NCBI RefSeq assembly: GCF_030814995.1
Contig: NZ_JAUSVX010000033.1
Span: 1 to 55,318, forward strand
Direction of reading: 5' to 3'
Source: Labrys wisconsinensis
Lineage (GTDB): Bacteria; Pseudomonadota; Alphaproteobacteria; Rhizobiales; Labraceae
Length of the DNA stretch: 55,318 nucleotides
This document shows positions 1 to 55,318 of the stretch, one piece after another; position 1 is the stretch's first letter, and each line of letters starts with the position of its first letter. A program made the translations under genes and the position numbers. Under the pieces are notes generated by a model. It had not been told where the DNA came from, did not search any database, and was given only the letters and a program-made list of their open reading frames with translations.

Positions 1-144
1 CCACAGCGTCATCGCCAGCGGCACGATCATCCAGATCAGCAGCACGCTCACCGCCGGCGCCAGAAGCGGGCCCGTGCGCACCGCGCGGCGGTTGGAGGAA
101 CGCCAAGACGGAAAGAGGCGCTGGGCGGCAATGCTCCTGGTCAT
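1..144 (-). CDS. Polyol/sugar ABC transporter permease (MalF-like), N-terminal fragment
   Basis: Only the first 48 codons are in the window; the gene runs off the left edge. Reading inward from an ATG at 144, a basic cytoplasmic tail (about 26 residues, rich in Arg) is followed by one hydrophobic segment, VSVLLIWMIVPLAMTLW. This is the usual first membrane helix of MalF/SmoF-type permeases of the inner-membrane binding-protein-dependent importers. It is the third gene of a minus-strand run behind two short-chain dehydrogenases, and it faces the polyol-type binding protein at 3376-4692. The likely partner is therefore that binding protein. The permease fold is inferred from the N-terminus and context only; the EAA loop is outside the window. 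Confidence 0.6.
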   Translation of the reverse strand, partial: MTRSIAAQRLFPSWRSSNRRAVRTGPLLAPAVSVLLIWMIVPLAMTLW

Positions 145-226
145 GAAGGCCCCACCGGATCTGGACTGTCGGACTTGCGCGGCTCCCGGACGAGCAGACG
201 GCGTCTCAGGCGTGGCCTCTTCGCCC

Positions 227-955
227 TCAGCAGGCCGTGAATCCGCCGTCGACCGGCAGGGAGACGCCCGAGATCATCGAAGCGCCGTCGCTCAGCAGGA
301 AGACGATCGGCGCGGCGATCTCCTCCGCGGTCGCCCAGCGGCCGAGCGGCATGGTGGCGAGGAAGGGCTCCGCGATCTCGGGGCGGCCCCAGTACGAGGC
401 CGACATCTCCGTCATCACCACCGTCGGGTTCACGCTGTTGACGCGGATGCCGTATCTGCCGAGCTCGAGCGCCGAGACGCGGGTGATGTTGTCGAGGGCA
501 GCCTTCGACGAACCGTAGGAGATGTGGCCGCGCAGGCCGACGAGCGAAGCCTGGCTGGAGACGTTGACGATCGAGCCGCCCTTGCCGAGCCGTACCATCG
601 ACTGCGAGCTGTACTTCGTGACGAGAAGCGCGCCGCGAGCATTGATCGAGATCACCTTGTCGAAGACGGCGATATCCGTGTCCATCGGAGTGGCGATCTC
701 GCCGCCGAAGCCGCCGCAGTTCACCACGCCCCAGACGTCGACCCCTTCGAGCGCCTGGCGGACGCTCTCCTCGGACGTCAGGTCGAACGGCAGGAGGCGG
801 CAGCCCGTCTCCGAGGCCAGGGCCTGCAGCCGATCGGCGTTGCGGCCGCTTGCCATCACGTCGGCGCCGGCCGCCCGCAACTGGCGCACCGTCGCCGCGC
901 CGATTCCCCCGCTTGCCCCCGTCACGAGGATGGGCCCCTTGTCGAAGTCAGGCAT
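227..955 (-). CDS. Short-chain dehydrogenase, L-xylulose reductase (DCXR)-like
   Basis: A 242-residue cytoplasmic NAD(P)-dependent oxidoreductase with a complete classical SDR core. The nucleotide-binding motif GASGGIG is at residues 13-19, N105 is present, and the catalytic set is S134, Y147 and K151. The stretch VNPTVVMTEM and the C-terminal end GGFTAC closely recall vertebrate DCXR (L-xylulose/dicarbonyl reductase), which ends GGFWAC. A pentulose or polyol substrate therefore fits and agrees with the neighbouring polyol importer. The start was set at the ATG at 955, just before the Rossmann strand and behind a GAGGAC-like site; a longer reading frame adds 28 residues that do not look like SDR. 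The gene follows another SDR on the same strand after a 216-bp gap holding three hairpins. Exact substrate is inferred. Confidence 0.85.
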   Translation of the reverse strand: MPDFDKGPILVTGASGGIGAATVRQLRAAGADVMASGRNADRLQALASETGCRLLPFDLTSEESVRQALEGVDVWGVVNCGGFGGEIATPMDTDIAVFDKVISINARGALLVTKYSSQSMVRLGKGGSIVNVSSQASLVGLRGHISYGSSKAALDNITRVSALELGRYGIRVNSVNPTVVMTEMSASYWGRPEIAEPFLATMPLGRWATAEEIAAPIVFLLSDGASMISGVSLPVDGGFTAC

Positions 956-991
956 CTTGTCGCGTCCTCGCGCTGGTTGCTCAATGGATCC

Positions 992-1058
992 TGAGCAGGT
1001 TCTGCCGAACCTGCTCATACTCGGCAGTCCGAGCAGCAAGTCGTGGCTGAAGCCACGA
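992..1058 (-). repeat. Three tandem hairpins between two SDR genes
   Basis: Three perfect inverted repeats follow each other. The arms are TGAGCAGGTT/AACCTGCTCA (992-1001 and 1008-1017), CTCGG/CCGAG (1020-1024 and 1029-1033), and TCGTGGCT/AGCCACGA (1041-1048 and 1051-1058). They lie in the 216-bp space between the SDR ending at 1172 and the one starting at 955. No T-run follows, so a simple intrinsic terminator is unlikely. Processing or attenuation within the minus-strand transcript is possible. Confidence 0.5.
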
Positions 1059-1171
1059 GACGCTGCTTGGGCTCGGATGCGGCCGGAGCCGCGTCGTTTC
1101 GTTCATGCCGCGATATCGCCCACCGCTCGCCCCGATCCCGATGTAACGGGCCGCCGCCTCGCCTCGGGCCG

Positions 1172-1942
1172 CTACCAGCCGGTGAAGCCAGCATCCACGA
1201 CGACGACGGTGCCGGTCATCAGGCTGGCGGCATCCGAAGCCAGGAAGTGCACGACGGAAGCGATCTCGTCGGGCTGCCCGAGGCGGCCCATCGGCGTGTC
1301 GCGCAGCCAGTGGTCGAGCAATCCCGCCTCGGCCGCTCCGCCGGTCAAGGGGGTCTCGATATAGGTCGGCGCAACGGCGTTGACGCGCACACCCCGATCC
1401 GCCCACTCCGTCGCGAGGGACTGGGTCAGCTGGTGCACGGCCGCCTTGGACGCATTGTAGTAGCACTGCTTCTGGGGCCTGTTGGTGATGAGGCCGGACA
1501 TCGAGCCGATATTGACGATGGAGCCGCGGCCGGCCTGCAACATGGGACGTGCAAACGATCGATTGCACCAGAAGACGCCGTTATAGTTCACATCGTTCAC
1601 GTTGAGCCACAGCTCATCCGGGACATCCTCCGCCGAAGTCCCCGAGCGCGCAATACCTGCGTTGGCGACGAGGATATCGACACGGCCGTACCGGTGAACC
1701 ACGTCCCTGGACACGGCCTCGACCTGCCGCGGATCGGTGACGTCCAGCTGGACCGCCTCGGCCTCCAGGCCCTTCGACGCCAGGGACGCGCGGCCCTGCT
1801 CCGCCGTTTCCGCGCTGACGTCCGCCAGCACGACCCTGGCTCCGAATTCGGCGAGCGCCTGCGCGCAGGAAAGCCCGATACCTCTGCCCCCGCCCGTGAC
1901 GACCGCCACCCGGTCGTCGAGACGAAGCTTGCGCGCGAACAT
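1172..1942 (-). CDS. Short-chain dehydrogenase/reductase, probable polyol or sugar-alcohol dehydrogenase
   Basis: A 256-residue classical SDR. The Rossmann motif TGGGRGIG lies at residues 16-23, NAG at 94-96, and the active-site Y162-x3-K166 sits in YYNASK, with serines in IGSMSG just before it. It should catalyse reversible NAD(P)-linked oxidation of a hydroxyl group in the cytoplasm. The start at 1942 is supported by a purine-rich GGGAGAAAC site and gives the normal SDR length; an upstream in-frame extension of 44 residues has no SDR character. It is the promoter-proximal gene of a minus-strand set (this gene, the DCXR-like SDR, a permease) diverging from an RpiR regulator and a polyol-type binding protein. 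That context suggests sorbitol-, mannitol- or threitol-like substrates; the sequence alone does not fix which. Confidence 0.85.
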   Translation of the reverse strand: MFARKLRLDDRVAVVTGGGRGIGLSCAQALAEFGARVVLADVSAETAEQGRASLASKGLEAEAVQLDVTDPRQVEAVSRDVVHRYGRVDILVANAGIARSGTSAEDVPDELWLNVNDVNYNGVFWCNRSFARPMLQAGRGSIVNIGSMSGLITNRPQKQCYYNASKAAVHQLTQSLATEWADRGVRVNAVAPTYIETPLTGGAAEAGLLDHWLRDTPMGRLGQPDEIASVVHFLASDAASLMTGTVVVVDAGFTGW

Positions 1943-2075
1943 GGTCGTTTCTCCCTCCCCCACCGGACCGGGCCTGTCGTGACGCGGGGACGCCCCCACC
2001 TCGCACGCCGATCGCCACGAATGCATCCGCTCCCGGGGCGGCCGGTACGCTATGGATTTTTCCAGATCCGGCAAC

Positions 2076-2107
2076 GAAAAAATTTTTTCTCATTCCGAAA
2101 ATTCGAA
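2076..2107. promoter_or_regulatory. Palindromic operator candidate in the SDR/RpiR divergent promoter
   Basis: An AT-rich island in otherwise GC-rich DNA contains a perfect 14-bp palindrome, GAAAAAATTTTTTC (2076-2089), followed by ATTCGAAT (2100-2107). It lies between the divergent SDR gene (start 1942) and the RpiR gene (start 2210). RpiR proteins commonly bind such short AT-rich palindromes, so it is a good candidate for control of both units. Function is inferred. Confidence 0.45.
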
Positions 2108-2209
2108 TATTGCCTTCATCAGCGCGGACTCGTAGCGTGGCGGCGCGGCATGCGGGCGTCGAAGGTCGCCTGCCGCGCGGGACAGACGGACGAAGGGACG
2201 CGGCGGCAC

Positions 2210-3139
2210 ATGGACGGGAAGCTGCGCCGTGGGCGGGACCGGGAGGTCGCCGCCGCCCCGGGGATCGGGATCGACATTTTCCAGAAGCTCGTCGCCGCTT
2301 CCCGGTCGGCCGACCGCACGATGGCGCGTCTGGCGCGCTTCATCATCGACAACCAGGATCAGCTCGCCAGCCTCTCGATCAGCAGCCTCGCGCAACAGCT
2401 TTCCGTCAGCGAAACCACGGTGTTCCGCTTCTGCAAGATCCTGGGTCTGGCCGGCTACAAGGACCTGCGCTACGCCCTCGCCGAAAGCCGGGGCCTGAGC
2501 GCCGGCGCGCGGCTGACCGATTTCCGGCCCGAGCCGGGCAGCGGGACCGTGCATCCGCTCGATGTCGTCATGCGGCGCGTCGTCGAGGTCAATTCGGAAG
2601 CGCTTCTGAAGACCATGAGCCTGGTTTCACTGCCCGCGCTGCAGGAGACCGTCGACGCCCTGCAGAAGGCCAGCTACGTCATCCTCATCGGCTTCGGCAG
2701 CTCGGCGCCGGTAGCCTTCGATGCCTTTCAACGGTTCTCGTGCCTGGGCATCCCCGCGATCGTCCATTCCGACCCGCACACGCTGACATCGGCCACGGTC
2801 GCCGCATCGCCCGACACTCTCTTTGTCGGCGTGAGCTGCTCGGGCCTGACGCGCGACGTCGTCGAGGCCCTCGACGCGGCCGGGCGCCGCGGCTGCAAGC
2901 GCGTCGTCATCACCAGCGATCGCGACAGCCCCGTCACGCAGGTTGCCGATATCGTGCTGATCTCGGCTGTCCGCGGATCCCCGATCGTCCACCAGGATCT
3001 CGGCACCAAGACGTCTCAGCTGGCGATCATCGAGATGATCTGCGTGGCACTGGCGCTCCAGCATCCCGAGCGCCAGCACCTGGTCCACGACAAGGCCCTT
3101 TTCGATGCCGAGATTGCGAAGAAAAGGATCAAGACATAG
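2210..3139 (+). CDS. RpiR/MurR family transcriptional regulator (HTH plus SIS domain)
   Basis: A 309-residue DNA-binding regulator. After about 35 basic residues comes the RpiR-type helix-turn-helix (roughly residues 40-90), with the recognition segment LSVSETTVFRFCKILG. It is followed by a SIS sugar-phosphate-binding domain (roughly 125-275) containing ILIGFGSSA and the downstream GVSCSGLTRD loop, which normally holds the phosphosugar. The start at 2210 follows AAGGGA; an ATG at 2150 is possible but adds an unusual basic tail. It diverges from the SDR operon and precedes the polyol binding-protein gene. It therefore probably senses a phosphorylated intermediate of the same pathway and controls both directions; activator or repressor mode cannot be told. 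Confidence 0.9.
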   Translation: MDGKLRRGRDREVAAAPGIGIDIFQKLVAASRSADRTMARLARFIIDNQDQLASLSISSLAQQLSVSETTVFRFCKILGLAGYKDLRYALAESRGLSAGARLTDFRPEPGSGTVHPLDVVMRRVVEVNSEALLKTMSLVSLPALQETVDALQKASYVILIGFGSSAPVAFDAFQRFSCLGIPAIVHSDPHTLTSATVAASPDTLFVGVSCSGLTRDVVEALDAAGRRGCKRVVITSDRDSPVTQVADIVLISAVRGSPIVHQDLGTKTSQLAIIEMICVALALQHPERQHLVHDKALFDAEIAKKRIKT

Positions 3140-3143
3140 CTCC

Positions 3144-3198
3144 ATTTGCCGGAAAACCGAAAATCAGCGGCGTCATCCATGGATGACGGCAGGCAAAT
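3144..3198 (+). terminator. Nested inverted repeats after the RpiR gene
   Basis: An outer pair, ATTTGCC (3144-3150) and GGCAAAT (3192-3198), encloses a perfect 18-bp palindrome centred on CCATGG (3171-3188). It begins five bases after the regulator stop codon and precedes the binding-protein promoter. It may terminate regulator transcripts, but no U-tract follows the inner stem. A regulatory site is an alternative. Confidence 0.4.
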
Positions 3199-3251
3199 CG
3201 AGCCCTGTCCTCGCCGCTGAGTTTCCAGAAGAACAAATCGACGCTGAAAAC

Positions 3252-3273
3252 TGCTTCTTCAATTTTTGAAGCA
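3252..3273. promoter_or_regulatory. Inverted repeat upstream of the polyol binding-protein gene
   Basis: TGCTTC (3252-3257) and GAAGCA (3268-3273) flank the AT-rich inner repeat TTCAA-N3-TTGAA (3258-3270). It lies about 100 bp before the binding-protein start in an AT-rich pocket. It is a plausible second operator for the adjacent RpiR protein or part of the promoter; this is inferred from symmetry and location. Confidence 0.35.
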
Positions 3274-3375
3274 CCGAGGGTTTTGCCTGATCTTCGCAGA
3301 AACGACAGGTGCCCTCGCAGGCCTGAAGTCCGAGTCGCTCAAGACCGGTACAAATATCTCATCTGGGAGAACGCC

Positions 3376-4692
3376 ATGGGAACCTGGAAACGTCGAATGG
3401 CCGCTTTCGCCGGCGCCTTCGCACTGTATGCGGTGACGCCCGCGCAGGCGGAAACGATCACGATCGCGACCGTCAACAACTCCGACATGATCATCATGCA
3501 GAAGCTTGCGCCCAAATGGGAGCAGGCGACAGGAAACAAGATAAACTGGTCCGTCCTCGAGGAAAACGTGCTGAGACAGCGCGTGACCACCGACATCTCC
3601 ACGAAATCGGGACAGTATGACATCATCACCATCGGCGCCTACGAGACGCCGATCTGGGGCAAGCTGGGCTGGCTCGTCCAGCTCGACGACCTCGGCGACG
3701 ACTATGGCTACGCCGACTTGCTGGGCCCGGTGAAGAGCGGGCTTTCCTATGACGGCCATCTCTACGCCGTGCCGTTCTACGCCGAAAGCTCGATGACGTT
3801 CTATCGAAAGGACCTGTTCGAGAAGGCGGGGCTGACCATGCCGGATCAGCCCAGCTGGGATCAGATCCGCGACATGGCGGTCAAGCTCACCGACAGGCCG
3901 AAGGAGCAATACGGCATCTGCCTGCGCGGCAAGCCGGGCTGGGGCGAGAACATGGCGTTCGTGTCGACGCTGGTGAACACCTATGGCGGCGCCTGGTTCG
4001 ACATGGACTGGAAGCCGCTCGTCAACAGCGACCCCTGGAAGAAGGCCATCGGCTTCTATGTCGACCTCCTGAAGGCGGCCGGCCCTCCCGGCGCGACGTC
4101 GAACGGTGCCAACGAGAACGCGGCGCTGTACCAGAGCGGACACTGCGCCATCTGGGTCGACGCGACCTCGAATGCCGGCCGGGTCTTCGATCCCAAGCAG
4201 AGCCAGGTTTCCGACAAGACCGCCTTTGCCAAGGCGCCGGTGGCCGTCACCCCCAAGGGGGCTGCCTGGGCGTGGTCCTGGGCGCTGGGCATTCCCTCGT
4301 CGACCAAGAAGGAGGCCGCGGCCAAGTCCTTCGTGAAATGGGCGACGTCGAAGGAGTATGTGAAGCTGGTGGCCGAGTTCCAGGGATGGGTCGCGGTGCC
4401 GCCGGGAACGCGGCAGTCGACCTATGACAGCCCGGAATACCGCAAGGCGGCGCCCTTCGCGGAAGCGTCGCTCAATGCGATCCTGTCGGCCGATCCGGCG
4501 CATCCGACCATGAACCCCGTGCCTTACACGGGCGTTCAGTTCGTCGCCATTCCGGAGTTCCAGGCCATCGGCACCACGGTCGGCCAGGCGGTCTCCGCCG
4601 CGCTTTCCGGTCAGCAGACGGTCGACAAGGCGCTCGACGGCGCGCAGGACCAGACCCTCCAGACCATGCAGGAGGCTGGCTACATCAAGTGA
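3376..4692 (+). CDS. Extracellular polyol (mannitol/sorbitol-type) ABC transporter substrate-binding protein
   Basis: A 438-residue periplasmic binding protein of the MalE/SmoE class. A Sec signal peptide (basic MGTWKRR, hydrophobic core, cleavage after about residue 25 at AQA) precedes the mature protein. The stretch ITIATVNNSDMIIMQKL and the segments LEENVLRQRVTTDI and YDIITIGAYETPIWG are typical of mannitol/sorbitol binding proteins such as SmoE/MtlE. It delivers substrate to inner-membrane permeases, one of which begins at the left edge. The start at 3376 follows GGGAG and gives the signal peptide at the N-terminus; a longer frame from 3283 would bury it. A strong stem-loop lies just downstream. 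The specific polyol is inferred from similarity only. Confidence 0.88.
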   Translation: MGTWKRRMAAFAGAFALYAVTPAQAETITIATVNNSDMIIMQKLAPKWEQATGNKINWSVLEENVLRQRVTTDISTKSGQYDIITIGAYETPIWGKLGWLVQLDDLGDDYGYADLLGPVKSGLSYDGHLYAVPFYAESSMTFYRKDLFEKAGLTMPDQPSWDQIRDMAVKLTDRPKEQYGICLRGKPGWGENMAFVSTLVNTYGGAWFDMDWKPLVNSDPWKKAIGFYVDLLKAAGPPGATSNGANENAALYQSGHCAIWVDATSNAGRVFDPKQSQVSDKTAFAKAPVAVTPKGAAWAWSWALGIPSSTKKEAAAKSFVKWATSKEYVKLVAEFQGWVAVPPGTRQSTYDSPEYRKAAPFAEASLNAILSADPAHPTMNPVPYTGVQFVAIPEFQAIGTTVGQAVSAALSGQQTVDKALDGAQDQTLQTMQEAGYIK

Positions 4693-5010
4693 CCGAACGC
4701 GCGTCGCCGCCGTGCCTCCATCGCGATCCGATCGGCTTCATCATGAGCTGATCGGATCGGGCCAGCCCGCCGGGAGCATCCCATCGCCCGTGTGTCCTGA
4801 ACACTCGGGGGAAGGTCGTGCCCCGGCGGGAGGCTGCGGCGGATGCCGCGCCGGCGAGCGTGAGGGCAGCAGGATCGAGGCCAGGTTCCCCAGGGGGAGC
4901 CCGGGCTTGTCGGCTCCTCCGGCGCCGCTTCCAGATTCATCCGAAGCCGGCGTGAGGCCTCTCGGCTCGACGCCCGCGTCGGATTCGGCCGGCAGCACGG
5001 TCCCGGCCCC
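4693..5010. other. Convergent intergenic region without a credible gene
   Basis: This 318-bp gap separates the plus-strand binding protein from the minus-strand CmcJ-type gene. It contains the stem-loop at 4724-4759 and a second imperfect hairpin at 4940-4983 (16 of 20 positions paired, 4-base loop TCTC). Short overlapping frames exist on both strands, but none has a ribosome site or recognisable domain. Confidence 0.6.
4724..4759 (+). terminator. Strong stem-loop downstream of the polyol binding-protein gene
   Basis: Arms CGATCCGATCGGCT (4724-4737) and AGCTGATCGGATCG (4746-4759) pair over 14 positions with one G-T wobble and an 8-base loop. It starts 32 bases after the stop codon. There is no U-tract, so it may end transcription weakly or protect the 3' end of the binding-protein mRNA. 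Confidence 0.55.
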
Positions 5011-5856
5011 TCAGTCGAAGAAGGCGATGGTGCGAAATTCGATGCTTTCGCGCGGCGGCGTCCCGGGCGGCGTGATGGGATTTTCGAAGCCGGTATGCGG
5101 CGCGAAGCGGGCGACGGCTTCGTCCGCGTCCCAGCATTTGATCAGGATGGTTTCGTCGACGCCGAGATCCGGGATGTAGTACCAGCGCTGCGCGGGATCA
5201 TGCGCGAGCGCGTAGGTCTCGCCGCGGCGGTGCGGGAAGATGAGCTCGGACGGGAGGAGATCGGCAAGGTCGATGCTGCCGGCATCGGCCAGCGCCAGCG
5301 GCCAGTCCCGCGCGGCATGCCGGACCGGACGCCAGACATTGACGATGGCGGCGCGGCGCGAAAGCAGCGCCTCGGCCGCGTCGCCCATGATATCGCGCAC
5401 GCGTTGCGGGCCGGAGCGCACGGTCTGGTCGGCATGCGCGCGGGCGACGGGCTGGCGCGGCGCATCGGGCGAGCGGTCGGGCTTGCCCGTCCTGCGCCGC
5501 AAGGTGTGGTTGAACACGACGACGCGCGCTGCGCCGGTGGCCGCCTTGACGATCTCCGCGGTCTCGGGATGGCCCAGTGCCAGGGTCTGCGCCTCGTCCC
5601 AGAAATCACGGACCGCCGTGCGATGCGGCACCACCGCGAAGCCTTCCACGTCCAGGGACAGCCGGTGCGCGATGGGGCGGGCATTGGCGATCGGCACCGT
5701 GTGCGCCCTGGTCACCACGTTGGTGGCGGGGACGCCCGCGGGCGGCTCGAACGCGTAGGAATAGAGTCTCTCGCTTCCGCGCTCGGTGAAGCCGAGGCTG
5801 GCGGAAATCGTTTCGAGCGGATGAGGCGCGCGCGAGGCTGCCAGGGGTGAAGCCAT
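5011..5856 (-). CDS. CmcJ/NvfI family oxidoreductase (AsaB-like)
   Basis: A 281-residue cytoplasmic protein of the CmcJ/NvfI/AsaB family, named after cephamycin and fungal natural-product enzymes and often described as hydroxylases or desaturases. Family signatures are clear: VVVFNHTLRRR, a charged HADQTVRSGPQRVRDIMG segment, AAIVNVWRPVR, the region around PSELIFPHRRGETYAL, RWYYIPDL, and a C-terminal PHTGFENPITPP followed by PRESIEFRTIAFF. The start at 5856 is fixed by GGAGG nine bases upstream; another ATG at 5865 lies too close to that site. It is the second gene of a minus-strand pair behind an atypical SDR, so the two may act on one metabolite. Substrate unknown. Confidence 0.82.
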   Translation of the reverse strand: MASPLAASRAPHPLETISASLGFTERGSERLYSYAFEPPAGVPATNVVTRAHTVPIANARPIAHRLSLDVEGFAVVPHRTAVRDFWDEAQTLALGHPETAEIVKAATGAARVVVFNHTLRRRTGKPDRSPDAPRQPVARAHADQTVRSGPQRVRDIMGDAAEALLSRRAAIVNVWRPVRHAARDWPLALADAGSIDLADLLPSELIFPHRRGETYALAHDPAQRWYYIPDLGVDETILIKCWDADEAVARFAPHTGFENPITPPGTPPRESIEFRTIAFFD

Positions 5857-5921
5857 GAAAACCATCCTCCAATGTCTGAGCGGGGATGCGGCCAAGCGCT
5901 CGCGCCCGCCCATGTCCGGGC

Positions 5922-6647
5922 TCAGAAGGTCTCGACCCAGGGTCGAAGCTCGACCTCCCAGGTCCAGGCGCTGCGCGGCTGGCGCAGCACGCTGAGATAG
6001 GTCTGCGCGATCGCATCGGGATCGAGCGTGCTGTCCGGATGCGCCACCGGATCGGGGCGAACGGAGCTGCGCACGGCGCCGTCGATGACGAAATGCGCCA
6101 CATGGATGCCTTGGGGCCCCAATTCACGTGCCGCGCTCTGCGCCAGGCCGCGCAGGCCGAACTTGCCGATGGCGAAGCTGGAGGAAAGCGCAAAACCCTT
6201 CACGCTGGCGGTGGCGCCGGTCAGGAGGATGGCGCCGTGCCTGTTCGGCAGCATGCGCCTCGCCGCCTGCTGCACCGCGAGGAAGCCGCCGAAGGCCGAG
6301 ACCTCGATGGCGCCTCGGACCTCGAGCGGATCGAGATCGACGATGGCGCCGCGCACGCGGGCGCTGGCATTGTAGAGGACGAGATCGGGCGGCCCCAGGC
6401 TGGCGTCGACATCGGCGAACAGCCGCGCCACGCTGTCGGGGGCCGCGGCGTCGGCCGCGAAAGTCTTTCCGCCGATTTCGGCCGCAAGCGCGTCGAGCTT
6501 GGCGACATTGCGCGCCGCCAACGCGACCTTGACACCGGCGCCTGCCAGCGCCCGCGCGACGGCGGCGCTGATGCCGGGGCCGGCGCCGACGATGAGCGCG
6601 GTCGTATAGGGAATGCCGCTCACGACTGCCGCCCCGCTGCCTGCCAT
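5922..6647 (-). CDS. Atypical short-chain dehydrogenase-like protein (no catalytic Tyr)
   Basis: A 241-residue protein with an SDR Rossmann fold. IVGAGPGIS replaces the usual TGxxxGxG, followed by LAARN at the end of the second strand and a long SDR-like core ending WTWEVELRPWVETF. The usual YxxxK pair reads FAIGK in the segment SSSFAIGKFGLRGLAQ, so the catalytic tyrosine is phenylalanine. A subset of SDR-like proteins shares this FxxxK form together with the motif GIHVAHFVIDG; they may bind cofactor without classical dehydrogenase activity. The start is uncertain: ATG 6647 lacks a clear ribosome site, and a GTG at 6683 is the alternative. It is followed after 65 bases by the CmcJ-type gene on the same strand. 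Confidence 0.72.
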   Translation of the reverse strand: MAGSGAAVVSGIPYTTALIVGAGPGISAAVARALAGAGVKVALAARNVAKLDALAAEIGGKTFAADAAAPDSVARLFADVDASLGPPDLVLYNASARVRGAIVDLDPLEVRGAIEVSAFGGFLAVQQAARRMLPNRHGAILLTGATASVKGFALSSSFAIGKFGLRGLAQSAARELGPQGIHVAHFVIDGAVRSSVRPDPVAHPDSTLDPDAIAQTYLSVLRQPRSAWTWEVELRPWVETF

Positions 6648-6745
6648 CGACACGCAGCGTGATCGGGACGCCGATCGTGCCACAACCCGCCGGCGGACGG
6701 ATGGCGCCGGGCAACAAGCGCGGTGCGCGTCTCGACTTCTGACAT
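6620..6745 (-). CDS. Short ORF preceding the atypical SDR (possible leader or remnant)
   Basis: A 41-codon frame begins at ATG 6745 behind a good ribosome site (GAAGAGG, spacing about 6). It ends inside the N-terminal coding part of the SDR-like gene in a different frame. The peptide starts MSEVETRTALVARR and matches nothing I recognise. It could be a translated leader that couples to the SDR, the true N-terminus separated by a frameshift, or a decayed gene start. The ribosome site is better than that of the SDR itself, which is why it is recorded. Low certainty that it is functional. Confidence 0.25.
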   Translation of the reverse strand: MSEVETRTALVARRHPSAGGLWHDRRPDHAACRWQAAGRQS

Positions 6746-6838
6746 GATGACCTCTTCGTACCGTCCACGCCGTCGCGGCCGGATCGGGTCGACGCAGGGC
6801 GCGCCGGCTCGGATCGCGATCAACCGCGCATGTGAGGG

Positions 6839-6860
6839 CTATGTTATACTAAATCCATAG
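6839..6860. promoter_or_regulatory. AT-rich 22-bp palindromic site 1
   Basis: Ends CTATG and CATAG are perfect complements around a TTATACTAAATC centre. With the sites at 7205 and 11386 it shares TATA at positions 7-10, T at 12, AT at 15-16 and ATA at 19-21. It lies upstream of the minus-strand unit beginning at 6745/6647, about 95 bases from the nearest start. Candidate operator or promoter element of a regulator not visible in the window. Confidence 0.45.
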
Positions 6861-7204
6861 ACAGTAACAATTATCACGCCTTCTTGATGATCGATGTTGG
6901 CAGGCCCTGCCGTCTCCGCAATCGCCGGAGGTTGGCTTGAACGCCTGGCCTTCCGCTCGGTGGCGACGAGTTCGACATCATCGAGCAGGCGCCCCGGCGA
7001 GGCCTTCACCCTTGCCCGGCGCCGATCTCGGTGATCGCGGGAGGCGCGCGTCACCGGGCCGGTTCGCCCGATCGGCAGTGCGCCTGCCGACAGCGCACGG
7101 GCTATTGGCGCCGGCGGCGACAGGCCCAGACTGAAACCCTCGGAGACACCAGCGGGCACCACGGCCCTGCCCTCCGGAGTTGTCGTTTCTACGGTCGAGC
7201 CTCA

Positions 7205-7226
7205 ATATAGTATATTTTATCTATAT
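7205..7226. promoter_or_regulatory. AT-rich 22-bp palindromic site 2
   Basis: Ends ATATAG and CTATAT are perfect complements around TATATTTTAT. It aligns without gaps to sites 6839-6860 and 11386-11407. A TATACT hexamer at 7224-7229 could be a -10 element for the plus-strand module starting at 7369. Candidate shared operator. Confidence 0.45.
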
Positions 7227-7368
7227 ACTTACTTTATCAATTCGCTACCATGGCCGCCGGGTCCATTGTCACACCGCCGCCGCGAGGACTGCCACGCGCA
7301 TGCGCGGCGCGGCAAGGACCGAGGCTCGTGCGTCGCCTTGCCGCCGCGCATCGCAGAAGGAGGATGTC

Positions 7369-7944
7369 ATGCCCGAAGGCCTGGTCGATGTTTCAGGAAG
7401 AGACGAGATCTCCCGGCTGCGGCCGCCTGCCGAAGCCGCCCTCCCCGCGGATGTGCGCGCGCTCGCCGAGGCCAATCATCGGGAAAACTGGATTCGCGCC
7501 CTCTCCGTGAACCCCGACACGGCGCGCCGCTTCGCCGCCTATTTCGGCGGCCTCTTCGATCCGAAGGCCGGACGATTGCCGATCCGCGAGCGCGAGCTCA
7601 TCGCGGTCGTCGTCTCCTCGGCCAACGGCTGCGGCCTGTGCGAGATTCACCACACGCTGGCGCTCGGCGATGCCCTGGGCGACGCCGCCAAGGCGCGCCG
7701 CATCGCCCTCGACCACCATCTCGCGCCACTGACCCCGCGCGAGCATGCGCTCGTCGATTTCGCCGCCAAGGTGACGACCGCCCCGAAGTCCATCGGCCCG
7801 GGCGACTTCGACCGGCTGCGCAGCGTCGGCCTCGACGATGCGGACATTCTCGAGGCGATCGAGACGAGCGCCTGGTTCAATCACACCAACCGCATCTTCA
7901 TCTCGCTCGGCGTCGTCCCCGACGACAAGTACTTTGCCGGCTAA
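7369..7944 (+). CDS. Peroxidase-related CMD-domain protein (AhpD-like), first of a pair
   Basis: A 191-residue cytoplasmic protein of the carboxymuconolactone decarboxylase/AhpD superfamily. The redox motif is visible as CGLCEIHH (CxxCxxxH) in the segment SSANGCGLCEIHHTLAL, preceded by the family's RERELIAV helix. AhpD-type proteins use such cysteine pairs to reduce peroxides or disulfides. The start at 7369 has an excellent GGAGG site; a longer frame from 7180 crosses the AT-rich promoter and is rejected. It opens a plus-strand run with a second CMD protein, a flavin-dependent dehydrogenase and a flavin monooxygenase. Paired CMD proteins beside luciferase-like monooxygenases are a recurrent arrangement (Avi_7169/Avi_7170-type families, from memory). 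A protective or relay role during flavin oxygenation is inferred. Confidence 0.85.
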   Translation: MPEGLVDVSGRDEISRLRPPAEAALPADVRALAEANHRENWIRALSVNPDTARRFAAYFGGLFDPKAGRLPIRERELIAVVVSSANGCGLCEIHHTLALGDALGDAAKARRIALDHHLAPLTPREHALVDFAAKVTTAPKSIGPGDFDRLRSVGLDDADILEAIETSAWFNHTNRIFISLGVVPDDKYFAG

Positions 7945-7978
7945 CTCAGCCCTTCACAGCCGAACCCAGGAGACGCCG

Positions 7979-8590
7979 ATGTCCGGCCTTGCCGTCGCGG
8001 ACGCGAATGTCACCCTTCTCGACGCGGCCGCCGAGCCGCTCTCACGCCTCGGCGTGCCGGAGGAAGCCGGTCTTCCCGCGCATGTGAGAGCGATCTACGC
8101 CAAGTTCCGCAGCCATGACGGCTTCATTCCCAACTGGCTCGCAGCCCTGTCGATCAACCCCGACACGGCTTATCGGCTGGTGACCTTCTACGAGCATCTG
8201 TTCGACCCGAAGCGCAGCCACCTGACAGCCGCGGAACGCGAGTTGATCGCCGTCGTCACCTCCGCGAGCAATCATTGCAGCTACTGCGTGCTCAATCACA
8301 CGCAGGCCCTCGCCGCCGCGACCGGCGACCGTCCGCGCGCCCAGCGCATCGGCCTCGGCTACCACCATGTCCACCTCTCGCCACGCGAGCTGGCGCTGGC
8401 GGAGACGGTCGACAAGCTCGCCTCGAGCCCGACCGCGGTCGGCGACGCCGACTTCACCCGCCTGCGCGCGCTCGGCTTCAACGACCAGGCCATCACGGAG
8501 ATCCTCGAAGTGTCGGCCTTCTTCAGCTACGCCAACCGATTGACCATCGCCCTCAACGTCGTGCCGGACCGGCAATTCTTCACCGCCTGA
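7979..8590 (+). CDS. Peroxidase-related CMD-domain protein (AhpD-like), second of a pair
   Basis: A 203-residue paralogue of the preceding protein, carrying the CxxCxxxH redox site as CSYCVLNH, preceded by AERELIAVVTSASNH. The surrounding order NPDTA-(x)n-LFDP-(x)n-ERELIAV is shared with its neighbour, which points to an old tandem duplication that has since diverged. The start at 7979 has AGGAGA seven bases upstream and leaves 34 bases after the previous stop, so the two are surely co-transcribed. It is followed 29 bases later by an acyl-CoA-dehydrogenase-like flavoprotein. Expected to be a thiol peroxidase or disulfide reductase partner in the monooxygenase pathway; substrate and electron donor are unknown. 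Confidence 0.85.
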   Translation: MSGLAVADANVTLLDAAAEPLSRLGVPEEAGLPAHVRAIYAKFRSHDGFIPNWLAALSINPDTAYRLVTFYEHLFDPKRSHLTAAERELIAVVTSASNHCSYCVLNHTQALAAATGDRPRAQRIGLGYHHVHLSPRELALAETVDKLASSPTAVGDADFTRLRALGFNDQAITEILEVSAFFSYANRLTIALNVVPDRQFFTA

Positions 8591-8619
8591 CCGGGCCCGA
8601 ACAGAGCGAGGCAAGTTCC

Positions 8620-9822
8620 GTGAACGAAATAGCACGCGACCTCAGGAGCGCCGCCGCCATCCCGGCGGAGGCCTCCGACCGGACCATTCTCAACAACGAC
8701 CTGCTCGCCAGGATCGGCGCCCGGGCGGCGGACTACGATCGGCAGAACCGGTTCTTCCACGAAGATCTCGAGGACCTCAGGCAGGCCGGCTATCTCGGTG
8801 GCGTCCTGCCGCAGGCCTTCGGCGGGCGGGACCTGTCGCTGCTCGAGATCCTGCGCGAGCAGGCGCGGCTCGCCTATCATGCCCCCTCAACCGCGCTCGC
8901 CATCAACATGCACCTCTACTGGATCGGCGTGGCGGCCCGGCTCTGGCGCCGCGGCGATCACTCTGCCAACTGGATCCTGGAGGAGGTCGCACGCGGCCGG
9001 ATCTTCGCGGCCGGCCATGGCGAGCCCGGCAACGATCTGGGGCTCGCCGGCTCCTCGGTCGTGGCCGAGCCGCTGCCCGGCGGCGCCTACCGCTTCACCG
9101 GGCGCAAGGTCTTCACCTCGCTGTCGCCGGTCTGGGACTGGCTCGGCATCCACGGCCTCGACGCCACCGATCCGGCGAGCCCGAAGGTCGTCCACGCCTT
9201 CATCCGCCGCGACGCGCCGGGCTACCGCATCGTCGAGACCTGGGACGCGCTCGGCGTGCGGGCCACCGGCAGCAACGACACGGTCCTCGACGGCGTCGTG
9301 GCCGAAGCGGCTCACGTCTCCCGCGTGCTGCCGGCCGGGCCGCCGAACGATGCCTTCACGGACAGCATCCTGGGCGCGGCCGTCCCGCCGATCGCCGCGG
9401 TCTATTACGGCATCGCGCAGCGGGCCTTCGATCTTGCGGTGGAGGGCGCGAAGGCTCGGGTCTCGCCCGCGCTGGAGGGCAGGACCTATGCCCATCACGT
9501 GCCCACTCAGCATGCGGTGGCGCAGGCGGCGATCGAGCTCCATTCCATATGGGCCCTGCTCGAGCGCGTGGCCGTCGAGTGGGACGCCGGCATCGATCAC
9601 GGAGCGGAATGGCCGGCGCGGCTGCTCGCGGCCAAGCAGCATGCGGTGGACGGGGCGCGCCGCGTCGTCGATCTCGCCACGAAGGTCGCGGGCGCCGCCT
9701 CGCTGTTCAAGCGGCACGAGCTGGAGCGCCTCTATCGCGACGTCCGCTCGGGGCCGTTCCATCCGCCGAACACCGACGCGACGCTCGACATCATCGGCAA
9801 GACCTATCTCGGCGTCGCCTAG
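8620..9822 (+). CDS. Acyl-CoA dehydrogenase-fold flavoprotein (DszC/SfnB-like)
   Basis: A 400-residue protein with the acyl-CoA dehydrogenase fold: an N-terminal helical domain (LEDLRQAGYLGGVLPQAFGG), a central beta domain (FTGRKVFTSLSP, WDALGVRATGSNDTVLDGV) and a C-terminal helical domain. It lacks an obvious catalytic Glu context. It ends in FHPPNTDATLDIIGKTYLG, as in the DszC/SfnB-like group that uses reduced flavin or oxidises sulfur compounds rather than acyl-CoA. The start is a GTG at 8620 behind GAGGCAAG. It sits between the CMD pair and a DszA-type monooxygenase, the classic DszA/DszC partnership in desulfurisation. An organosulfur or related role is inferred. Confidence 0.85.
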   Translation: MNEIARDLRSAAAIPAEASDRTILNNDLLARIGARAADYDRQNRFFHEDLEDLRQAGYLGGVLPQAFGGRDLSLLEILREQARLAYHAPSTALAINMHLYWIGVAARLWRRGDHSANWILEEVARGRIFAAGHGEPGNDLGLAGSSVVAEPLPGGAYRFTGRKVFTSLSPVWDWLGIHGLDATDPASPKVVHAFIRRDAPGYRIVETWDALGVRATGSNDTVLDGVVAEAAHVSRVLPAGPPNDAFTDSILGAAVPPIAAVYYGIAQRAFDLAVEGAKARVSPALEGRTYAHHVPTQHAVAQAAIELHSIWALLERVAVEWDAGIDHGAEWPARLLAAKQHAVDGARRVVDLATKVAGAASLFKRHELERLYRDVRSGPFHPPNTDATLDIIGKTYLGVA

Positions 9823-9986
9823 CCGGCGCGCCGACGTGGTTCACGAGATGGCCGCGCTCGTGCGGGCGCGGCCATCCGGCGACGGCGGGCGGGCGCCGCC
9901 TCCACCATCCGCCGGCCGGGCACGGCTCGCGGCGGCCATGTCCCCGACGGGCCTCCGCCGCCCGCCACCGCGAAGGTTCCGACCCT

Positions 9987-11387
9987 ATGAGCAAGAGGCT
10001 GATTTTCAACGGCTTTTCGATGAATGTCGTGTCGCATATCTTCCACGGCATGTGGCGGCATCCCGAGAGCCGGCAGTCCGAGTTCAACGATCTCGACTTC
10101 TGGATCGGCCTCGTGAAGCTGTTCGAGCGCGGACGCTTCGACAACCTCTTCATCGCCGACGTGCTCGGGGTCGACCCTGCTTACAAGGGCAGCTGGGACA
10201 CCTATGTGACCGAGGCGGTGCAGATCCCGGTCAACGATTCCTCGACGCTGGTCGGCGCGCTGATCCACGCGACGGAGAGGATCGGCCTCACCTTCACCAG
10301 CTCGATCCTGCAGGACCATCCGTTCAGCTTCGCGCGCCGGGTGTCGACGCTCGACCATCTCAGCAAGGGCCGGATCGGCTGGAACATCGTCACCAGCGTC
10401 AGCCACAACGCGGCGCAGAATTTCGGCTTCGACCGCATCGTGCCCCATGACGAGCGCTACCGCTGGGCCGAGGACTATGTCGACGTCGTCTACAAGCTCT
10501 GGGAAGGCTCCTGGGACGAGGACGCCGTTCGCGTCGACAGGCGGGCCAACGTCTATGCCGACCCGGACCGGATCCACCGCATCCATCATCGCAGCGAGCG
10601 CTACAAGGTGCTCGGACCGCATCTGACCCAGCCCTCGGCCCAGCGCACGCCGGTGCTGTTCCAGGCCGGCTCCTCGCGGGCCGGCCGCGCCTTCGCCGCC
10701 CGCCACGCCGAAGGCACCTTCATCGTCAGCCTGAGCCCGGAAGGCGCGCGCAAGCTCGTCGAGGAGGTCGACGCCAAGGTGGAGGCCGCCGGCCGCCGCA
10801 AGGGTGATCTCCTCTACATCCAGGGCCTGTCCTTCGTGGTCGGCAGCAGCGAGGCCGAAGCGCGGACGAAGGCCCGCGACCTCGACGACTACATGAGCCT
10901 CGACGGCGCCCTCGCCCATATCAGCCGCGACCTCGGCATCGATCTCGGCCTGCTCGATCCCGACCGCCCGGTCGAGGAGCTCGAGATCGAGGGCATCCAG
11001 GGCTATATGCGATATTACGAGGAGGCCCATCCCGAGCGGAAGGCGCGGGTGCGCGACCTCGGGCAGGCGCTCGCCCTGAACACCCGCATCGTGGGCACGC
11101 CCGAATCGATCGCCGACCAGCTCCAGGTGTGGCGCGATGCCGGCATCGACGGCGTCAACGTCATCTTCCAGACGGCGCCGGGCAGCTTCGCCGACTTCAT
11201 CGAGCATGTGACGCCGCTCCTGCAGAAGCGCGGCCTCGCCCAGACCGACTATGCACCGGGAAGCCTGCGCGAACGCCTGTTCCCGGGACGCGGGGCGCGG
11301 CTCGGCGCCACGCATCCGGCCGCCCGCTATCGCGGCGCCTTCGGCGCCCGAGCCGATCATGCGCTCGAAGCCGACGCGACAACCTAA
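9987..11387 (+). CDS. LLM-class flavin-dependent monooxygenase (NtaA/SnaA/DszA family), paralogue 1
   Basis: A 466-residue reduced-FMN-dependent monooxygenase with a luciferase-like TIM barrel. Family segments include FDNLFIADVLGVDP, LSKGRIGWNIVTSVSHNAAQ and RTPVLFQAGSSRAGRAFAARH, the last near the FMN phosphate site. Members of this family oxidise C-S or C-N bonds (DszA, DmoA, NtaA) and need a separate flavin reductase, which is not seen in the window. The start ATG 9987 follows AAGG. The protein is close to paralogue 2 at 15574-16965: both begin KRLIFNGFSMN and share long identical stretches, including HNAAQNFGFDRIVPHDERYR. It closes the first plus-strand group; an AT-rich regulatory site overlaps its stop codon. 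Confidence 0.92.
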   Translation: MSKRLIFNGFSMNVVSHIFHGMWRHPESRQSEFNDLDFWIGLVKLFERGRFDNLFIADVLGVDPAYKGSWDTYVTEAVQIPVNDSSTLVGALIHATERIGLTFTSSILQDHPFSFARRVSTLDHLSKGRIGWNIVTSVSHNAAQNFGFDRIVPHDERYRWAEDYVDVVYKLWEGSWDEDAVRVDRRANVYADPDRIHRIHHRSERYKVLGPHLTQPSAQRTPVLFQAGSSRAGRAFAARHAEGTFIVSLSPEGARKLVEEVDAKVEAAGRRKGDLLYIQGLSFVVGSSEAEARTKARDLDDYMSLDGALAHISRDLGIDLGLLDPDRPVEELEIEGIQGYMRYYEEAHPERKARVRDLGQALALNTRIVGTPESIADQLQVWRDAGIDGVNVIFQTAPGSFADFIEHVTPLLQKRGLAQTDYAPGSLRERLFPGRGARLGATHPAARYRGAFGARADHALEADATT

Positions 11388-11407
11388 ATAATATACTTGA
11401 TTCATAG
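11386..11407. promoter_or_regulatory. AT-rich 22-bp site 3
   Basis: The site begins within the stop codon of the monooxygenase ending at 11387. It shares the TATACTTGAT core and CATAG end with sites at 6839 and 7205, though its left arm is not complementary to the right. It lies about 135 bases before the binding-protein gene of the ribose-type importer. Likely the same regulator or promoter type. Confidence 0.4.
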
Positions 11408-11540
11408 ATTAAATATAATAATGATGGATGCCCGCGCCGTTGGAGCCTCGTGGTGAAGCGGCCGTCCAGCAGTGATCGAGCTTCAGCCGAGATCGGCCAT
11501 TTCCCTCGATCGCCCTTTTCCTTTCCGACCAGGTGAGCCC

Positions 11541-12878
11541 ATGCCACGCCCCCTCGATCCCAGGCGGTTTCCCGATTTCTCCGACAAGCGCGTGGTGAAC
11601 AGCCACATGGACCGGCTCGACACCCATGGCGTGTCGCGTCGCGACTTCCTGGCGCTCGCCTCGGCCGGCGCAGCGGCGAGCGCGGCCGCCATGGCGATGG
11701 GGCTGCCCTCCGTCGCCGTCGCCGCGCCGAGTGGCAAGCTCGCCTTCCTGACTGCCTTCTATCGCAACGAATACAACATCATCCTCGACAAGGCCTTTGC
11801 CGAGGCGACGGCGGATCTGGGCTTCGGCGGCTATGTCGCGCTCGACGGCAATTTCGACAGCCAGCTGCAGCTCAACCAGTTCGAGCAGCAGACGGCGGCG
11901 GGCATCCAGTCGGCCATCTTCAACCTCGCCGACGGCAGCCCGCTGCGGCGCATCGCCAAGGGCGCCCAGGACAACCAGGTCTATGTCGGCAACGTCTGGG
12001 ATACGCTCGCCTGGTTCACGCCCTTCGAGGCCGGCGACTACTACACGCTCCATGCCGTGCCCGAGGAGTTCGCCGCGCACCGGGCGGTGACGGTCGAATT
12101 GCTCAAGGCCGTGACGGAGAGGTTCGGCGGCGGCGACATCATCGGCGTCACCGGCCAGCCCGGCAACTGGACCGACATCGCCCGCAGCGGCGGCCGCGAC
12201 GACGCCTTCAAGGACTTCCCCAAGACGCGGCTGGTCGACCAGCTTCCGGGCAAGTGGAACCGCGAGGACTCGCTCAAGGCCACGGAGGACCTGCTCAGCC
12301 GTCACAAGAACGTCGTCGGCGTCGTGGCCCAGAACGACGACGTCGCCCAGGGCGTGATCGCCGCCCTCAACGCCGCCGGGCTGCGGCCGGGCGAGGACGT
12401 CCTCGTCGTGGGAGCCGATGGCACCAGCCTCGGCGCCAAGTCGATCGACAAGGGCACCCAGCTCGCCACCAGCGCCAACAGCCCGGCCTATGCCGCCGCG
12501 CTCTTTGCCGCCCGCATCTACGACGTCACCCATGGCTGGCAGCCGCGCGCGCCCGAGCGCCTGCTGAACTGGCGCTCGCTCACCGCCACCAAGGCGAACA
12601 TCTCAGGCTATCTCGCCCGCTTCGTCGACAACAAGGGCGTCAAGCCCTTCGACTATCGCAAGCTCTCGAAGGTCCTGCATCCCAGCGACTGGGACCCGCA
12701 GGCCGACGTCTACCCCATCGACATCGACAAGCACTGGGCGGGCATCCCCAAGCCGGACGGCTGGACCTATCCGAAGGAATACACTGCGGCCAGGGCGAAT
12801 GGCGAGTTCGAGAGGGTCAAGGCCGAATACGCCGATCACTACAAGATCAAGTTCGAAGGCCCTTCGCCCAACGCCTGA
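11541..12878 (+). CDS. Ribose-type ABC transporter substrate-binding protein with Tat signal
   Basis: A 445-residue periplasmic binding protein of fold type I (RbsB class). The N-terminus has a twin-arginine motif, SRRDFLA at residues 32-38, then a hydrophobic run and a likely cleavage after about residue 62. The mature part starts KLAFLTAFYRNEYNIILDK and contains VVAQNDDVAQGVIAALNAAG and VLVVGADGT, the ligand-domain loops of sugar-binding proteins. It is long for the family, with a C-terminal extension of roughly 80 residues. Start ATG 11541 follows AGGTGA. It is followed by its ATPase and permease genes and a second monooxygenase, so the imported solute probably feeds that enzyme. Export in folded form by Tat suggests a cofactor or early folding; this is inferred. 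Confidence 0.88.
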   Translation: MPRPLDPRRFPDFSDKRVVNSHMDRLDTHGVSRRDFLALASAGAAASAAAMAMGLPSVAVAAPSGKLAFLTAFYRNEYNIILDKAFAEATADLGFGGYVALDGNFDSQLQLNQFEQQTAAGIQSAIFNLADGSPLRRIAKGAQDNQVYVGNVWDTLAWFTPFEAGDYYTLHAVPEEFAAHRAVTVELLKAVTERFGGGDIIGVTGQPGNWTDIARSGGRDDAFKDFPKTRLVDQLPGKWNREDSLKATEDLLSRHKNVVGVVAQNDDVAQGVIAALNAAGLRPGEDVLVVGADGTSLGAKSIDKGTQLATSANSPAYAAALFAARIYDVTHGWQPRAPERLLNWRSLTATKANISGYLARFVDNKGVKPFDYRKLSKVLHPSDWDPQADVYPIDIDKHWAGIPKPDGWTYPKEYTAARANGEFERVKAEYADHYKIKFEGPSPNA

Positions 12879-12885
12879 CCGCCCC

Positions 12886-12909
12886 GTCCGGCGGTCCCAT
12901 CCGCCGGAC
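12886..12909 (+). repeat. Intercistronic stem-loop after a binding-protein gene
   Basis: Perfect arms GTCCGGCGG (12886-12894) and CCGCCGGAC (12901-12909) with loop TCCCAT. It lies between the binding-protein stop and the ATPase start of the same operon. Such hairpins commonly stabilise the binding-protein mRNA so that it is made in excess over the membrane parts; that role is inferred. Confidence 0.6.
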
Positions 12910-12930
12910 GCCTCATCCGACGAGAGCCCG

Positions 12931-14574
12931 ATGACGATCCACACCAAGCCCAGCGAAGCGGCAGCCGTTCCGGCGCCGTCCGCGGATCCGCTCTTCAAGG
13001 CCAAAGGCCTGACCAAATCCTTCGGCCGGACCGTGGTGCTCGACGATGTCGGCTTCGATGTGCCGCCCAACGCGGTCGTCAGCTTCGTCGGCGAGAACGG
13101 CGCCGGCAAGTCGACGCTGTTCAACATCCTCAGCGGCATCGTACCGGCCGATGCCGGAGCGATGCGTCTGCGCGGAGCCGCCTATTGCCCTGGCAGCTAT
13201 GGCGCCGCGGTGGCGGACGGCGTCTCGCGGGTCTTCCAGGAGCAGTCGCTGATCGCCAACGTTCCCGTCTACGAGAACCTGCTTCTCGGGCAGGAGGCGC
13301 GCTTCACCCGGCTGGGCCAGATCCTCGACAGGCCGGCCATGATCGCAGCCGCTGAACGGATCGTCGAGGAAGCCGGCATCGACGTCGACGTGCGGCGGCG
13401 CACCGGCTCCTACGACTTCTCCAAGCGCCAGTCGATCGAGATCGCCCGCGCCTGCCTGGCCACCACCCATCTCGGCGGCGTCGAGCGGCCCTTCGTGCTG
13501 CTCGACGAGCCCACCTCCGCGCTCGACCGGCGCGACGAGGCGCTGTTCTTCAGGCTGATCGAGAAGATCAAGCGGCGCGGCTCGCTCCTGTTCGTGTCAC
13601 ACCGGCTGACCGAGGTCCTGGCCGTTTCCGACGTCATCTACGTCCTGAAGGACGGCCAGCTCGTCGCGAGGCTCGATCCCTCCACCGCCGACGAGAACAC
13701 GCTCCACGGCCTGATGGTCGGGCGCGAGCGCGCGGCCGACTACTATCACGAGAAACGCCAGCGCCCGGTCGGACAGGCGCCGATCCTGATCGAGGCCGAG
13801 GGCCTGAGCGAGCCCGGTGCCTTCGAGAACGTCTCGTTCACGCTTCGCGCCGGCGAGGTCGTCGGCATCGGCGGGCTGCTCGACTCCGGCAAGAGTGCGC
13901 TCGGCAAGGCGGTCGCCGGCGTCGATCCCCCGCGCAGCGGAACGGTGGCGCTGAAGGGCGGCAAGGCGGCGAGGCCGGCGATCGGCCGCTTCGTGCGCCG
14001 CGGGCTCGGCTATGTGCCGGCGGAAAGGCTGGTCGACGGCATGATCGCCCCGTTCAGCCTGGCCTGGAACCTGTCGCTGGCCAGCGGCGCCGATCTGTTC
14101 TCGACGCGGCTCGGCCTGTGGCGCCGGCGCCGCGAAACCGCCGTCGCCGCGCGCTATGTCAAGGATCTCGCCATCCGCTCCGGCACGCCGAAGGTGCGCT
14201 GCGCCCGCCTCTCCGGCGGCAACCAGCAGAAGGTGGTGCTCGCCCGCTGGCTCTGCCGCGCCCCGGACGTGCTGGTGCTCGACAATCCGACCCGGGGCGT
14301 CGATGCCGGGGCCAAGGAAGAGATCTACCGGCTGATCCGCGACCTCACCGACCGGGGCGTCGGCATCCTGCTGATCACGGACGAACTGCTCGAGCTGATC
14401 GGCCTGTCGCATCGCGTCTTCATCATGCAGCGCGGCCGCGTCGTCACGCAGATCGCGGCACCGGCTGCCGCCAAGCCGACCGAGCGCGAGCTCGTCGCCT
14501 GGATGCTGCCGCAGAGCGGCGACCCCGCGAGCCCCGCCCCCCTCTCCCACCAGGCGCAGGACCATCTGCAATGA
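12931..14574 (+). CDS. Ribose-type ABC importer ATP-binding protein (two NBDs)
   Basis: A 547-residue double-ATPase (RbsA class) that powers import at the inner membrane. NBD1 has Walker A GENGAGKST (about residues 54-62) and Walker B/D-loop LLDEPTSALD; the signature region reads YDFSKRQS, not LSGGQ. NBD2 has GLLDSGKSA, a proper signature LSGGNQQK, and Walker B VLVLDNPTRGVD, where the catalytic Glu is replaced by Asn. Each composite site therefore seems asymmetric, as is usual for this class. Start ATG 12931 is 52 bases after the binding protein. Its last codons overlap the permease start by ATGA (14571-14574), which implies translational coupling. Confidence 0.92.
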   Translation: MTIHTKPSEAAAVPAPSADPLFKAKGLTKSFGRTVVLDDVGFDVPPNAVVSFVGENGAGKSTLFNILSGIVPADAGAMRLRGAAYCPGSYGAAVADGVSRVFQEQSLIANVPVYENLLLGQEARFTRLGQILDRPAMIAAAERIVEEAGIDVDVRRRTGSYDFSKRQSIEIARACLATTHLGGVERPFVLLDEPTSALDRRDEALFFRLIEKIKRRGSLLFVSHRLTEVLAVSDVIYVLKDGQLVARLDPSTADENTLHGLMVGRERAADYYHEKRQRPVGQAPILIEAEGLSEPGAFENVSFTLRAGEVVGIGGLLDSGKSALGKAVAGVDPPRSGTVALKGGKAARPAIGRFVRRGLGYVPAERLVDGMIAPFSLAWNLSLASGADLFSTRLGLWRRRRETAVAARYVKDLAIRSGTPKVRCARLSGGNQQKVVLARWLCRAPDVLVLDNPTRGVDAGAKEEIYRLIRDLTDRGVGILLITDELLELIGLSHRVFIMQRGRVVTQIAAPAAAKPTERELVAWMLPQSGDPASPAPLSHQAQDHLQ

Positions 14575-15566
14575 CCGCCTCAGCCGAAGCCACGAGGCCG
14601 CGCGCCGCGCGACAGCCCCTCGACCTCAGCGCCGTCGACAAGAGCCTCTGGTTCCCGATCGGCGTGGTGCTGTTCCTGTTCGCGTTCTTCTCGCTCACGA
14701 CCGACTCCTTTGCCACGCTCAGGAATTTCACCGCCGTCAGCGGCCAGGCGGGCACGCTGCTCATCGCCTGCCTCGGGGGCACCTTCGTCATCCTGATGGG
14801 CTCGATCGACCTGTCGGTGGGCGCCGTCGTGCTGCTCGCCGGCGCCGTCTGCGTGACGCTCATCAACGACACGCCGCTCGGCTTTGCCGTGCTCCCGGTC
14901 GTCGCGGCGATCGGCGGCGGCCTCGGGCTGGTCAACGGCCTGATCTATACGATCGGCCGGATCCCCTCCTTCATCGTGACGCTCGGCACCCTGTCGGTGT
15001 TCAGCGGATTGGCGCTCTCCCTCCTCGACGGGCGCGCCATCCAGTTCGATCTGTCGGGCTTCGAGGTCATCGCCATCGGCCAGCTCGTTCCGCGCCTGCC
15101 CAACATCGCGCTCTGCGCGCTGGCGGCCTGGGCCATGGTCGTCTTCATCGCGGGCGGCACCCGCTTCGGCCGATACATGTACCTGATCGGCGGCGGCGAG
15201 ACCGTGGCGCGCACCGCCGGCATCCCCGTCGTGCGCTACAAGATCTATGCCTTCGTGCTGTCGGGCGCGCTCGCCGGCATCGGCGCGGCGCTGTCGGTCG
15301 CCCGGCTCGGCGCGGCCGGTCCCTCGCTCGGCTCGGACCTGTTGCTCAACAGTCTCGCCGCCATCGTCGTGGGCGGCACCTCGTTGTCGGGCGGCGTCGG
15401 CGGCCCGCATCGCACGCTGATCGGCGTCCTGATCATCGCCATCCTCGACAACGGCCTCAACCTGCTCGGCGTCTCCCAGTATACGCAGATGGTGGTGAAG
15501 GGGCTGGTGGTGATCGCCGCCGTCCTGGTCAGCCGCGACCGCTCGCGCACCGCCGTTGTCAAATAG
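14571..15566 (+). CDS. Ribose-type ABC importer permease
   Basis: A 331-residue inner-membrane permease of the RbsC/BPD_transp_2 class with about 8-10 hydrophobic segments. The conserved LMGSIDLSVGAV (near residue 80) and the late region LLNSLAAIVVGGTSLSGGVGG are diagnostic; the latter carries the coupling region for the ATPase. Translation starts in the ATGA overlap with the ATPase stop. The following monooxygenase gene starts only 8 bases after this stop codon, so importer and oxygenase belong to one transcript. One permease gene normally forms a homodimer in this class. Substrate unknown; the genetic link suggests a compound oxidised by the downstream LLM enzymes. Confidence 0.93.
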   Translation: MTASAEATRPRAARQPLDLSAVDKSLWFPIGVVLFLFAFFSLTTDSFATLRNFTAVSGQAGTLLIACLGGTFVILMGSIDLSVGAVVLLAGAVCVTLINDTPLGFAVLPVVAAIGGGLGLVNGLIYTIGRIPSFIVTLGTLSVFSGLALSLLDGRAIQFDLSGFEVIAIGQLVPRLPNIALCALAAWAMVVFIAGGTRFGRYMYLIGGGETVARTAGIPVVRYKIYAFVLSGALAGIGAALSVARLGAAGPSLGSDLLLNSLAAIVVGGTSLSGGVGGPHRTLIGVLIIAILDNGLNLLGVSQYTQMVVKGLVVIAAVLVSRDRSRTAVVK

Positions 15567-15573
15567 GTGCGCC

Positions 15574-16965
15574 ATGCCGAAGCGGCTGATCTTCAACGGC
15601 TTCTCGATGAACGCCGTCTCGCACGTCTTCCACGGCCTGTGGCGCCGTCCCCAGAGCCTCCAGACGCGCTTCAACGACCTTGACACCTGGGTGGCCCTGG
15701 TCAGGCTGCTCGAAAAAGGCAAGTTCGATGCCTTCTTCGTCGCCGACATCCTCGGCGTTGACCCGGCCTACCAGGGGTCCTGGGACACCTATGTGAAGGA
15801 GGCGGTGCAGATCCCGATCAACGACTCCGGCGTCCTCGTCGGCGCGCTCATCCAGTCGACGGAGCATCTCGGCCTCACCCTCACCGGCTCCATCCTCCAG
15901 GAGCATCCGTTCAACTTCGCCCGCAAGCTCTCGACCCTCGACCATCTCAGCAAGGGCCGGATCGGCTGGAACATCGTCACCAGCGTCAGCCACAACGCGG
16001 CGCAGAATTTCGGCTTCGATCGCATCGTGCCGCACGACGAGCGCTACCGCTGGGCCGAGGAATATGTCGACGTCGTCTACAAGCTCTGGGAAGGCTCCTG
16101 GGACGACGATGCGGTGATCGACGACAAGGCGGGCAATCTCTACGCCGACCCCGCCAGGATCCACCGCATCCATCACCATGGCCAGCGCTACAGGGTGCTC
16201 GGCCCGCATCTCTCGCAGCCCTCGCGCCAGCGAACGCCGGTGCTGTTCCAGGCCGGCTCATCGCGCGCCGGCCGGGCCTTCGCGGCACGGCACGCCGAGG
16301 GGACCTTCATCGCAGCCGTCAACCCGGAGGGCGCCCGGCGCCAGATCGAGGAGACGCGGGCGCTGGTCCGTGCCGCCGGACGCGACGACGGCGACCTTCT
16401 GTTCGTGCAGGGCCTGTCCTTCGTCGTCGGCGGCAGCGAAGCGGAAGCGCAGGGCAAGGCGCGCGACCTCGCGCAGGACATCAGCGTCGACGGGCTGCTC
16501 GCCCATATCAGCCGCGACCTCGGCATCGACCTCGGCCTGCTCGATCCCGACCGGCCGGTGGCGGAGCTGGAGATCGAGGGCGTGCAGGGCATCGTCCGCG
16601 CCTTCGAGGAAGGCAATCCCGGCAAGCGCGCGACCGTCGCCGATCTCGGCCGCGCCTATTCGCTGAGCAGCCAGGTCGTCGGCACGCCCGAGACGATCGC
16701 CGACCGGCTGGCGGAGTGGCAGGCGGCGGGCATCGACGGCGTCAATCTCATCTATCACACCACGCCGGGGTCCTTCGCCGACTTCATCGAAGCGGTCATG
16801 CCGGTGCTGCGCAAGCGCGGCCTCGCCCAGGCCGACTATGCCGAGGGGAGCTTTCGCGAGCGTCTCTTCCCGGGCCGCCCCGCCCGCCTCATCGACCGCC
16901 ATCCGGCCGCCCGCTATCGCGGCGCCTTCCGCGGCCGCGAGGCGCGCAGCCTTCCGGCGGCGTGA
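15574..16965 (+). CDS. LLM-class flavin-dependent monooxygenase (NtaA/SnaA/DszA family), paralogue 2
   Basis: A 463-residue FMNH2-dependent monooxygenase closely related to the enzyme at 9987-11387. They share KRLIFNGFSMN at the start, LSKGRIGWNIVTSVSHNAAQ in the barrel core and RTPVLFQAGSSRAGRAFAARH near the flavin phosphate. The close similarity suggests a duplication around the importer genes, with the two copies flanking RbsBAC-type genes. The start is ATG 15574, with a weak AGGTG site and a TTG 18 bases earlier as a poorer choice. It lies eight bases after the permease stop, so it is coupled to transport. Likely oxidises a C-S or C-N bond; the two copies may differ in chain length or position. 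Confidence 0.92.
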   Translation: MPKRLIFNGFSMNAVSHVFHGLWRRPQSLQTRFNDLDTWVALVRLLEKGKFDAFFVADILGVDPAYQGSWDTYVKEAVQIPINDSGVLVGALIQSTEHLGLTLTGSILQEHPFNFARKLSTLDHLSKGRIGWNIVTSVSHNAAQNFGFDRIVPHDERYRWAEEYVDVVYKLWEGSWDDDAVIDDKAGNLYADPARIHRIHHHGQRYRVLGPHLSQPSRQRTPVLFQAGSSRAGRAFAARHAEGTFIAAVNPEGARRQIEETRALVRAAGRDDGDLLFVQGLSFVVGGSEAEAQGKARDLAQDISVDGLLAHISRDLGIDLGLLDPDRPVAELEIEGVQGIVRAFEEGNPGKRATVADLGRAYSLSSQVVGTPETIADRLAEWQAAGIDGVNLIYHTTPGSFADFIEAVMPVLRKRGLAQADYAEGSFRERLFPGRPARLIDRHPAARYRGAFRGREARSLPAA

Positions 16966-17003
16966 TCCGCCGGAGGTCCCCGATCGAGACAAGGAGAGAC
17001 GCG

Positions 17004-18353
17004 ATGGCCAGACCTCGTCAGCTCAAGCTCGGCGCCTTCCTGATGGCGCCCGGCCACCACGTCGCGGCGTGGCGCCACCCCGGAGCGCAGGCCGATCTCG
17101 GCGCCGACTTCCGCGGCTATGCCGCGATCGCCCGGCAGGCCGAGGCGGCGAAGCTCGACCTGCTGTTCGTCGACGACGTCCTGGCCGTGAAGGATACCAG
17201 GCCGGCGACCGGCAAGAGGTCCGCCCGCTCGGCCTTCTTCGAGCCGCTCACCCTGATGGCTGGGCTCGCGGCCGTCACCGAGCGCATCGGTCTCACCGCC
17301 ACCGTGTCCACGACCTTCCACGAGCCCTACAACCTGGCGCGCAAGTTTGCGTCCCTCGACCTGATCAGCGCAGGCAGGGCCGCATGGAACCTCGTCACCT
17401 CCAATACCGAGGCGGAGGCGCAGAACTTCAGCGACCTGCCGCATCTGCGCCATGCCGACCGCTACCAGAGGGCGGAAGAGTTCATCGATGTCGTCATCGG
17501 CCTGTGGAACAGCTTCGACGACGACGCCTTCGCCCACGACAGGACCTCGGGCGTCTATTACGACCCGGCCAAGCTGCATGTTCTCGCCCATCGCGGCCGG
17601 CATTTTGCGGTCCGCGGCCCGCTGAACGTCCGGCGCTCGCCGCAGGGCCACCCCGTCATCGTCCAGGCGGGCTCTTCCGAGCCCGGCAAGGAGCTCGCCG
17701 CCCGCACGGCGGAGATCGTGTTCACCGCCCAGCAGACGCTCGCCGACGCCCAGGCCTTCTACAACGACCTCAAGAGCCGCGTGGCACGCCATGGCCGCGC
17801 ACCGGACGAGCTTCTCGTCATGCCCGGGATCTTCCCGGTGGTCGGCCGCAGCCGCCAGGAGGCGCAGGACAAGTTCGAGGCGTTGCAGGCGCTGATCGAT
17901 CCGGCTGTCGGCATCCAGCTCCTGTCGGACATGATCGGCGGCTTCGACCTCAGCGCCTATCCGCCCGACGGTCCGGTGCCGGACCTGCCCGAGACCAATG
18001 GCGGCAAGAGCCGGCAGCACCTGCTCTTCGAGCTCGCACGCCGGGACGGCCTCACCATCATCGAGCTTGCGCGGCGCATCGCGGGCGCCCGCGGCCACTG
18101 GCAGGTGGTCGGCACGGCGCAGGACATTGCCGACCAGATCGAAGAGCGCTTCACGAAAGGCGGCGCGGACGGCTTCAACATCATGCCGCCGACGCTTCCA
18201 GCCGGGCTGACCGACTTCATCGACCTGGTCTTGCCGGAGCTGCGCCGGCGCGGTCTGTTCCGCATCGACTACGAAGGCGCGACGCTGCGCGAGAATCTTG
18301 GTCTGCCCCGTCCGACCCGCCGAGGCACGGACCAAGCCCAGGCAGCCGAATAG
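17004..18353 (+). CDS. LLM-class flavin-dependent monooxygenase, divergent third copy
   Basis: A 449-residue member of the same NtaA/DszA superfamily but clearly more distant. It starts RQLKLGAFLMAPGHHVAAWR and contains LDLLFVDDVLAVKD, LDLISAGRAAWNLVTSNTEA and HPVIVQAGSSEPGKELAAR. These correspond to the same barrel strands and FMN-phosphate loop as in the other two. The start ATG 17004 has a strong AAGGAG site. It lies 38 bases after paralogue 2 on the same strand, so all are probably one transcript. This set of a DszC-like flavoprotein and three LLM enzymes indicates a multi-step oxidative cleavage route. A flavin reductase is not encoded here and must come from elsewhere. Confidence 0.92.
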   Translation: MARPRQLKLGAFLMAPGHHVAAWRHPGAQADLGADFRGYAAIARQAEAAKLDLLFVDDVLAVKDTRPATGKRSARSAFFEPLTLMAGLAAVTERIGLTATVSTTFHEPYNLARKFASLDLISAGRAAWNLVTSNTEAEAQNFSDLPHLRHADRYQRAEEFIDVVIGLWNSFDDDAFAHDRTSGVYYDPAKLHVLAHRGRHFAVRGPLNVRRSPQGHPVIVQAGSSEPGKELAARTAEIVFTAQQTLADAQAFYNDLKSRVARHGRAPDELLVMPGIFPVVGRSRQEAQDKFEALQALIDPAVGIQLLSDMIGGFDLSAYPPDGPVPDLPETNGGKSRQHLLFELARRDGLTIIELARRIAGARGHWQVVGTAQDIADQIEERFTKGGADGFNIMPPTLPAGLTDFIDLVLPELRRRGLFRIDYEGATLRENLGLPRPTRRGTDQAQAAE

Positions 18354-18371
18354 CGCGACAGAGGCCCCGCA

Positions 18372-18605
18372 ATGCGCAGGCGGCCGATCTCCAATGCGTT
18401 CGGCATGAATGCCGTGTCAGGGCCGCGCGAACCTCCGTCGCCAGGCGCTCGGCCCCTTCTCCATGGCGACTGGCTCAGTGCCTTCGCCCTGCCGGGCAGC
18501 GATGTCCCCTTCTTCCGGCAGGCCGACGAAACCGCGAGGGCGACGCTGCGGATTCTGGTGCAGGATGTCCGCCGCGGCGACCTCGACGGCCGGCCCCTCG
18601 CCTGA
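18372..18605 (+). pseudogene. Short ORF whose start resembles an LLM monooxygenase (remnant)
   Basis: A 77-codon frame begins RRRPISNAFGMNAVSG, which lines up with PKRLIFNGFSMNAVSH of the full-length paralogue at 15574: about 9 of 16 positions agree. After that, similarity stops. The remaining residues (HGDWLSAFALPGSDVPFF and a charged helix, ADETARATLRILVQDVRRG) match nothing I recognise. An AGAGG site precedes the ATG. It ends 10 bases before the convergent amidase gene. The simplest reading is a fourth monooxygenase copy truncated by rearrangement and fused to foreign sequence; a small functional protein cannot be excluded. Confidence 0.4.
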
Positions 18606-18615
18606 GGATCGCGCA

Positions 18616-20025
18616 TCACGGCAGTGGCGGTCGACGCAGGTGCCAGTCCGTCGCCTGCTGATAGGCGTGCACCGCGCGCAGGAGCACGGCCTCGGAGAGA
18701 TGAGCCCCGACGAGCTGAATGCCGATCGGCCTCCCGTCGCCGGTGAAGCCGCAGGGAAAGGTCACCGACGGGCTGCCGCTGGCATTGATCGGAAAGGTGA
18801 AGCGGAAGAGCCTGGAGATCTCGGTCTCGACGATCGCCTCCACCTCCTGCCAGGTCGGGGTGGCGAAGCTGAATACCGGCATCAGCACGGCGTCCACCTC
18901 GGCGAAGAGGCGGACGAGCCGTCCCTTGAACCGATCGCGCTCGATCGTGGTGCGGGCATAGTCCACCGGGCTCATGGCGAGGCCGGATTCGAGGCCTGCG
19001 GTGAGCCACCGGCCGTAGCGCTGCTTCTGCTCCGGGTAGGTGGCGGCATGGGCGGACGCCAGCTCCGCCATGTGCACCTCCGCCAGATGGGCGCAGAGCG
19101 GCTGGTGATCCGGGAACGCCACCGGCCGCAATTCGGCCCCCAGATCCCGCAGCACGGCCGCCGCCGCCTCGAGCAGGCCCGTCGTCTCGGGATCGGCGCC
19201 GGCATCGTTGTAGGCGCGGTCGATGCCGATGCGCAGGCCGCGGGCGCCCTCGACGCCGGCGAGGCCACCGAGATAGTCCGGCACCGCGGCGGGCAGGCTG
19301 GTCGGATCGGCCGGATCGTCTCCGGCCAGCACGCCCAGCATCGCGGCGGCATCGGCGGCGGAGCGGGCCATGGGCCCGAGCGTATCGTAGGACTCGGCCA
19401 GGTTGAAGATGCCGTGCCGGCTGATCCGGCCCCAGGTCGGCTTGACGCCGGTCACTCCGTTGGGGGCGCTGGGGAAACGGATCGAGCCGCCGGTGTCCGA
19501 GCCGACGCTGGCAAAGCACAGGCCTGCGGCCGTCGCCACGCCCGAGCCCGAGGAGGAAGCGCCGGTCCACAGGTCGGCGCGCCACGGGTTCACCGGGCGG
19601 CCGAACTCGGGATGATGCTCGATGCAGGCGCCTTCCGTCAGGTGCTGCTTGCCGAGGAGCACCGCGCCCGCATCGGCCAGGCGCCGGACCACGGTCGCGT
19701 CGTGGTCGGGGCGAAAGCCGCGGTGGATCGGCATGCCGGCGCTCGTCGGAATGCCCTCGGTGAAGCACAGGTCCTTCACCGCCACCGGAATGCCGTGCAG
19801 CGGCCCGCGATAGCGCCCGGCCGCGATCTCGGATTCGGCCTGCGCGGCCTGGGCCCGCGCCAGATCGGCGGTCACGGTCCGGTAGCTGTGGAGCCCGCCG
19901 TCCAGCCGGCCGATGCGCTCGAGCATGGCCTCGGTCACCGCGACCGGCGACAGCTCCCTCCGCCGGATCCGCTCGGCGGTCTCGGTCAGCGACCGGTAGT
20001 GCAAGTCTGACGGCTCAGCGCTCAT
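18616..20025 (-). CDS. Amidase-signature family hydrolase (copy A of three)
   Basis: A 469-residue amidase with the full Ser-cisSer-Lys triad: K84 in VAVKDL, S157 in TGASSSGSG and S181 in GSDTGGSIRFP. It should hydrolyse a carboxamide, ester or similar bond in the cytoplasm; family substrates are too diverse to predict. Start ATG 20025 follows AAGGGG; a longer frame upstream adds 31 non-homologous residues. It is transcribed away from a MalE-type importer operon, and the shared 355-bp space holds two LacI-type operators (20252-20269 and 20315-20332). Import and amide hydrolysis thus appear co-regulated. It differs clearly from the amidases at 28749 and 49412, so the three likely act on different intermediates or substrates. 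Confidence 0.92.
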   Translation of the reverse strand: MSAEPSDLHYRSLTETAERIRRRELSPVAVTEAMLERIGRLDGGLHSYRTVTADLARAQAAQAESEIAAGRYRGPLHGIPVAVKDLCFTEGIPTSAGMPIHRGFRPDHDATVVRRLADAGAVLLGKQHLTEGACIEHHPEFGRPVNPWRADLWTGASSSGSGVATAAGLCFASVGSDTGGSIRFPSAPNGVTGVKPTWGRISRHGIFNLAESYDTLGPMARSAADAAAMLGVLAGDDPADPTSLPAAVPDYLGGLAGVEGARGLRIGIDRAYNDAGADPETTGLLEAAAAVLRDLGAELRPVAFPDHQPLCAHLAEVHMAELASAHAATYPEQKQRYGRWLTAGLESGLAMSPVDYARTTIERDRFKGRLVRLFAEVDAVLMPVFSFATPTWQEVEAIVETEISRLFRFTFPINASGSPSVTFPCGFTGDGRPIGIQLVGAHLSEAVLLRAVHAYQQATDWHLRRPPLP

Positions 20026-20251
20026 CGTTCCCCTTCCCTGGACAATGGATCGGCGGGCCTGAATCGGGCCCGGGTGAGAAAGCGGCCCTGTCGCCGCGCC
20101 GCGGCCGCGGCAAGTCATTTCGTATGATCGCCTCGGCCAGCAATGTCACATGCACAGCAAAGCGCGACAATGCCAAATAGGCATTGGCCCCTTCTGCACA
20201 ACCTTCTGTCATCATGCGGCCGTCTTCAGCTTCACCTCGATCGGCTCTGAT

Positions 20252-20269
20252 TACAAAAACGTTTCTATA
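20252..20269. promoter_or_regulatory. LacI-type operator a
   Basis: TACAAAAACGTTTCTATA, one mismatch to the 18-bp island consensus. Centre 235 bases from the amidase start and 63 bases from operator b (about six helical turns), so a looped pair bound by a LacI-family tetramer or two dimers is conceivable. Confidence 0.8.
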
Positions 20270-20314
20270 TAAAGACACTCTTGGTAATTTTCCATTCCGT
20301 TTGCCTTGCAATTT

Positions 20315-20332
20315 TATAGAAACGTTTTTATA
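20315..20332. promoter_or_regulatory. LacI-type operator b
   Basis: TATAGAAACGTTTTTATA; the reverse complement matches the consensus perfectly. It lies between TTGCAA and TATACG of the putative promoter for the MalE-type operon, 57 bases before the start codon. Occupancy should block RNA polymerase directly. Confidence 0.85.
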
Positions 20333-20380
20333 CGATCCGACACACCCTTGGCAAGAGGGGTTGAAAAGAGGGGACGACAC

Positions 20381-21694
20381 ATGCGTGCTGGAATGCTGGC
20401 GATAACCGGGCTCTTCGCAGCCCTGACGACCATGGCGATCGGCGCGGCGGCCGGGCAGGCGGCGAGCGCTCCGCCTCCGGTGGAGCTGGTCCTGTGGCAC
20501 CAGGAGACGCCGCCCAACCGGGTGAAGCGCTACCAGGAGATCATCGACCGCTTCAACCAGACGCACCCGACCATCCGGGTGCGCCAGGAGGTGCAGGACT
20601 GGAGCACCATCTTCACCGTGGCCCCCGCCGCCATCGGCAGCGGCACGGGCCCGGACATCCTGATGACGATGCCCGAGCTCGCGACCTATGTCCGGGCGAC
20701 CGGCGCGGTCCAGCCGGTCACCGGACTGGTGAAGCAGCTCGACGGCAAGTACCACTTCCTCCCGGCCGCCACCGATCCCTATTTCGATCAGGGGCAATAC
20801 TGGGGCGTGCCGCTGTGGGGCATGGTCCAGCTGCTCTGGTATCGCAAGAGCGCCTTCGAGACGGCGGGCATCGCCAGGCCGCCGGCGACCTGGGAGGAGG
20901 TGCTGGCCGACGCGGCGAAGCTGACCGGCGGCGAGCGCTACGGCATCACCTTGCCCGCCTCGAAGACGACGGCGACCGACCAGACCTTCTTCTCGTTCCT
21001 GAAGACCTACCGCGGCGAGGACCTGTTCGACGCCAAGGGCGAGCCGGCGTTCGACAACCCCAATGCGGTCAAGGCGGTCGACACCTATACCCGGCTGCTG
21101 CGCTACGCCGCCCCCGACAGCACCAACTATGCCTGGGGCGAGCCCGAGGCGGCCTTCAACAGCGGCTCCGCCGCCATGCTGGTGGACAAGGGCATCATGC
21201 TGAGCGTCTATCTGCGGGACTCCGGCGCCCCCGCCGGCGATCTCGGCTGCGCGCCCATTCCCCAGCCGGCCGAAGGCGGCCAGCCCGGCAGCCACTACGC
21301 CTCCAACGCGGCGATGATCCTGACGTCGGATCCGGCCAAGCAGGAAGCCGCCGGCGCGTTCATCACCTATCTCCTGCAGCCGGACGTCTACGGGCCGCTG
21401 CTGAACGCGGAGCCGGGCCTGTTCCTGCCCGTGACGCGGGACGGCTTCGGGCTGTCGTCGTGGCTGAGCGAGCCGGCGCTCACGACCTGGCCGGAGTGCA
21501 CGCGGCTCCTGGCGCAGCAATCCCTGTCCGGCGGCCTCTACGGGTTCACCTCCGGTCGCTACCAGATCAAGATCGGGCCGATCGCCGGCCAGAACATCAT
21601 CGCGCAGGTCATCCAGAAGGTCGTGATCGACAAGGTGAGCCCCGCCGAGGCGGTCAAATGGGGGCAGGAGCAGATGGAAGCCGCGGTCAAGTAG
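20381..21694 (+). CDS. MalE-type sugar ABC transporter substrate-binding protein
   Basis: A 437-residue periplasmic binding protein of the extracellular family 1 group. Signal peptide: MRAG, a hydrophobic core to about residue 25, and cleavage near QAASA (residue 30). The mature start PVELVLWHQETPPNRVKRY and the segments FNQTHPTIRVRQEVQDWS and GSGTGPDILMTMPELATYV are typical of oligosaccharide or glycoside binders. Start ATG 20381 follows AGAGGGG. It is the first gene of a three-gene unit with two permeases (21775-23540) and is separated from them by a GC-rich stem-loop. It is directly under LacI-type operator b. Ligand not predictable; the island context suggests an amide-bearing sugar-like compound. 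Confidence 0.9.
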   Translation: MRAGMLAITGLFAALTTMAIGAAAGQAASAPPPVELVLWHQETPPNRVKRYQEIIDRFNQTHPTIRVRQEVQDWSTIFTVAPAAIGSGTGPDILMTMPELATYVRATGAVQPVTGLVKQLDGKYHFLPAATDPYFDQGQYWGVPLWGMVQLLWYRKSAFETAGIARPPATWEEVLADAAKLTGGERYGITLPASKTTATDQTFFSFLKTYRGEDLFDAKGEPAFDNPNAVKAVDTYTRLLRYAAPDSTNYAWGEPEAAFNSGSAAMLVDKGIMLSVYLRDSGAPAGDLGCAPIPQPAEGGQPGSHYASNAAMILTSDPAKQEAAGAFITYLLQPDVYGPLLNAEPGLFLPVTRDGFGLSSWLSEPALTTWPECTRLLAQQSLSGGLYGFTSGRYQIKIGPIAGQNIIAQVIQKVVIDKVSPAEAVKWGQEQMEAAVK

Positions 21695-21706
21695 CCGCCG
21701 GACCGG

Positions 21707-21730
21707 GGCGCGGCCGCGACCGGCCGCGCC
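21707..21730 (+). repeat. Intercistronic stem-loop after the MalE-type gene
   Basis: Perfect arms GGCGCGGCCG (21707-21716) and CGGCCGCGCC (21721-21730), loop CGAC, between the binding-protein stop and the first permease. Same position as the hairpins after the binding-protein genes ending at 12878 and 38324. Probably protects the upstream message or limits read-through. Confidence 0.6.
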
Positions 21731-21774
21731 TCGCTGCCACCACGCACCCGCACGACCACAGGAATTCCCGCTCG

Positions 21775-22710
21775 ATGACCGCAGCAACCACCGCGCCCGC
21801 GCATCTCCAGGGGTGGCGCCGGCGATCCCGGCACGCCTTGCGGCGTGCCTATGCGCCGCTGATCGGCTACGCGCTCCTCGCGCCGCTGGTGCTCTGGATG
21901 CTCGTGGTCCTGGTGTATCCCATCGGCAACCTCCTGGCCCTGAGCCTGACCGACACCAGGATCGTCGGCGCGCCGAGCGCCTTCGTCGGCCTCGACAACT
22001 ACCAGGCGACGCTGCTGTCGGCTCGCTTCTGGAGCGCGGTGCAGCGCTCGATCGTCTGGCTGCTCGGCAATGTCGTCCTCGGCACCGTCGTGGCTTTCGC
22101 CGCCGCCCTGCTCCTGCGCCAGAGCTGGCGTCCGGCGCAGCAGGCCCGCGTCTGGATCCTCCTGCCCTGGGTCATTCCGACCGTCGCCGTCGCGGTGATC
22201 TGGCAATGGATGCTGAACGCCAATTACGGCGTGATCAACTTCGTGCTGACGGCGCTGGACGTGATCGCCGCCCCGCTGAACGTGTTCGGCAGCAAGGAGC
22301 TCACCATGGCGGGCACGATCATCGCCAACACCTGGCACTGGTTCCCGCTGTCGGCGGTCGTCATCTTCGGGGCGATGCAGAACATCCCGCAGGAACTCTA
22401 CGAGGCCGCCAGGCTCGACGGCGCCAGCGCCTGGGCCCAGTTCCGCTTCATCACCCTCCCGGCCACCGCCAAGACGATGTTCGCCCTCGGCCTGGTGGGC
22501 GGGCTGTGGACCCTCAACGTCTTCGACACGATCTATCTCGTCACGCGCGGCGGGCCGGCCGACGCCACGCTGACCCTGCCCGTCCTGATCTACGAGACCG
22601 CGTTCAAGGGCCTGCGCATCGGCCAGGCCGCGGCGATGAGCGTCGTCGCGATCGGCCTGCTCGCCGCCCTGGCAACGGCCTATGCCAGGCTCATGGCGCC
22701 CAAGGAGTGA
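21775..22710 (+). CDS. MalF-type sugar ABC transporter permease
   Basis: A 311-residue inner-membrane protein with about six transmembrane segments. The first follows a basic tail (residues about 28-50, LIGYALLAPLVLWMLVVLVY). The EAA coupling loop reads IPQELYEAARLDGASAWAQF near residue 205-225 and ends with the expected FRFITLPA. It pairs with the next gene to form the channel. Start ATG 21775 has AGGAA about 10 bases upstream. Its stop overlaps the AAGGAG ribosome site region of the following permease, so translation is coupled. No dedicated ATPase gene of the MalK type is found in this operon or anywhere in the window; a shared ATPase elsewhere is required. Confidence 0.93.
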   Translation: MTAATTAPAHLQGWRRRSRHALRRAYAPLIGYALLAPLVLWMLVVLVYPIGNLLALSLTDTRIVGAPSAFVGLDNYQATLLSARFWSAVQRSIVWLLGNVVLGTVVAFAAALLLRQSWRPAQQARVWILLPWVIPTVAVAVIWQWMLNANYGVINFVLTALDVIAAPLNVFGSKELTMAGTIIANTWHWFPLSAVVIFGAMQNIPQELYEAARLDGASAWAQFRFITLPATAKTMFALGLVGGLWTLNVFDTIYLVTRGGPADATLTLPVLIYETAFKGLRIGQAAAMSVVAIGLLAALATAYARLMAPKE

Positions 22711-22715
22711 TGCCG

Positions 22716-23540
22716 ATGACGCTGTCCCATCACCTCTCGCGCTGGCTGGTCTGGCTGGTGCTCGTCGCGGTCGTCGTCGGCCCGATCTACTGGATCGTCG
22801 CAGCCTCGTTCAAGGACAACCACGAGATCATCCAGCGCGTGCCGTCGCTGTGGCCGGCACGCATCCATCTCGGCAATTACGACGAGCTGCTCTCCAACAC
22901 GAATTACCCGACCTATCTCCTCAACAGCCTGATCGTGGCGCTCTGCACCATGGCGGCCACCGCCTGCATCACCATCGCCGCGGGCTATGCGATGTACAGG
23001 CTCAAGGTTGCGGGCTCGACCTGGCTGAGCCGCGCCATGCTGCTGATCTACCTGGCGCCGACGACGCTCCTGCTGGTGCCGATCTACTCGCTGCTGGCGT
23101 CGATGCGCCTCGTCAACACGCTGGCCGGCCTGGTGATCGTCAATGTCGCCTTCGCCTCGCCCTTCTGCGTCTGGCTGCTGCGGGGCTTCTTCGACGCGAT
23201 CCCGCGGGCTCTGGACGAGGCGGCGGCCGTCGACGGCGCCGGCCCCCTCACCATCCTGTGGAAGGTCCACCTGCCGCTGCTCGCCCCGGGGCTCGGGACG
23301 ATCCTGCTCTACGCCTTCGTCTATTCCTGGACGGAGTTCGCCTTCGCCTCCCAGCTCATCGTCAACGACAGCCTCAAGACCCTGCCGATGGGCCTGAACG
23401 CCATCATGGGCTCCTACACCATCAACTGGGGCCTGCTGATGGCCGGCGCCTCCCTGACCACGCTGCCGGCCGTGCTGCTGTTCGCCTGCGTCGGCCGCTA
23501 CTTCGTGCGCGGCCTCACCGCGGGCGCGGTCACGGGCTGA
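22716..23540 (+). CDS. MalG-type sugar ABC transporter permease
   Basis: A 274-residue inner-membrane permease with about six hydrophobic segments. The EAA loop IPRALDEAAAVDGAGPLTIL (about residues 160-180) is followed by WKVHLPLLAPG, which is diagnostic for the second half of MalFG pairs. Of two ATG codons, 22716 is chosen because AAGGAG (22702-22707) lies eight bases before it; 22710 would overlap the previous stop as ATGA but is only two bases from the site. It forms the channel with the upstream permease. It ends 58 bases before the convergent CoA-transferase pair, with a strong hairpin between them. Confidence 0.93.
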   Translation: MTLSHHLSRWLVWLVLVAVVVGPIYWIVAASFKDNHEIIQRVPSLWPARIHLGNYDELLSNTNYPTYLLNSLIVALCTMAATACITIAAGYAMYRLKVAGSTWLSRAMLLIYLAPTTLLLVPIYSLLASMRLVNTLAGLVIVNVAFASPFCVWLLRGFFDAIPRALDEAAAVDGAGPLTILWKVHLPLLAPGLGTILLYAFVYSWTEFAFASQLIVNDSLKTLPMGLNAIMGSYTINWGLLMAGASLTTLPAVLLFACVGRYFVRGLTAGAVTG

Positions 23541-23551
23541 GGCTCGGCCGC

Positions 23552-23583
23552 GGCCGGTGACCGGGCGAACGACGTCACCGGCC
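23552..23583. terminator. Convergent stem-loop, probable bidirectional terminator
   Basis: Perfect arms GGCCGGTGAC (23552-23561) and GTCACCGGCC (23574-23583) with a 12-base loop. It occupies the 58-bp gap between a plus-strand permease end and a minus-strand gene end. There is no T-run, so efficiency is uncertain, but the location fits termination from both sides. Confidence 0.5.
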
Positions 23584-23598
23584 CGGCCTCCCGCAGCG

Positions 23599-24417
23599 TC
23601 ACGCGGCGAGCAGGATCCGGCGCGGATCGATCTCGGCGCGGATGAGCCGGAGCTCCTCCGCCGTCGGCTCCGGCGTCACCGGCACGCCGGAGAGGTCGCC
23701 GAGGTCGAAGCCGGTCGCAGCCTGCAGCTCGGCCGGCGTGACGCCAGGATGGATCGAGCGCACCGTCATGCGGCCGCCGGCCTTGTCGAAGTCGAACACG
23801 CATCGCGGCGTGAGCACGAGCTCCGGCCCACCGCGCTCGATGCCGAGCCGGCGCCGGCCCTCGATGCCGCCGGGATAGCCGACGCCGGAGACATAGTCGA
23901 CACGCTCGACGAAGTTGCGGGCCTCGTGCGAGGGCATCATCACGTATTCGCGCCCGAACAGGGTCATGTGCTCGGGCTGCAGGATCGGTCCGACCAGCCG
24001 CACCCTGGGCTTGCGGTAGGGCCCGACGCAGACGCTGTTGATGTTGCCCTCGCGGTCGACCTGCACCGCGCTGCTGAAGCCGAAGGAGACGTCGCCGCGC
24101 TTGAGCACCCAGGGCCCGGGATAGCCGAGCATCTGCGCCTCCGCCGGCAGATCGCGCAGCTCGGCGCTGTGCTCCGAATCCGGCAGCGCCTCGAGATCGC
24201 GCAGATCGGGATTGTGATAGCAGCCGGCCAGCAGGATGGTCAGGTTGGGCGCATGCGTGCGCCGCGCCAGCTCCATGGCGACGAGCGGGATGGCGGTGCC
24301 GAAGACCGCCGCCGCCGAGCCGGTGAGGAGGCCGGTGAACCCCACCTCCGCATCGGCGAAATCGCGCGCCAGCAGCACGGCGAGGCGTTCGTGCAGGGTT
24401 GCAGGCCTGTCGGTCAT
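23599..24417 (-). CDS. Class I CoA-transferase-fold protein, beta subunit (pair 1)
   Basis: A 272-residue subunit with the GctB-like fold. VGFTGLLTGSAAAVFGTAIP and VAMELARRTHAPNLTILLAG open the domain, and GYPGGIEGRRRLG, RCVFDFD, RMTVRSIHPG and EIDPRRILL follow in the usual order. In glutaconate CoA-transferase the strand after RxxAP ends with the catalytic glutamate (VESG); here the corresponding stretch reads LLAGC, so that Glu seems absent. Enzymes with this loss, such as IpdAB, act as hydrolases rather than transferases. The start ATG 24417 overlaps the alpha-subunit stop by ATGA, so the two are made together. Cytoplasmic; acts on a carboxylate or its CoA thioester. Reaction not assigned. 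Confidence 0.85.
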   Translation of the reverse strand: MTDRPATLHERLAVLLARDFADAEVGFTGLLTGSAAAVFGTAIPLVAMELARRTHAPNLTILLAGCYHNPDLRDLEALPDSEHSAELRDLPAEAQMLGYPGPWVLKRGDVSFGFSSAVQVDREGNINSVCVGPYRKPRVRLVGPILQPEHMTLFGREYVMMPSHEARNFVERVDYVSGVGYPGGIEGRRRLGIERGGPELVLTPRCVFDFDKAGGRMTVRSIHPGVTPAELQAATGFDLGDLSGVPVTPEPTAEELRLIRAEIDPRRILLAA

Positions 24418-25316
24418 AGCAGGGAATCCAGATCCTGGAGGGCGGCGAGCCGCTCGGCCCCGAAGAGGTCGAGATAGGCATAGTGGTCGCGCGGGGCATG
24501 CACGAAGGTATCGAGATAGGCCGCGAAGGCGCCGGCATCGCCCGAGGCCGCCACGTAGTCGTCCATATGCCGCTCGTCGGCGAGATAGCGGCCGAGCGTC
24601 GGCGTCGGATGCGCGCCGAACGGCACCTCGACGATCGCCGTCGTGCGATAGGAGGGGATCTCCACCAGGCGCGCGTGCCGGCGGATGAAGGCCCTGGACA
24701 CGATCTTCTCGGCCGTGACGATCACCACGTCGCAGCTGCGGGCGACCTGGATGTCGGCGCTCTGCGGAAAGAGCCGCCGGGCCGGGATGACCACGTTGCC
24801 CTGCTCGTCGGCGGCGACCGCATGGATCACCGCGACCTTGGCGCCGGCGGCCGGCACGGCATGCATCGGCCGGCCGGTGATCGGGCAGGCCATCGGCCGG
24901 ATGTCGGGGTTGTACGTCACCACGTCGTTGCCGCCCAGGAACGGCACCGGCCAGAAGGCCAGGCCCTCCTGGTCGGCGCGGAAGCGGTCGAGGCTGACGA
25001 GCTCGGGATAGTCCACCACCTCGAGCGCTCCCGCCTCGGCGGCCCGGCGGAAATTGCGCGCCAGCCCGTGCTTCTCCAGCCCGACATAGGAGGTCTCGAC
25101 GCGTGCCAGGCAGCCGGCGCCGGCCAGCATGTCGACGTCGCAGGAATGTGCCGAGCCGACCACCGTCAGCTCGCGCCGCCGCTGGCGCACCAGTTCGCGC
25201 ACGAACGCCATCGGCTTCTGGTAGACGGCAAAGCCCCCCAGCGCCAGGCGCGTCCCGTCGGGAACGAGCCCTGCGGCCTCGGCGAGCGTGATCCGTTTCG
25301 ACGTGAGCGCCGGCAT
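24414..25316 (-). CDS. Class I CoA-transferase-fold protein, alpha subunit (pair 1)
   Basis: A 300-residue GctA-like subunit. The N-terminal RITLAEAAGLVPDGTRLALGG is the typical glycine-rich CoA-binding start, and the body contains HAVAADEQGNVV and CDVVIVTAEKIVS, which are diagnostic. It forms a heteromer with the beta protein encoded immediately downstream (ATGA overlap). The start is uncertain: ATG codons at 25316 and 25325 and a GTG at 25343 are all near a GGGATGGG stretch; 25316 was chosen because it starts one codon cluster before the conserved region. A LacI-type operator is centred 66 bases upstream (25374-25391). The gene diverges from the cupin-aldehyde dehydrogenase operon. Confidence 0.85.
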   Translation of the reverse strand: MPALTSKRITLAEAAGLVPDGTRLALGGFAVYQKPMAFVRELVRQRRRELTVVGSAHSCDVDMLAGAGCLARVETSYVGLEKHGLARNFRRAAEAGALEVVDYPELVSLDRFRADQEGLAFWPVPFLGGNDVVTYNPDIRPMACPITGRPMHAVPAAGAKVAVIHAVAADEQGNVVIPARRLFPQSADIQVARSCDVVIVTAEKIVSRAFIRRHARLVEIPSYRTTAIVEVPFGAHPTPTLGRYLADERHMDDYVAASGDAGAFAAYLDTFVHAPRDHYAYLDLFGAERLAALQDLDSLL

Positions 25317-25373
25317 GTCGGGCATCCCATCCCAAAGCTGCACCCGATCCGGCCCAGGCCCGTCGATCTGCGC

Positions 25374-25391
25374 AATAAAAACGTTTCTATA
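25374..25391. promoter_or_regulatory. LacI-type operator c
   Basis: AATAAAAACGTTTCTATA, one mismatch to consensus, 66 bases upstream of the first CoA-transferase pair. The surrounding gap 25317-25665 (349 bp) holds this site, operator d and no credible gene. Confidence 0.85.
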
Positions 25392-25539
25392 GAGACGCTA
25401 TGGAACTTCCCGGACGCTGTCAACGCCTCGGGCGCCGAAAGCCGACAGTCGCGGTCGGTGCATCCCGCAGACGACGCATTGCGCCCCGCGGGCCCGAGGC
25501 GATTTCGGCTGACCCGCCACAAAATTTGCTTGCACGCCT

Positions 25540-25557
25540 TATAGAAACGTTTTTATA
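25540..25557. promoter_or_regulatory. LacI-type operator d
   Basis: TATAGAAACGTTTTTATA (reverse-oriented perfect match to the consensus), 117 bases before the cupin gene. It falls between a possible TTGCAC (25530-25535) and TATATG (25554-25559), spacing 18, so it overlaps the likely plus-strand promoter. Confidence 0.85.
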
Positions 25558-25665
25558 TGCCGCGGCGAGGGAGATACCCCCACTTCACTCCGGCCATGAC
25601 TCGACGCCCCCTGGGCGTTCGCGAGCAGGGCACGTGCGCCCTCGCACCAGCGAAGAGGACAGTCG

Positions 25666-26064
25666 ATGCCCGACACCAACCTGAAGCCTGCAACCAACGT
25701 CTTCACGGCCGATGCCGTGGCGTCCCGGAAGGGGCCGTCCGAGATCTATTCCGGCGACGTGACGATCAACACGCTGGCGATTGCCGAGAAGCCGGGACTG
25801 CTGGTCGTCAACCGGGTCCTGTTCGCGCCGAATTCCCGCACGGTCTGGCACACCCATCCCAATGGCCAGGTGCTGCACTGCATCCTCGGTGTCGGCGAGT
25901 TCCAGCGCGAGGGCGAGGAGATCGTCATGCTGATGCCGGGCGACACCGTGCTGATCCAGCCCAACGAACGCCATTGGCATGGCGCCGCGGCCAACCAGGC
26001 CTTCGTCCACCTCGCCATCAACGCCGACAACGACCCGGTCTGGCACGAGCCGGTGGTCCGCTAG
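25666..26064 (+). CDS. Small cupin-domain protein
   Basis: A 132-residue single-domain cupin. The metal-binding motif 1 reads WHTHPNGQVLHCILG, giving the H-x-H pair and a Gln in place of the usual Glu. Motif 2 has PGDTVLIQPNERHWHG, giving the third His. Such small cupins act as metal-dependent isomerases, dioxygenases or lyases, or as binding proteins; the fold alone does not decide. Start ATG 25666 follows GAAGAGG. It heads the operon with the aldehyde dehydrogenase and sugar isomerase-like genes and is controlled from operator d. The last base of its stop codon is the first base of a perfect 16-bp hairpin (26064-26115). Confidence 0.85.
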   Translation: MPDTNLKPATNVFTADAVASRKGPSEIYSGDVTINTLAIAEKPGLLVVNRVLFAPNSRTVWHTHPNGQVLHCILGVGEFQREGEEIVMLMPGDTVLIQPNERHWHGAAANQAFVHLAINADNDPVWHEPVVR

Positions 26065-26115
26065 TGTTGTGCTTCCGACGCTTTGCTCCCGACCATTGTG
26101 TCGGAAGCACAACAC
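26064..26115 (+). repeat. Perfect 16-bp inverted repeat overlapping the cupin stop codon
   Basis: Arms GTGTTGTGCTTCCGAC (26064-26079) and GTCGGAAGCACAACAC (26100-26115) are exact complements around a 20-base loop. It starts with the last base of the cupin TAG codon. There is no T-run. It could be an mRNA-stabilising or attenuating hairpin, or a copy of a small dispersed palindromic element. Only one copy is seen in this window. Confidence 0.7.
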
Positions 26116-26304
26116 AAAGCCTTGAACCAACCCGGAACACGAGAGCGTCGGGGGCGCGCAAGCCCCTGCCGCGCCGCCCGTCCGGCGGCCGTCCGCATCG
26201 AAGTCCAAGCAAGGCTCATGGGCCAGGGCGGGCGCTCCGGCCCACGGCACCCTGCCGCGTGCCCGCCCCCGGGGCCGGCCGCGGCGCAACATCTGGGAGG
26301 CACC

Positions 26305-27804
26305 ATGAAGATCGACGTGACCAGGCCCGAGCTCGGGGCGGCGGCAGCCGCCTTCCTCGCCCGGCCGCACAAGCTCCTGATCGACGGCCAATGGGCCGAG
26401 GCGCGCAACGGCGCGACGATCGATGTCGAGGATCCGGCGACGGAGGAGATCATCGCCACCATCCAGGGCGGTGACGAGGCCGACATCGACCGCGCCGTCG
26501 CCGCGGCCCGCCGCGCCTTCGAATCCGGCCCCTGGCCGCGGACCAGCGCCGCCGATCGTTCGCGGCTGCTCTGGCGCCTCGCCGACCTTCTGGAGCGGCA
26601 CGCCGAGGAGCTGGCGGAACTCGAGGCGCTCGACGTCGGCAAGCCGCTGAGCAAGGCCAGGACCGACGACATCCCCGACGCGATCAGCGTCTTCCGCTAT
26701 TTCTCGGGCGCGCCGACGCGCCTCACCGGCGAGACGATCCCGGTGTCGAGCGCCGGCGACTTCCACGCCTATACGCTGCGCGAGCCGGTCGGCGTGGTCG
26801 GGCAGATCATTCCCTGGAACTATCCGCTGATCATGGCCTCCTGGAAGGTCGCCCCAGCCCTCGCGGCGGGCTGCACCATCGTGCTCAAGCCGGCGGAGCA
26901 GACGTCCCTCACGGCGCTGCGCCTGGGCGAGCTCGCGCTGGAAGCCGGCGTGCCACCCGGCGTGTTCAACGTGGTCACCGGCCTCGGCGAACGCGCCGGC
27001 GCGGCGCTCGCCGCGCACCCGGACGTCGACAAGATCGCCTTCACCGGCTCGACCGCCATCGGCAAGCGCATCGTCCAGGCCGCCATCGGCAACCTGAAAC
27101 GGGTCTCGCTGGAGCTCGGCGGCAAGTCGCCGGCCATCATCTTCCCCGATGCCGACCTCGACCACGCCATTGCGGGCGCGGCCGACGCCATCTTCTACAA
27201 CCAGGGCCAGACCTGCACCGCCGGCTCGCGCCTCTTCGCGCACAAGTCGATCTACGACCGGGTGATCGACGGCGTCGCCGGCGCTGCCGGCAGGCTCACG
27301 CTCGGCCACGGCCTCGACCCGCGCGTCACCCTCGGCCCGCTGGTGTCGCGCAGGCAGCACCAGCGCGTCGCCGGCTATCTCGAATCCGGTCGCAGCGAGG
27401 GCGCTGAGGTCGTCACCGGCGGCCGGGCCGTGGGCCATCGCGGCTATTTCATCGAGCCGACGGTGCTCGCCCGCACCGACCGCACCATGACGGTGGTGCG
27501 GGAGGAGATCTTCGGACCCGTGGTCTGCGTCCAGTCCTATGACGACGAGGATCTCGACGCCATCGCCCGCTTCGCCAACGACACGATCTACGGCCTGCGC
27601 GCCAGCGTCTGGACCCGGGACCTGCGGGTGGCCCACCTGATGGCCCGCAAGATGAAGGCCGGCGGCATCGGCATCAACTGCCACAACTATGCCGAGCCCT
27701 CATGGCCCTTCGGCGGCTTCAAGCAGTCCGGCTGGGGCCGCGAGCTCGGCAAGGATGCGCTCGAGCTCTACACCGAGACCAAGTCGGTCGCCGCCCGGCT
27801 CTGA
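26305..27804 (+). CDS. NAD(P)-dependent aldehyde dehydrogenase
   Basis: A 499-residue aldehyde dehydrogenase of the classical superfamily. The NAD-binding region has PWNYPLIMASWK (N172) and FTGSTAIG; the general base is E270 in LELGGKSP, and the nucleophile is C304 in NQGQTCTAGSR. The C-terminal EIFGPVVCVQSY and PFGGFKQSGWGRELG are also intact. It oxidises an aldehyde to a carboxylic acid in the cytoplasm. The start at 26305 has GGGAGG and yields the normal length; a longer frame from 26083 would cross the hairpin and is rejected. It is the second gene of the cupin operon. The acid product could be the substrate for the CoA-transferase-fold enzymes of the island (inference). Confidence 0.95.
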   Translation: MKIDVTRPELGAAAAAFLARPHKLLIDGQWAEARNGATIDVEDPATEEIIATIQGGDEADIDRAVAAARRAFESGPWPRTSAADRSRLLWRLADLLERHAEELAELEALDVGKPLSKARTDDIPDAISVFRYFSGAPTRLTGETIPVSSAGDFHAYTLREPVGVVGQIIPWNYPLIMASWKVAPALAAGCTIVLKPAEQTSLTALRLGELALEAGVPPGVFNVVTGLGERAGAALAAHPDVDKIAFTGSTAIGKRIVQAAIGNLKRVSLELGGKSPAIIFPDADLDHAIAGAADAIFYNQGQTCTAGSRLFAHKSIYDRVIDGVAGAAGRLTLGHGLDPRVTLGPLVSRRQHQRVAGYLESGRSEGAEVVTGGRAVGHRGYFIEPTVLARTDRTMTVVREEIFGPVVCVQSYDDEDLDAIARFANDTIYGLRASVWTRDLRVAHLMARKMKAGGIGINCHNYAEPSWPFGGFKQSGWGRELGKDALELYTETKSVAARL

Positions 27805-27816
27805 GCCCCTGCCCTG

Positions 27817-27842
27817 CCGGAGCCGGCCGAGGCCGGCTCCGG
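27817..27842 (+). terminator. GC-rich perfect hairpin between aldehyde dehydrogenase and isomerase genes
   Basis: Arms CCGGAGCCGGCC (27817-27828) and GGCCGGCTCCGG (27831-27842) separated by GA. It lies 12 bases after the dehydrogenase stop and about 58 before the next start. No T-run follows. Probably a partial terminator or mRNA-processing hairpin that sets different levels of the two proteins. Confidence 0.5.
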
Positions 27843-27900
27843 TCCCGCGGCGGCGGCGCAGCGCGCCGCACCCCGTCCGATCCCGACAATGGAACGCCCC

Positions 27901-28728
27901 ATGCAGAAGCTGCTCGTGCTCCAGTCCCTCTGGTCGATGGAGGACCTGCAACCCGGCCGCGAGCGCAGCCTGGAGGAGAATGTCCGCCTGATCGCCGAGG
28001 CCGGCTTCGACGGCATCGGCGCCGCCTGGACCGAGCCGGACGCCGCCGCCCGGGTCGCCGCGCTCGCCCGCGGCCACGGCCTCGTCGTCGAGGGCGTCGC
28101 CTTTCCGCGGGACGTCGACGGCCTGAAGCCCGTGCTCGAGCTCGGCGCGGCGCACGGCCTGCATCATCTCAACATCCAGCCGGACGTCCGCCCGCGGTCG
28201 CAGCGCGAGGCGGTCGCCATCCTCGAAGGCTGGCAGCGCCTGGCCGAGCAGGTGGCCTACCCCGTCAACATCGAGACCCACCGCAACAAGCTCACCAACG
28301 ACCTGCTGGTCCTGCTCGATCTCCTGGATTCTCTGCCGGCCCTGCGGCTCACGGCCGACCTGTCGCACCTGGTGGTGGCGCGCGAGGTGCCGCTGCCCGT
28401 GCCCGCCGAGATCGAGGCGCAGATCCGGGCGGTGCTCGACCGCTCCTTCGCCCTGCACGGCCGCGTCTCCACTGCCAGCCAGGTGCAGGTGCCGTTCGGC
28501 TTCGCCCAGCATGCGCCCTGGCTGGCGCAATACCGGGACTGGTGGCGCTGGGGCATGCAGAGCTGGCGCGCCCGCGCCGGCACGGACGCGGCGCTGCCCT
28601 TCCTGTGCGAGCTCGGTCCGCGCCCCTATGCCCTGAGCGGGGCCGATGGCGGCGAGCTCTCGGACCGATGGGCGGAATCGCGGCAGCTGGCGGCGATCGC
28701 CCGCGCTCTCTGGGCGGACCCGGCCTGA
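27901..28728 (+). CDS. Xylose isomerase-like TIM-barrel (sugar phosphate isomerase/epimerase family)
   Basis: A 275-residue protein of the AP-endonuclease-2/xylose-isomerase-like barrel family. Recognisable points are LLVLQSLWSMEDL at the N-terminus, IAEAGFDGIGAAW, the metal-ligand region PVNIETHRN (the Glu of strand 5) and LTADLSHLVVARE (Asp/His of strand 6). Members isomerise or epimerise sugars or sugar acids with a divalent metal; some cleave related compounds. ATG 27901 is preferred over 27889 because GGAA lies just upstream. It is the last gene of the cupin-aldehyde dehydrogenase unit and ends 20 bases before the convergent amidase B. A sugar-like intermediate in the pathway is therefore plausible. 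Confidence 0.82.
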   Translation: MQKLLVLQSLWSMEDLQPGRERSLEENVRLIAEAGFDGIGAAWTEPDAAARVAALARGHGLVVEGVAFPRDVDGLKPVLELGAAHGLHHLNIQPDVRPRSQREAVAILEGWQRLAEQVAYPVNIETHRNKLTNDLLVLLDLLDSLPALRLTADLSHLVVAREVPLPVPAEIEAQIRAVLDRSFALHGRVSTASQVQVPFGFAQHAPWLAQYRDWWRWGMQSWRARAGTDAALPFLCELGPRPYALSGADGGELSDRWAESRQLAAIARALWADPA

Positions 28729-28748
28729 GCCGGGGCCGACCGTCGCCG

Positions 28749-30179
28749 CTATGCCGCAGCCCCCGGCTTGCGGCGATGAAAGCCGGTCACGGCCTGCAGC
28801 TGATGGCCGAGGCGAAGGGCGCGGCCCTCCTGCAGCTCGGGCGTCAGGATCTGCAGGCCGATCGGCATGTCCTCGTGATCGAAGCCGATCGGCACGTTCA
28901 GGCCCGGCACGCCCGTGGCGCTGGCGAGCGACGTGAACTGCATGTTGGTGGTCAGCACATCGCGGTCGTGGCCGTCGATCTCGACGAAGCCCTGGCCGAT
29001 GCGCGGCGCGGTATAGGGCAGGGTCGGCGTGAGGATGGCGTCGACCTCGAGGAAGGCCTCGGCGAACCGCTGGCGCAGATGCGCCCGGTATCGCTGCGCC
29101 TGGACATAGTCCACTGCGCTGAAGGCGAAGCCCGCCTCGAGCTGGGCGCGCACGTCGGCGCCGTAGTCCCCGCCCCTGTCGCGAAGCCAGCGGGCGTGGA
29201 TGGCGCTCGGCTCGGCCGCATCGATGACCACCACCGCATCGACCACCGCGTCGAGATCGGGGATGCGGATCGGCAGGACCGTGGCCCCGAGCGAAGCATA
29301 GGTCGCGAGCGCGGCCTTGAAGGCCTCCCGCACGGCCGGCTGGACATTGGAGACGGAGTAGTCGTCGATCCAGCCGACGCGCAGGCCCGCCAGCGGCCGA
29401 TACAACTCGGCCAGATAGTCGGGAACCCGGGCCGTGGAGGTCTGCAGGTCCCTCACGTCGTTGCCGGCGATGATCCGCAGGACGAGGGCGCAGTCCTCGG
29501 CCGACTTGGCCAGCGGACCCGAGGTGTCCAGCGTCCAGGCGAGCGGGTGGACGCCCGCATTGCTGACGCGGCCGATCGACGGGCGGATGCCGCTGACGCC
29601 GCTGACCGACGCGGGAATGCGGATCGAACCGCCGGTATCGGTGCCGATCGAGGCGAACACGCTGCGTGTCGCCACTGCAATGCCCGATCCGCCGCTCGAG
29701 CCCGACGGGGTCCGCCGCTCGCCCCAGGCGTTGACCGCGGTGCCGTAGTGCGGGTTGATCGTCGTCCCGCCCCAGGCGAATTCGTGCATGTTGTTCTTGC
29801 CGACGATGATCGCTCCCGCCCGCTTCAAGGCCGCCGTCAGGCTGGCATCGGCCGGGGCGACGTTGTCGCGCAGGATGGCGCTGCCGGCGGTGGTGCGCTC
29901 GCCCGCCATGTCGATATTGTCCTTGAGCGCGATCGGGATGCCCTGGAGGGGTCCGAGGTCGTAGCCGGCGTCGAGCAGCGCCTGCTGGGCCCGGGCCACC
30001 TCGAGCGCCCGTTCCGCGAAGACCGCGACATAGGCGTTGAGCGGCGCGGTCGCCGCGATCCGGTCGAGGGAGGCGGAGACGAGCTCGGGAACCGAGACGA
30101 GGCGCTGGCGCAGGGCATGGGCGGCCTCGAGGATGCTGCCGTCCAGCACGTCGCCGGGAGTGGTTTTCGAAGGAGCCAT
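28749..30179 (-). CDS. Amidase-signature family hydrolase (copy B of three)
   Basis: A 476-residue amidase with an intact catalytic triad: K86 in IALKDN, S161 in TPSGSSGGSG and S185 in GTDTGGSIRIPA. The spacing of 24 residues between the two serines is that of FAAH and malonamidase. It hydrolyses an amide in the cytoplasm. Start ATG 30179 has GAGAGG upstream and lies nine bases after the stop of a 67-residue protein. That small gene overlaps the stop of the ribose-type permease. Binding protein, ATPase, permease, small protein and amidase therefore form one tightly packed operon (34065 to 28749) under a double LacI-type operator. The imported solute is thus very likely this amidase's substrate. 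Confidence 0.93.
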   Translation of the reverse strand: MAPSKTTPGDVLDGSILEAAHALRQRLVSVPELVSASLDRIAATAPLNAYVAVFAERALEVARAQQALLDAGYDLGPLQGIPIALKDNIDMAGERTTAGSAILRDNVAPADASLTAALKRAGAIIVGKNNMHEFAWGGTTINPHYGTAVNAWGERRTPSGSSGGSGIAVATRSVFASIGTDTGGSIRIPASVSGVSGIRPSIGRVSNAGVHPLAWTLDTSGPLAKSAEDCALVLRIIAGNDVRDLQTSTARVPDYLAELYRPLAGLRVGWIDDYSVSNVQPAVREAFKAALATYASLGATVLPIRIPDLDAVVDAVVVIDAAEPSAIHARWLRDRGGDYGADVRAQLEAGFAFSAVDYVQAQRYRAHLRQRFAEAFLEVDAILTPTLPYTAPRIGQGFVEIDGHDRDVLTTNMQFTSLASATGVPGLNVPIGFDHEDMPIGLQILTPELQEGRALRLGHQLQAVTGFHRRKPGAAA

Positions 30180-30188
30180 GGCCGCCTC

Positions 30189-30392
30189 TCAGTGTCCGGT
30201 CCGCTCGGGCCTGTGCGTGTACGCCGTGACCGGTCCGACCGAGGGATCGACCAGGGTTTCGACGGCGGCACGCAGCCGCTCGGCGGTGCCGAGCCAGCTC
30301 ACCGCCAGGCCCAGCGTCGCTTCGTCCGCGACCTCCTCCCTCCGGATGCCGTGTCCCCGGATCTGGTCCTCGACGCGACGACGATCGTTCAT
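30189..30392 (-). CDS. 67-residue protein between permease and amidase (possible amidase accessory)
   Basis: The start ATG 30392 overlaps the permease stop as ATGA, with GGACGGAG upstream. The stop lies nine bases before the amidase start, so it is a real coupled gene. The protein is mainly helical and charged (NDRRRVEDQIRGHG, then LGLAVSWLGTAERLRAAVETL) and ends DPSVGPVTAYTHRPERTGH. Small helical GatC/AtzG-type partners are known next to some amidases (GatA, AtzE), and the length and position fit that role. I see no decisive sequence motif, so the assignment is by context. An alternative is a small regulatory or chaperone protein. Confidence 0.6.
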   Translation of the reverse strand: MNDRRRVEDQIRGHGIRREEVADEATLGLAVSWLGTAERLRAAVETLVDPSVGPVTAYTHRPERTGH

Positions 30393-31474
30393 TGGCTCCG
30401 TCCTTCCCGGCTCCGGCCGGCAGTGCGCAGGCCTCTGACGAGGCCGAAACCCTTCTGCAGCGATCCGGCGAGCGTCCCCAGCATCATCGACATCAGGATG
30501 ACGGCGCCATAGATCGCCGTCACCCAGAACGAGGGGACTTCCGCCAGAAGGAGGATGTTCTGGATGACGCCCAGCAGCAGCACGCCGGTCGCGGCTCCGA
30601 CGATCCGGCCGCGGCCGCCGTTGAGGTCGATCCCACCGATCACCGAGGCGGCGAACACCGTGAAGATGATGTTGCTGCCCTGGCTCGCGGTCACGGACGC
30701 GATGCGCGAGGTCAGCATCAGGCCGGCCAGCGCGGCCAGCAGGCCCGCGACGACAAACAGGCCGAAGATGACGCGGTCGACCTTGACGCCCGCGGCCCGC
30801 GCCGCCTCGACATTGCCGCCGATGGCGTAGATCTCGCGGCCGACGACATGGAAGCGCATGAACAGGGCCGCCCCCACGACGACGGCGGCCGCGATCCACA
30901 CCTCCAGCGGCACGCCGGCCAGAGCGGTGTTGCCGATGAAATTGTAGCTGTCGGGCAGGCTGGTGATGGTCCTGCCGCTCGAGATGCCGAGGGTCAGGCC
31001 CTGAAGCAGGATCAGCATGGCGAGCGTGACGATGAAGGCGTTGAGCTTGAGCCTGGCCACCAGGAAGCCGTTGAACAGCCCGACGCCGCCACCCACCGCG
31101 AACAGCACGAGGAGGCCGCAGAAGGCATTGAGCTCCAGCCCCGACCCGCCGGCATCGGCCGGCACGACGAGATAGGCCGAGACCATCGGCGCCAGCGACA
31201 CGATCGACTGGAGCGACAGGTCGAACTTGCCGGCGATGATCAGGAGCGACTCGGCGACGACCAGGATGGCCAGCACGGCCGAGGCGGCGAGCACGTTGAT
31301 CAGGATGTTGTCCCACGTGAGGAAGGCCGGATTGAGCTGGCTGCCGGCCGCCAGCATCAGCAGGATGACCGGCAGCAGCACCAGCTCGCGCAGCGAGGAC
31401 AGGCCGAGCGTGCGTCCGGACGCTTCGGCGGCGGGCGCGGCGACGGCCGCGGTCGATTTCAGCGGTTGGTTCAT
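30389..31474 (-). CDS. Ribose-type ABC importer permease (second RbsC-like)
   Basis: A 361-residue inner-membrane permease with about ten hydrophobic segments. The N-terminal pore region ESLLIIAGKFDLSLQSIV is a variant of the family GGIDLSVG motif. The segment IYAIGGNVEAARAAGVKVDR and the late VFAASVIGGIDLNGGRGR (coupling-helix side) are clear family marks. The start ATG 31474 shares its first base with the ATPase stop (TGATG arrangement), and its own stop overlaps the next small gene by ATGA. It serves the importer whose binding protein is encoded at 33022-34065. It shares only family-level similarity with the permease at 14571, so the two systems have different ligands. Confidence 0.93.
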   Translation of the reverse strand: MNQPLKSTAAVAAPAAEASGRTLGLSSLRELVLLPVILLMLAAGSQLNPAFLTWDNILINVLAASAVLAILVVAESLLIIAGKFDLSLQSIVSLAPMVSAYLVVPADAGGSGLELNAFCGLLVLFAVGGGVGLFNGFLVARLKLNAFIVTLAMLILLQGLTLGISSGRTITSLPDSYNFIGNTALAGVPLEVWIAAAVVVGAALFMRFHVVGREIYAIGGNVEAARAAGVKVDRVIFGLFVVAGLLAALAGLMLTSRIASVTASQGSNIIFTVFAASVIGGIDLNGGRGRIVGAATGVLLLGVIQNILLLAEVPSFWVTAIYGAVILMSMMLGTLAGSLQKGFGLVRGLRTAGRSREGRSQ

Positions 31475-33018
31475 CACTGCGCGCCTTGCATGGCTGAAAC
31501 GAGATCGCGTTCGGTCCAGGACGAGGAGAGCTCGGCCGCGAGCCGGCCCTTGTTGACGACGAGGATGCGCGAGCACAGGGCGAAGTCGTCCGCGTCCTCG
31601 GAGATGACCAGGATGCTGGCGCCGCGCCTGAGGATGGCCGCCATCGACTGGGTGATCGATGCCTTGGCAGCGATGTCGATGCCGGCGGTCGGGTTCTGCA
31701 GCACCAGCACGTCCGGGTCGCTGGCAATGCCGCGTGCCATGACGCATTTCTGCTGGTTGCCGCCGCTGAGCTCGCCGATCGGCTGGTCCGGCGAGCTGGC
31801 GACGATCTGCCATTGCCGCGCGAGCCGCCGGTAGACCGCGTCGCGATCGCGCTTGAGGAGGATGCCGAGCAGGCCCGGGATCAATGGCCGGGCCAGCCTG
31901 CGGGTCGCCGTCATCGTGGCGTTCTCGCTGACGGAGAGCAGCTTGACCATGCCCTGGATGTTGCGGTTCTGCGGAACGTAGCCGACGCCGGCGCGGATGG
32001 CGGAGCGCACGTCGCCGAGCCTGTAGCGGCGGCCGGAGACCTCGACCGAGCCGGACGACGGCGCGAGAAGCCCGGCGATCACCGCGCCGATCGCCCCCTT
32101 GCCCGAGCCTTCGAGGCCGGCGATGCCGACGCATTCGCCCCGGCCGACGTCGAAGGCGACGTCCTCCAGGACGCCCGGCACCGACAGGCCGCGCACGGAC
32201 AGGCCGGGCGACGTCCCGGGGCCGCCGTCGGCCCGCTCCGCGCCGGCGCAGGCGCCCCTCGCCTCGCCCGGAGGCGCATGCTCTCCCACCATGGCATGGA
32301 TCAGCGCCTGCTTCGGCAGGTCGCCGAGCGGCGCCGTCACGATGTGGCGGGCGTCGCGCAGGACGGTGGCGGAGGCGCAGACCCGGTAGACCTCGTCCAG
32401 GTGATGCGAGACGAAGACCAGCGTCACGCCACGCTCCTTCAGCCGGTCGATGAAGCCGAACAGGCGTTCGGCGTCGCGGCGGTCGAGCCCGGCCGTCGGC
32501 TCGTCGAGGAGGAGGACTCGCGGGTTGCGGGACAGGGCCCGGCAGATCTCCACCACCTTGGTCTGGACGGGATCGAGGCTCTCCACCGGCCGCGCGGCGA
32601 TGGAGGACAATTCCCAGGGTGCGAGGCGCTCCTCGGCTTCGGCAGCGACCCGGCGCCAGGCGATGGCGCCGAACCGCCTGGGATAGTGCCCCATCATGAT
32701 GTTCTCGGCGACCGTCAGCGCCGGCACCAGCCGTGAATGCTGATAGACGCAGGCGACGCCGGTCGCGGCCGTCGCAGGCACGCCCATCACCCGCACCTCG
32801 CCCTCGTCCGGCGTCTGAAGGCCGGTGAGCAGCGAGATGAGCGTCGACTTGCCGGCGCCGTTGCGGCCCAGCAGCGCGCGGACCTCGCCCTCGGCGATGG
32901 TCATGGAGACGTTGACCAGGGCACGGGTCGGTCCAAAGGACTTGGAGACGGCCCGCACCTCGACGATGTCGGCTCCCGGCTGCGCCGCCGGGAGCTCACG
33001 GGTCACGATCGCGGTCAT
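31474..33018 (-). CDS. Ribose-type ABC importer ATP-binding protein (two NBDs)
   Basis: A 514-residue double-ATPase. NBD1 shows Walker A GRNGAGKST (about 52-60), a degenerate signature region (VESLDPVQTK) and Walker B LLLDEPTAGLD, with the H-loop in FVSHHLDEV. NBD2 has a weak Walker A (GLEGSGKGA), a canonical LSGGNQQK signature and a Walker B of VLVLQNPTAGID. In that Walker B the Asp and the catalytic Glu have become Gln and Asn. One of the two ATP sites is probably inactive, as often proposed for RbsA-type proteins but here more extreme. It is placed between the binding-protein gene (3-base gap) and the permease (one-base overlap). Confidence 0.93.
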   Translation of the reverse strand: MTAIVTRELPAAQPGADIVEVRAVSKSFGPTRALVNVSMTIAEGEVRALLGRNGAGKSTLISLLTGLQTPDEGEVRVMGVPATAATGVACVYQHSRLVPALTVAENIMMGHYPRRFGAIAWRRVAAEAEERLAPWELSSIAARPVESLDPVQTKVVEICRALSRNPRVLLLDEPTAGLDRRDAERLFGFIDRLKERGVTLVFVSHHLDEVYRVCASATVLRDARHIVTAPLGDLPKQALIHAMVGEHAPPGEARGACAGAERADGGPGTSPGLSVRGLSVPGVLEDVAFDVGRGECVGIAGLEGSGKGAIGAVIAGLLAPSSGSVEVSGRRYRLGDVRSAIRAGVGYVPQNRNIQGMVKLLSVSENATMTATRRLARPLIPGLLGILLKRDRDAVYRRLARQWQIVASSPDQPIGELSGGNQQKCVMARGIASDPDVLVLQNPTAGIDIAAKASITQSMAAILRRGASILVISEDADDFALCSRILVVNKGRLAAELSSSWTERDLVSAMQGAQ

Positions 33019-33021
33019 GCC

Positions 33022-34065
33022 CTAGTTCGTCACCTTCTGGTTGCCCCACAGGCCGGGATCGCCGGCATTGGCCTTGGTCACCGTCTCGGGGTTGAGAACG
33101 TCGGCCAGATTGCCGCTGGCGTCCACGACGATCTGCGAATCGTGGTCCGTCCTGCCGGGCGCGAAGGTCTTTCCCTCCATCGCTTCCTTCAGGTATTGCA
33201 GGCCGTAGCGTGCATAGCCCACCATTGGCTGGGAGATCACCGCGTCGACGGTGCCGGCGCGCACCTGCTCCAGCGCAAAGGGCGAGCCGTCGATGCCCAC
33301 CACGGCGATATGGCCTTCCTCTCCCACCGGCTTGAGCTTGCCGAGCCGCTTCAGGACGCTGAGGACGCCGGGCAGATAGGCCGAGTCGCTGGCGAGGTAG
33401 ATCGCGTTGACGTCGGGATCGGTGCTGAGCACGGTCTGGGCTGCATTGGTCGCCGTCTCCTGGACCCACTCGCCGGGCTTCGACACCACCTTGATGCCGG
33501 GATATTTGTCCTTCATGCAGGCCTGGAAGCCGGTCGAGCGGTCGAGGCCGACCTGGCTGTTCAGCCGGCCCTGGATCTCCAGCACCCGGCCCTTGCCCTT
33601 CAGCGCCTCGCCGAGATAGGCGCAGGAGCGCTCGCCGAGCGTCACCGAGGAGGTGGTGACCGTGATCGCCACCTTGCCGCCGCCCTTGCTCGGCCCGGTG
33701 TCGACGGCGACGACCGGCACGCCCTTGGCCTGTGCCCGGTCGAGCGCCACCTTGACCGCCTTGCCGTCGACCGCGACGACCAGGATGCCCTTGACGCCCG
33801 CGCCGAGCAGCGTGGTGAAGTCGGTGATCTGCTGGGCCGGGTCGCTCTTGCTGTCGACGGTGGGCAGCATGTTGAAATGGCCCTTCTTCGCCCAGTCCTG
33901 GATGAGCTGGCTGAAGATCACCGTGTAGGGATTGGAAAGCTCGGTCGAGGAAAAGGCGATCTTGGGTGCATCCTGCGCCACGGCGCTCGCGCCGGAGCCG
34001 GCGGCCAGGGCCGCCGCGGCGAGCGTCGCCAGAAGCGCGCGGCGCGGGGTCGATGATGATGTCAT
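33022..34065 (-). CDS. RbsB-type ABC transporter substrate-binding protein
   Basis: A 347-residue periplasmic binding protein (type I fold). The signal peptide runs TPRRALLATLAAAALAAG to a likely cleavage at SAVA-QDA (about residue 30). The mature part contains KIAFSSTELSNPYTVIFSQL, GILVVAVDGKAV, VPVVAVDTGPSKGG and IAVVGIDGSPFALEQVRAG, in the order expected for sugar or cyclic-polyol binders. Start ATG 34065 is preceded by GGAGAA; an upstream in-frame extension of 62 residues would read through the operator and is rejected. It is the first gene of the transporter-amidase operon. Two overlapping LacI-type operators lie 138-150 bases upstream. Confidence 0.92.
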   Translation of the reverse strand: MTSSSTPRRALLATLAAAALAAGSGASAVAQDAPKIAFSSTELSNPYTVIFSQLIQDWAKKGHFNMLPTVDSKSDPAQQITDFTTLLGAGVKGILVVAVDGKAVKVALDRAQAKGVPVVAVDTGPSKGGGKVAITVTTSSVTLGERSCAYLGEALKGKGRVLEIQGRLNSQVGLDRSTGFQACMKDKYPGIKVVSKPGEWVQETATNAAQTVLSTDPDVNAIYLASDSAYLPGVLSVLKRLGKLKPVGEEGHIAVVGIDGSPFALEQVRAGTVDAVISQPMVGYARYGLQYLKEAMEGKTFAPGRTDHDSQIVVDASGNLADVLNPETVTKANAGDPGLWGNQKVTN

Positions 34066-34193
34066 GGTGTTCTCCTCTGTGGTTTTCTTGCCTGTGCGGC
34101 GGCATCGGGATGCCGGCCGCGCCGTCGGCTGCCCGGGAGCCGTTGCCGACCGCGGACATACCGAGCGTTCCTTGTCGGAGCCAGATAATGGCA

Positions 34194-34224
34194 TATAAAA
34201 ACGTTTTTGAGAAACGTTTTTATT
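34194..34224. promoter_or_regulatory. Overlapping double LacI-type operator e1/e2
   Basis: Site e1 (34194-34211) begins TATAAAAACGTTTTTG. Site e2 (34207-34224) is reverse-oriented with half-site GTTTTTATT. The centres are 13 bp apart and the strong TAAAAAC half-sites point outward. The sites cannot both be fully occupied independently on the same face. They lie upstream of the RbsB-type operon. Confidence 0.82.
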
Positions 34225-34284
34225 GAATGTTGGCCTATATGCCAAGGCCATCCCCGGAGCTCCAGTCGGCGGCCGCCGCGTGCA

Positions 34285-35562
34285 TCATTGCCTGCGATAG
34301 GACTTGCCGATGGCGGCGGGCGGCCGGGCCCTCCCGACCAGGCCCGCGACCAGGACGATGGTGGCGAGATAGGGCGCCATGGCCAGGAACTCCGAGGGGA
34401 TGGGCGTCTTCAGGATCGCGAGCTTCTGCTGCAGGGAATCGGCACAGCCGAAGATCAGGGCCGCGAACAGCACGCCGAGCGGCCGCCAGCGCCCGAAGAT
34501 CATGGCGGCAAGGCCGATGAAGCCGAGGCCGCCGGTCATGCCGCTGTCGAAGCGCCCCACCGATCCGAGCGTGAACCACGCCCCGCCGAAGCCGGCGACC
34601 ATGCCGGCGAGCGCGACGTTCAGATATTGCGTGCGATGGACGTCGATGCCGAGCGTGTCCGCGGCCCGGGGGTGCTCGCCGACCGAGCGGGCCCGCAGGC
34701 CGTGGCGCGTCCGGAAGAGATAGTAGCTCGAGGCGGCGACGATCAGCAGCGTGCCGTGGACGAAGAGGGTCTGCTGGACCAGCACCGGGCCGATGACCGG
34801 CAGATCGCCGAGCAGCGGCACGTCGATGGCGCGGAACACCGGCGCATTGTTGAGGGCGCGGTGCTGCGAGAACACCTGGCTGGAGACGTAGGACGTCGCC
34901 CCGAGCACGAAGATGTTGACGACCACGCCGGCGATGATCTGGTCGACCCGGCAGGCCACGACCAGGGCGGCGAGGACGAGGCCGAGCGCGGCGCCGGCGG
35001 CGATGGCGGCGACCAGGCCGAGGGGGCCGCCGAGCAGCGAGCCGACCAGGGCGCCCGCGAAGGCGCCGGCGAGGAGCATGCCCTCGACGGCGATGTTCAT
35101 CACCGCGACGCGTTCCGACAGCAGGCCGGCGATGCCGGCGAGCGCGATCGGCACGGCATGCACCACGCTCGCCTGCAGGAGCCCGGTCAGGGAGAAGGAC
35201 TTGCCCGCCGTCGCCCAGACCATGAAGGCGGCGACCACGAGAGCCATGCTCGCGCCGAGGACGAGGCTGCGCCTCCTGCGAAAGCCGTGCAGCATCTGCC
35301 AGGCGCCGAGGACCGCCAGGACGATCGCCACGCCGTAGCAGACGAGATCGGCGGGGACGGCGAGGTCCGGCAGCCCGAGCGGATCGTTCGGGCGCGACAG
35401 CCGGAAGACGGACGGACCCTGGCCGGCGCTGCCGAGACCGAAGACCGCGGCGGTGAGCAGTCCGCTGGCGAGCAGACCCGGCCCGAGCAGCGACGGGAGA
35501 GGCCCGGCCACGGCAGCCGGCCTGGTCGCGACGTCGCCGGCGGGCGACACGGGAAGCCTCAT
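34285..35562 (-). CDS. BMP/nucleoside-type ABC transporter permease 2
   Basis: A 425-residue inner-membrane permease of the BPD_transp_2 class, as in YufQ-type nucleoside importers. It has about ten membrane helices, four of them in an extended N-terminal part. Motifs: LLSERVAVMNIAVEGMLLAG, in which the NIAVEG loop is diagnostic, then VDQIIAGVVVNIF, HPRAADTLGIDV and GGLGFIGLAAMIFGRWRPLG. The start ATG 35562 overlaps the stop of permease 1 as ATGA, and GGAGCGG lies upstream. It is the last gene of a four-gene unit (binding protein, ATPase, two permeases). It ends about 60 bases before the operators of the RbsB-type operon, which reads in the same direction. Confidence 0.93.
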   Translation of the reverse strand: MRLPVSPAGDVATRPAAVAGPLPSLLGPGLLASGLLTAAVFGLGSAGQGPSVFRLSRPNDPLGLPDLAVPADLVCYGVAIVLAVLGAWQMLHGFRRRRSLVLGASMALVVAAFMVWATAGKSFSLTGLLQASVVHAVPIALAGIAGLLSERVAVMNIAVEGMLLAGAFAGALVGSLLGGPLGLVAAIAAGAALGLVLAALVVACRVDQIIAGVVVNIFVLGATSYVSSQVFSQHRALNNAPVFRAIDVPLLGDLPVIGPVLVQQTLFVHGTLLIVAASSYYLFRTRHGLRARSVGEHPRAADTLGIDVHRTQYLNVALAGMVAGFGGAWFTLGSVGRFDSGMTGGLGFIGLAAMIFGRWRPLGVLFAALIFGCADSLQQKLAILKTPIPSEFLAMAPYLATIVLVAGLVGRARPPAAIGKSYRRQ

Positions 35563-36737
35563 GGAACCGCTCCGTTCCTGTCGATCGGGTGACGCGCGGC
35601 CGCCACCGGCGGCCTCGGGCGGGCTGGGAAAGCCCATCCAAGGGCGGTGCGCACGATCACCGGCGCGGCGATGAAGGCGACGATCAGCGCCTGGATGATG
35701 GCGACGAGGTCGACGCTGACGCCGGCGCTCACCTGCATCTGCCGGCCGCCGGCTTCCAGGGCGCCGAAGAGCAGGCCCGCGAGGAGGACGCCGACGGGGT
35801 GGCTGCGCCCGAGCAGCGCCACCGCGATGGCGGTGAAGCCGAGATTGGAGGAGAAGGCCGGCGTCGCCCGGCCGAGGACGCCGAGGATCTGGTTCGCGCC
35901 GGCAAGCCCGGCCAGCGCTCCCGCCAGGGTCATGGCCGCGACGATCGCGGCGCCGGTGCGGATGCCGGCATAGTGCGCGGCGGACGGGCTGGCGCCGGCG
36001 GCCCGGAACTCGAAGCCGAGCTTGGTCCGGAACAGCAGCCAGGACATCAGGACGACCATGGCGAGCGCCAGGAGCACGCCGGCATGGACGCGCAGATTGG
36101 GGTCGAGCCAGGCGAGCAGCCGCGGCAGCTCCGCGCTCGGCGCGATGGACTGCGACACCGGGTCGGAGCGGCCCGGGCTCCGGAACAGGCCGCTGCGCAG
36201 GAGATAGTCGACCAGGCGCAGCGCGACGAAGTTGAGCATGATGGTCGAGATGACCTCGTGCGCGCCGGTGGCGGCGCGCAGCCAGCCGGCGACTCCGCCC
36301 CACAGGCCGCCCGCCGCCATGGCCGCCGCCAGGGCCAGGGGCAGATGGATCCAGGCCGGCAGGCCGGCGGCGGCGAAGCCGACCAGGACCGCGGCCATGC
36401 CGCCGACCAGCATCTGGCCTTCCGCGCCGATGTTGAACAGGCCGGCGCGGAAGCCGAGGGCGATGCCGAGGCCGGCGAGGGTCAGCGGCGCCGCGGCGGT
36501 CAGCGTCTCGGAGAGGGCGCCGACTGACCCGACCGACCCGGCCGCCAGGGCGGCCAGAGCCCGGCCCGTCGTCGGCAGGTCGACGCCGGTCGCGAGCATG
36601 CCGATCGCGCCCAGCGCCAGTGCAGCCAGGATGGCGACGAGCGGCACGAGCACGAGGCTCTCCACCTCGTCGCGCGACGGGGCGGCACGCCGGCCGCGCG
36701 CATCCGCAGGCTCCTGTCTCCGGTCGATCGTGCTCAT
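35559..36737 (-). CDS. BMP/nucleoside-type ABC transporter permease 1
   Basis: A 392-residue inner-membrane permease of the YufP type. A charged cytoplasmic tail (about 25 residues) is followed by eight to ten helices. The marks GFRAGLFNIGAEGQMLVGGM and EVISTIMLNFVALRLVDYLL, then SPSAAHYAGI and SNLGFTAIAVALLGRSHPVG, are characteristic and parallel those of permease 2. The two form a heterodimeric channel. The start ATG 36737 overlaps the ATPase stop by ATGA, and its stop overlaps the next start in the same way. The whole set is therefore translationally coupled. Confidence 0.93.
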   Translation of the reverse strand: MSTIDRRQEPADARGRRAAPSRDEVESLVLVPLVAILAALALGAIGMLATGVDLPTTGRALAALAAGSVGSVGALSETLTAAAPLTLAGLGIALGFRAGLFNIGAEGQMLVGGMAAVLVGFAAAGLPAWIHLPLALAAAMAAGGLWGGVAGWLRAATGAHEVISTIMLNFVALRLVDYLLRSGLFRSPGRSDPVSQSIAPSAELPRLLAWLDPNLRVHAGVLLALAMVVLMSWLLFRTKLGFEFRAAGASPSAAHYAGIRTGAAIVAAMTLAGALAGLAGANQILGVLGRATPAFSSNLGFTAIAVALLGRSHPVGVLLAGLLFGALEAGGRQMQVSAGVSVDLVAIIQALIVAFIAAPVIVRTALGWAFPARPRPPVAAARHPIDRNGAVP

Positions 36738-38239
36738 GCGCCCGCTCCCGCCATGGCCAGGCCGATATTGCCGATATCGGCGGCCCCGTCCTGGAACTCG
36801 CCGGCGACGCGCCCGCGGAACATCACCAGGATCCGGTCTGCGAGGCCCAGGATCTCGTCCAGCTCGGTCGAGACGACGATCAGGCCGCGTCCCCGGCTGC
36901 GCGCCTCCATGAACCGCTCGTGGATATATTCGATCGAGCCGACATCGACGCCGCGCGTCGGCTGCGAGGCCACGATCAGGGCGACGTCCCGCGACAATTC
37001 CCGCCCGATCACCAGCTTCTGCTGATTGCCCCCCGACAATTGCCCGATGGGGTTGAGGGGGGATCTGGCGCGGACGTCGTAGTCCCGGATGAGACGGGCG
37101 GTCGAGCGATAGACCTCTCCCCAGCGCAGGCGGATGCCGGAGGCGTGGCGCGGCTCGTAATAGGTGTTCAGCGCCACGTTCTCGCCGAGGTCGAAGGTTC
37201 CGATGATACCGGAGCGCAGCCGGTCCTCCGGCACATGGGCGATGCCGAGCCTGTGGCAGTCACGGGCCGAGGCATGCGTGATATCCCTGCCCTGCAGCCT
37301 GATTCGCCCCGAGACGGCGCGCCGCATTCCGGTCAGCGCCTCGACCAGCTCGCTCTGGCCGTTGCCATGGATGCCGGCGATGCCGACGCATTCGCCGGCA
37401 TGGACGCTGAACGTCACGCCGCCGACGGCCCTTTCGCCGCGCTCGTCGGCGACCTGCAGGTCCTCGACCTCCAGGATCGGCGCGCCCCGCTCCAGCGGCG
37501 GCCTGTCGACGGCGAAACGGACCGGCCGGCCGACCATGAGCCGGGCGAGCTCGGCGGCGGTCGCGGTCTTCGGGTCGCAGGTGCCGACCACCCGGCCGGC
37601 CCGCAGCACGCTGATCCGGTCCGCCACCGCCAGCACTTCCTGCAGCTTGTGGGTGATGAAGACGATTGCCTTGCCCGCGTCCCTGAGCTCGCGCACGATG
37701 GCGAAGAATTCCGTCACCTCCTGCGGCGTCAGCACGGCGGTCGGCTCGTCGAACACGATCGCCTCGGCCGCGCGGAAGAGCACCTTGAGGATCTCGACCC
37801 GCTGCTGCAGGCCGACCGGCATGCCCTCGATCGTCGCGTCGGGATCGACATCGAGGCCGTACCGGGCGCTGATCGAGCGCACCTGGCGGCGGGCGGCGTC
37901 GAGGTCGAGCCGGTCCAGGGCCGCCGTCGGCTCGACGCCGAGGACGACGTTCTCCGCCACCGTGAAGACCGGCACCAGCATGAAATGCTGGTGCACCATG
38001 CCGATGCCGGCCCGGATGGCGTCGCCGGCGCCGGCGAACTGCACCGCCTTGCCGTCGAGGAGGATGCTGCCTTCGTCCGGGCGGTAGAGGCCGCTCAGCA
38101 CGTTCATCAGCGTGCTCTTGCCGGCGCCGTTCTCGCCGAGCAGAGCCAGCACTTCGCCGGGCCGGATCGTCAGGTCGACGTCGGAGACGGCGGCGACCGC
38201 TCCGAAACGCTTGGTGATGCCGCGCAGCTCGATTTGCAT
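36734..38239 (-). CDS. BMP/nucleoside-type ABC transporter ATP-binding protein
   Basis: A 501-residue double-ATPase of the YufO type. NBD1: Walker A GENGAGKST (about 35-43), the signature region MPVGLQQRVEIL and Walker B IVFDEPTAVL. NBD2: the degenerate Walker A GIHGNGQSE, the signature LSGGNQQK and Walker B IVASQPTRGVD, where Gln replaces the catalytic Glu as is common in this subgroup. Start ATG 38239 follows GGAAG. It lies 84 bases after the binding-protein gene; the gap contains a two-step hairpin (38262-38291). It energises import through the two downstream permeases. Confidence 0.94.
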   Translation of the reverse strand: MQIELRGITKRFGAVAAVSDVDLTIRPGEVLALLGENGAGKSTLMNVLSGLYRPDEGSILLDGKAVQFAGAGDAIRAGIGMVHQHFMLVPVFTVAENVVLGVEPTAALDRLDLDAARRQVRSISARYGLDVDPDATIEGMPVGLQQRVEILKVLFRAAEAIVFDEPTAVLTPQEVTEFFAIVRELRDAGKAIVFITHKLQEVLAVADRISVLRAGRVVGTCDPKTATAAELARLMVGRPVRFAVDRPPLERGAPILEVEDLQVADERGERAVGGVTFSVHAGECVGIAGIHGNGQSELVEALTGMRRAVSGRIRLQGRDITHASARDCHRLGIAHVPEDRLRSGIIGTFDLGENVALNTYYEPRHASGIRLRWGEVYRSTARLIRDYDVRARSPLNPIGQLSGGNQQKLVIGRELSRDVALIVASQPTRGVDVGSIEYIHERFMEARSRGRGLIVVSTELDEILGLADRILVMFRGRVAGEFQDGAADIGNIGLAMAGAGA

Positions 38240-38261
38240 GTCCGCTTCCACATCGTCCTGT

Positions 38262-38291
38262 CCCCGCCGCGCCCAGCCGGGCATGGCGGGG
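38262..38291 (-). repeat. Intercistronic stem-loop after the BMP binding-protein gene
   Basis: Outer arms CCCCGCC (38262-38268) and GGCGGGG (38285-38291) enclose inner arms GCCC (38271-38274) and GGGC (38279-38282), with two-base internal loops. It lies between the binding-protein stop and the ATPase start, the same arrangement as at 12886 and 21707. Probable role in mRNA balance. Confidence 0.5.
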
Positions 38292-38323
38292 GGCGGCGTC
38301 CGGGGTCGGAGATCGCCGCCGGT

Positions 38324-39349
38324 TCAGCGGACCGACACCGCGCCGCTGACGATGTCGGCCTGGAGGGCCGCGAGCTCGGCCTTCAGCGCGGCCGGAACCG
38401 CATCGTCGAAGGCGTGGAACGGGGCGAGCCCGACCCCGCCGTTCTCGAGGGTGCCGAGCACCTTGCCGCCGGAGAAGGAGCCGTCGAGGCTCGCCTTGAC
38501 CGCGTCGAAGACGGTCACGTCCATGCGCTTCATCACCGAGGTGAGATAGACATGGCCCTTCTCGGGATTCGTCAGGGCATTGTCGGCGTCGACACCGATG
38601 ATCTTCAGCTTGTCGCCGCCGAGCTCGTCGGCAAGCGCCGCCGACCCGAGGCCCACCGCGCCCGCCACGGGCATGACGATGTCCGCCCCTTCGTCATAGA
38701 GGTTCTGCGCGAAGGAGCGCCCGTCGTCGAGCGACTTGAAATTGTTGGTGAACAGCCCTTCCCTCGTCCCGACGTCCCAGCCCAGCACCCTGACCTTCGC
38801 TCCCTTCCTGGCGTTGTAATAGGCCGCGCCGCGCGCGAAGCCGTCCATGAACAGCACAATGGGCGGAATGTTCATGCCGCCGAAGGTGCCGATGACCCCC
38901 GACTTGCTCATCCCCGCCGCGAGATAGCCGGCCAGGAAGGCCGCCTGGTCCGCGGCGAAGACCTCGCCGAGGACATTCGGGATGACGGGGTCGTAGGAGA
39001 AGTCGACGATCGAGAACTTCGCGGCCGGATTGGCGGCGGCGATCTTGGCGGTGGCCTCGCCCAGCTTGAAGCCGACGGTGACGATCAGGTCGCATTTCTG
39101 CTGGACGAGGGCGTTGATGTTCGGCTCGTAATCCGTCTCCGATACCGATTCGAGGTAGCGGCCGGCGATGCCGAGCTTGTCCCGGGCGTCCCGGATCCCC
39201 TTCCACGACGTCTCGTTGAAGCCGCGATCGTTGATGCCCGCGGTGTCGGTGACCTGGCAGGCCGTGAAGGCGTGGGCGGGCGCCGCCGCGCCGGCGGCAA
39301 CGAGGCACGCGGCAAGGGCGATCGTGGCGGTCTGATGGGCGAGCTTCAT
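38324..39349 (-). CDS. BMP-family ABC transporter substrate-binding protein
   Basis: A 341-residue lipoprotein-like or soluble periplasmic binding protein of the basic membrane protein (BMP/PnrA) family. Signal peptide: MKLAHQ, a hydrophobic core and cleavage after AHA (residue 27); no lipobox Cys is seen at the cleavage point. Family marks are ACQVTDTAGINDRGFNETSW, LIVTVGFKLGEA, SIVDFSYDPVIPNVLGEVF, FLAGYLAAGMSKSGVIGTFG and IIGVDADNA. BMP proteins mostly bind nucleosides, but related ones take other ligands such as purines or autoinducers. Start ATG 39349. A double LacI-type operator lies 145-167 bases upstream. Confidence 0.93.
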   Translation of the reverse strand: MKLAHQTATIALAACLVAAGAAAPAHAFTACQVTDTAGINDRGFNETSWKGIRDARDKLGIAGRYLESVSETDYEPNINALVQQKCDLIVTVGFKLGEATAKIAAANPAAKFSIVDFSYDPVIPNVLGEVFAADQAAFLAGYLAAGMSKSGVIGTFGGMNIPPIVLFMDGFARGAAYYNARKGAKVRVLGWDVGTREGLFTNNFKSLDDGRSFAQNLYDEGADIVMPVAGAVGLGSAALADELGGDKLKIIGVDADNALTNPEKGHVYLTSVMKRMDVTVFDAVKASLDGSFSGGKVLGTLENGGVGLAPFHAFDDAVPAALKAELAALQADIVSGAVSVR

Positions 39350-39495
39350 GGCTGGGGTTTCCCGTGCTGGATCGTTGCTGACGCGGGTGCGCCGGCACTG
39401 CGCCCCGCCGACCGTTCTTCGGCCTTCGCGCCGCGGCCGGCAGCGATGCCATCGCTCGCGTCGGTCGCCTTCGGGCGCACCTGGATAATTCTGTT

Positions 39496-39525
39496 ATTAA
39501 AAACGTTTCTGAAAACGTTTTTATA
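39496..39525. promoter_or_regulatory. Overlapping double LacI-type operator f1/f2
   Basis: Site f1 (39496-39513) starts ATTAAAAACGTTTCTGA. Site f2 (39508-39525) is reverse-oriented and ends GTTTTTATA. The centres are 12 bp apart, strong halves outward, as in e1/e2. They lie upstream of the BMP-type operon, in the 263-bp space between that operon and the end of the LacI gene. Confidence 0.82.
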
Positions 39526-39612
39526 TGCGTATCGAACTAAAATCCCGATGTCAAGCGCATCGCGGCGAAGGTCATGGTGAAAGTGGCGGCCGCTCCATCG
39601 GCGGAAGCGCCG

Positions 39613-40635
39613 TCAGGGCGTGCGCGGCGGGCGGGTGGTGCCCCGGACGACGAGGTTGGTCGGAAAGATCTCCGCGGACGGGGCGCCGGCTCCGCCGCGG
39701 ATCCGGTTCATCAGCATCCTGGCCGCGGCGGTGCCCATCTCGCGCTTGCGCAGATGGATCGTGGTCAGGTTGATCTGCTTGAGCCCGGCGAGCGTGATGT
39801 CGTCGAGGCCGATGACGGAAAGGTCGCGCGGCACCTTGCACTTCAGCGCGGAAGCCGCCTCGATGATCCCCAGGCTGTTCATGTCGCTGCCGCCGAGCAC
39901 GGCGGTGGGCGGGCGCTCCATGCCGAGGAAATACCGGCCGGCGTCCAGGCCCGTTGCGAAGGTGTAGTCGCCGGCGAAAACCAGGCCGGGGTCCCGATCG
40001 AGGCCGAGGGCTCGCGCCTCGCCCCGATAGGTCTCGAGCCGCTCCCTGGCCGAGCTGGAATCGGCCGGACCGCGGACGAACCCGATCCGGCGGTGGCCGA
40101 GCTCGTGCAGGTGGCGCAGCGCCTCGGCGATGCCGCTGACATTGTCGGAGCCGACATAGTCGTCCGCATGGTCCTCGCTGCGGCGCTGCACCAGCACGAA
40201 GGGCGTGCCCTTGTCCAGCACCTGTCGGACGGCCGGAGAGGAGCAGTGCTGCGAGATCAGCACCATGCCGTCGACCTGCCGGTCCAGGAGCGTGCGCATG
40301 TGCCAGAGCTGGCGCTCCTCGTCCCCATCGGTGTTGCACAGGAAGATCGAGCATTTCTCCTCGATCGCCACGTCCTCGACGCCTCGGACGAAATCGGCCG
40401 AGGACGGGTTGGCGACGTCGGCGATCAGGACGCCGAGCGCGAAGCTGCGGTTCATCCGCAGGGCCCGCGCCACCGCCGAGGCGCGATAGCCCAGGCGCAG
40501 GGCCGCTTCGTTGACGATCTTGCGCGTCTCCTCGGTGACGTATTCCTTCCCCGCCAGGGCATTGGACACGGTGGACAGAGCAAGCCCGGTGTCGGCCGCG
40601 ACCTCGCGGATGGTGACTCGCTTCTGTCTTTTCAT
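39613..40635 (-). CDS. LacI-family transcriptional regulator, probable master regulator of the island
   Basis: A 340-residue repressor. The N-terminal DNA-binding domain (residues 7-60) reads VTIREVAADTGLALSTVSNA, with the hinge helix RASAVARALR whose Leu normally inserts at a central CpG. The C-terminal periplasmic-binding-like domain contains GVLIADVANPSSADFVRGVE, GIAEALRHLHELGHRRIGFV and PTAVLGGSDMNSLGI. The start ATG 40635 begins the usual LacI N-terminus; a TTG 69 bases upstream is rejected. It is the only LacI-type gene in the window. The 12 operators in the island have the ACGT centre expected of this family, so it is the natural regulator. It may be co-transcribed at the end of the CoA-transferase/ThDP/DhaKL unit (58-bp gap) and thus be autoregulated through operator g. 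Confidence 0.93.
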   Translation of the reverse strand: MKRQKRVTIREVAADTGLALSTVSNALAGKEYVTEETRKIVNEAALRLGYRASAVARALRMNRSFALGVLIADVANPSSADFVRGVEDVAIEEKCSIFLCNTDGDEERQLWHMRTLLDRQVDGMVLISQHCSSPAVRQVLDKGTPFVLVQRRSEDHADDYVGSDNVSGIAEALRHLHELGHRRIGFVRGPADSSSARERLETYRGEARALGLDRDPGLVFAGDYTFATGLDAGRYFLGMERPPTAVLGGSDMNSLGIIEAASALKCKVPRDLSVIGLDDITLAGLKQINLTTIHLRKREMGTAAARMLMNRIRGGAGAPSAEIFPTNLVVRGTTRPPRTP

Positions 40636-40666
40636 GAGGAACTCGCGATCAGCAGAGCCGACAGTA

Positions 40667-40684
40667 GATAAAAACCAATCTATG
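40667..40684. promoter_or_regulatory. Degenerate LacI-type operator upstream of the LacI gene
   Basis: The bases GATAAAAACCAATCTATG agree with the island consensus at 13 of 18 positions, with the central ACGT lost. It lies 32-49 bases before the repressor start. It may be a weak autoregulatory site or a decayed one. Confidence 0.3.
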
Positions 40685-40693
40685 ATTTGTAAA

Positions 40694-41338
40694 CTATCGC
40701 CCAAGCCCTTCCGGATGCGAGGTCTTCCGCGACACTGTCTCGATCAAGCTCACAAAAGCCAACATCCCCGGGTCGTCAGAGCGCTTGCTTTCTTCGGCGA
40801 ACATTCGCGCCCGCCCGATGCGGCAGGGAAGCCCGCGAAATCGTTCGAGCGTAGTGTGCCCGGCGCGGACCGACGCTTCGGCAATGGCGGCGGGATCATC
40901 GAGCCCGGCGATGGCCTTCGCAACGTCGCTGATCGCGTCCAGCACCGTCTTGTCGCCCAGGCTCGCGCCGCCGCGGGCGGCCATGGCGTCGAGCGCCGTG
41001 CCGAGCAGGCCGTGGAGCTGCGACCAATCCGCCGATGCCTGCCCCTTCGTGGCCTTGGCGATCGCCAGCAGGGCGGTCCCCATCAGCGTTCCCAGGCTCG
41101 ACCCGGTGGCGGCGGTGGCGGCCTGGGCGAGGGCGCGGAAGGCGGCGCCGAGATCGGCCGAGGCGCCGAGGTCGACGGCGGCAAGGCGATCGAACACCCG
41201 CGCCAGCATGCTGCCGGTGTCGCCGTCGCCGAGCCTGGAATCGGCCTCGTTCAACACGTGCTCCAGCCCGCCCGTGGCCAGGGCCAGATGCGCGCGGCGG
41301 ACGGCATCCGCGACATCGCCGGCGGAGAACCCGGTCAA
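40694..41338 (-). CDS. dhaL: DhaL-type dihydroxyacetone kinase nucleotide-binding subunit
   Basis: A 214-residue helical-barrel kinase subunit. The metal-nucleotide site is intact as LNEADSRLGDGDTG (D33, D38, D40); the usual His of GDGDHG is Thr. A Gly/Ser-rich loop, ATAATGSSLGTLMGTALLAI, binds the nucleotide. The start codon is TTG at 41338, with GGAGG seven bases upstream, and it overlaps the DhaK stop as TTGA. It transfers phosphate to the substrate held by DhaK. No phosphotransferase partner DhaM is present, so the pair could work with ATP directly or with a distant DhaM. The protein ends 58 bases before the LacI start. Confidence 0.9.
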   Translation of the reverse strand: MTGFSAGDVADAVRRAHLALATGGLEHVLNEADSRLGDGDTGSMLARVFDRLAAVDLGASADLGAAFRALAQAATAATGSSLGTLMGTALLAIAKATKGQASADWSQLHGLLGTALDAMAARGGASLGDKTVLDAISDVAKAIAGLDDPAAIAEASVRAGHTTLERFRGLPCRIGRARMFAEESKRSDDPGMLAFVSLIETVSRKTSHPEGLGR

Positions 41339-42333
41339 TGCACCCTCCAGAACGGGCAGTCCGCCGGCGCCGCCAGCAACGCATCGAGCTCGGCGTCGAG
41401 GTGGCAGAGCGAGACGGACACGCCCGCCATCTCCATGGAGGTGACGAAGCCGCCGACGAGCGGCCGGACGATGGCGATGCTGCGTTCGCCGAGCCGCCGG
41501 GCGATCCGGCGATAGAGGATGAACAGCTCCTCGAGCGGCGTCGCGCCCAGGCTGTTCACCAGCACCGACACCGCGCTGCCGGCTTCGGCAGGGCGGTCGG
41601 CCAGCAGCCGCTCGACCATCTCGTCCGCGATCGCGTCGGCGGGCCGCATCGGCGCGCGCCAGATCCCCGGCTCGCCATGGATGCCGATGCCCATCTCGAT
41701 CTCGTCCTCGGCGAGCGAGAAGGTCGGCTTCTTCGCGGTCGGCACCTGGCAGGGCGCCAGGGCGACGCCGATGGTGCGCGTCGCGGCGACCGCCTTCGCG
41801 GCGACCCGGGTCACCTCGGCGAGATCCGCGCCCTGCTCGGCCCTGGCCCCGGCGGCCTTGTAGGCATAGACGATGCCGGCGACGCCGCGGCGCCTGGCGG
41901 CGTCCGCGCGATCGGCGCTGGCGATGTCGTCATTGCCGAGCACCGTGGTGGTCTCGATGCCGTCGTCCTCCAGGAGCTCTCCCGCCATGTCGAAGTTCAT
42001 GCGGTCGCCGCCATAATTGCCGTAGAGGCGGAGCACGCCCCGCCCGCCGTCGGCCAGCCTGATCGCCTCCAGGCAGCTGCCGACCGTCGGCCCCTCGAAC
42101 ACGTTGCCGATCGAGCAGGCATCGAGCAGTCCCTCGCCGACATAGCCGGTGAACAGCGGCAGGTGGCCCGAGCCTCCGCCCGAGACGATGCCGACCTTGC
42201 CGGAGCGGGCGCCGGACGCCCGACGGATGACCCGGCCGGTGTCGCCGGCGCGCACCAGCGTGGGATGGGCCGCCGTCAGCCCGTCGAGCATCTCGTCGAC
42301 ATAATCCTCCGGCGCATTGATCAGCTTCTTCAT
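41335..42333 (-). CDS. dhaK: DhaK-type dihydroxyacetone kinase substrate-binding subunit
   Basis: A 332-residue subunit with the full active-site set: H57 in SGGGSGH, D110 in NYGGDRMNFD, and H219 in GIGIHGEPG, which binds the carbonyl of dihydroxyacetone covalently in the E. coli enzyme. It should hold a short keto-sugar (dihydroxyacetone, erythrulose or similar) for phosphorylation by the DhaL protein encoded next. Start ATG 42333 is preceded by GAGGAGC. It follows the ThDP-enzyme gene after 37 bases. In this island a three- or four-carbon ketose would be a natural late product of a sugar-like substrate; the exact ketose is not determined. Confidence 0.93.
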   Translation of the reverse strand: MKKLINAPEDYVDEMLDGLTAAHPTLVRAGDTGRVIRRASGARSGKVGIVSGGGSGHLPLFTGYVGEGLLDACSIGNVFEGPTVGSCLEAIRLADGGRGVLRLYGNYGGDRMNFDMAGELLEDDGIETTTVLGNDDIASADRADAARRRGVAGIVYAYKAAGARAEQGADLAEVTRVAAKAVAATRTIGVALAPCQVPTAKKPTFSLAEDEIEMGIGIHGEPGIWRAPMRPADAIADEMVERLLADRPAEAGSAVSVLVNSLGATPLEELFILYRRIARRLGERSIAIVRPLVGGFVTSMEMAGVSVSLCHLDAELDALLAAPADCPFWRVH

Positions 42334-42370
42334 GATGCTCCTCCGAGCTTCGGTCCGCGACGGGCCGCCA

Positions 42371-44146
42371 TCAGTAGGCGAGCCGCTGGTTGTCCTCGAA
42401 GGCCGTCACCGGCGGATAGGCCCGCTCGTCGGTGATGACGTCCAGCACGGTCGGCCGGCCCGAGCGCAGGGCGGCCTGCAGCGCCGGCAGGAATTCGTGC
42501 GGATGCTCGATCCGCACGCCGTCGCAGCCGCAGGCCCGGGCGATCTCGGCATGGTCGACCGCGGTGAAATCGCAGACGTCGGAATAGCCGTCGAAGAGCA
42601 CCTTCTCGGCGTGCTTCTGGTAGCCGAGGATCTGGTTGTTGAGCACCGCGACGACGATCGGCAATCCCATGCGCCGCGCCGTCTCCAGCTCCGACCAGAC
42701 ATGGGCGAAGCCGCCGTCGCCGACCAGGGCGAAGACCGGGGCGTCCGGGCGGGCCACCTTGGCCCCGAGCGCGAAGGGAAGCCCCCAGCCGAGGCCGGCG
42801 AGGCCGCGCGGCGTGACGAAGCGCATCCCGGCCTTCCGGGAGACGAGGAAGTTCGCCACCCAGATCGAGGAATAGCTGGCATCGGCGACCACGATGGTCT
42901 CGGGGGTCAGGACGCTGTCGAGGTCGCGCATGATGCGCTCGGGCCGCACCGGGCTCTGGTCCAGGTCGACCAGCCGCGCCATGTCGGCCTCGTAGGCGAG
43001 ATGGCCATGGCCGATCCTGGCTTCGACGCCGGCCCGCGCGGCGATGCGCTTGCCGAGGTCGCGCGACCCGAGGGCCGCCGTGAGAGCTTCGAGCGCAAGG
43101 CGCGCGTCGCCGACCATCCGGACGGCCGCCTCGTAATTCCGGCCGATCTCCTGGCTGTCGACGTCGATGTGGATGTATTTCGCGTCCCTGGGATAGAGCG
43201 ACCAGCTGTCGGTGCCGTTCTGGTTGGTGCGGTTGCCGACCAGGAGCACGACGTCGGCCTCCGTCACCAGGCTGCGCAGGTGCCGGGTCCGCCCGCGCGA
43301 GCCCATGAAGTAGCCGACCACGCCGACCGACAGGGGATGGCGCTCGTCGGTGGTGCCCTTGCCCATGGCGGTGGTGGCGACCGGCAGCGAGCCCGCCTCC
43401 TGCAGGGCCGCCAGCGCGGCCGAGGCGTCCGAGATGTGCACGCCGCCGCCGGCGATCACCAGGGGCGCGCGCGCCCCCGCGATGAGGTCGGCCGCCACCT
43501 CGACCGCTTCCGGGTCGGGAGCGCACCGGTCGAGCGGAAAGGTGCCGAGCGAGGCGAAGCGCTCGGTCGCAGCCTCCCTGCGGACTTCGCTGAACAGGTC
43601 GATCGGCGCGATCAGCACGGCCGGGCCGGGCCGGCCCGAGGCGGCGGCGGCGAAAGCCATGTCGACATAGTCGTCGATGCGGTCGAGCTCCGAGACGCGC
43701 CGGATCCACTTGGCCGAGCCGCGGAAGAGCTCGAGATGGTCGAGCTCCTGGAACGCGTTCTTGTCGGTCTGCCGGCGATGCACGTCCTGCACGATGGCGA
43801 CGATCGGCACGGAGGCCTTGAACGCCTCGGCGAGGCCGGGGACCAGCAGCGTCGCCGCCGGGCCGTTCTGGGCCGTCACCACCGGCACCGTGTTGCTGAT
43901 GCGGGCATAGGCGTCGGCCATCGCCGCGCCGGCGTTCTCGGTACGGTATCCGATCTGCCGCATGCCGAACTCGGGAGCGACCAGGAACAGGGCGGACGGG
44001 ATGCTCTGGCCGAAGATGACCTTGACGCCGTGGCGCCTGAGCGCGCCGGCGAAGATATGCGCGCCGGTCGTGTTGGCGCGGGCAGGGAGCGGCGCCGTCT
44101 CGACCGGAGCCGCCGCGGTTTTGCTGGGGGACAAGGGGGACCTCAT
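42371..44146 (-). CDS. Thiamine diphosphate-dependent enzyme (acetolactate synthase/oxalyl-CoA decarboxylase-like)
   Basis: A 591-residue ThDP enzyme with the three standard domains. The Pyr domain has the catalytic Glu E70 in YRTENAGAAMADAYAR and the loop VVTAQNGPAATLLVPGLAEA; a middle Rossmann-like domain contains VVLLVGNRTNQNG. The PP domain carries the ThDP/Mg motif starting LVGDGGFAHVW and ending AVLNN. It makes or breaks a C-C bond next to a carbonyl. Its place right after a formyl-CoA-transferase-like gene recalls Frc-Oxc pairs, but the sequence looks more like acetolactate-synthase-type carboligases and lyases. Substrate is left open. Start ATG 44146 lacks a strong ribosome site. It is the second gene of the unit under operator g. 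Confidence 0.9.
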   Translation of the reverse strand: MRSPLSPSKTAAAPVETAPLPARANTTGAHIFAGALRRHGVKVIFGQSIPSALFLVAPEFGMRQIGYRTENAGAAMADAYARISNTVPVVTAQNGPAATLLVPGLAEAFKASVPIVAIVQDVHRRQTDKNAFQELDHLELFRGSAKWIRRVSELDRIDDYVDMAFAAAASGRPGPAVLIAPIDLFSEVRREAATERFASLGTFPLDRCAPDPEAVEVAADLIAGARAPLVIAGGGVHISDASAALAALQEAGSLPVATTAMGKGTTDERHPLSVGVVGYFMGSRGRTRHLRSLVTEADVVLLVGNRTNQNGTDSWSLYPRDAKYIHIDVDSQEIGRNYEAAVRMVGDARLALEALTAALGSRDLGKRIAARAGVEARIGHGHLAYEADMARLVDLDQSPVRPERIMRDLDSVLTPETIVVADASYSSIWVANFLVSRKAGMRFVTPRGLAGLGWGLPFALGAKVARPDAPVFALVGDGGFAHVWSELETARRMGLPIVVAVLNNQILGYQKHAEKVLFDGYSDVCDFTAVDHAEIARACGCDGVRIEHPHEFLPALQAALRSGRPTVLDVITDERAYPPVTAFEDNQRLAY

Positions 44147-44182
44147 GGACGTCGGGTTGGGTCGGAGGCGGCAGGCGTCGGG

Positions 44183-45397
44183 CTACACGACGCCGCGCGC
44201 CTTCAGGGTTTCGATCTCGCCGGGTGCGAGCGCCAGCCAGCGGTCGAGCACCTCGCCGCTATGCTCGCCGAGCCGCGGCGGCGGCCGGCGTATCGCCGTC
44301 GGCGTCTCGCTCATCCGGATCGGGGAGGCCTGCATCGGCAGGTCGCCGACGCTCGGGTGGCGCACATGCGCGATATGGCCGGCTTCGGTCATGTAGGGGT
44401 CCGCGACGATGTCGGCGACGGTGGCGATCTTGGCGCAGGTCACCTCCGCCTCGCGCATGAGGGCGACGATCTCCTCCGCCTCGTGCCGGGCGACGAACTC
44501 CGCGACGATCTCCTCGATCGCGGCGGTGTTGGCCATGCGCGCCTGCAGGGTGGAGAAGCGTTCGTCCTCCAGGAGGTCGAGGCGCCCCATGATGCGGGCG
44601 AGGCGCGGAAAATGCGCATCGTTGCCGGCGATGAGATAGACCCACTCGCCGTTGCGGTCGCGGAAGGTCTGGGCCGGCGCCGAATAGCGGTCGCGATTGC
44701 CGACGCGGTTCATCGTCCGTCCGAGCAGCAGCTGCTCGGGGATCGCCGTCATCATCAGCGACACGCCCGAGCCCACCAGGCTGACGTCGACGAGCTGCCC
44801 CTCCCCGCTCTTGTGGCGCTGCTCGAGGGCGGACAGGATGCCGATGGTCGCATAGAGGGACGTGGTATAGTCGACCATGAAGGTGCCGGTCATGGCCGGC
44901 GCGCCGGCGGGATCGCCGGTGATGGACATCAGCCCGCTCGTCGCCTGGGCGATGGCATCGAAGCAGGGTTCCGCGGACCGGCTGCCCGTCTGCCCGAAGC
45001 CGGAAATCCGCGCCATGATCAGGCGCGGGTTGAGCGCGTGAACCTCGTCCCAGCCGAGGCCCATGCGCTCCATGGTGCCGGGGCGGAAGTTCTCGATCAG
45101 CACGTCCGCCTCCGCCACCAGCCGGCGCAGCAGGGCCTGCGCCTCGGGATTGCGGAAGTCGAGCGTCAGGCTCTGCTTGTTGCGGTTGAAGACGAGGAAA
45201 TAGAGGCTCTCCCCGTTCACCTCCGGCGCCAGCGCGCGCACGTCGTCTCCCAGCCTGGCGCGCTCGACCTTGACGACCTCGGCCCCGAGATCGCCCAGGA
45301 CCATGCCGCAATGCGGACCTGCGATGAAGCGGGAGAGATCGAGAACCTTGAGGCCGGCAAGTGCGCCCGGTGACGCGGCATTCGCAGTGGTGGTCAC
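44183..45397 (-). CDS. Class III CoA-transferase (CaiB/BaiF, formyl-CoA transferase-like)
   Basis: A 404-residue family III CoA-transferase. Visible marks: VLDLSRFIAGPHCGMVLGDL, GAEVVKVER, the region NRNKQSLTLDFRNPE, LIENFRPGTMERMGL, and the catalytic Asp D176 in TFMVDYTTSLYA. It moves CoA between carboxylic acids through an aspartyl-CoA anhydride. The start is a GTG at 45397 with AGGAA about eight bases upstream; an ATG at 45427 would add ten residues and has no ribosome site. First gene of the unit that continues with the ThDP enzyme, DhaK, DhaL and perhaps LacI. Operator g lies 191 bases upstream. Confidence 0.92.
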   Translation of the reverse strand: MTTTANAASPGALAGLKVLDLSRFIAGPHCGMVLGDLGAEVVKVERARLGDDVRALAPEVNGESLYFLVFNRNKQSLTLDFRNPEAQALLRRLVAEADVLIENFRPGTMERMGLGWDEVHALNPRLIMARISGFGQTGSRSAEPCFDAIAQATSGLMSITGDPAGAPAMTGTFMVDYTTSLYATIGILSALEQRHKSGEGQLVDVSLVGSGVSLMMTAIPEQLLLGRTMNRVGNRDRYSAPAQTFRDRNGEWVYLIAGNDAHFPRLARIMGRLDLLEDERFSTLQARMANTAAIEEIVAEFVARHEAEEIVALMREAEVTCAKIATVADIVADPYMTEAGHIAHVRHPSVGDLPMQASPIRMSETPTAIRRPPPRLGEHSGEVLDRWLALAPGEIETLKARGVV

Positions 45398-45579
45398 AAT
45401 GTGTTCCTGCAACAACGAGAGGAGCATTCGGGCCGTGTTCCCGAGGAAACGCCGCCGGCGATCGAGCACAAACCCCGGCGCGCCCCGCCGGCCGCGACGA
45501 TCGTCGTCTCCACGGCCCGAAGAGCCGGATGCGCCCCTCTCAGCACTCGATTTTCGAGCACAGCCTGCCATCAACTGGC

Positions 45580-45597
45580 AATAGAAACGTTTTTATA
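45580..45597. promoter_or_regulatory. LacI-type operator g
   Basis: AATAGAAACGTTTTTATA, reverse-oriented, one mismatch to consensus. It lies between the second CoA-transferase-fold pair (ends 45646) and the class III CoA-transferase start, so it probably controls the latter. Confidence 0.83.
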
Positions 45598-45645
45598 GCC
45601 TTTCCCCGCCAAGCGCAACTGCTAAATCTCGGCTCGGAGGCGTTC

Positions 45646-46443
45646 CTAGACCTTGAGCAGGATGCGATTGGGATCGATCGTCTCGCGGATCAGGGCCAGC
45701 TGATGCGCGTCGGGCGCGGCGGTCCGCGGGACATGGTCGGGAATGACGGGCGTGAGGGACATGCTGTCGAGCACCTCGGCGACCTCGACGCCCGGGTGGA
45801 GCGAGCGCAGCCGCATGCGGCGGTCCGGCGTCTCGAAATCGAAGATGGCCTTGTCGGTGACCACGCGCTGCGGCCCGCCGGCGCCGAGGCCCCACTCTTC
45901 GCGGGTGCGCCCGTCGCGGGCATGGCCGACGCTGGTGACGAAGTCGACCTTCTCCACGAAGCTGCGCCTGGACAGATCCATCATCACGATCGGGCGCCGC
46001 ACGAAGGCGAAGTGCTCGGGCTGGGCGAGGCAGCCGACGAGCCGCACCCTCGGCGTCTCGTAGTCGCCGATCGCGGTGATGTTGAGATTGCCGAAGGCGT
46101 CGATCTGCGCGCCGGAATCGAAGGACACGTCGAAGCCGCGGCGCATCAGCATGTCGCATTTGTAGCCGACGTCGACCGGGCTGGCCGCGGCGGGCCAGCG
46201 CGTCAGGCTGTCCTGGCGCAGATTGGCGGGAAAGGTGGAGAGGTCGGGCTCCAAGAGGTTGCCCCAGTAGACGGAGGCCGACGGCGCGTGGGTGAGCTGG
46301 GCGAGCCGCAAGGCGGCGAGAGGGATGCCGACCGCCAGCGTGAAGGCGCGGCCGTTGGTGCCGACGCCGACGAAGACCAGGTCCCCGTCCGCGATCGTCG
46401 CGGCGACCTCGGCGGTGACGAGCTCGTTAAGGGTATGGGTCAT
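45646..46443 (-). CDS. Class I CoA-transferase-fold protein, beta subunit (pair 2)
   Basis: A 265-residue GctB-like subunit, homologous to the protein at 23599-24417 but diverged. DGDLVFVGVGTNGRAFTLAV and LAQLTHAPSASVYWGNLL lead, then GAQIDAFGNLNITAIGDY (very close to GctB), FVEKVDFVTSVGH, RVVTDKAIFDFE and ETIDPNRILLKV. The strand where GctB has its catalytic Glu reads VYWGNL, so Glu is replaced by Gly in my alignment. The start ATG 46443 overlaps the alpha stop by ATGA. It forms a heteromer with the upstream alpha subunit. Loss of Glu in both pairs suggests a chemistry other than CoA transfer. Confidence 0.87.
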   Translation of the reverse strand: MTHTLNELVTAEVAATIADGDLVFVGVGTNGRAFTLAVGIPLAALRLAQLTHAPSASVYWGNLLEPDLSTFPANLRQDSLTRWPAAASPVDVGYKCDMLMRRGFDVSFDSGAQIDAFGNLNITAIGDYETPRVRLVGCLAQPEHFAFVRRPIVMMDLSRRSFVEKVDFVTSVGHARDGRTREEWGLGAGGPQRVVTDKAIFDFETPDRRMRLRSLHPGVEVAEVLDSMSLTPVIPDHVPRTAAPDAHQLALIRETIDPNRILLKV

Positions 46444-47342
46444 CGGCCGCCCTCCTCGCGCGCGACGTCGAGCGCCGCCAGCGCCGCGAGGCCGCCGACC
46501 TTCGCCAGGTAGTCCTCGTGCGTGGGCGCGCCGTGGACGAAGTCCCGCAGATAGGCCCGGGCGCCGGCCTCCGTGCCGGAGGATGCGAGATAGTCGGCGA
46601 GATGCGCCTCGTCCTCGTCGTAGAAGCCGTCGACCGCAGAGGGATGCGCCCCATAGGGCACCTCGACGATCGCCTCGACCTGGAAGCCGGGAATATAGGT
46701 GAGCGCCGGACGCCGCTTGACCGCATCGTGCGGGATGATCTTCTCCACGGTGACGATCAGGCGCTCGGCCGCCGCCGCCATCATCTGGTCGACATCGTCG
46801 CTGTCGCGCACGATCGGCCACTGCACATTGCCGAACTCGTCGCCGACATAGCCGTGGATGATGGTGAAGTCGGCCTTGGCCGCGGCCACCGCCAGCAGCC
46901 GCTCCCCGCTGATCGGGCAGGCATATTCGCGGATCTGCTCGGGGTTCTTCAAAGCGATGTCCGAGCCGAACAGGGTCTTGATCGGCAGGGAAGGCAACCC
47001 CTGCCCGGCCGCCCGCAGCCGCGCCACCATCGCGGTCTCCGAGAAGTCGCGCACCTCGATCCTGCCGCTCTCGACCCCGCGCCGGAAGTTCGGCGCCAGC
47101 CCGAGGCTGAACATCCCGGCATAGATGCCCTCCCAGCGGCGGACCGCGCCCGCCGCGCTGAGCAGGTCGATCGCCGTGGTGTTCGCCCAGGTGAGCACGG
47201 TCAGGTCCCCGATGCCGCGCCGGATCAGCGCGCGCATGGCGGCATTAGGCTGGCGGCGCAGCAGCGATCCGCCGATCGCCAGCGTGCAGCCGGACCGGAT
47301 GGGCTCCAGCGCCTCCTCCAGCGTCGCAAGCTTCTTCTTCAT
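46440..47342 (-). CDS. Class I CoA-transferase-fold protein, alpha subunit (pair 2)
   Basis: A 300-residue GctA-like subunit. The N-terminus MKKKLATLEEALEPIRSG leads to the glycine-rich CoA-binding strand CTLAIGGSL. HGYVGDEFGNVQWP and ERLIVTVEKIIPHDAVKR are typical of the family. The start ATG 47342 is preceded by AGGAT; the longer frame begins inside the operator and is rejected. It is the first gene of a two-gene unit with the beta subunit, and operator h is centred 72 bases upstream. It is a distant paralogue of the alpha subunit at 24414 and probably acts at another step of the same pathway. Confidence 0.88.
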   Translation of the reverse strand: MKKKLATLEEALEPIRSGCTLAIGGSLLRRQPNAAMRALIRRGIGDLTVLTWANTTAIDLLSAAGAVRRWEGIYAGMFSLGLAPNFRRGVESGRIEVRDFSETAMVARLRAAGQGLPSLPIKTLFGSDIALKNPEQIREYACPISGERLLAVAAAKADFTIIHGYVGDEFGNVQWPIVRDSDDVDQMMAAAAERLIVTVEKIIPHDAVKRRPALTYIPGFQVEAIVEVPYGAHPSAVDGFYDEDEAHLADYLASSGTEAGARAYLRDFVHGAPTHEDYLAKVGGLAALAALDVAREEGGR

Positions 47343-47405
47343 CGGGCCACATCCTGACCTTACCAGACCACCCGCTCGCCCGATCCACGGGCTGGGCGAG
47401 CGAGC

Positions 47406-47423
47406 AATAAAAACGTTTTTGTA
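47406..47423. promoter_or_regulatory. LacI-type operator h
   Basis: AATAAAAACGTTTTTGTA, 72 bases upstream of the second CoA-transferase-fold pair. A perfect TTGACA for the minus strand lies at 47444-47439, upstream of the site. The gap 47343-47729 (387 bp) contains this site and operator i; I see no gene in it. Confidence 0.82.
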
Positions 47424-47549
47424 TGCTTGCCCCACGCCTGTCAAGCATCGCAGCCGCTTTTTTTGACAAGTGCCGCATCGGGCCGGCCGCAGGTGCCGCG
47501 CTGCCCTGCCGAATTTTGCGGCACCCCATTGCGCGCCGCAGAAAACCTA

Positions 47550-47567
47550 TATAAAAACGTTTCTATA
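47550..47567. promoter_or_regulatory. LacI-type operator i
   Basis: TATAAAAACGTTTCTATA, identical to the consensus. It lies 172 bases upstream of the plus-strand dehydrogenase-cyclase-amidase unit and 137 bases from operator h. Confidence 0.87.
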
Positions 47568-47729
47568 GGCCCATGGGCCATGGATCGTCGAAAATTCCAT
47601 TCGCACCGGCGCGCTGCCGAGCGGGTTTCGCCGCGGGGTGGCCGGAGATGTTGCAGCCTTTCCCCCTGGCAGGCAACCCGGCTCGAATGGCAGCTCACGA
47701 GATCCGGCCCGCAATCGAGAAGGTATCCG

Positions 47730-48641
47730 GTGGTGAGCAGCCAAACCCGTTCTGTTGGATTTATCGGTCTCGGCAATATGGGACGCCCGATGGCGGCCAA
47801 CCTGGCACGCGCCGGCTTCAGGGTCGTGGCCGGCGACGTCGATGCCGCGCGCAGCCGGGATTTCGCCGCCGAGTTCGCCGATGCGGCGGCGGCGGACGGG
47901 CCGGCTTCGTTCCGGGAGGTCGACGCGCTCGTGACCATGCTTCCCAACGGCAAGGTCGTCCGCCAGGCCCTGCTCGACGGCGGCATCGCCGACGTGCTGC
48001 GGCCGGGCACGGTGGTGATCGAGGCGAGCTCCTCCGACCCCTTCGACACCCAGGGCCTCGGCAGGGATCTGTCGGCCAAGGGCATTCTCCTGGTCGATTC
48101 GCCGGTTTCCGGCGGCATGGCCAAGGCGCTCGACGCCACCCTGTCGATCATGCTGGGGGCCGACGACGAGGCGGCGGCCGAGCGGGCCGTCCCCGTGCTG
48201 AAGGCGATGAGCGCCCGCATCTTCCGCACCGGCGGGCTCGGCACCGGGCACGCGATGAAGGCGCTCAACAATTTCGTGCTGGGCGCCGGCTTCGTGGCCG
48301 CCGCCGAAGCCCTGGTCGCCGGCGGCAAGTTCGGCCTCGATCCCAAAGTGATGGTCGACGTGCTGAACGCCTCGTCGGGCCGCAACGTCAGCACCGAGAC
48401 CACGATGGTGACCGAGATCCTGCCGCGGCGTTTCGCCGCCAACTTCACCCTCGCCCTGTTCTCTAAGGACGTCGGCATCGCCTCGAGCCTGAGCGAGAAC
48501 CTCGGCATCGATTCGCCCCTCTGCCGCACCGTGTTCGAGCGCCTCGCCGATGCCGGCGCGGCGCTGGGCTGGCAGGCGGACTACACCACGGCGCTGCAGC
48601 TCTGGGAGAGCCGTGCCGGCATCGAGCTGCCGGCGCGCTGA
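47730..48641 (+). CDS. Beta-hydroxyacid dehydrogenase (HIBADH/GarR family)
   Basis: A 303-residue NAD(P)-dependent 3-hydroxyacid dehydrogenase. The Rossmann motif GFIGLGNMGRPMAANLARAG starts near residue 10. Substrate-binding DSPVSGGMAKAL (near 120) and the catalytic Lys in GTGHAMKALNNF (near 170) are intact. Members oxidise 3-hydroxyisobutyrate, tartronate semialdehyde and similar compounds. The start is set at GTG 47730 because GAGAAGG lies seven bases before; the adjacent GTG 47733 is equally possible. A longer open frame upstream crosses operator i and is rejected. First gene of a three-gene unit with a cyclase-family hydrolase and amidase C. Confidence 0.9.
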   Translation: MVSSQTRSVGFIGLGNMGRPMAANLARAGFRVVAGDVDAARSRDFAAEFADAAAADGPASFREVDALVTMLPNGKVVRQALLDGGIADVLRPGTVVIEASSSDPFDTQGLGRDLSAKGILLVDSPVSGGMAKALDATLSIMLGADDEAAAERAVPVLKAMSARIFRTGGLGTGHAMKALNNFVLGAGFVAAAEALVAGGKFGLDPKVMVDVLNASSGRNVSTETTMVTEILPRRFAANFTLALFSKDVGIASSLSENLGIDSPLCRTVFERLADAGAALGWQADYTTALQLWESRAGIELPAR

Positions 48642-48695
48642 CGCCGTCCGCTCCGCCCCCCTGGCACGCCGCACGACCACGCCGAAGGATCGCAT

Positions 48696-49415
48696 ATGGA
48701 ATTCGTCGATCTCAGCCGCGAGCTCTTTCACCGGGCGCAGATCCATCCGAGCCAGCCGCCCGTCAACATCAATGTCTGGACCGATCATTCCGAAAAGATC
48801 ACGATCGGGCGGACGACGCACAGCTCCCGGTCGCTGAGCATCGCCTTCAGCGATCACGCGGGAACCCATGTCGATGCGCCGGTCCATTTCGACCCGCGCC
48901 CCGGCGCCGCATCCATTGACGAGCTGCCGCTCGAGAACTTCTACACCTCCGGCATCTGCCTCGACCTGTCGCACGTGCCGCTGAAGCACGCCGTGACCGT
49001 TCCGGAGATGCAGGAGGCCCTTTCCCGCTCCGGCCAGGAGATCAGGCCGGGAGACACCGTGCTCTTGTGGATGGCGGTCAATCAGCGGCTGCTCGGCCAG
49101 CCGGGCTACGAGCACGACTTTCCCGGCCTCGGGCCGGAGGCCGTGCATTGGCTGGCGGATTTCGGCATCAACCAGTTCGGCGTCGAGGCCGTCAGCCCCG
49201 CCCCGGCGGGCGAGCTCAACCTTCTCGCCCACATGATCTGTGCCGAGCGGGGCATCACCCATATCGAGTGCATGGCCAATCTGGACAGGCTGATCGGCCG
49301 CGGACGCTTCCGCTTCGTCGGCTTTCCCCTGAAGATCCGCGGCGGCACGGCGGGGCCGATGCGGGCCGTGGCCATCTTCGACGAGGCGCCCGCCGCGGTC
49401 GGAGGCACCGCGTGA
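48696..49415 (+). CDS. Cyclase-family metal-dependent hydrolase (kynurenine formamidase-like)
   Basis: A 239-residue protein of the cyclase/KynB superfamily. The metal motif HxGTHxDxPxH is intact as DHAGTHVDAPVHF (about residues 54-66). The second region GVEAVSPAPAG follows, and the C-terminal half has THIECMANLDRLIGRGRFRF. Members hydrolyse formamides, cyclic amides or lactones (KynB, isatin hydrolase, and others). The start ATG 48696 follows GAAGGAT. It is 54 bases after the dehydrogenase, and its stop overlaps the GTG of amidase C (GTGA). Two amide- or ring-opening hydrolases are thus made in coupled fashion. The likely task is opening of a cyclic or N-acyl intermediate (inference). Confidence 0.87.
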   Translation: MEFVDLSRELFHRAQIHPSQPPVNINVWTDHSEKITIGRTTHSSRSLSIAFSDHAGTHVDAPVHFDPRPGAASIDELPLENFYTSGICLDLSHVPLKHAVTVPEMQEALSRSGQEIRPGDTVLLWMAVNQRLLGQPGYEHDFPGLGPEAVHWLADFGINQFGVEAVSPAPAGELNLLAHMICAERGITHIECMANLDRLIGRGRFRFVGFPLKIRGGTAGPMRAVAIFDEAPAAVGGTA

Positions 49416-50821
49416 CCCGCCCCTTGTGGACGCTGGGCGCTCGCGGCCTGTCCGAGCGGCTGGCCACCGGGACGATGACCCCGCTGGCGGTGCTCGACGA
49501 CCTCCTCGACCGTCACGACCGGCTCGCGCCCGCGCTCAACGCCTTCACCCATCTCGATCGCGACGGCGCGCGGCGCGACGCCGAGGAGGCGACGAAGCGC
49601 TCGCGAGCCGGCCGCCGGCGCGGCCCCCTCGACGGCATCCCCGTCGCCGTGAAGGACAACATCTTCGTCAAGGGCATGCCGGCGCGCTATGGCAGCCTCC
49701 TGCTCCGGGACCATGTTGCCGATGTCGACGACATCTGCATCGAGCGCCTGCGCGCGGCCGGCGCGATCATCGTCGGCAAGACCACGACGCCGGAATTCGC
49801 CCTGTCCGGGCGCACCGAGAGCCGGCTCAGCGGCAGCACCCGCAACCCCTGGGACACGGCGCTCACCGCCGGCGGCTCCAGCGGCGGCTCGGTGGCCGCG
49901 GTCGCGGCCGGCATCGTGCCCCTGGCCCTCGGGACGGATGCCGGCGGATCCACGCGCATGCCGGCGAGCTACAACGGGCTGCTGGGCCTGCGCCCCTCCA
50001 ACGGCCGGATCCCGCGGCGCCACGGCTTTCCGCCGATGTCGCTGGACTTCCAGGTCATCGGCCTGCTCGCACGCACGGTCGACGATCTCGGGCTGCTCTA
50101 CGGCGCCCTGGCGGGCCCCGACCCGCGCGATCCCCAGTCATGCCGGCTTCCGGCCGAACGGATGACAGCGCCGCGCCTGCGGATCGGCTGGTTCGCGGCG
50201 GTGGAGGACATCCGCCCGGACGATGCGGTGCTGGCGGCGCTGGACGACGTGCGCCGAGGGCTGGCGGACCTCGGCCACGACATCATTCCCCGCGAGCCCC
50301 CCTATCGGCCCTCGCAGCTGCAGCCGATCTGGGACACGCTGACCGCGGCCGGCGCGGCGCGGATGGCGGCCCGTTTTCCCGACCGCTGGCAGGCGGAGAT
50401 GAACGACAACGTCGCCGATCTGGCGCGCCGGGGCATGGCGCTTCCGGCCGCCGCCTATGTCGAGGCCCTGGACGCGCTGTCGGCGTTGCGCGCCTCGGTT
50501 GCCGAGGCGTGGGGCGATGTCGACGCATTCCTGCTCCCGACGGCACCGGCGCCCGCCTGGCCGGCCGGAGAGCCACATCCCCGGACCATCGGCGGCCGCC
50601 CCGGCAGCGTCGCCGGCCAAGGGGTCTTCTGCGGCTGGGTCAATGCCCTGGGCCTGCCGGCCCTCAACATTCCCGCCGGCCGCCATCCCGACGGACGGCC
50701 GGTCGGGGTGCAGATCGTGGCGCGGTTCGCGGCCGAGGCCGATCTGTTCCGGCTCGCGGCCGGCCTGGAGCCCGCCCTGCAATGGGCGGGATCATGGCCG
50801 GCCCTGGCGGAGACCGTCTGA
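49412..50821 (+). CDS. Amidase-signature family hydrolase (copy C of three)
   Basis: A 469-residue amidase with triad K81 in VAVKDN, S156 in TAGGSSGGS and S180 in GTDAGGSTRMPA. The start is GTG 49412 in a GTGA overlap with the cyclase stop and is backed by GGAGG at 49400-49404. It is encoded with the cyclase and the hydroxyacid dehydrogenase under operator i. It differs from copies A and B through much of its length, especially after residue 220. Having three distinct amidases in one regulon suggests either several related substrates or a substrate with more than one amide-like bond. Confidence 0.93.
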   Translation: MTRPLWTLGARGLSERLATGTMTPLAVLDDLLDRHDRLAPALNAFTHLDRDGARRDAEEATKRSRAGRRRGPLDGIPVAVKDNIFVKGMPARYGSLLLRDHVADVDDICIERLRAAGAIIVGKTTTPEFALSGRTESRLSGSTRNPWDTALTAGGSSGGSVAAVAAGIVPLALGTDAGGSTRMPASYNGLLGLRPSNGRIPRRHGFPPMSLDFQVIGLLARTVDDLGLLYGALAGPDPRDPQSCRLPAERMTAPRLRIGWFAAVEDIRPDDAVLAALDDVRRGLADLGHDIIPREPPYRPSQLQPIWDTLTAAGAARMAARFPDRWQAEMNDNVADLARRGMALPAAAYVEALDALSALRASVAEAWGDVDAFLLPTAPAPAWPAGEPHPRTIGGRPGSVAGQGVFCGWVNALGLPALNIPAGRHPDGRPVGVQIVARFAAEADLFRLAAGLEPALQWAGSWPALAETV

Positions 50822-50884
50822 TTCCCGTCGGGCCGGGCAATCCGCTCGAGTCGCTCTTCAACCTTGCGCTGTCGCGAAACTCCA

Positions 50885-50902
50885 TATAAAAACGTTTCTA
50901 TA
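50885..50902. promoter_or_regulatory. LacI-type operator j
   Basis: TATAAAAACGTTTCTATA, identical to the consensus. It lies 79 bases upstream of the SnoaL-like gene in the 150-bp gap after amidase C. Confidence 0.87.
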
Positions 50903-50971
50903 TCCGATAAACCTTCACCTCCCTGCCATGCCACGCGCATGGCGGGCGAAATCCGCACCATGGAGAGAAAG

Positions 50972-51370
50972 ATGCCGAACCCCGCCGACGTCGCGGCCAT
51001 CCACGATCTGGAGCGCCAGCGCCACGACGCCATGCTGCAGGGCGATGTCCAGGCGCTCGACGCGCTGTTCGCCGACGAATTCGTCTTCACCCATTCCGAT
51101 GGGGTGCGCGACAGCAAGGACGTCTATCTCGGGAAGATCCGCAACCGCGTGTTCTATTTCTCCACCATGGAGCAGCCGGAGGAGGACATCCGCATCATCG
51201 GCGACACCGCCGCCGTGCTCGGCCGCATGGTCGCCACCGTGAACGTGCCGGCGATCTCGCTCACCAAGGTGCTGAACAATTTCTACCTCGCCGTGTATGC
51301 GCGGACCGCCGCAGGCTGGACGCTGCTCGCGGTCCAGCCGACGCCGGCGCCGGCCGCGGCCGCCGCCTGA
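50972..51370 (+). CDS. SnoaL/DUF4440-like small protein (NTF2 fold)
   Basis: A 132-residue single-domain protein. The pattern LERQRHDAMLQGDVQALDAL, then FADEFVFTHSDGVRDSKDVY, and a terminal beta region ending GWTLLAVQPTPAP, is that of the DUF4440/SnoaL-like NTF2 fold. That fold forms a cone-shaped pocket used for isomerisation, hydration or ligand binding. The start at 50972 has GGAGAGAAAG directly upstream; earlier in-frame ATGs (50939, 50960) lack sites. It is the first gene after operator j and precedes the aldo/keto reductase by 65 bases, so both belong to the regulon. Function cannot be deduced beyond the fold. Confidence 0.85.
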   Translation: MPNPADVAAIHDLERQRHDAMLQGDVQALDALFADEFVFTHSDGVRDSKDVYLGKIRNRVFYFSTMEQPEEDIRIIGDTAAVLGRMVATVNVPAISLTKVLNNFYLAVYARTAAGWTLLAVQPTPAPAAAAA

Positions 51371-51435
51371 CCCCCCTATCCCGCAAGCGCCCCGTGCCGC
51401 TGGGCCCGGGGCCATCTCGATCCGGACAGCACACC

Positions 51436-52407
51436 ATGCAATACACGAAGCTCGGCCGCAGTGGCCTGAAAGTCAGCCGCCTTTGCCTGGGGACGATGAA
51501 TTTCGGCCCGGTCACGGAAGAAGCGGACGCCCACGCGATCATGGACGCCGCCCATGAGCACGGCATCAACTTCTTCGACACCGCCAACGACTATGGCCGC
51601 CACACCGGCAAAGGGCGCACCGAGGAGATCATCGGCACCTGGTTTGCCAAAGGCGGCGGCCGCCGCGAGCGCACCGTGCTGGCGACCAAGGTCTATGCTC
51701 CGATGGGAGACTGGCCGAACGAAGGCGGCCTTTCCGCCCTCAACATCCGCCGCGGCCTGGAGGCCAGCCTGCGGCGCCTGAAGACCGACCACATCGATCT
51801 CTACCAGTTCCATCACATCGACCGCAGCGCGCCCTGGGACGAGATCTGGGAGGCGATGGAGGTCGCGCGCCTGCAGGGCAAGATCCTCTATGCCGGCAGC
51901 AGCAATTTCGCCGGCTGGCACATCGCCCAGGCCCAGGAGGCGGCCCGGCGGCGAAACTTCCTCGGGCTCGTCAGCGAGCAGTCGTTCTACAACCTCTTCA
52001 CCCGCGACATCGAGCGCGAGGTCATTCCGGCCGCCGAAAGCTACGGCATCGGCATCCTGCCCTGGTCGCCGCTCAACCAGGGCCTGCTCGGCGGCGTCGT
52101 CCGCGCCGAGAAGGAAGGCCGGCGGCGCCTGGAGGGGCGCGCGGCGGCGGCGCTCGCCAAGCACCGCCCGCAGATCGAGCGCTACGAGGAGCTCGCCGCC
52201 GAGCTCGGGCATGAGCCTGGCGAGATTGCCCTGGCATGGCTGCTGCACCAGCCGGCGGTGACGGCGCCGATCGTCGGGCCGCGCACGCTCGAGCAGCTCG
52301 GCTCCGCGCTGCGGGCGCTGGATGCAAGTCTGGACGCTGCGACGCTGGAACGGCTCGACGCCATCTTCCCCGGCTACAAGGCCTCGCCAGAAGGCTACGC
52401 TTGGTAG
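51436..52407 (+). CDS. Aldo/keto reductase
   Basis: A 323-residue NADPH-dependent aldo/keto reductase with the standard tetrad: D48 in FFDTANDYG, Y53, K85 in VLATKVY and H126 in DLYQFHH. The N-terminus MQYTKLGRSGLKVSRLCLGT and the late region HQPAVTAPIVGPRTLEQL are typical of the YajO/Kv-beta-like branch. It interconverts an aldehyde or ketone and an alcohol in the cytoplasm. Start ATG 51436 has only a weak upstream site (GGACAG). It is the last gene of the island, transcribed with the SnoaL-like gene. A small hairpin lies shortly after its stop. Confidence 0.94.
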   Translation: MQYTKLGRSGLKVSRLCLGTMNFGPVTEEADAHAIMDAAHEHGINFFDTANDYGRHTGKGRTEEIIGTWFAKGGGRRERTVLATKVYAPMGDWPNEGGLSALNIRRGLEASLRRLKTDHIDLYQFHHIDRSAPWDEIWEAMEVARLQGKILYAGSSNFAGWHIAQAQEAARRRNFLGLVSEQSFYNLFTRDIEREVIPAAESYGIGILPWSPLNQGLLGGVVRAEKEGRRRLEGRAAAALAKHRPQIERYEELAAELGHEPGEIALAWLLHQPAVTAPIVGPRTLEQLGSALRALDASLDAATLERLDAIFPGYKASPEGYAW

Positions 52408-52949
52408 CGCGCGCCCTGATGGAGCGCATCGACCGGCCGTCGCAGCGCGACCGTCGAGGAGGGTCTCGACGGCGCGCGACAACGGCACCTGCGACAATCG
52501 ACGGGGGCACCCGGCGGGACCGACCCATCCGATGACGGCGGATCTGCCTCCGGAATCGGCCCATCGAACGCGCACCGATGGGCGGCGATCCCACGCCGCC
52601 GTTCATCGCCAATGTCGTCATGGAAACCTATTTCCAGCCTCTGCCGATCGCCGCTTGCAAGCACGAGGGGAGCACATCCCAGCTCAATGCCGGGCAGAGG
52701 CAGTCGTCAGACAGGAGGGGTGACAGCTGCGGATCCCGATCGCGCCTTCGGCTGCCAGTCGCATGGCCTTGTCATGCCGGAGCCGAGATCCTGCTGGCTC
52801 TATGAGGGCGCCGACGACGCGGGAGAGGCACGCAGACCGATCTCGGGGAGGAATGCGGCTTGGCCGAGCAGCTCCGTCGCGACGGCACCCACGGATTCCA
52901 TGTGATCTGAGGCGGGAAGCCCCTCCCGGGGAGACCGCGAAATCGCCTC
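52408..52949. other. Gap of about 540 bp with no credible gene
   Basis: Between the aldo/keto reductase and the SRPBCC operon there are only overlapping short frames without ribosome sites or recognisable domains. Base composition is less GC-biased than in the neighbouring genes. It may hold decayed coding sequence marking the right end of the catabolic island, but I cannot name any part. A hairpin at 52451-52472 is listed separately. Confidence 0.5.
52451..52472 (+). terminator. Stem-loop after the aldo/keto reductase gene
   Basis: Perfect arms CCGTCGAG (52451-52458) and CTCGACGG (52465-52472) with a six-base loop, 44 bases after the stop codon. No T-run; weak terminator candidate at the end of the island. 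Confidence 0.35.
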
Positions 52950-52995
52950 TTGCAATCATGATAAGTGTACATATAATAATCACACTTATCATGAT
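52950..52995 (+). promoter_or_regulatory. Promoter embedded in a perfect 14-bp inverted repeat (MarR-type operator)
   Basis: Perfect arms ATCATGATAAGTGT (52955-52968) and ACACTTATCATGAT (52982-52995) flank a 13-base AT-rich centre. A promoter fits exactly: TTGCAA (52950-52955), 16 bases, then TATAAT (52972-52977), with the -10 in the loop. The right arm ends just before the ribosome site of the SRPBCC gene at 53007. The MarR-family protein encoded third in this operon is the natural ligand. Confidence 0.75.
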
Positions 52996-53006
52996 GGAGA
53001 GGAACG

Positions 53007-53429
53007 ATGAATCCACAGTCCGCCTGGCAGACACAATTCAGCATCGAAACAGCCGCGAGCCCCGAAGCCGTCTGGGCGCTATTCCGTGACGTCCAGGGAT
53101 GGCCGCGCTGGAACGCAGGGATCGAAACGATCGCGCTGGAGGGGCCGTTCGCGGCCGGCACCGGCTTCGTGATGAAGCCGCCCGGGCAGGATGCGTTCCG
53201 CTCGGTGCTGACCGAGGTGCGCGAGAATGAGTGCTTCGTCGATGAGACCCGGATCGGCGACCTCGTGATCGCCGTCGCACACCGCATCGAGCCGCTCTCA
53301 GGGTCGTGCACTCGCGTCACCTATTCCGTCGACGCGCGCGGATCTGAGGCTGCCGAAATCGGCCCGATGATCTCGGCCGATTTCCCCGACGTCCTGGCTG
53401 CGTTGGCGGCCGCCGCCGAAGGAGCATGA
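53007..53429 (+). CDS. SRPBCC family protein (START/Bet v 1-like fold)
   Basis: A 140-residue single-domain protein of the polyketide-cyclase/SRPBCC superfamily. The N-terminal strand-helix FSIETAASPEAVWALFRDVQ is followed by GWPRWNAGIETIALEGPFAAG and a long C-terminal helix (FPDVLAALAAAAEGA). The fold is a deep hydrophobic pocket for lipids or aromatic ligands; no catalytic residues can be named. The start ATG 53007 follows GAGAGGAA and lies 12 bases after the inverted repeat. First gene of a three-gene unit with an EVE-domain protein and a MarR regulator. Small SRPBCC-MarR pairs are common in stress or xenobiotic response; the role here is inferred. Confidence 0.88.
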   Translation: MNPQSAWQTQFSIETAASPEAVWALFRDVQGWPRWNAGIETIALEGPFAAGTGFVMKPPGQDAFRSVLTEVRENECFVDETRIGDLVIAVAHRIEPLSGSCTRVTYSVDARGSEAAEIGPMISADFPDVLAALAAAAEGA

Positions 53430-53431
53430 TC

Positions 53432-53857
53432 ATGACCGGATGGCTCGGTGTGGTGTCGCGCGCGCATGTCCAGCGCGGCGTGTCCGGCGGCTTTGCGCAG
53501 GTTTGTCACGGCAAGGCCGCGCCGCTGCGGCGGATGCAGGCCGGTGACTGGCTGATCTACTACTCGCCGACAACGGAAATGGGCGGCGAGGCGTTGCGCA
53601 ATTTCACCGCGCTCGGCGAGGTCGTCGATGATGCAGTGTTCCAGCACGACATGGGTGGTGGCTTCATGCCGTTCCGCCGCCGTATCCGCTACGCCATGGC
53701 GCGGGAAATCTCGCTCGCCACGCTCAAGGACCAGCTCGATCTCTGTGCGCAGCCGAATTGGGGCATGGCGCTCCGGCGCGGGCACCTGAAACTGTCGCCG
53801 CGTGATTTCGCGACCATTGCTGGCGCCATGGGTCTGACGCTATCGGTTGCAGCGTGA
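53432..53857 (+). CDS. EVE-domain protein (UPF0310-type)
   Basis: A 141-residue EVE-domain protein: TGWLGVVSRAHVQRGVSGGF and CHGKAAPLRRMQAGDWLIYY are the typical start, with NFTALGEVVDD and GMALRRGHLKLSPRDF later. EVE domains resemble YTH and PUA-like folds and bind modified nucleic-acid bases; the small stand-alone type is of unknown physiological role. ATG 53432 is preferred because AAGGAG is seven bases before it; ATG 53426 overlaps the previous stop but is only one base from the site. It is the middle gene of the SRPBCC-EVE-MarR unit, and its stop overlaps the next start (TGATG). Confidence 0.9.
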   Translation: MTGWLGVVSRAHVQRGVSGGFAQVCHGKAAPLRRMQAGDWLIYYSPTTEMGGEALRNFTALGEVVDDAVFQHDMGGGFMPFRRRIRYAMAREISLATLKDQLDLCAQPNWGMALRRGHLKLSPRDFATIAGAMGLTLSVAA

Positions 53858-54315
53858 TGAGCGAAAAAGAGCCGCCGCTGCCGACGAGCTTCTCGGGCCC
53901 TGGGGAAAGTCCGGGCTTCCTGCTATGGCGCGTGTCGAATTCCTGGCAGCGCCAGCAGCGAGCGGCGCTGCAGCCGCTCGGGCTGACGCATTCGCAATTC
54001 GTGATCCTGGCCTGCGCCACGTGGTTCGGCGACAAGGAGCCGCTGAGCCAGGTGCGGATAGGCGAGCTCACCGGCGTCGACCCGATGACGACTTCGCAGA
54101 TCGTGCGCTCGCTGGAGAAGCTGAACTATCTGACACGCCGACCGCACCCCGACGACCCCCGCGCCAAGCTGGTCGCGGTGACCAGCGTCGGTCGCGCGCT
54201 GGCGCGCAAGGCAGTGGTCGTGGTTGAGGAGACCGACGCCGCTTTCTTCAAGCCTCTCGTCGGCAACGCACGCGATCTGGTCGAGCTGCTTCAGACGCTC
54301 AACCGGACGTCATAG
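53857..54315 (+). CDS. MarR family transcriptional regulator
   Basis: A 152-residue winged-helix regulator. The dimer helix is at the N-terminus (ESPGFLLWRVSNSWQRQQRA), LGLTHSQFVILACATW leads to the recognition helix MTTSQIVRSLEKLNYLTRR, and the wing is PHPDDPRAKLVAVTSVGR. It should bind the perfect inverted repeat at 52955-52995 and repress its own operon until a small ligand binds. The start ATG 53857 overlaps the EVE stop codon; GTG 53854 is an alternative. A bidirectional-looking terminator lies about 120 bases downstream, before the transposase. Confidence 0.93.
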   Translation: MSEKEPPLPTSFSGPGESPGFLLWRVSNSWQRQQRAALQPLGLTHSQFVILACATWFGDKEPLSQVRIGELTGVDPMTTSQIVRSLEKLNYLTRRPHPDDPRAKLVAVTSVGRALARKAVVVVEETDAAFFKPLVGNARDLVELLQTLNRTS

Positions 54316-54433
54316 CGCGAGTCCATGCAATCGACGCCCCCATATGGAGCGCGCTGGCCGAGGCGATCGAAGTTCAGCGCAAGCATGGCAGCCGCATCCG
54401 TGTTGACCGGGTGTCGACCACGCCCGGAACAGG

Positions 54434-54458
54434 AAAAGCCGCCTCGCGGCGGCCTTTT
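54434..54458. terminator. Intrinsic terminator, probably bidirectional
   Basis: AAAAGCCGCC (54434-54443) and GGCGGCCTTTT (54448-54458) pair around TCGC with one bulged G. The stem is flanked by A-runs and T-runs on both sides, the classic intrinsic form. It serves the MarR operon from the left and the transposase gene from the right. It is the only T-tailed terminator seen in the window. Confidence 0.75.
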
Positions 54459-54484
54459 CTCAAGTCGTCCGTGAAGAAGCGTGA

Positions 54485-55318
54485 TTACGCCGTGCGCGGT
54501 CGGAGGGGTGACGATCCGACCGTTGCGAGTGCAGCCAGGACGAGAGCGCACCAAAGCCACCTCAGCCAGTTGAGGATGAGGCTGAAGTTATAGCCGACTG
54601 CGGCGAGGACGGCGTTGTTGGCATCGCCAGCGGCTCCCACCAGGAAGTTGCGTCCCATGCGATGGTCGCTCTTGAGGTGGCCAATGACGGGCTCGACGGC
54701 GGCCCTGCGTCGGAAGGCTCGCTTGATCGCCCTGGTCAGACCTCGTTTCATTCCGGCGACATAGACCTTGAAGGCCTTGTCCTTGGGAGCGTTGTGGCCG
54801 CGGTAGCCGGCGTCGGTGACGGCCTTCGCGAGGTTGGCCCCGACCATGGCCTCGATCGCGGGGATGACGGTGGCCAGGGTGTGGCCGTCATAAGGGTTGC
54901 CGGGCAGGGCTTTGACGTGGGTGACGAACTGGCCGCCCTTGCAGCGGTTGAGTGGCGTGGCGACGGAGACCTTGACGCCGAACTCGTACGGCTTGTGCGC
55001 CTTGCCTTTGCCGATGCACTCCACCACGGGGGCGTGCAGGGAATAGACCTTCTTGCCCCGCTCGCGCTGGCGCTGGTCCTTGACCCGGCGTGCGAGCGAG
55101 AGGGCGAGATCGAAGGGGCCGGCCAACGCCGGTCGATCGGCCAGCTTGCGGGTGATGTCGCGGATCACCGCCCCCAGCATGGTGCGCAGGCGCTTCAATT
55201 CTCGATTGGCCCGTTTGAACTGTTTGGCGTGGGCATAGCGCTGGTGCTTGATCAGGGCGAGCTTGCCGACCCGGGCATAGGATTGGCGCAGGACCAGGCC
55301 ATGCCTCTTGGCCAGCTT
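54485..55318 (-). CDS. IS5-type DDE transposase, C-terminal part (runs off right edge)
   Basis: The frame is open from the window edge (reading KLAKRHGLVLRQSYARVGK at 55318) to a stop at 54485: 277 residues of a longer transposase. DDE-family marks are KVYSLHAPVVECIGKGKAHK, PYEFGVKVSVAT, the second catalytic Asp in VTDAGYRGH, and the Glu in AAVEPVIGHLKSDHRMGRN. The first Asp lies outside the window or in the part near the edge. It is cytoplasmic and moves its own element. The inverted-repeat end of the element should lie between about 54316 and 54485, but I cannot pick it without the other end. The frame has no stop, so this copy may be intact. Confidence 0.9.
   Translation of the reverse strand, partial: KLAKRHGLVLRQSYARVGKLALIKHQRYAHAKQFKRANRELKRLRTMLGAVIRDITRKLADRPALAGPFDLALSLARRVKDQRQRERGKKVYSLHAPVVECIGKGKAHKPYEFGVKVSVATPLNRCKGGQFVTHVKALPGNPYDGHTLATVIPAIEAMVGANLAKAVTDAGYRGHNAPKDKAFKVYVAGMKRGLTRAIKRAFRRRAAVEPVIGHLKSDHRMGRNFLVGAAGDANNAVLAAVGYNFSLILNWLRWLWCALVLAALATVGSSPLRPRTA

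Follow-up and report, generated by a model that had tools for sequence, protein, structure and literature searches.

Twelve near-identical candidate LacI-family operators at ten predicted promoters of a 34-kb catabolic cluster in Labrys wisconsinensis

LacI-family regulons are mostly small: 93% contain no more than 20 genes and 69% consist of one or two operons, and the limits set for a global regulon are more than 15 genes and at least 7 operons (sections of Ravcheev et al. 2014, PMC4052901). The same sections describe an even palindromic operator with a central CG as a LacI-family feature, and a peak at 13 bp in the spacing of site pairs (PMC4052901). Here, we analysed a 55,318-bp stretch of L. 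wisconsinensis DNA (the window). It contains a 34-kb catabolic cluster (the island), with about 29 genes for import and breakdown and one LacI-type repressor gene inside. Judged by its domains, the gene content appears coherent, and the cluster looks like one switchable metabolic unit. In the gene models, whose start codons were chosen by visual inspection of ribosome sites and conserved starts, ten predicted transcription units span 18616 to 52407. The genes are as follows.

18616-20118, minus strand, amidase 1 (PF01425)
20306-21694, plus strand, solute-binding protein 1 (SBP_bac_1); true start probably near 20381
21766-22710, plus strand, permease of importer 1 (BPD_transp_1)
22713-23540, plus strand, permease of importer 1 (BPD_transp_1)
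23599-24417, minus strand, CoA-transferase-fold pair 1, beta (PF01144 at 23.7 bits, cut-off 23; presumed catalytic Glu lost, LLAGCYHNPD)
24414-25343, minus strand, CoA-transferase-fold pair 1, alpha (PF01144)
25666-26064, plus strand, cupin
26083-27804, plus strand, aldehyde dehydrogenase
27889-28728, plus strand, xylose-isomerase-like TIM barrel (under the Pfam cut-off)
28749-30179, minus strand, amidase 2
30389-31474, minus strand, permease of importer 2 (BPD_transp_2)
31474-33018, minus strand, ATPase of importer 2
33022-34251, minus strand, solute-binding protein 2 (Peripla_BP_4); true start probably near 34110
34285-35562, minus strand, permease of importer 3 (BPD_transp_2)
35559-36737, minus strand, permease of importer 3 (BPD_transp_2)
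36734-38284, minus strand, ATPase of importer 3
38324-39349, minus strand, BMP/PnrA-type solute-binding protein 3
39613-40635, minus strand, LacI-family repressor (recognition residues L-S-N); ORF opens at 40704, conserved start 40635
40694-41338, minus strand, DhaL-like kinase subunit
41335-42333, minus strand, DhaK-like subunit (His aligned with E. coli DhaK His218 kept)
42371-44146, minus strand, TPP enzyme of the NCBIfam PRK06112 subfamily
44183-45574, minus strand, class-III CoA-transferase (aspartate aligned with SUGCT)
45646-46446, minus strand, CoA-transferase-fold pair 2, beta (W at the presumed catalytic Glu position, YWGNLLEPD)
46440-47444, minus strand, CoA-transferase-fold pair 2, alpha
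47427-48641, plus strand, 3-hydroxyisobutyrate / tartronate-semialdehyde-reductase-like dehydrogenase; true start near 47729
48696-49415, plus strand, cyclase-family hydrolase
49460-50821, plus strand, amidase 3; start uncertain
50864-51370, plus strand, DUF4440 / SnoaL-like protein; true start near 50990
51394-52407, plus strand, aldo-keto reductase

The sequence AAACGTTT, the core of the PurR operator, was found 12 times in the window, exactly where an earlier sequence-only reading had placed 12 sites. That reading had also matched sites to units one-to-one, and this held: each of the ten predicted units has one operator, eight being single sites and two overlapping doubles. Three importers had been claimed as well, and three are present, although the unit of the one at 20.3-23.5 kb lacks an ATPase gene. 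The candidate operators are listed below.

20252-20269, amidase unit (18616-20118, minus strand)
20315-20332, importer 1 unit (20306-23540, plus strand)
25374-25391, CoA-transferase-fold pair 1 (25343-23599, minus strand); TTGACA 32 bp upstream
25540-25557, cupin / aldehyde dehydrogenase / TIM-barrel unit (plus strand)
34194-34224, double overlapping operator, importer 2 and amidase unit (minus strand); starts at 34194 and 34207
39496-39525, double overlapping operator, BMP-type importer 3 unit (minus strand); starts at 39496 and 39508; TTGACA 29 bp upstream
45580-45597, class-III CoA-transferase / TPP enzyme / DhaK / DhaL / LacI unit (minus strand); autoregulation predicted
47406-47423, CoA-transferase-fold pair 2 (minus strand); TTGACA 21 bp upstream
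47550-47567, dehydrogenase / cyclase / amidase unit (plus strand)
50885-50902, SnoaL-like / aldo-keto reductase unit (plus strand)

A search of the window for the 18-mer with up to three mismatches matched 10 of the 12 places (19 hits on both strands; none in shuffles); the remaining two, at 34194 and 39496, are in each double the half that departs further from the 18-mer. The site centres of the two doubles lie 13 bp and 12 bp apart, respectively. Matrix scores were 30.2-39.7 for the 12 sites and 7.2 for the next best place in the window, a difference that is partly circular because the matrix was made from the same sites. Four sites (20315, 25540, 47550 and 50885) are identical, two in each orientation. 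CG stands at the centre of all 12, with imperfect arms: by hand count, one arm has A and the other has G in nine of them, so the sites are not perfect palindromes. This asymmetry followed no orientation rule, with G upstream in five of the nine and A upstream in four (hand count).

Genome-wide (8,926,997 bp, 55 contigs), TATARAAACGTTTYTATA with up to three mismatches occurs at 11 places, all of them in this window (C33); the site at 39496 has four mismatches and is missing from this list. The core RAAACGTTTY occurs 18 times, 12 times in the island and six times elsewhere with other arms, in which the TATA arms are not in register (for example, AGTCGAAACGTTTCGTGC). The sequence-only reading had proposed a genome scan with a matrix; run with patterns instead, the scan placed all strong matches in the island, and the many equal sites at unrelated genes that were named there as grounds for giving up the regulon were not found genome-wide. 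The strong sites are thus limited to one locus together with the regulator gene, as in a local regulon. Near-identical copies could also be those of a dispersed small repeat with no operator function. We regard this as almost certainly wrong, since it is contradicted by the placement of the sites and by the related loci. All 12 sites lie outside the gene models, although the models fill 92% of the island, and there is one operator per unit; beyond 18 bp, visual comparison showed no similarity between the flanking sequences, the 18-mer is unmatched elsewhere in the genome, and the core is present in related loci.

The island LacI shows both expected domains (PF00356, 34.7 bits, cut-off 27; PF13377, 122.7 bits). 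The genome holds at least 43 LacI-type genes (150 of 160 candidates scored), so another paralogue, or two, might bind the sites, leaving the island LacI with other targets or none. Recognition triples were compared by HMM alignment, and neither L-S-N nor I-A-K, a triple discussed below, was found in any of the other 42 LacI-type genes. The core lies near only two of these 42, with other arms (30 were scanned over 400 bp and 12 judged by coordinates).

We then compared relatives of the island LacI with 51-68% identity, found at nine contig loci and in four of 396 further genomes from this order. L026 and G249 are one contig, so only L026 was counted, giving 12 distinct loci. These relatives lie next to the same gene cassette, whole or in part, and genes for the TPP enzyme, DhaKL and the class-III enzyme stand together near the LacI relative in seven of the 12, as well as in three plasmid loci outside the 12 (L095, L096 and L098), each of which has the core upstream of its LacI relative. 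RAAACGTTTY occurs 39 times in the 12 loci, versus 0.45 in shuffles, and at least once in 11 of them; L080, whose LacI is 51% identical, has no core anywhere in the locus. In nine loci a core stands no more than 300 bp upstream of the lacI match (those without are L026, L079 and L080). Compared with two of 42 paralogues, this gave a Fisher p of 2e-6, uncorrected for relatedness. The recognition triple is L-S-N in seven relatives and V-S-N in five, and the TATA arms are kept only in part. Some related loci contain further LacI paralogues, to which a share of the 39 sites may belong.

In other genomes, a LacI of another type (triple I-A-K, 27-29% identity) has the operator AATAAAAACGTTTTTATT, near-identical to that of the island: AATAAAAACGTTTTTATT or AATAAAAACGTTTTTATA in G001, G002 and G137, and CATAAAAACGTTTTTATC in G072. 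Operator sequence alone therefore does not name the regulator. A two-mismatch match occurs in 10 other genomes, of which all but G090 and G093 were examined. In four (G054, G059, G078 and G086; for G086, two of three places) no LacI HTH was found within about 1.5 kb of the examined places, indicating that stray weak sites exist in relatives. The I-A-K type favours binding by another paralogue, but the core travels with relatives of the island LacI, and together with the paralogue comparison this makes such binding very unlikely. The assignment of the sites to the island LacI, made in the sequence-only reading, is well supported by the relatives, by the unique recognition residues and by the 40 of 42 paralogues without a core nearby.

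Most probably, then, the 18-mers are operators of the LacI at 39613-40635. As a dimer, this protein would occupy each of the ten promoters in the contiguous cluster and shut them off by blocking the region of the -10 box and the transcription start. An imported substrate or an early intermediate would release LacI and thereby induce the three importers together with about 15 enzymes and the operon of the repressor itself. TTGACA lies 21-32 bp upstream of three of the ten operators, which puts the operator over the -10 box and start, as repression expects. The use of an operator arm as the -10 box was set aside: a -35/-10 pair scored above 95% of shuffles at three of ten promoters (25374, 34207 and 47406), which is weak support. 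At some promoters the island LacI might instead activate, or both activate and repress, as the position of the operator relative to -35 varies, and the sections of PMC4052901 cited above mention a LacI-family protein (from the context presumably PckR of Rhizobiales) as an activator of gluconeogenesis and TCA genes. Given the TTGACA geometry, we consider this unlikely, and we infer repression.

Both subunits of pairs 1 and 2 match the glutaconate CoA-transferase family (1poi, 6co6 / 6con, 5mzw), that is, GctAB and the proteins we take to be IpdAB and AibAB. The pairs resemble these proteins in sequence but differ in the absent Glu of GctB, presumably the catalytic residue of class-I CoA-transferases. 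At this position pair 1 has a gap in direct alignment and A when aligned with relatives carrying ESG, and pair 2 has W; other CoA-transferase-fold pairs in related islands keep ESG. Without this glutamate, the two class-I pairs are probably not transferases. Two enzyme pairs liable to be annotated as CoA-transferases are thus flagged as probably something else.

The DhaK-like subunit has IHGEPGI aligned at DhaK position 218, whose His we assume to bind the substrate, and scored 382 bits against TIGR02363, under the equivalog cut-off of 406. Dihydroxyacetone via DhaKL is the likely exit of the pathway. The TPP enzyme scored 927 bits against PRK06112 (cut-off 673), and no oxalyl-CoA decarboxylase family was among the best 25 of its 52 family matches. 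Against structures its scores were close: up to 173 bits for oxalyl-CoA decarboxylase / 2-hydroxyacyl-CoA lyase and 206 for acetolactate synthase. The class-III enzyme reached 279 bits against formyl-CoA transferase (cut-off 442). These scores do not favour an oxalate (Frc/Oxc) pathway. Among the papers listed in literature searches, there was nothing fitting for an apiose pathway, no title describing the TPP, DhaKL and class-III gene combination, and, by title, nothing on the operator core in this group. We tentatively suggest an undescribed route, as one possibility. Amidases and dehydrogenases would make an acid, which the class-III CoA-transferase would activate; the two glutaconate-transferase-fold enzymes without the Glu would serve as C-C hydrolases or decarboxylases; and the TPP enzyme would split off dihydroxyacetone, to be phosphorylated by DhaKL.

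With near-identical operators at ten contiguous promoters, sequence alone marks genes that probably work together. The operator set gives a bounded gene list for a catabolic pathway, and the inducer of one repressor would offer a simple route to the pathway's substrate. Several alphaproteobacterial genera have parts of this pathway as well.

By sequence, the solved proteins nearest to the island LacI are RbsR, CcpA and PurR (ribose repressor 9ny7, E 1.8e-53). However, it falls far under the NCBIfam cut-offs of the RbsR, CcpA, CytR and PurR equivalogs (best RbsR, 205 of 531 bits). The island sites differ from RbsR, CcpA and PurR operators in their TATA arms, and the recognition residues of PurR presumably differ from those of the island LacI. 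As far as the cited sections of PMC4052901 describe local LacI regulons of sugar catabolism, the island is alike in its even, CG-centred operator, sites upstream of starts, clustered targets and predicted autoregulation, and its doubles at 12-13 bp fit the 13-bp peak. It differs in that a single locus contains about 29 genes, arranged in 10 units. By size alone it passes the limits for global regulons in those sections (PMC4052901), yet its genes form a single cluster and probably serve a single pathway. The island is probably a local LacI regulon, new and unusually big, of a type already known.

The 8.93-Mb genome of Labrys wisconsinensis lies in 55 contigs, and the window (69% G+C) is the whole of one of them, C33. 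A window scan recovered all 12 operator sites of the sequence-only reading, and AAACGTTT occurred only at these 12 places; 100 shuffles gave no 18-mer match with ≤3 mismatches. Four 18-mers (20315, 25540, 47550 and 50885) are identical, two in each orientation. When the whole genome was scanned with TATARAAACGTTTYTATA (≤3 mismatches), all 11 places found were inside the window, and the pattern read backwards matched at 2 places. This pattern scan places every strong match of the genome in the island, the point that the sequence-only reading had asked to have tested. The bare core, RAAACGTTTY, was found at 18 places, 12 of them in the window. The six others differ from the island sites in their arms: two are upstream of a LacI gene at C2:251688, one is upstream of a LacI gene at C28:8431, and for the remaining three, none of the 43 LacI genes found lay within 15 kb, as judged by coordinates.

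Genes were called from reading frames and third-position G+C and named from Pfam and NCBIfam. The predicted gene models agreed with the claim of an operator at each of ten units of the island (18616-52407), listed here by operator position.

Predicted transcription units of the island
20252: amidase
20315: solute-binding protein and two permeases (importer 1)
25374: CoA-transferase-fold pair 1
25540: cupin, aldehyde dehydrogenase and TIM barrel protein
34194/34207 (double): importer 2 and amidase
39496/39508 (double): BMP-type importer 3
45580: class-III CoA-transferase, TPP enzyme, DhaK, DhaL and LacI (39613-40635, minus strand)
47406: CoA-transferase-fold pair 2 (CoAT2)
47550: dehydrogenase, cyclase and amidase
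50885: SnoaL-like protein and aldo-keto reductase

Under the gene starts chosen, none of the 12 sites falls in coding sequence, although just 7.7% of the island is non-coding. Some mechanically called ORFs reach upstream across the sites; judged by eye, conserved starts and ribosome sites place the true starts downstream. We infer the unit boundaries; the gap between the importer-2 permease and its amidase is approximately 210 bp. The 29 island genes comprise 10 transport genes, one regulator and 18 polypeptides forming about 15 enzymes, a count that takes in the cupin and SnoaL-like proteins as putative enzymes. The sequence-only reading had proposed three importers and at least 15 enzymes; the unit of importer 1 (20306-23540), a binding protein and two permeases, lacks an ATPase gene. 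Importers 2 and 3 have the only ATPase genes found in the island, each in its own unit. Two further binding proteins and an ABC ATPase are encoded left of 18.6 kb, where the window scan found no operator site.

A second catabolic-looking cluster (3283-18353) encodes luciferase-like monooxygenases, an acyl-CoA dehydrogenase-like protein and ABC importer parts; the window scan found none of the operators there. The right-hand contig end carries a DDE transposase-like gene (54485-55198). The island LacI was not found in the four other genomes of the genus that were searched (E ≤ 1e-90), which is compatible with its gain by transfer.

The genome contains at least 43 genes with a LacI-type HTH (150 of 160 candidates scored), and only one of the 43 found is in the window, inside the island as previously noted. 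The 42 other proteins were aligned on the HTH, 41 together and the last one separately. The recognition triple of the island LacI, L-S-N, at what we take to be the counterparts of LacI Tyr17, Gln18 and Arg22, is present in none of them. Nine genomes (Rhizobium, Faunimonas, Shinella, Pelagibacterium, Mesorhizobium, Alsobacter, Bradyrhizobium, Microvirga and Skermanella) encode relatives of 53-68% identity; within the order, 5 of 397 genomes have them, L. wisconsinensis included. After G249, which repeats the Faunimonas contig in length and content, was left out, 12 distinct loci remained, seven with L-S-N and five with V-S-N; a second Faunimonas LacI copy carries P-S-N.

The 12 loci were compared over stretches of 14.7-21 kb, so a missing gene may simply be out of reach. 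The CoAT2 pair, class-III CoA-transferase, TPP enzyme, DhaK and DhaL occur together in five (L027, L028, L029, L032 and L080). Individually, a close TPP enzyme is present in ten (not L026 or L031), a close class-III CoA-transferase in ten (not L025 or L026), a close CoAT2 pair in nine (not L025, L033 or L079) and the DhaKL pair in eight (not L026, L030, L031 or L077); of the cassette, L026 showed only CoA-transferase-fold pairs, besides transport genes. Core sites number 39 across the loci, where shuffles gave 0.45; 11 of 12 loci hold at least one, and none was found in L080. In 9 of 12 loci a core precedes the lacI match by ≤300 bp. Among the other 42 LacI genes of L. wisconsinensis, 2 have such a core (30 scanned over the 400 bp ahead of the HTH codons, 12 by coordinates). 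The comparison is one of the core alone, which other LacI proteins bind too. The resulting p = 2e-6 overstates independence because the 12 loci are mutually related. Three plasmid loci outside this count (L095, L096 and L098) also have a core upstream of a LacI relative (62.9%, 45% and 56% identity). Operator arms vary among relatives. Between two and four LacI paralogues occur in each of the islands L026 (Faunimonas), L095 (Microvirga sp. VF16 plasmid) and L098 (Shinella), together with core sites of differing arms, suggesting repressor duplication inside related islands.

A near-identical 18-mer, AATAAAAACGTTTTTATT or the form ending in TATA, adjoins a LacI of another type in G001, G002 and G137, and a close variant does so in G072. 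This type carries the triple I-A-K, found in none of the 43 LacI proteins of L. wisconsinensis, and is 27-29% identical to the island LacI where measured. The operator is thus not the signature of one lineage. The loci L075, L076, L081 and L101 combine an I-A-K LacI with near-identical operators, each with a second core 21 bp off. Ten other genomes, G090 and G093 among them, matched the 18-mer at ≤2 mismatches. Of the eight inspected, G094 has the match about 5 kb from its orthologue of the island LacI; G001, G002 and G072 are of the I-A-K type; and in G054, G059, G078 and G086 the roughly 1.5 kb around the examined places held no LacI HTH. At ≤1 mismatch, only 3 of 397 genomes of the order matched (L. 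wisconsinensis, G094 and G137). Overall, the observation of the sequence-only reading is correct, and the sequence evidence gives good support to its main proposal, a single dedicated regulon with the island LacI as the predicted binding protein.

The DhaK-like subunit scored under the NCBIfam equivalog cut-off; it keeps a histidine at the alignment position of E. coli DhaK His218, the substrate-binding residue. The class-III CoA-transferase aligned with SUGCT over 392 residues and keeps the aspartate that we take to be catalytic; formyl-CoA transferases matched too. Pairs 1 and 2 both matched glutaconate CoA-transferase and further structures, presumably IpdAB and AibAB. IpdAB and AibAB are family members not known to act as transferases. 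In the beta subunit of pair 1 (23599-24417), the position of the catalytic glutamate is a gap in the direct alignment and an alanine (AGCYHNPD) against ESG-keeping relatives; that of pair 2 (45646-46446) has tryptophan (WGNLLEPD). These glutamate-less motifs reappear, unchanged or slightly altered, in the related islands, where an extra pair with intact ESG was also found in 6 of 15 loci scanned (L025, L026, L030, L031, L077 and L095). The missing glutamate, together with the non-transferase IpdAB and AibAB, hints that pairs 1 and 2 may be hydrolases or decarboxylases. NCBIfam places the TPP enzyme in subfamily PRK06112. Its substrate may be broader, since a 69% relative, on the one S. meliloti plasmid inspected, has different neighbours, among them shikimate dehydrogenase and branched-chain ABC genes. 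Contig C10 of L. wisconsinensis encodes a second copy of the TPP enzyme (63% identity).

TTGACA occurs 21-32 bp upstream of the operator at 3 of 10 promoters (25374, 39508 and 47406); the operator would therefore cover the −10 element and the start. Promoters 25374, 34207 and 47406 stood above shuffled upstream sequence (fractions 0.04, 0.01 and 0.00); in the same test, 39508 (0.21) and the remaining six (0.48-0.73) were unremarkable. Repression with autoregulation is the likely mode; lacI is the last gene of the unit behind operator 45580. In PMC4052901, 72% of LacI-family regulators are autoregulated, and site pairs peak at a spacing of 13 bp, with which the double operators of the island, 12-13 bp apart, agree. 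Of the LacI regulons reported there, 93% comprise ≤20 genes, and 31% and 38% of regulators control one or two operons, respectively, so the island regulon is large for a local one; its gene and operon numbers would pass the limits that PMC4052901 sets for global regulons. Its interest lies in the probable catabolic pathway that it delimits, and it is a new, unusually large case of a known type of LacI regulon.
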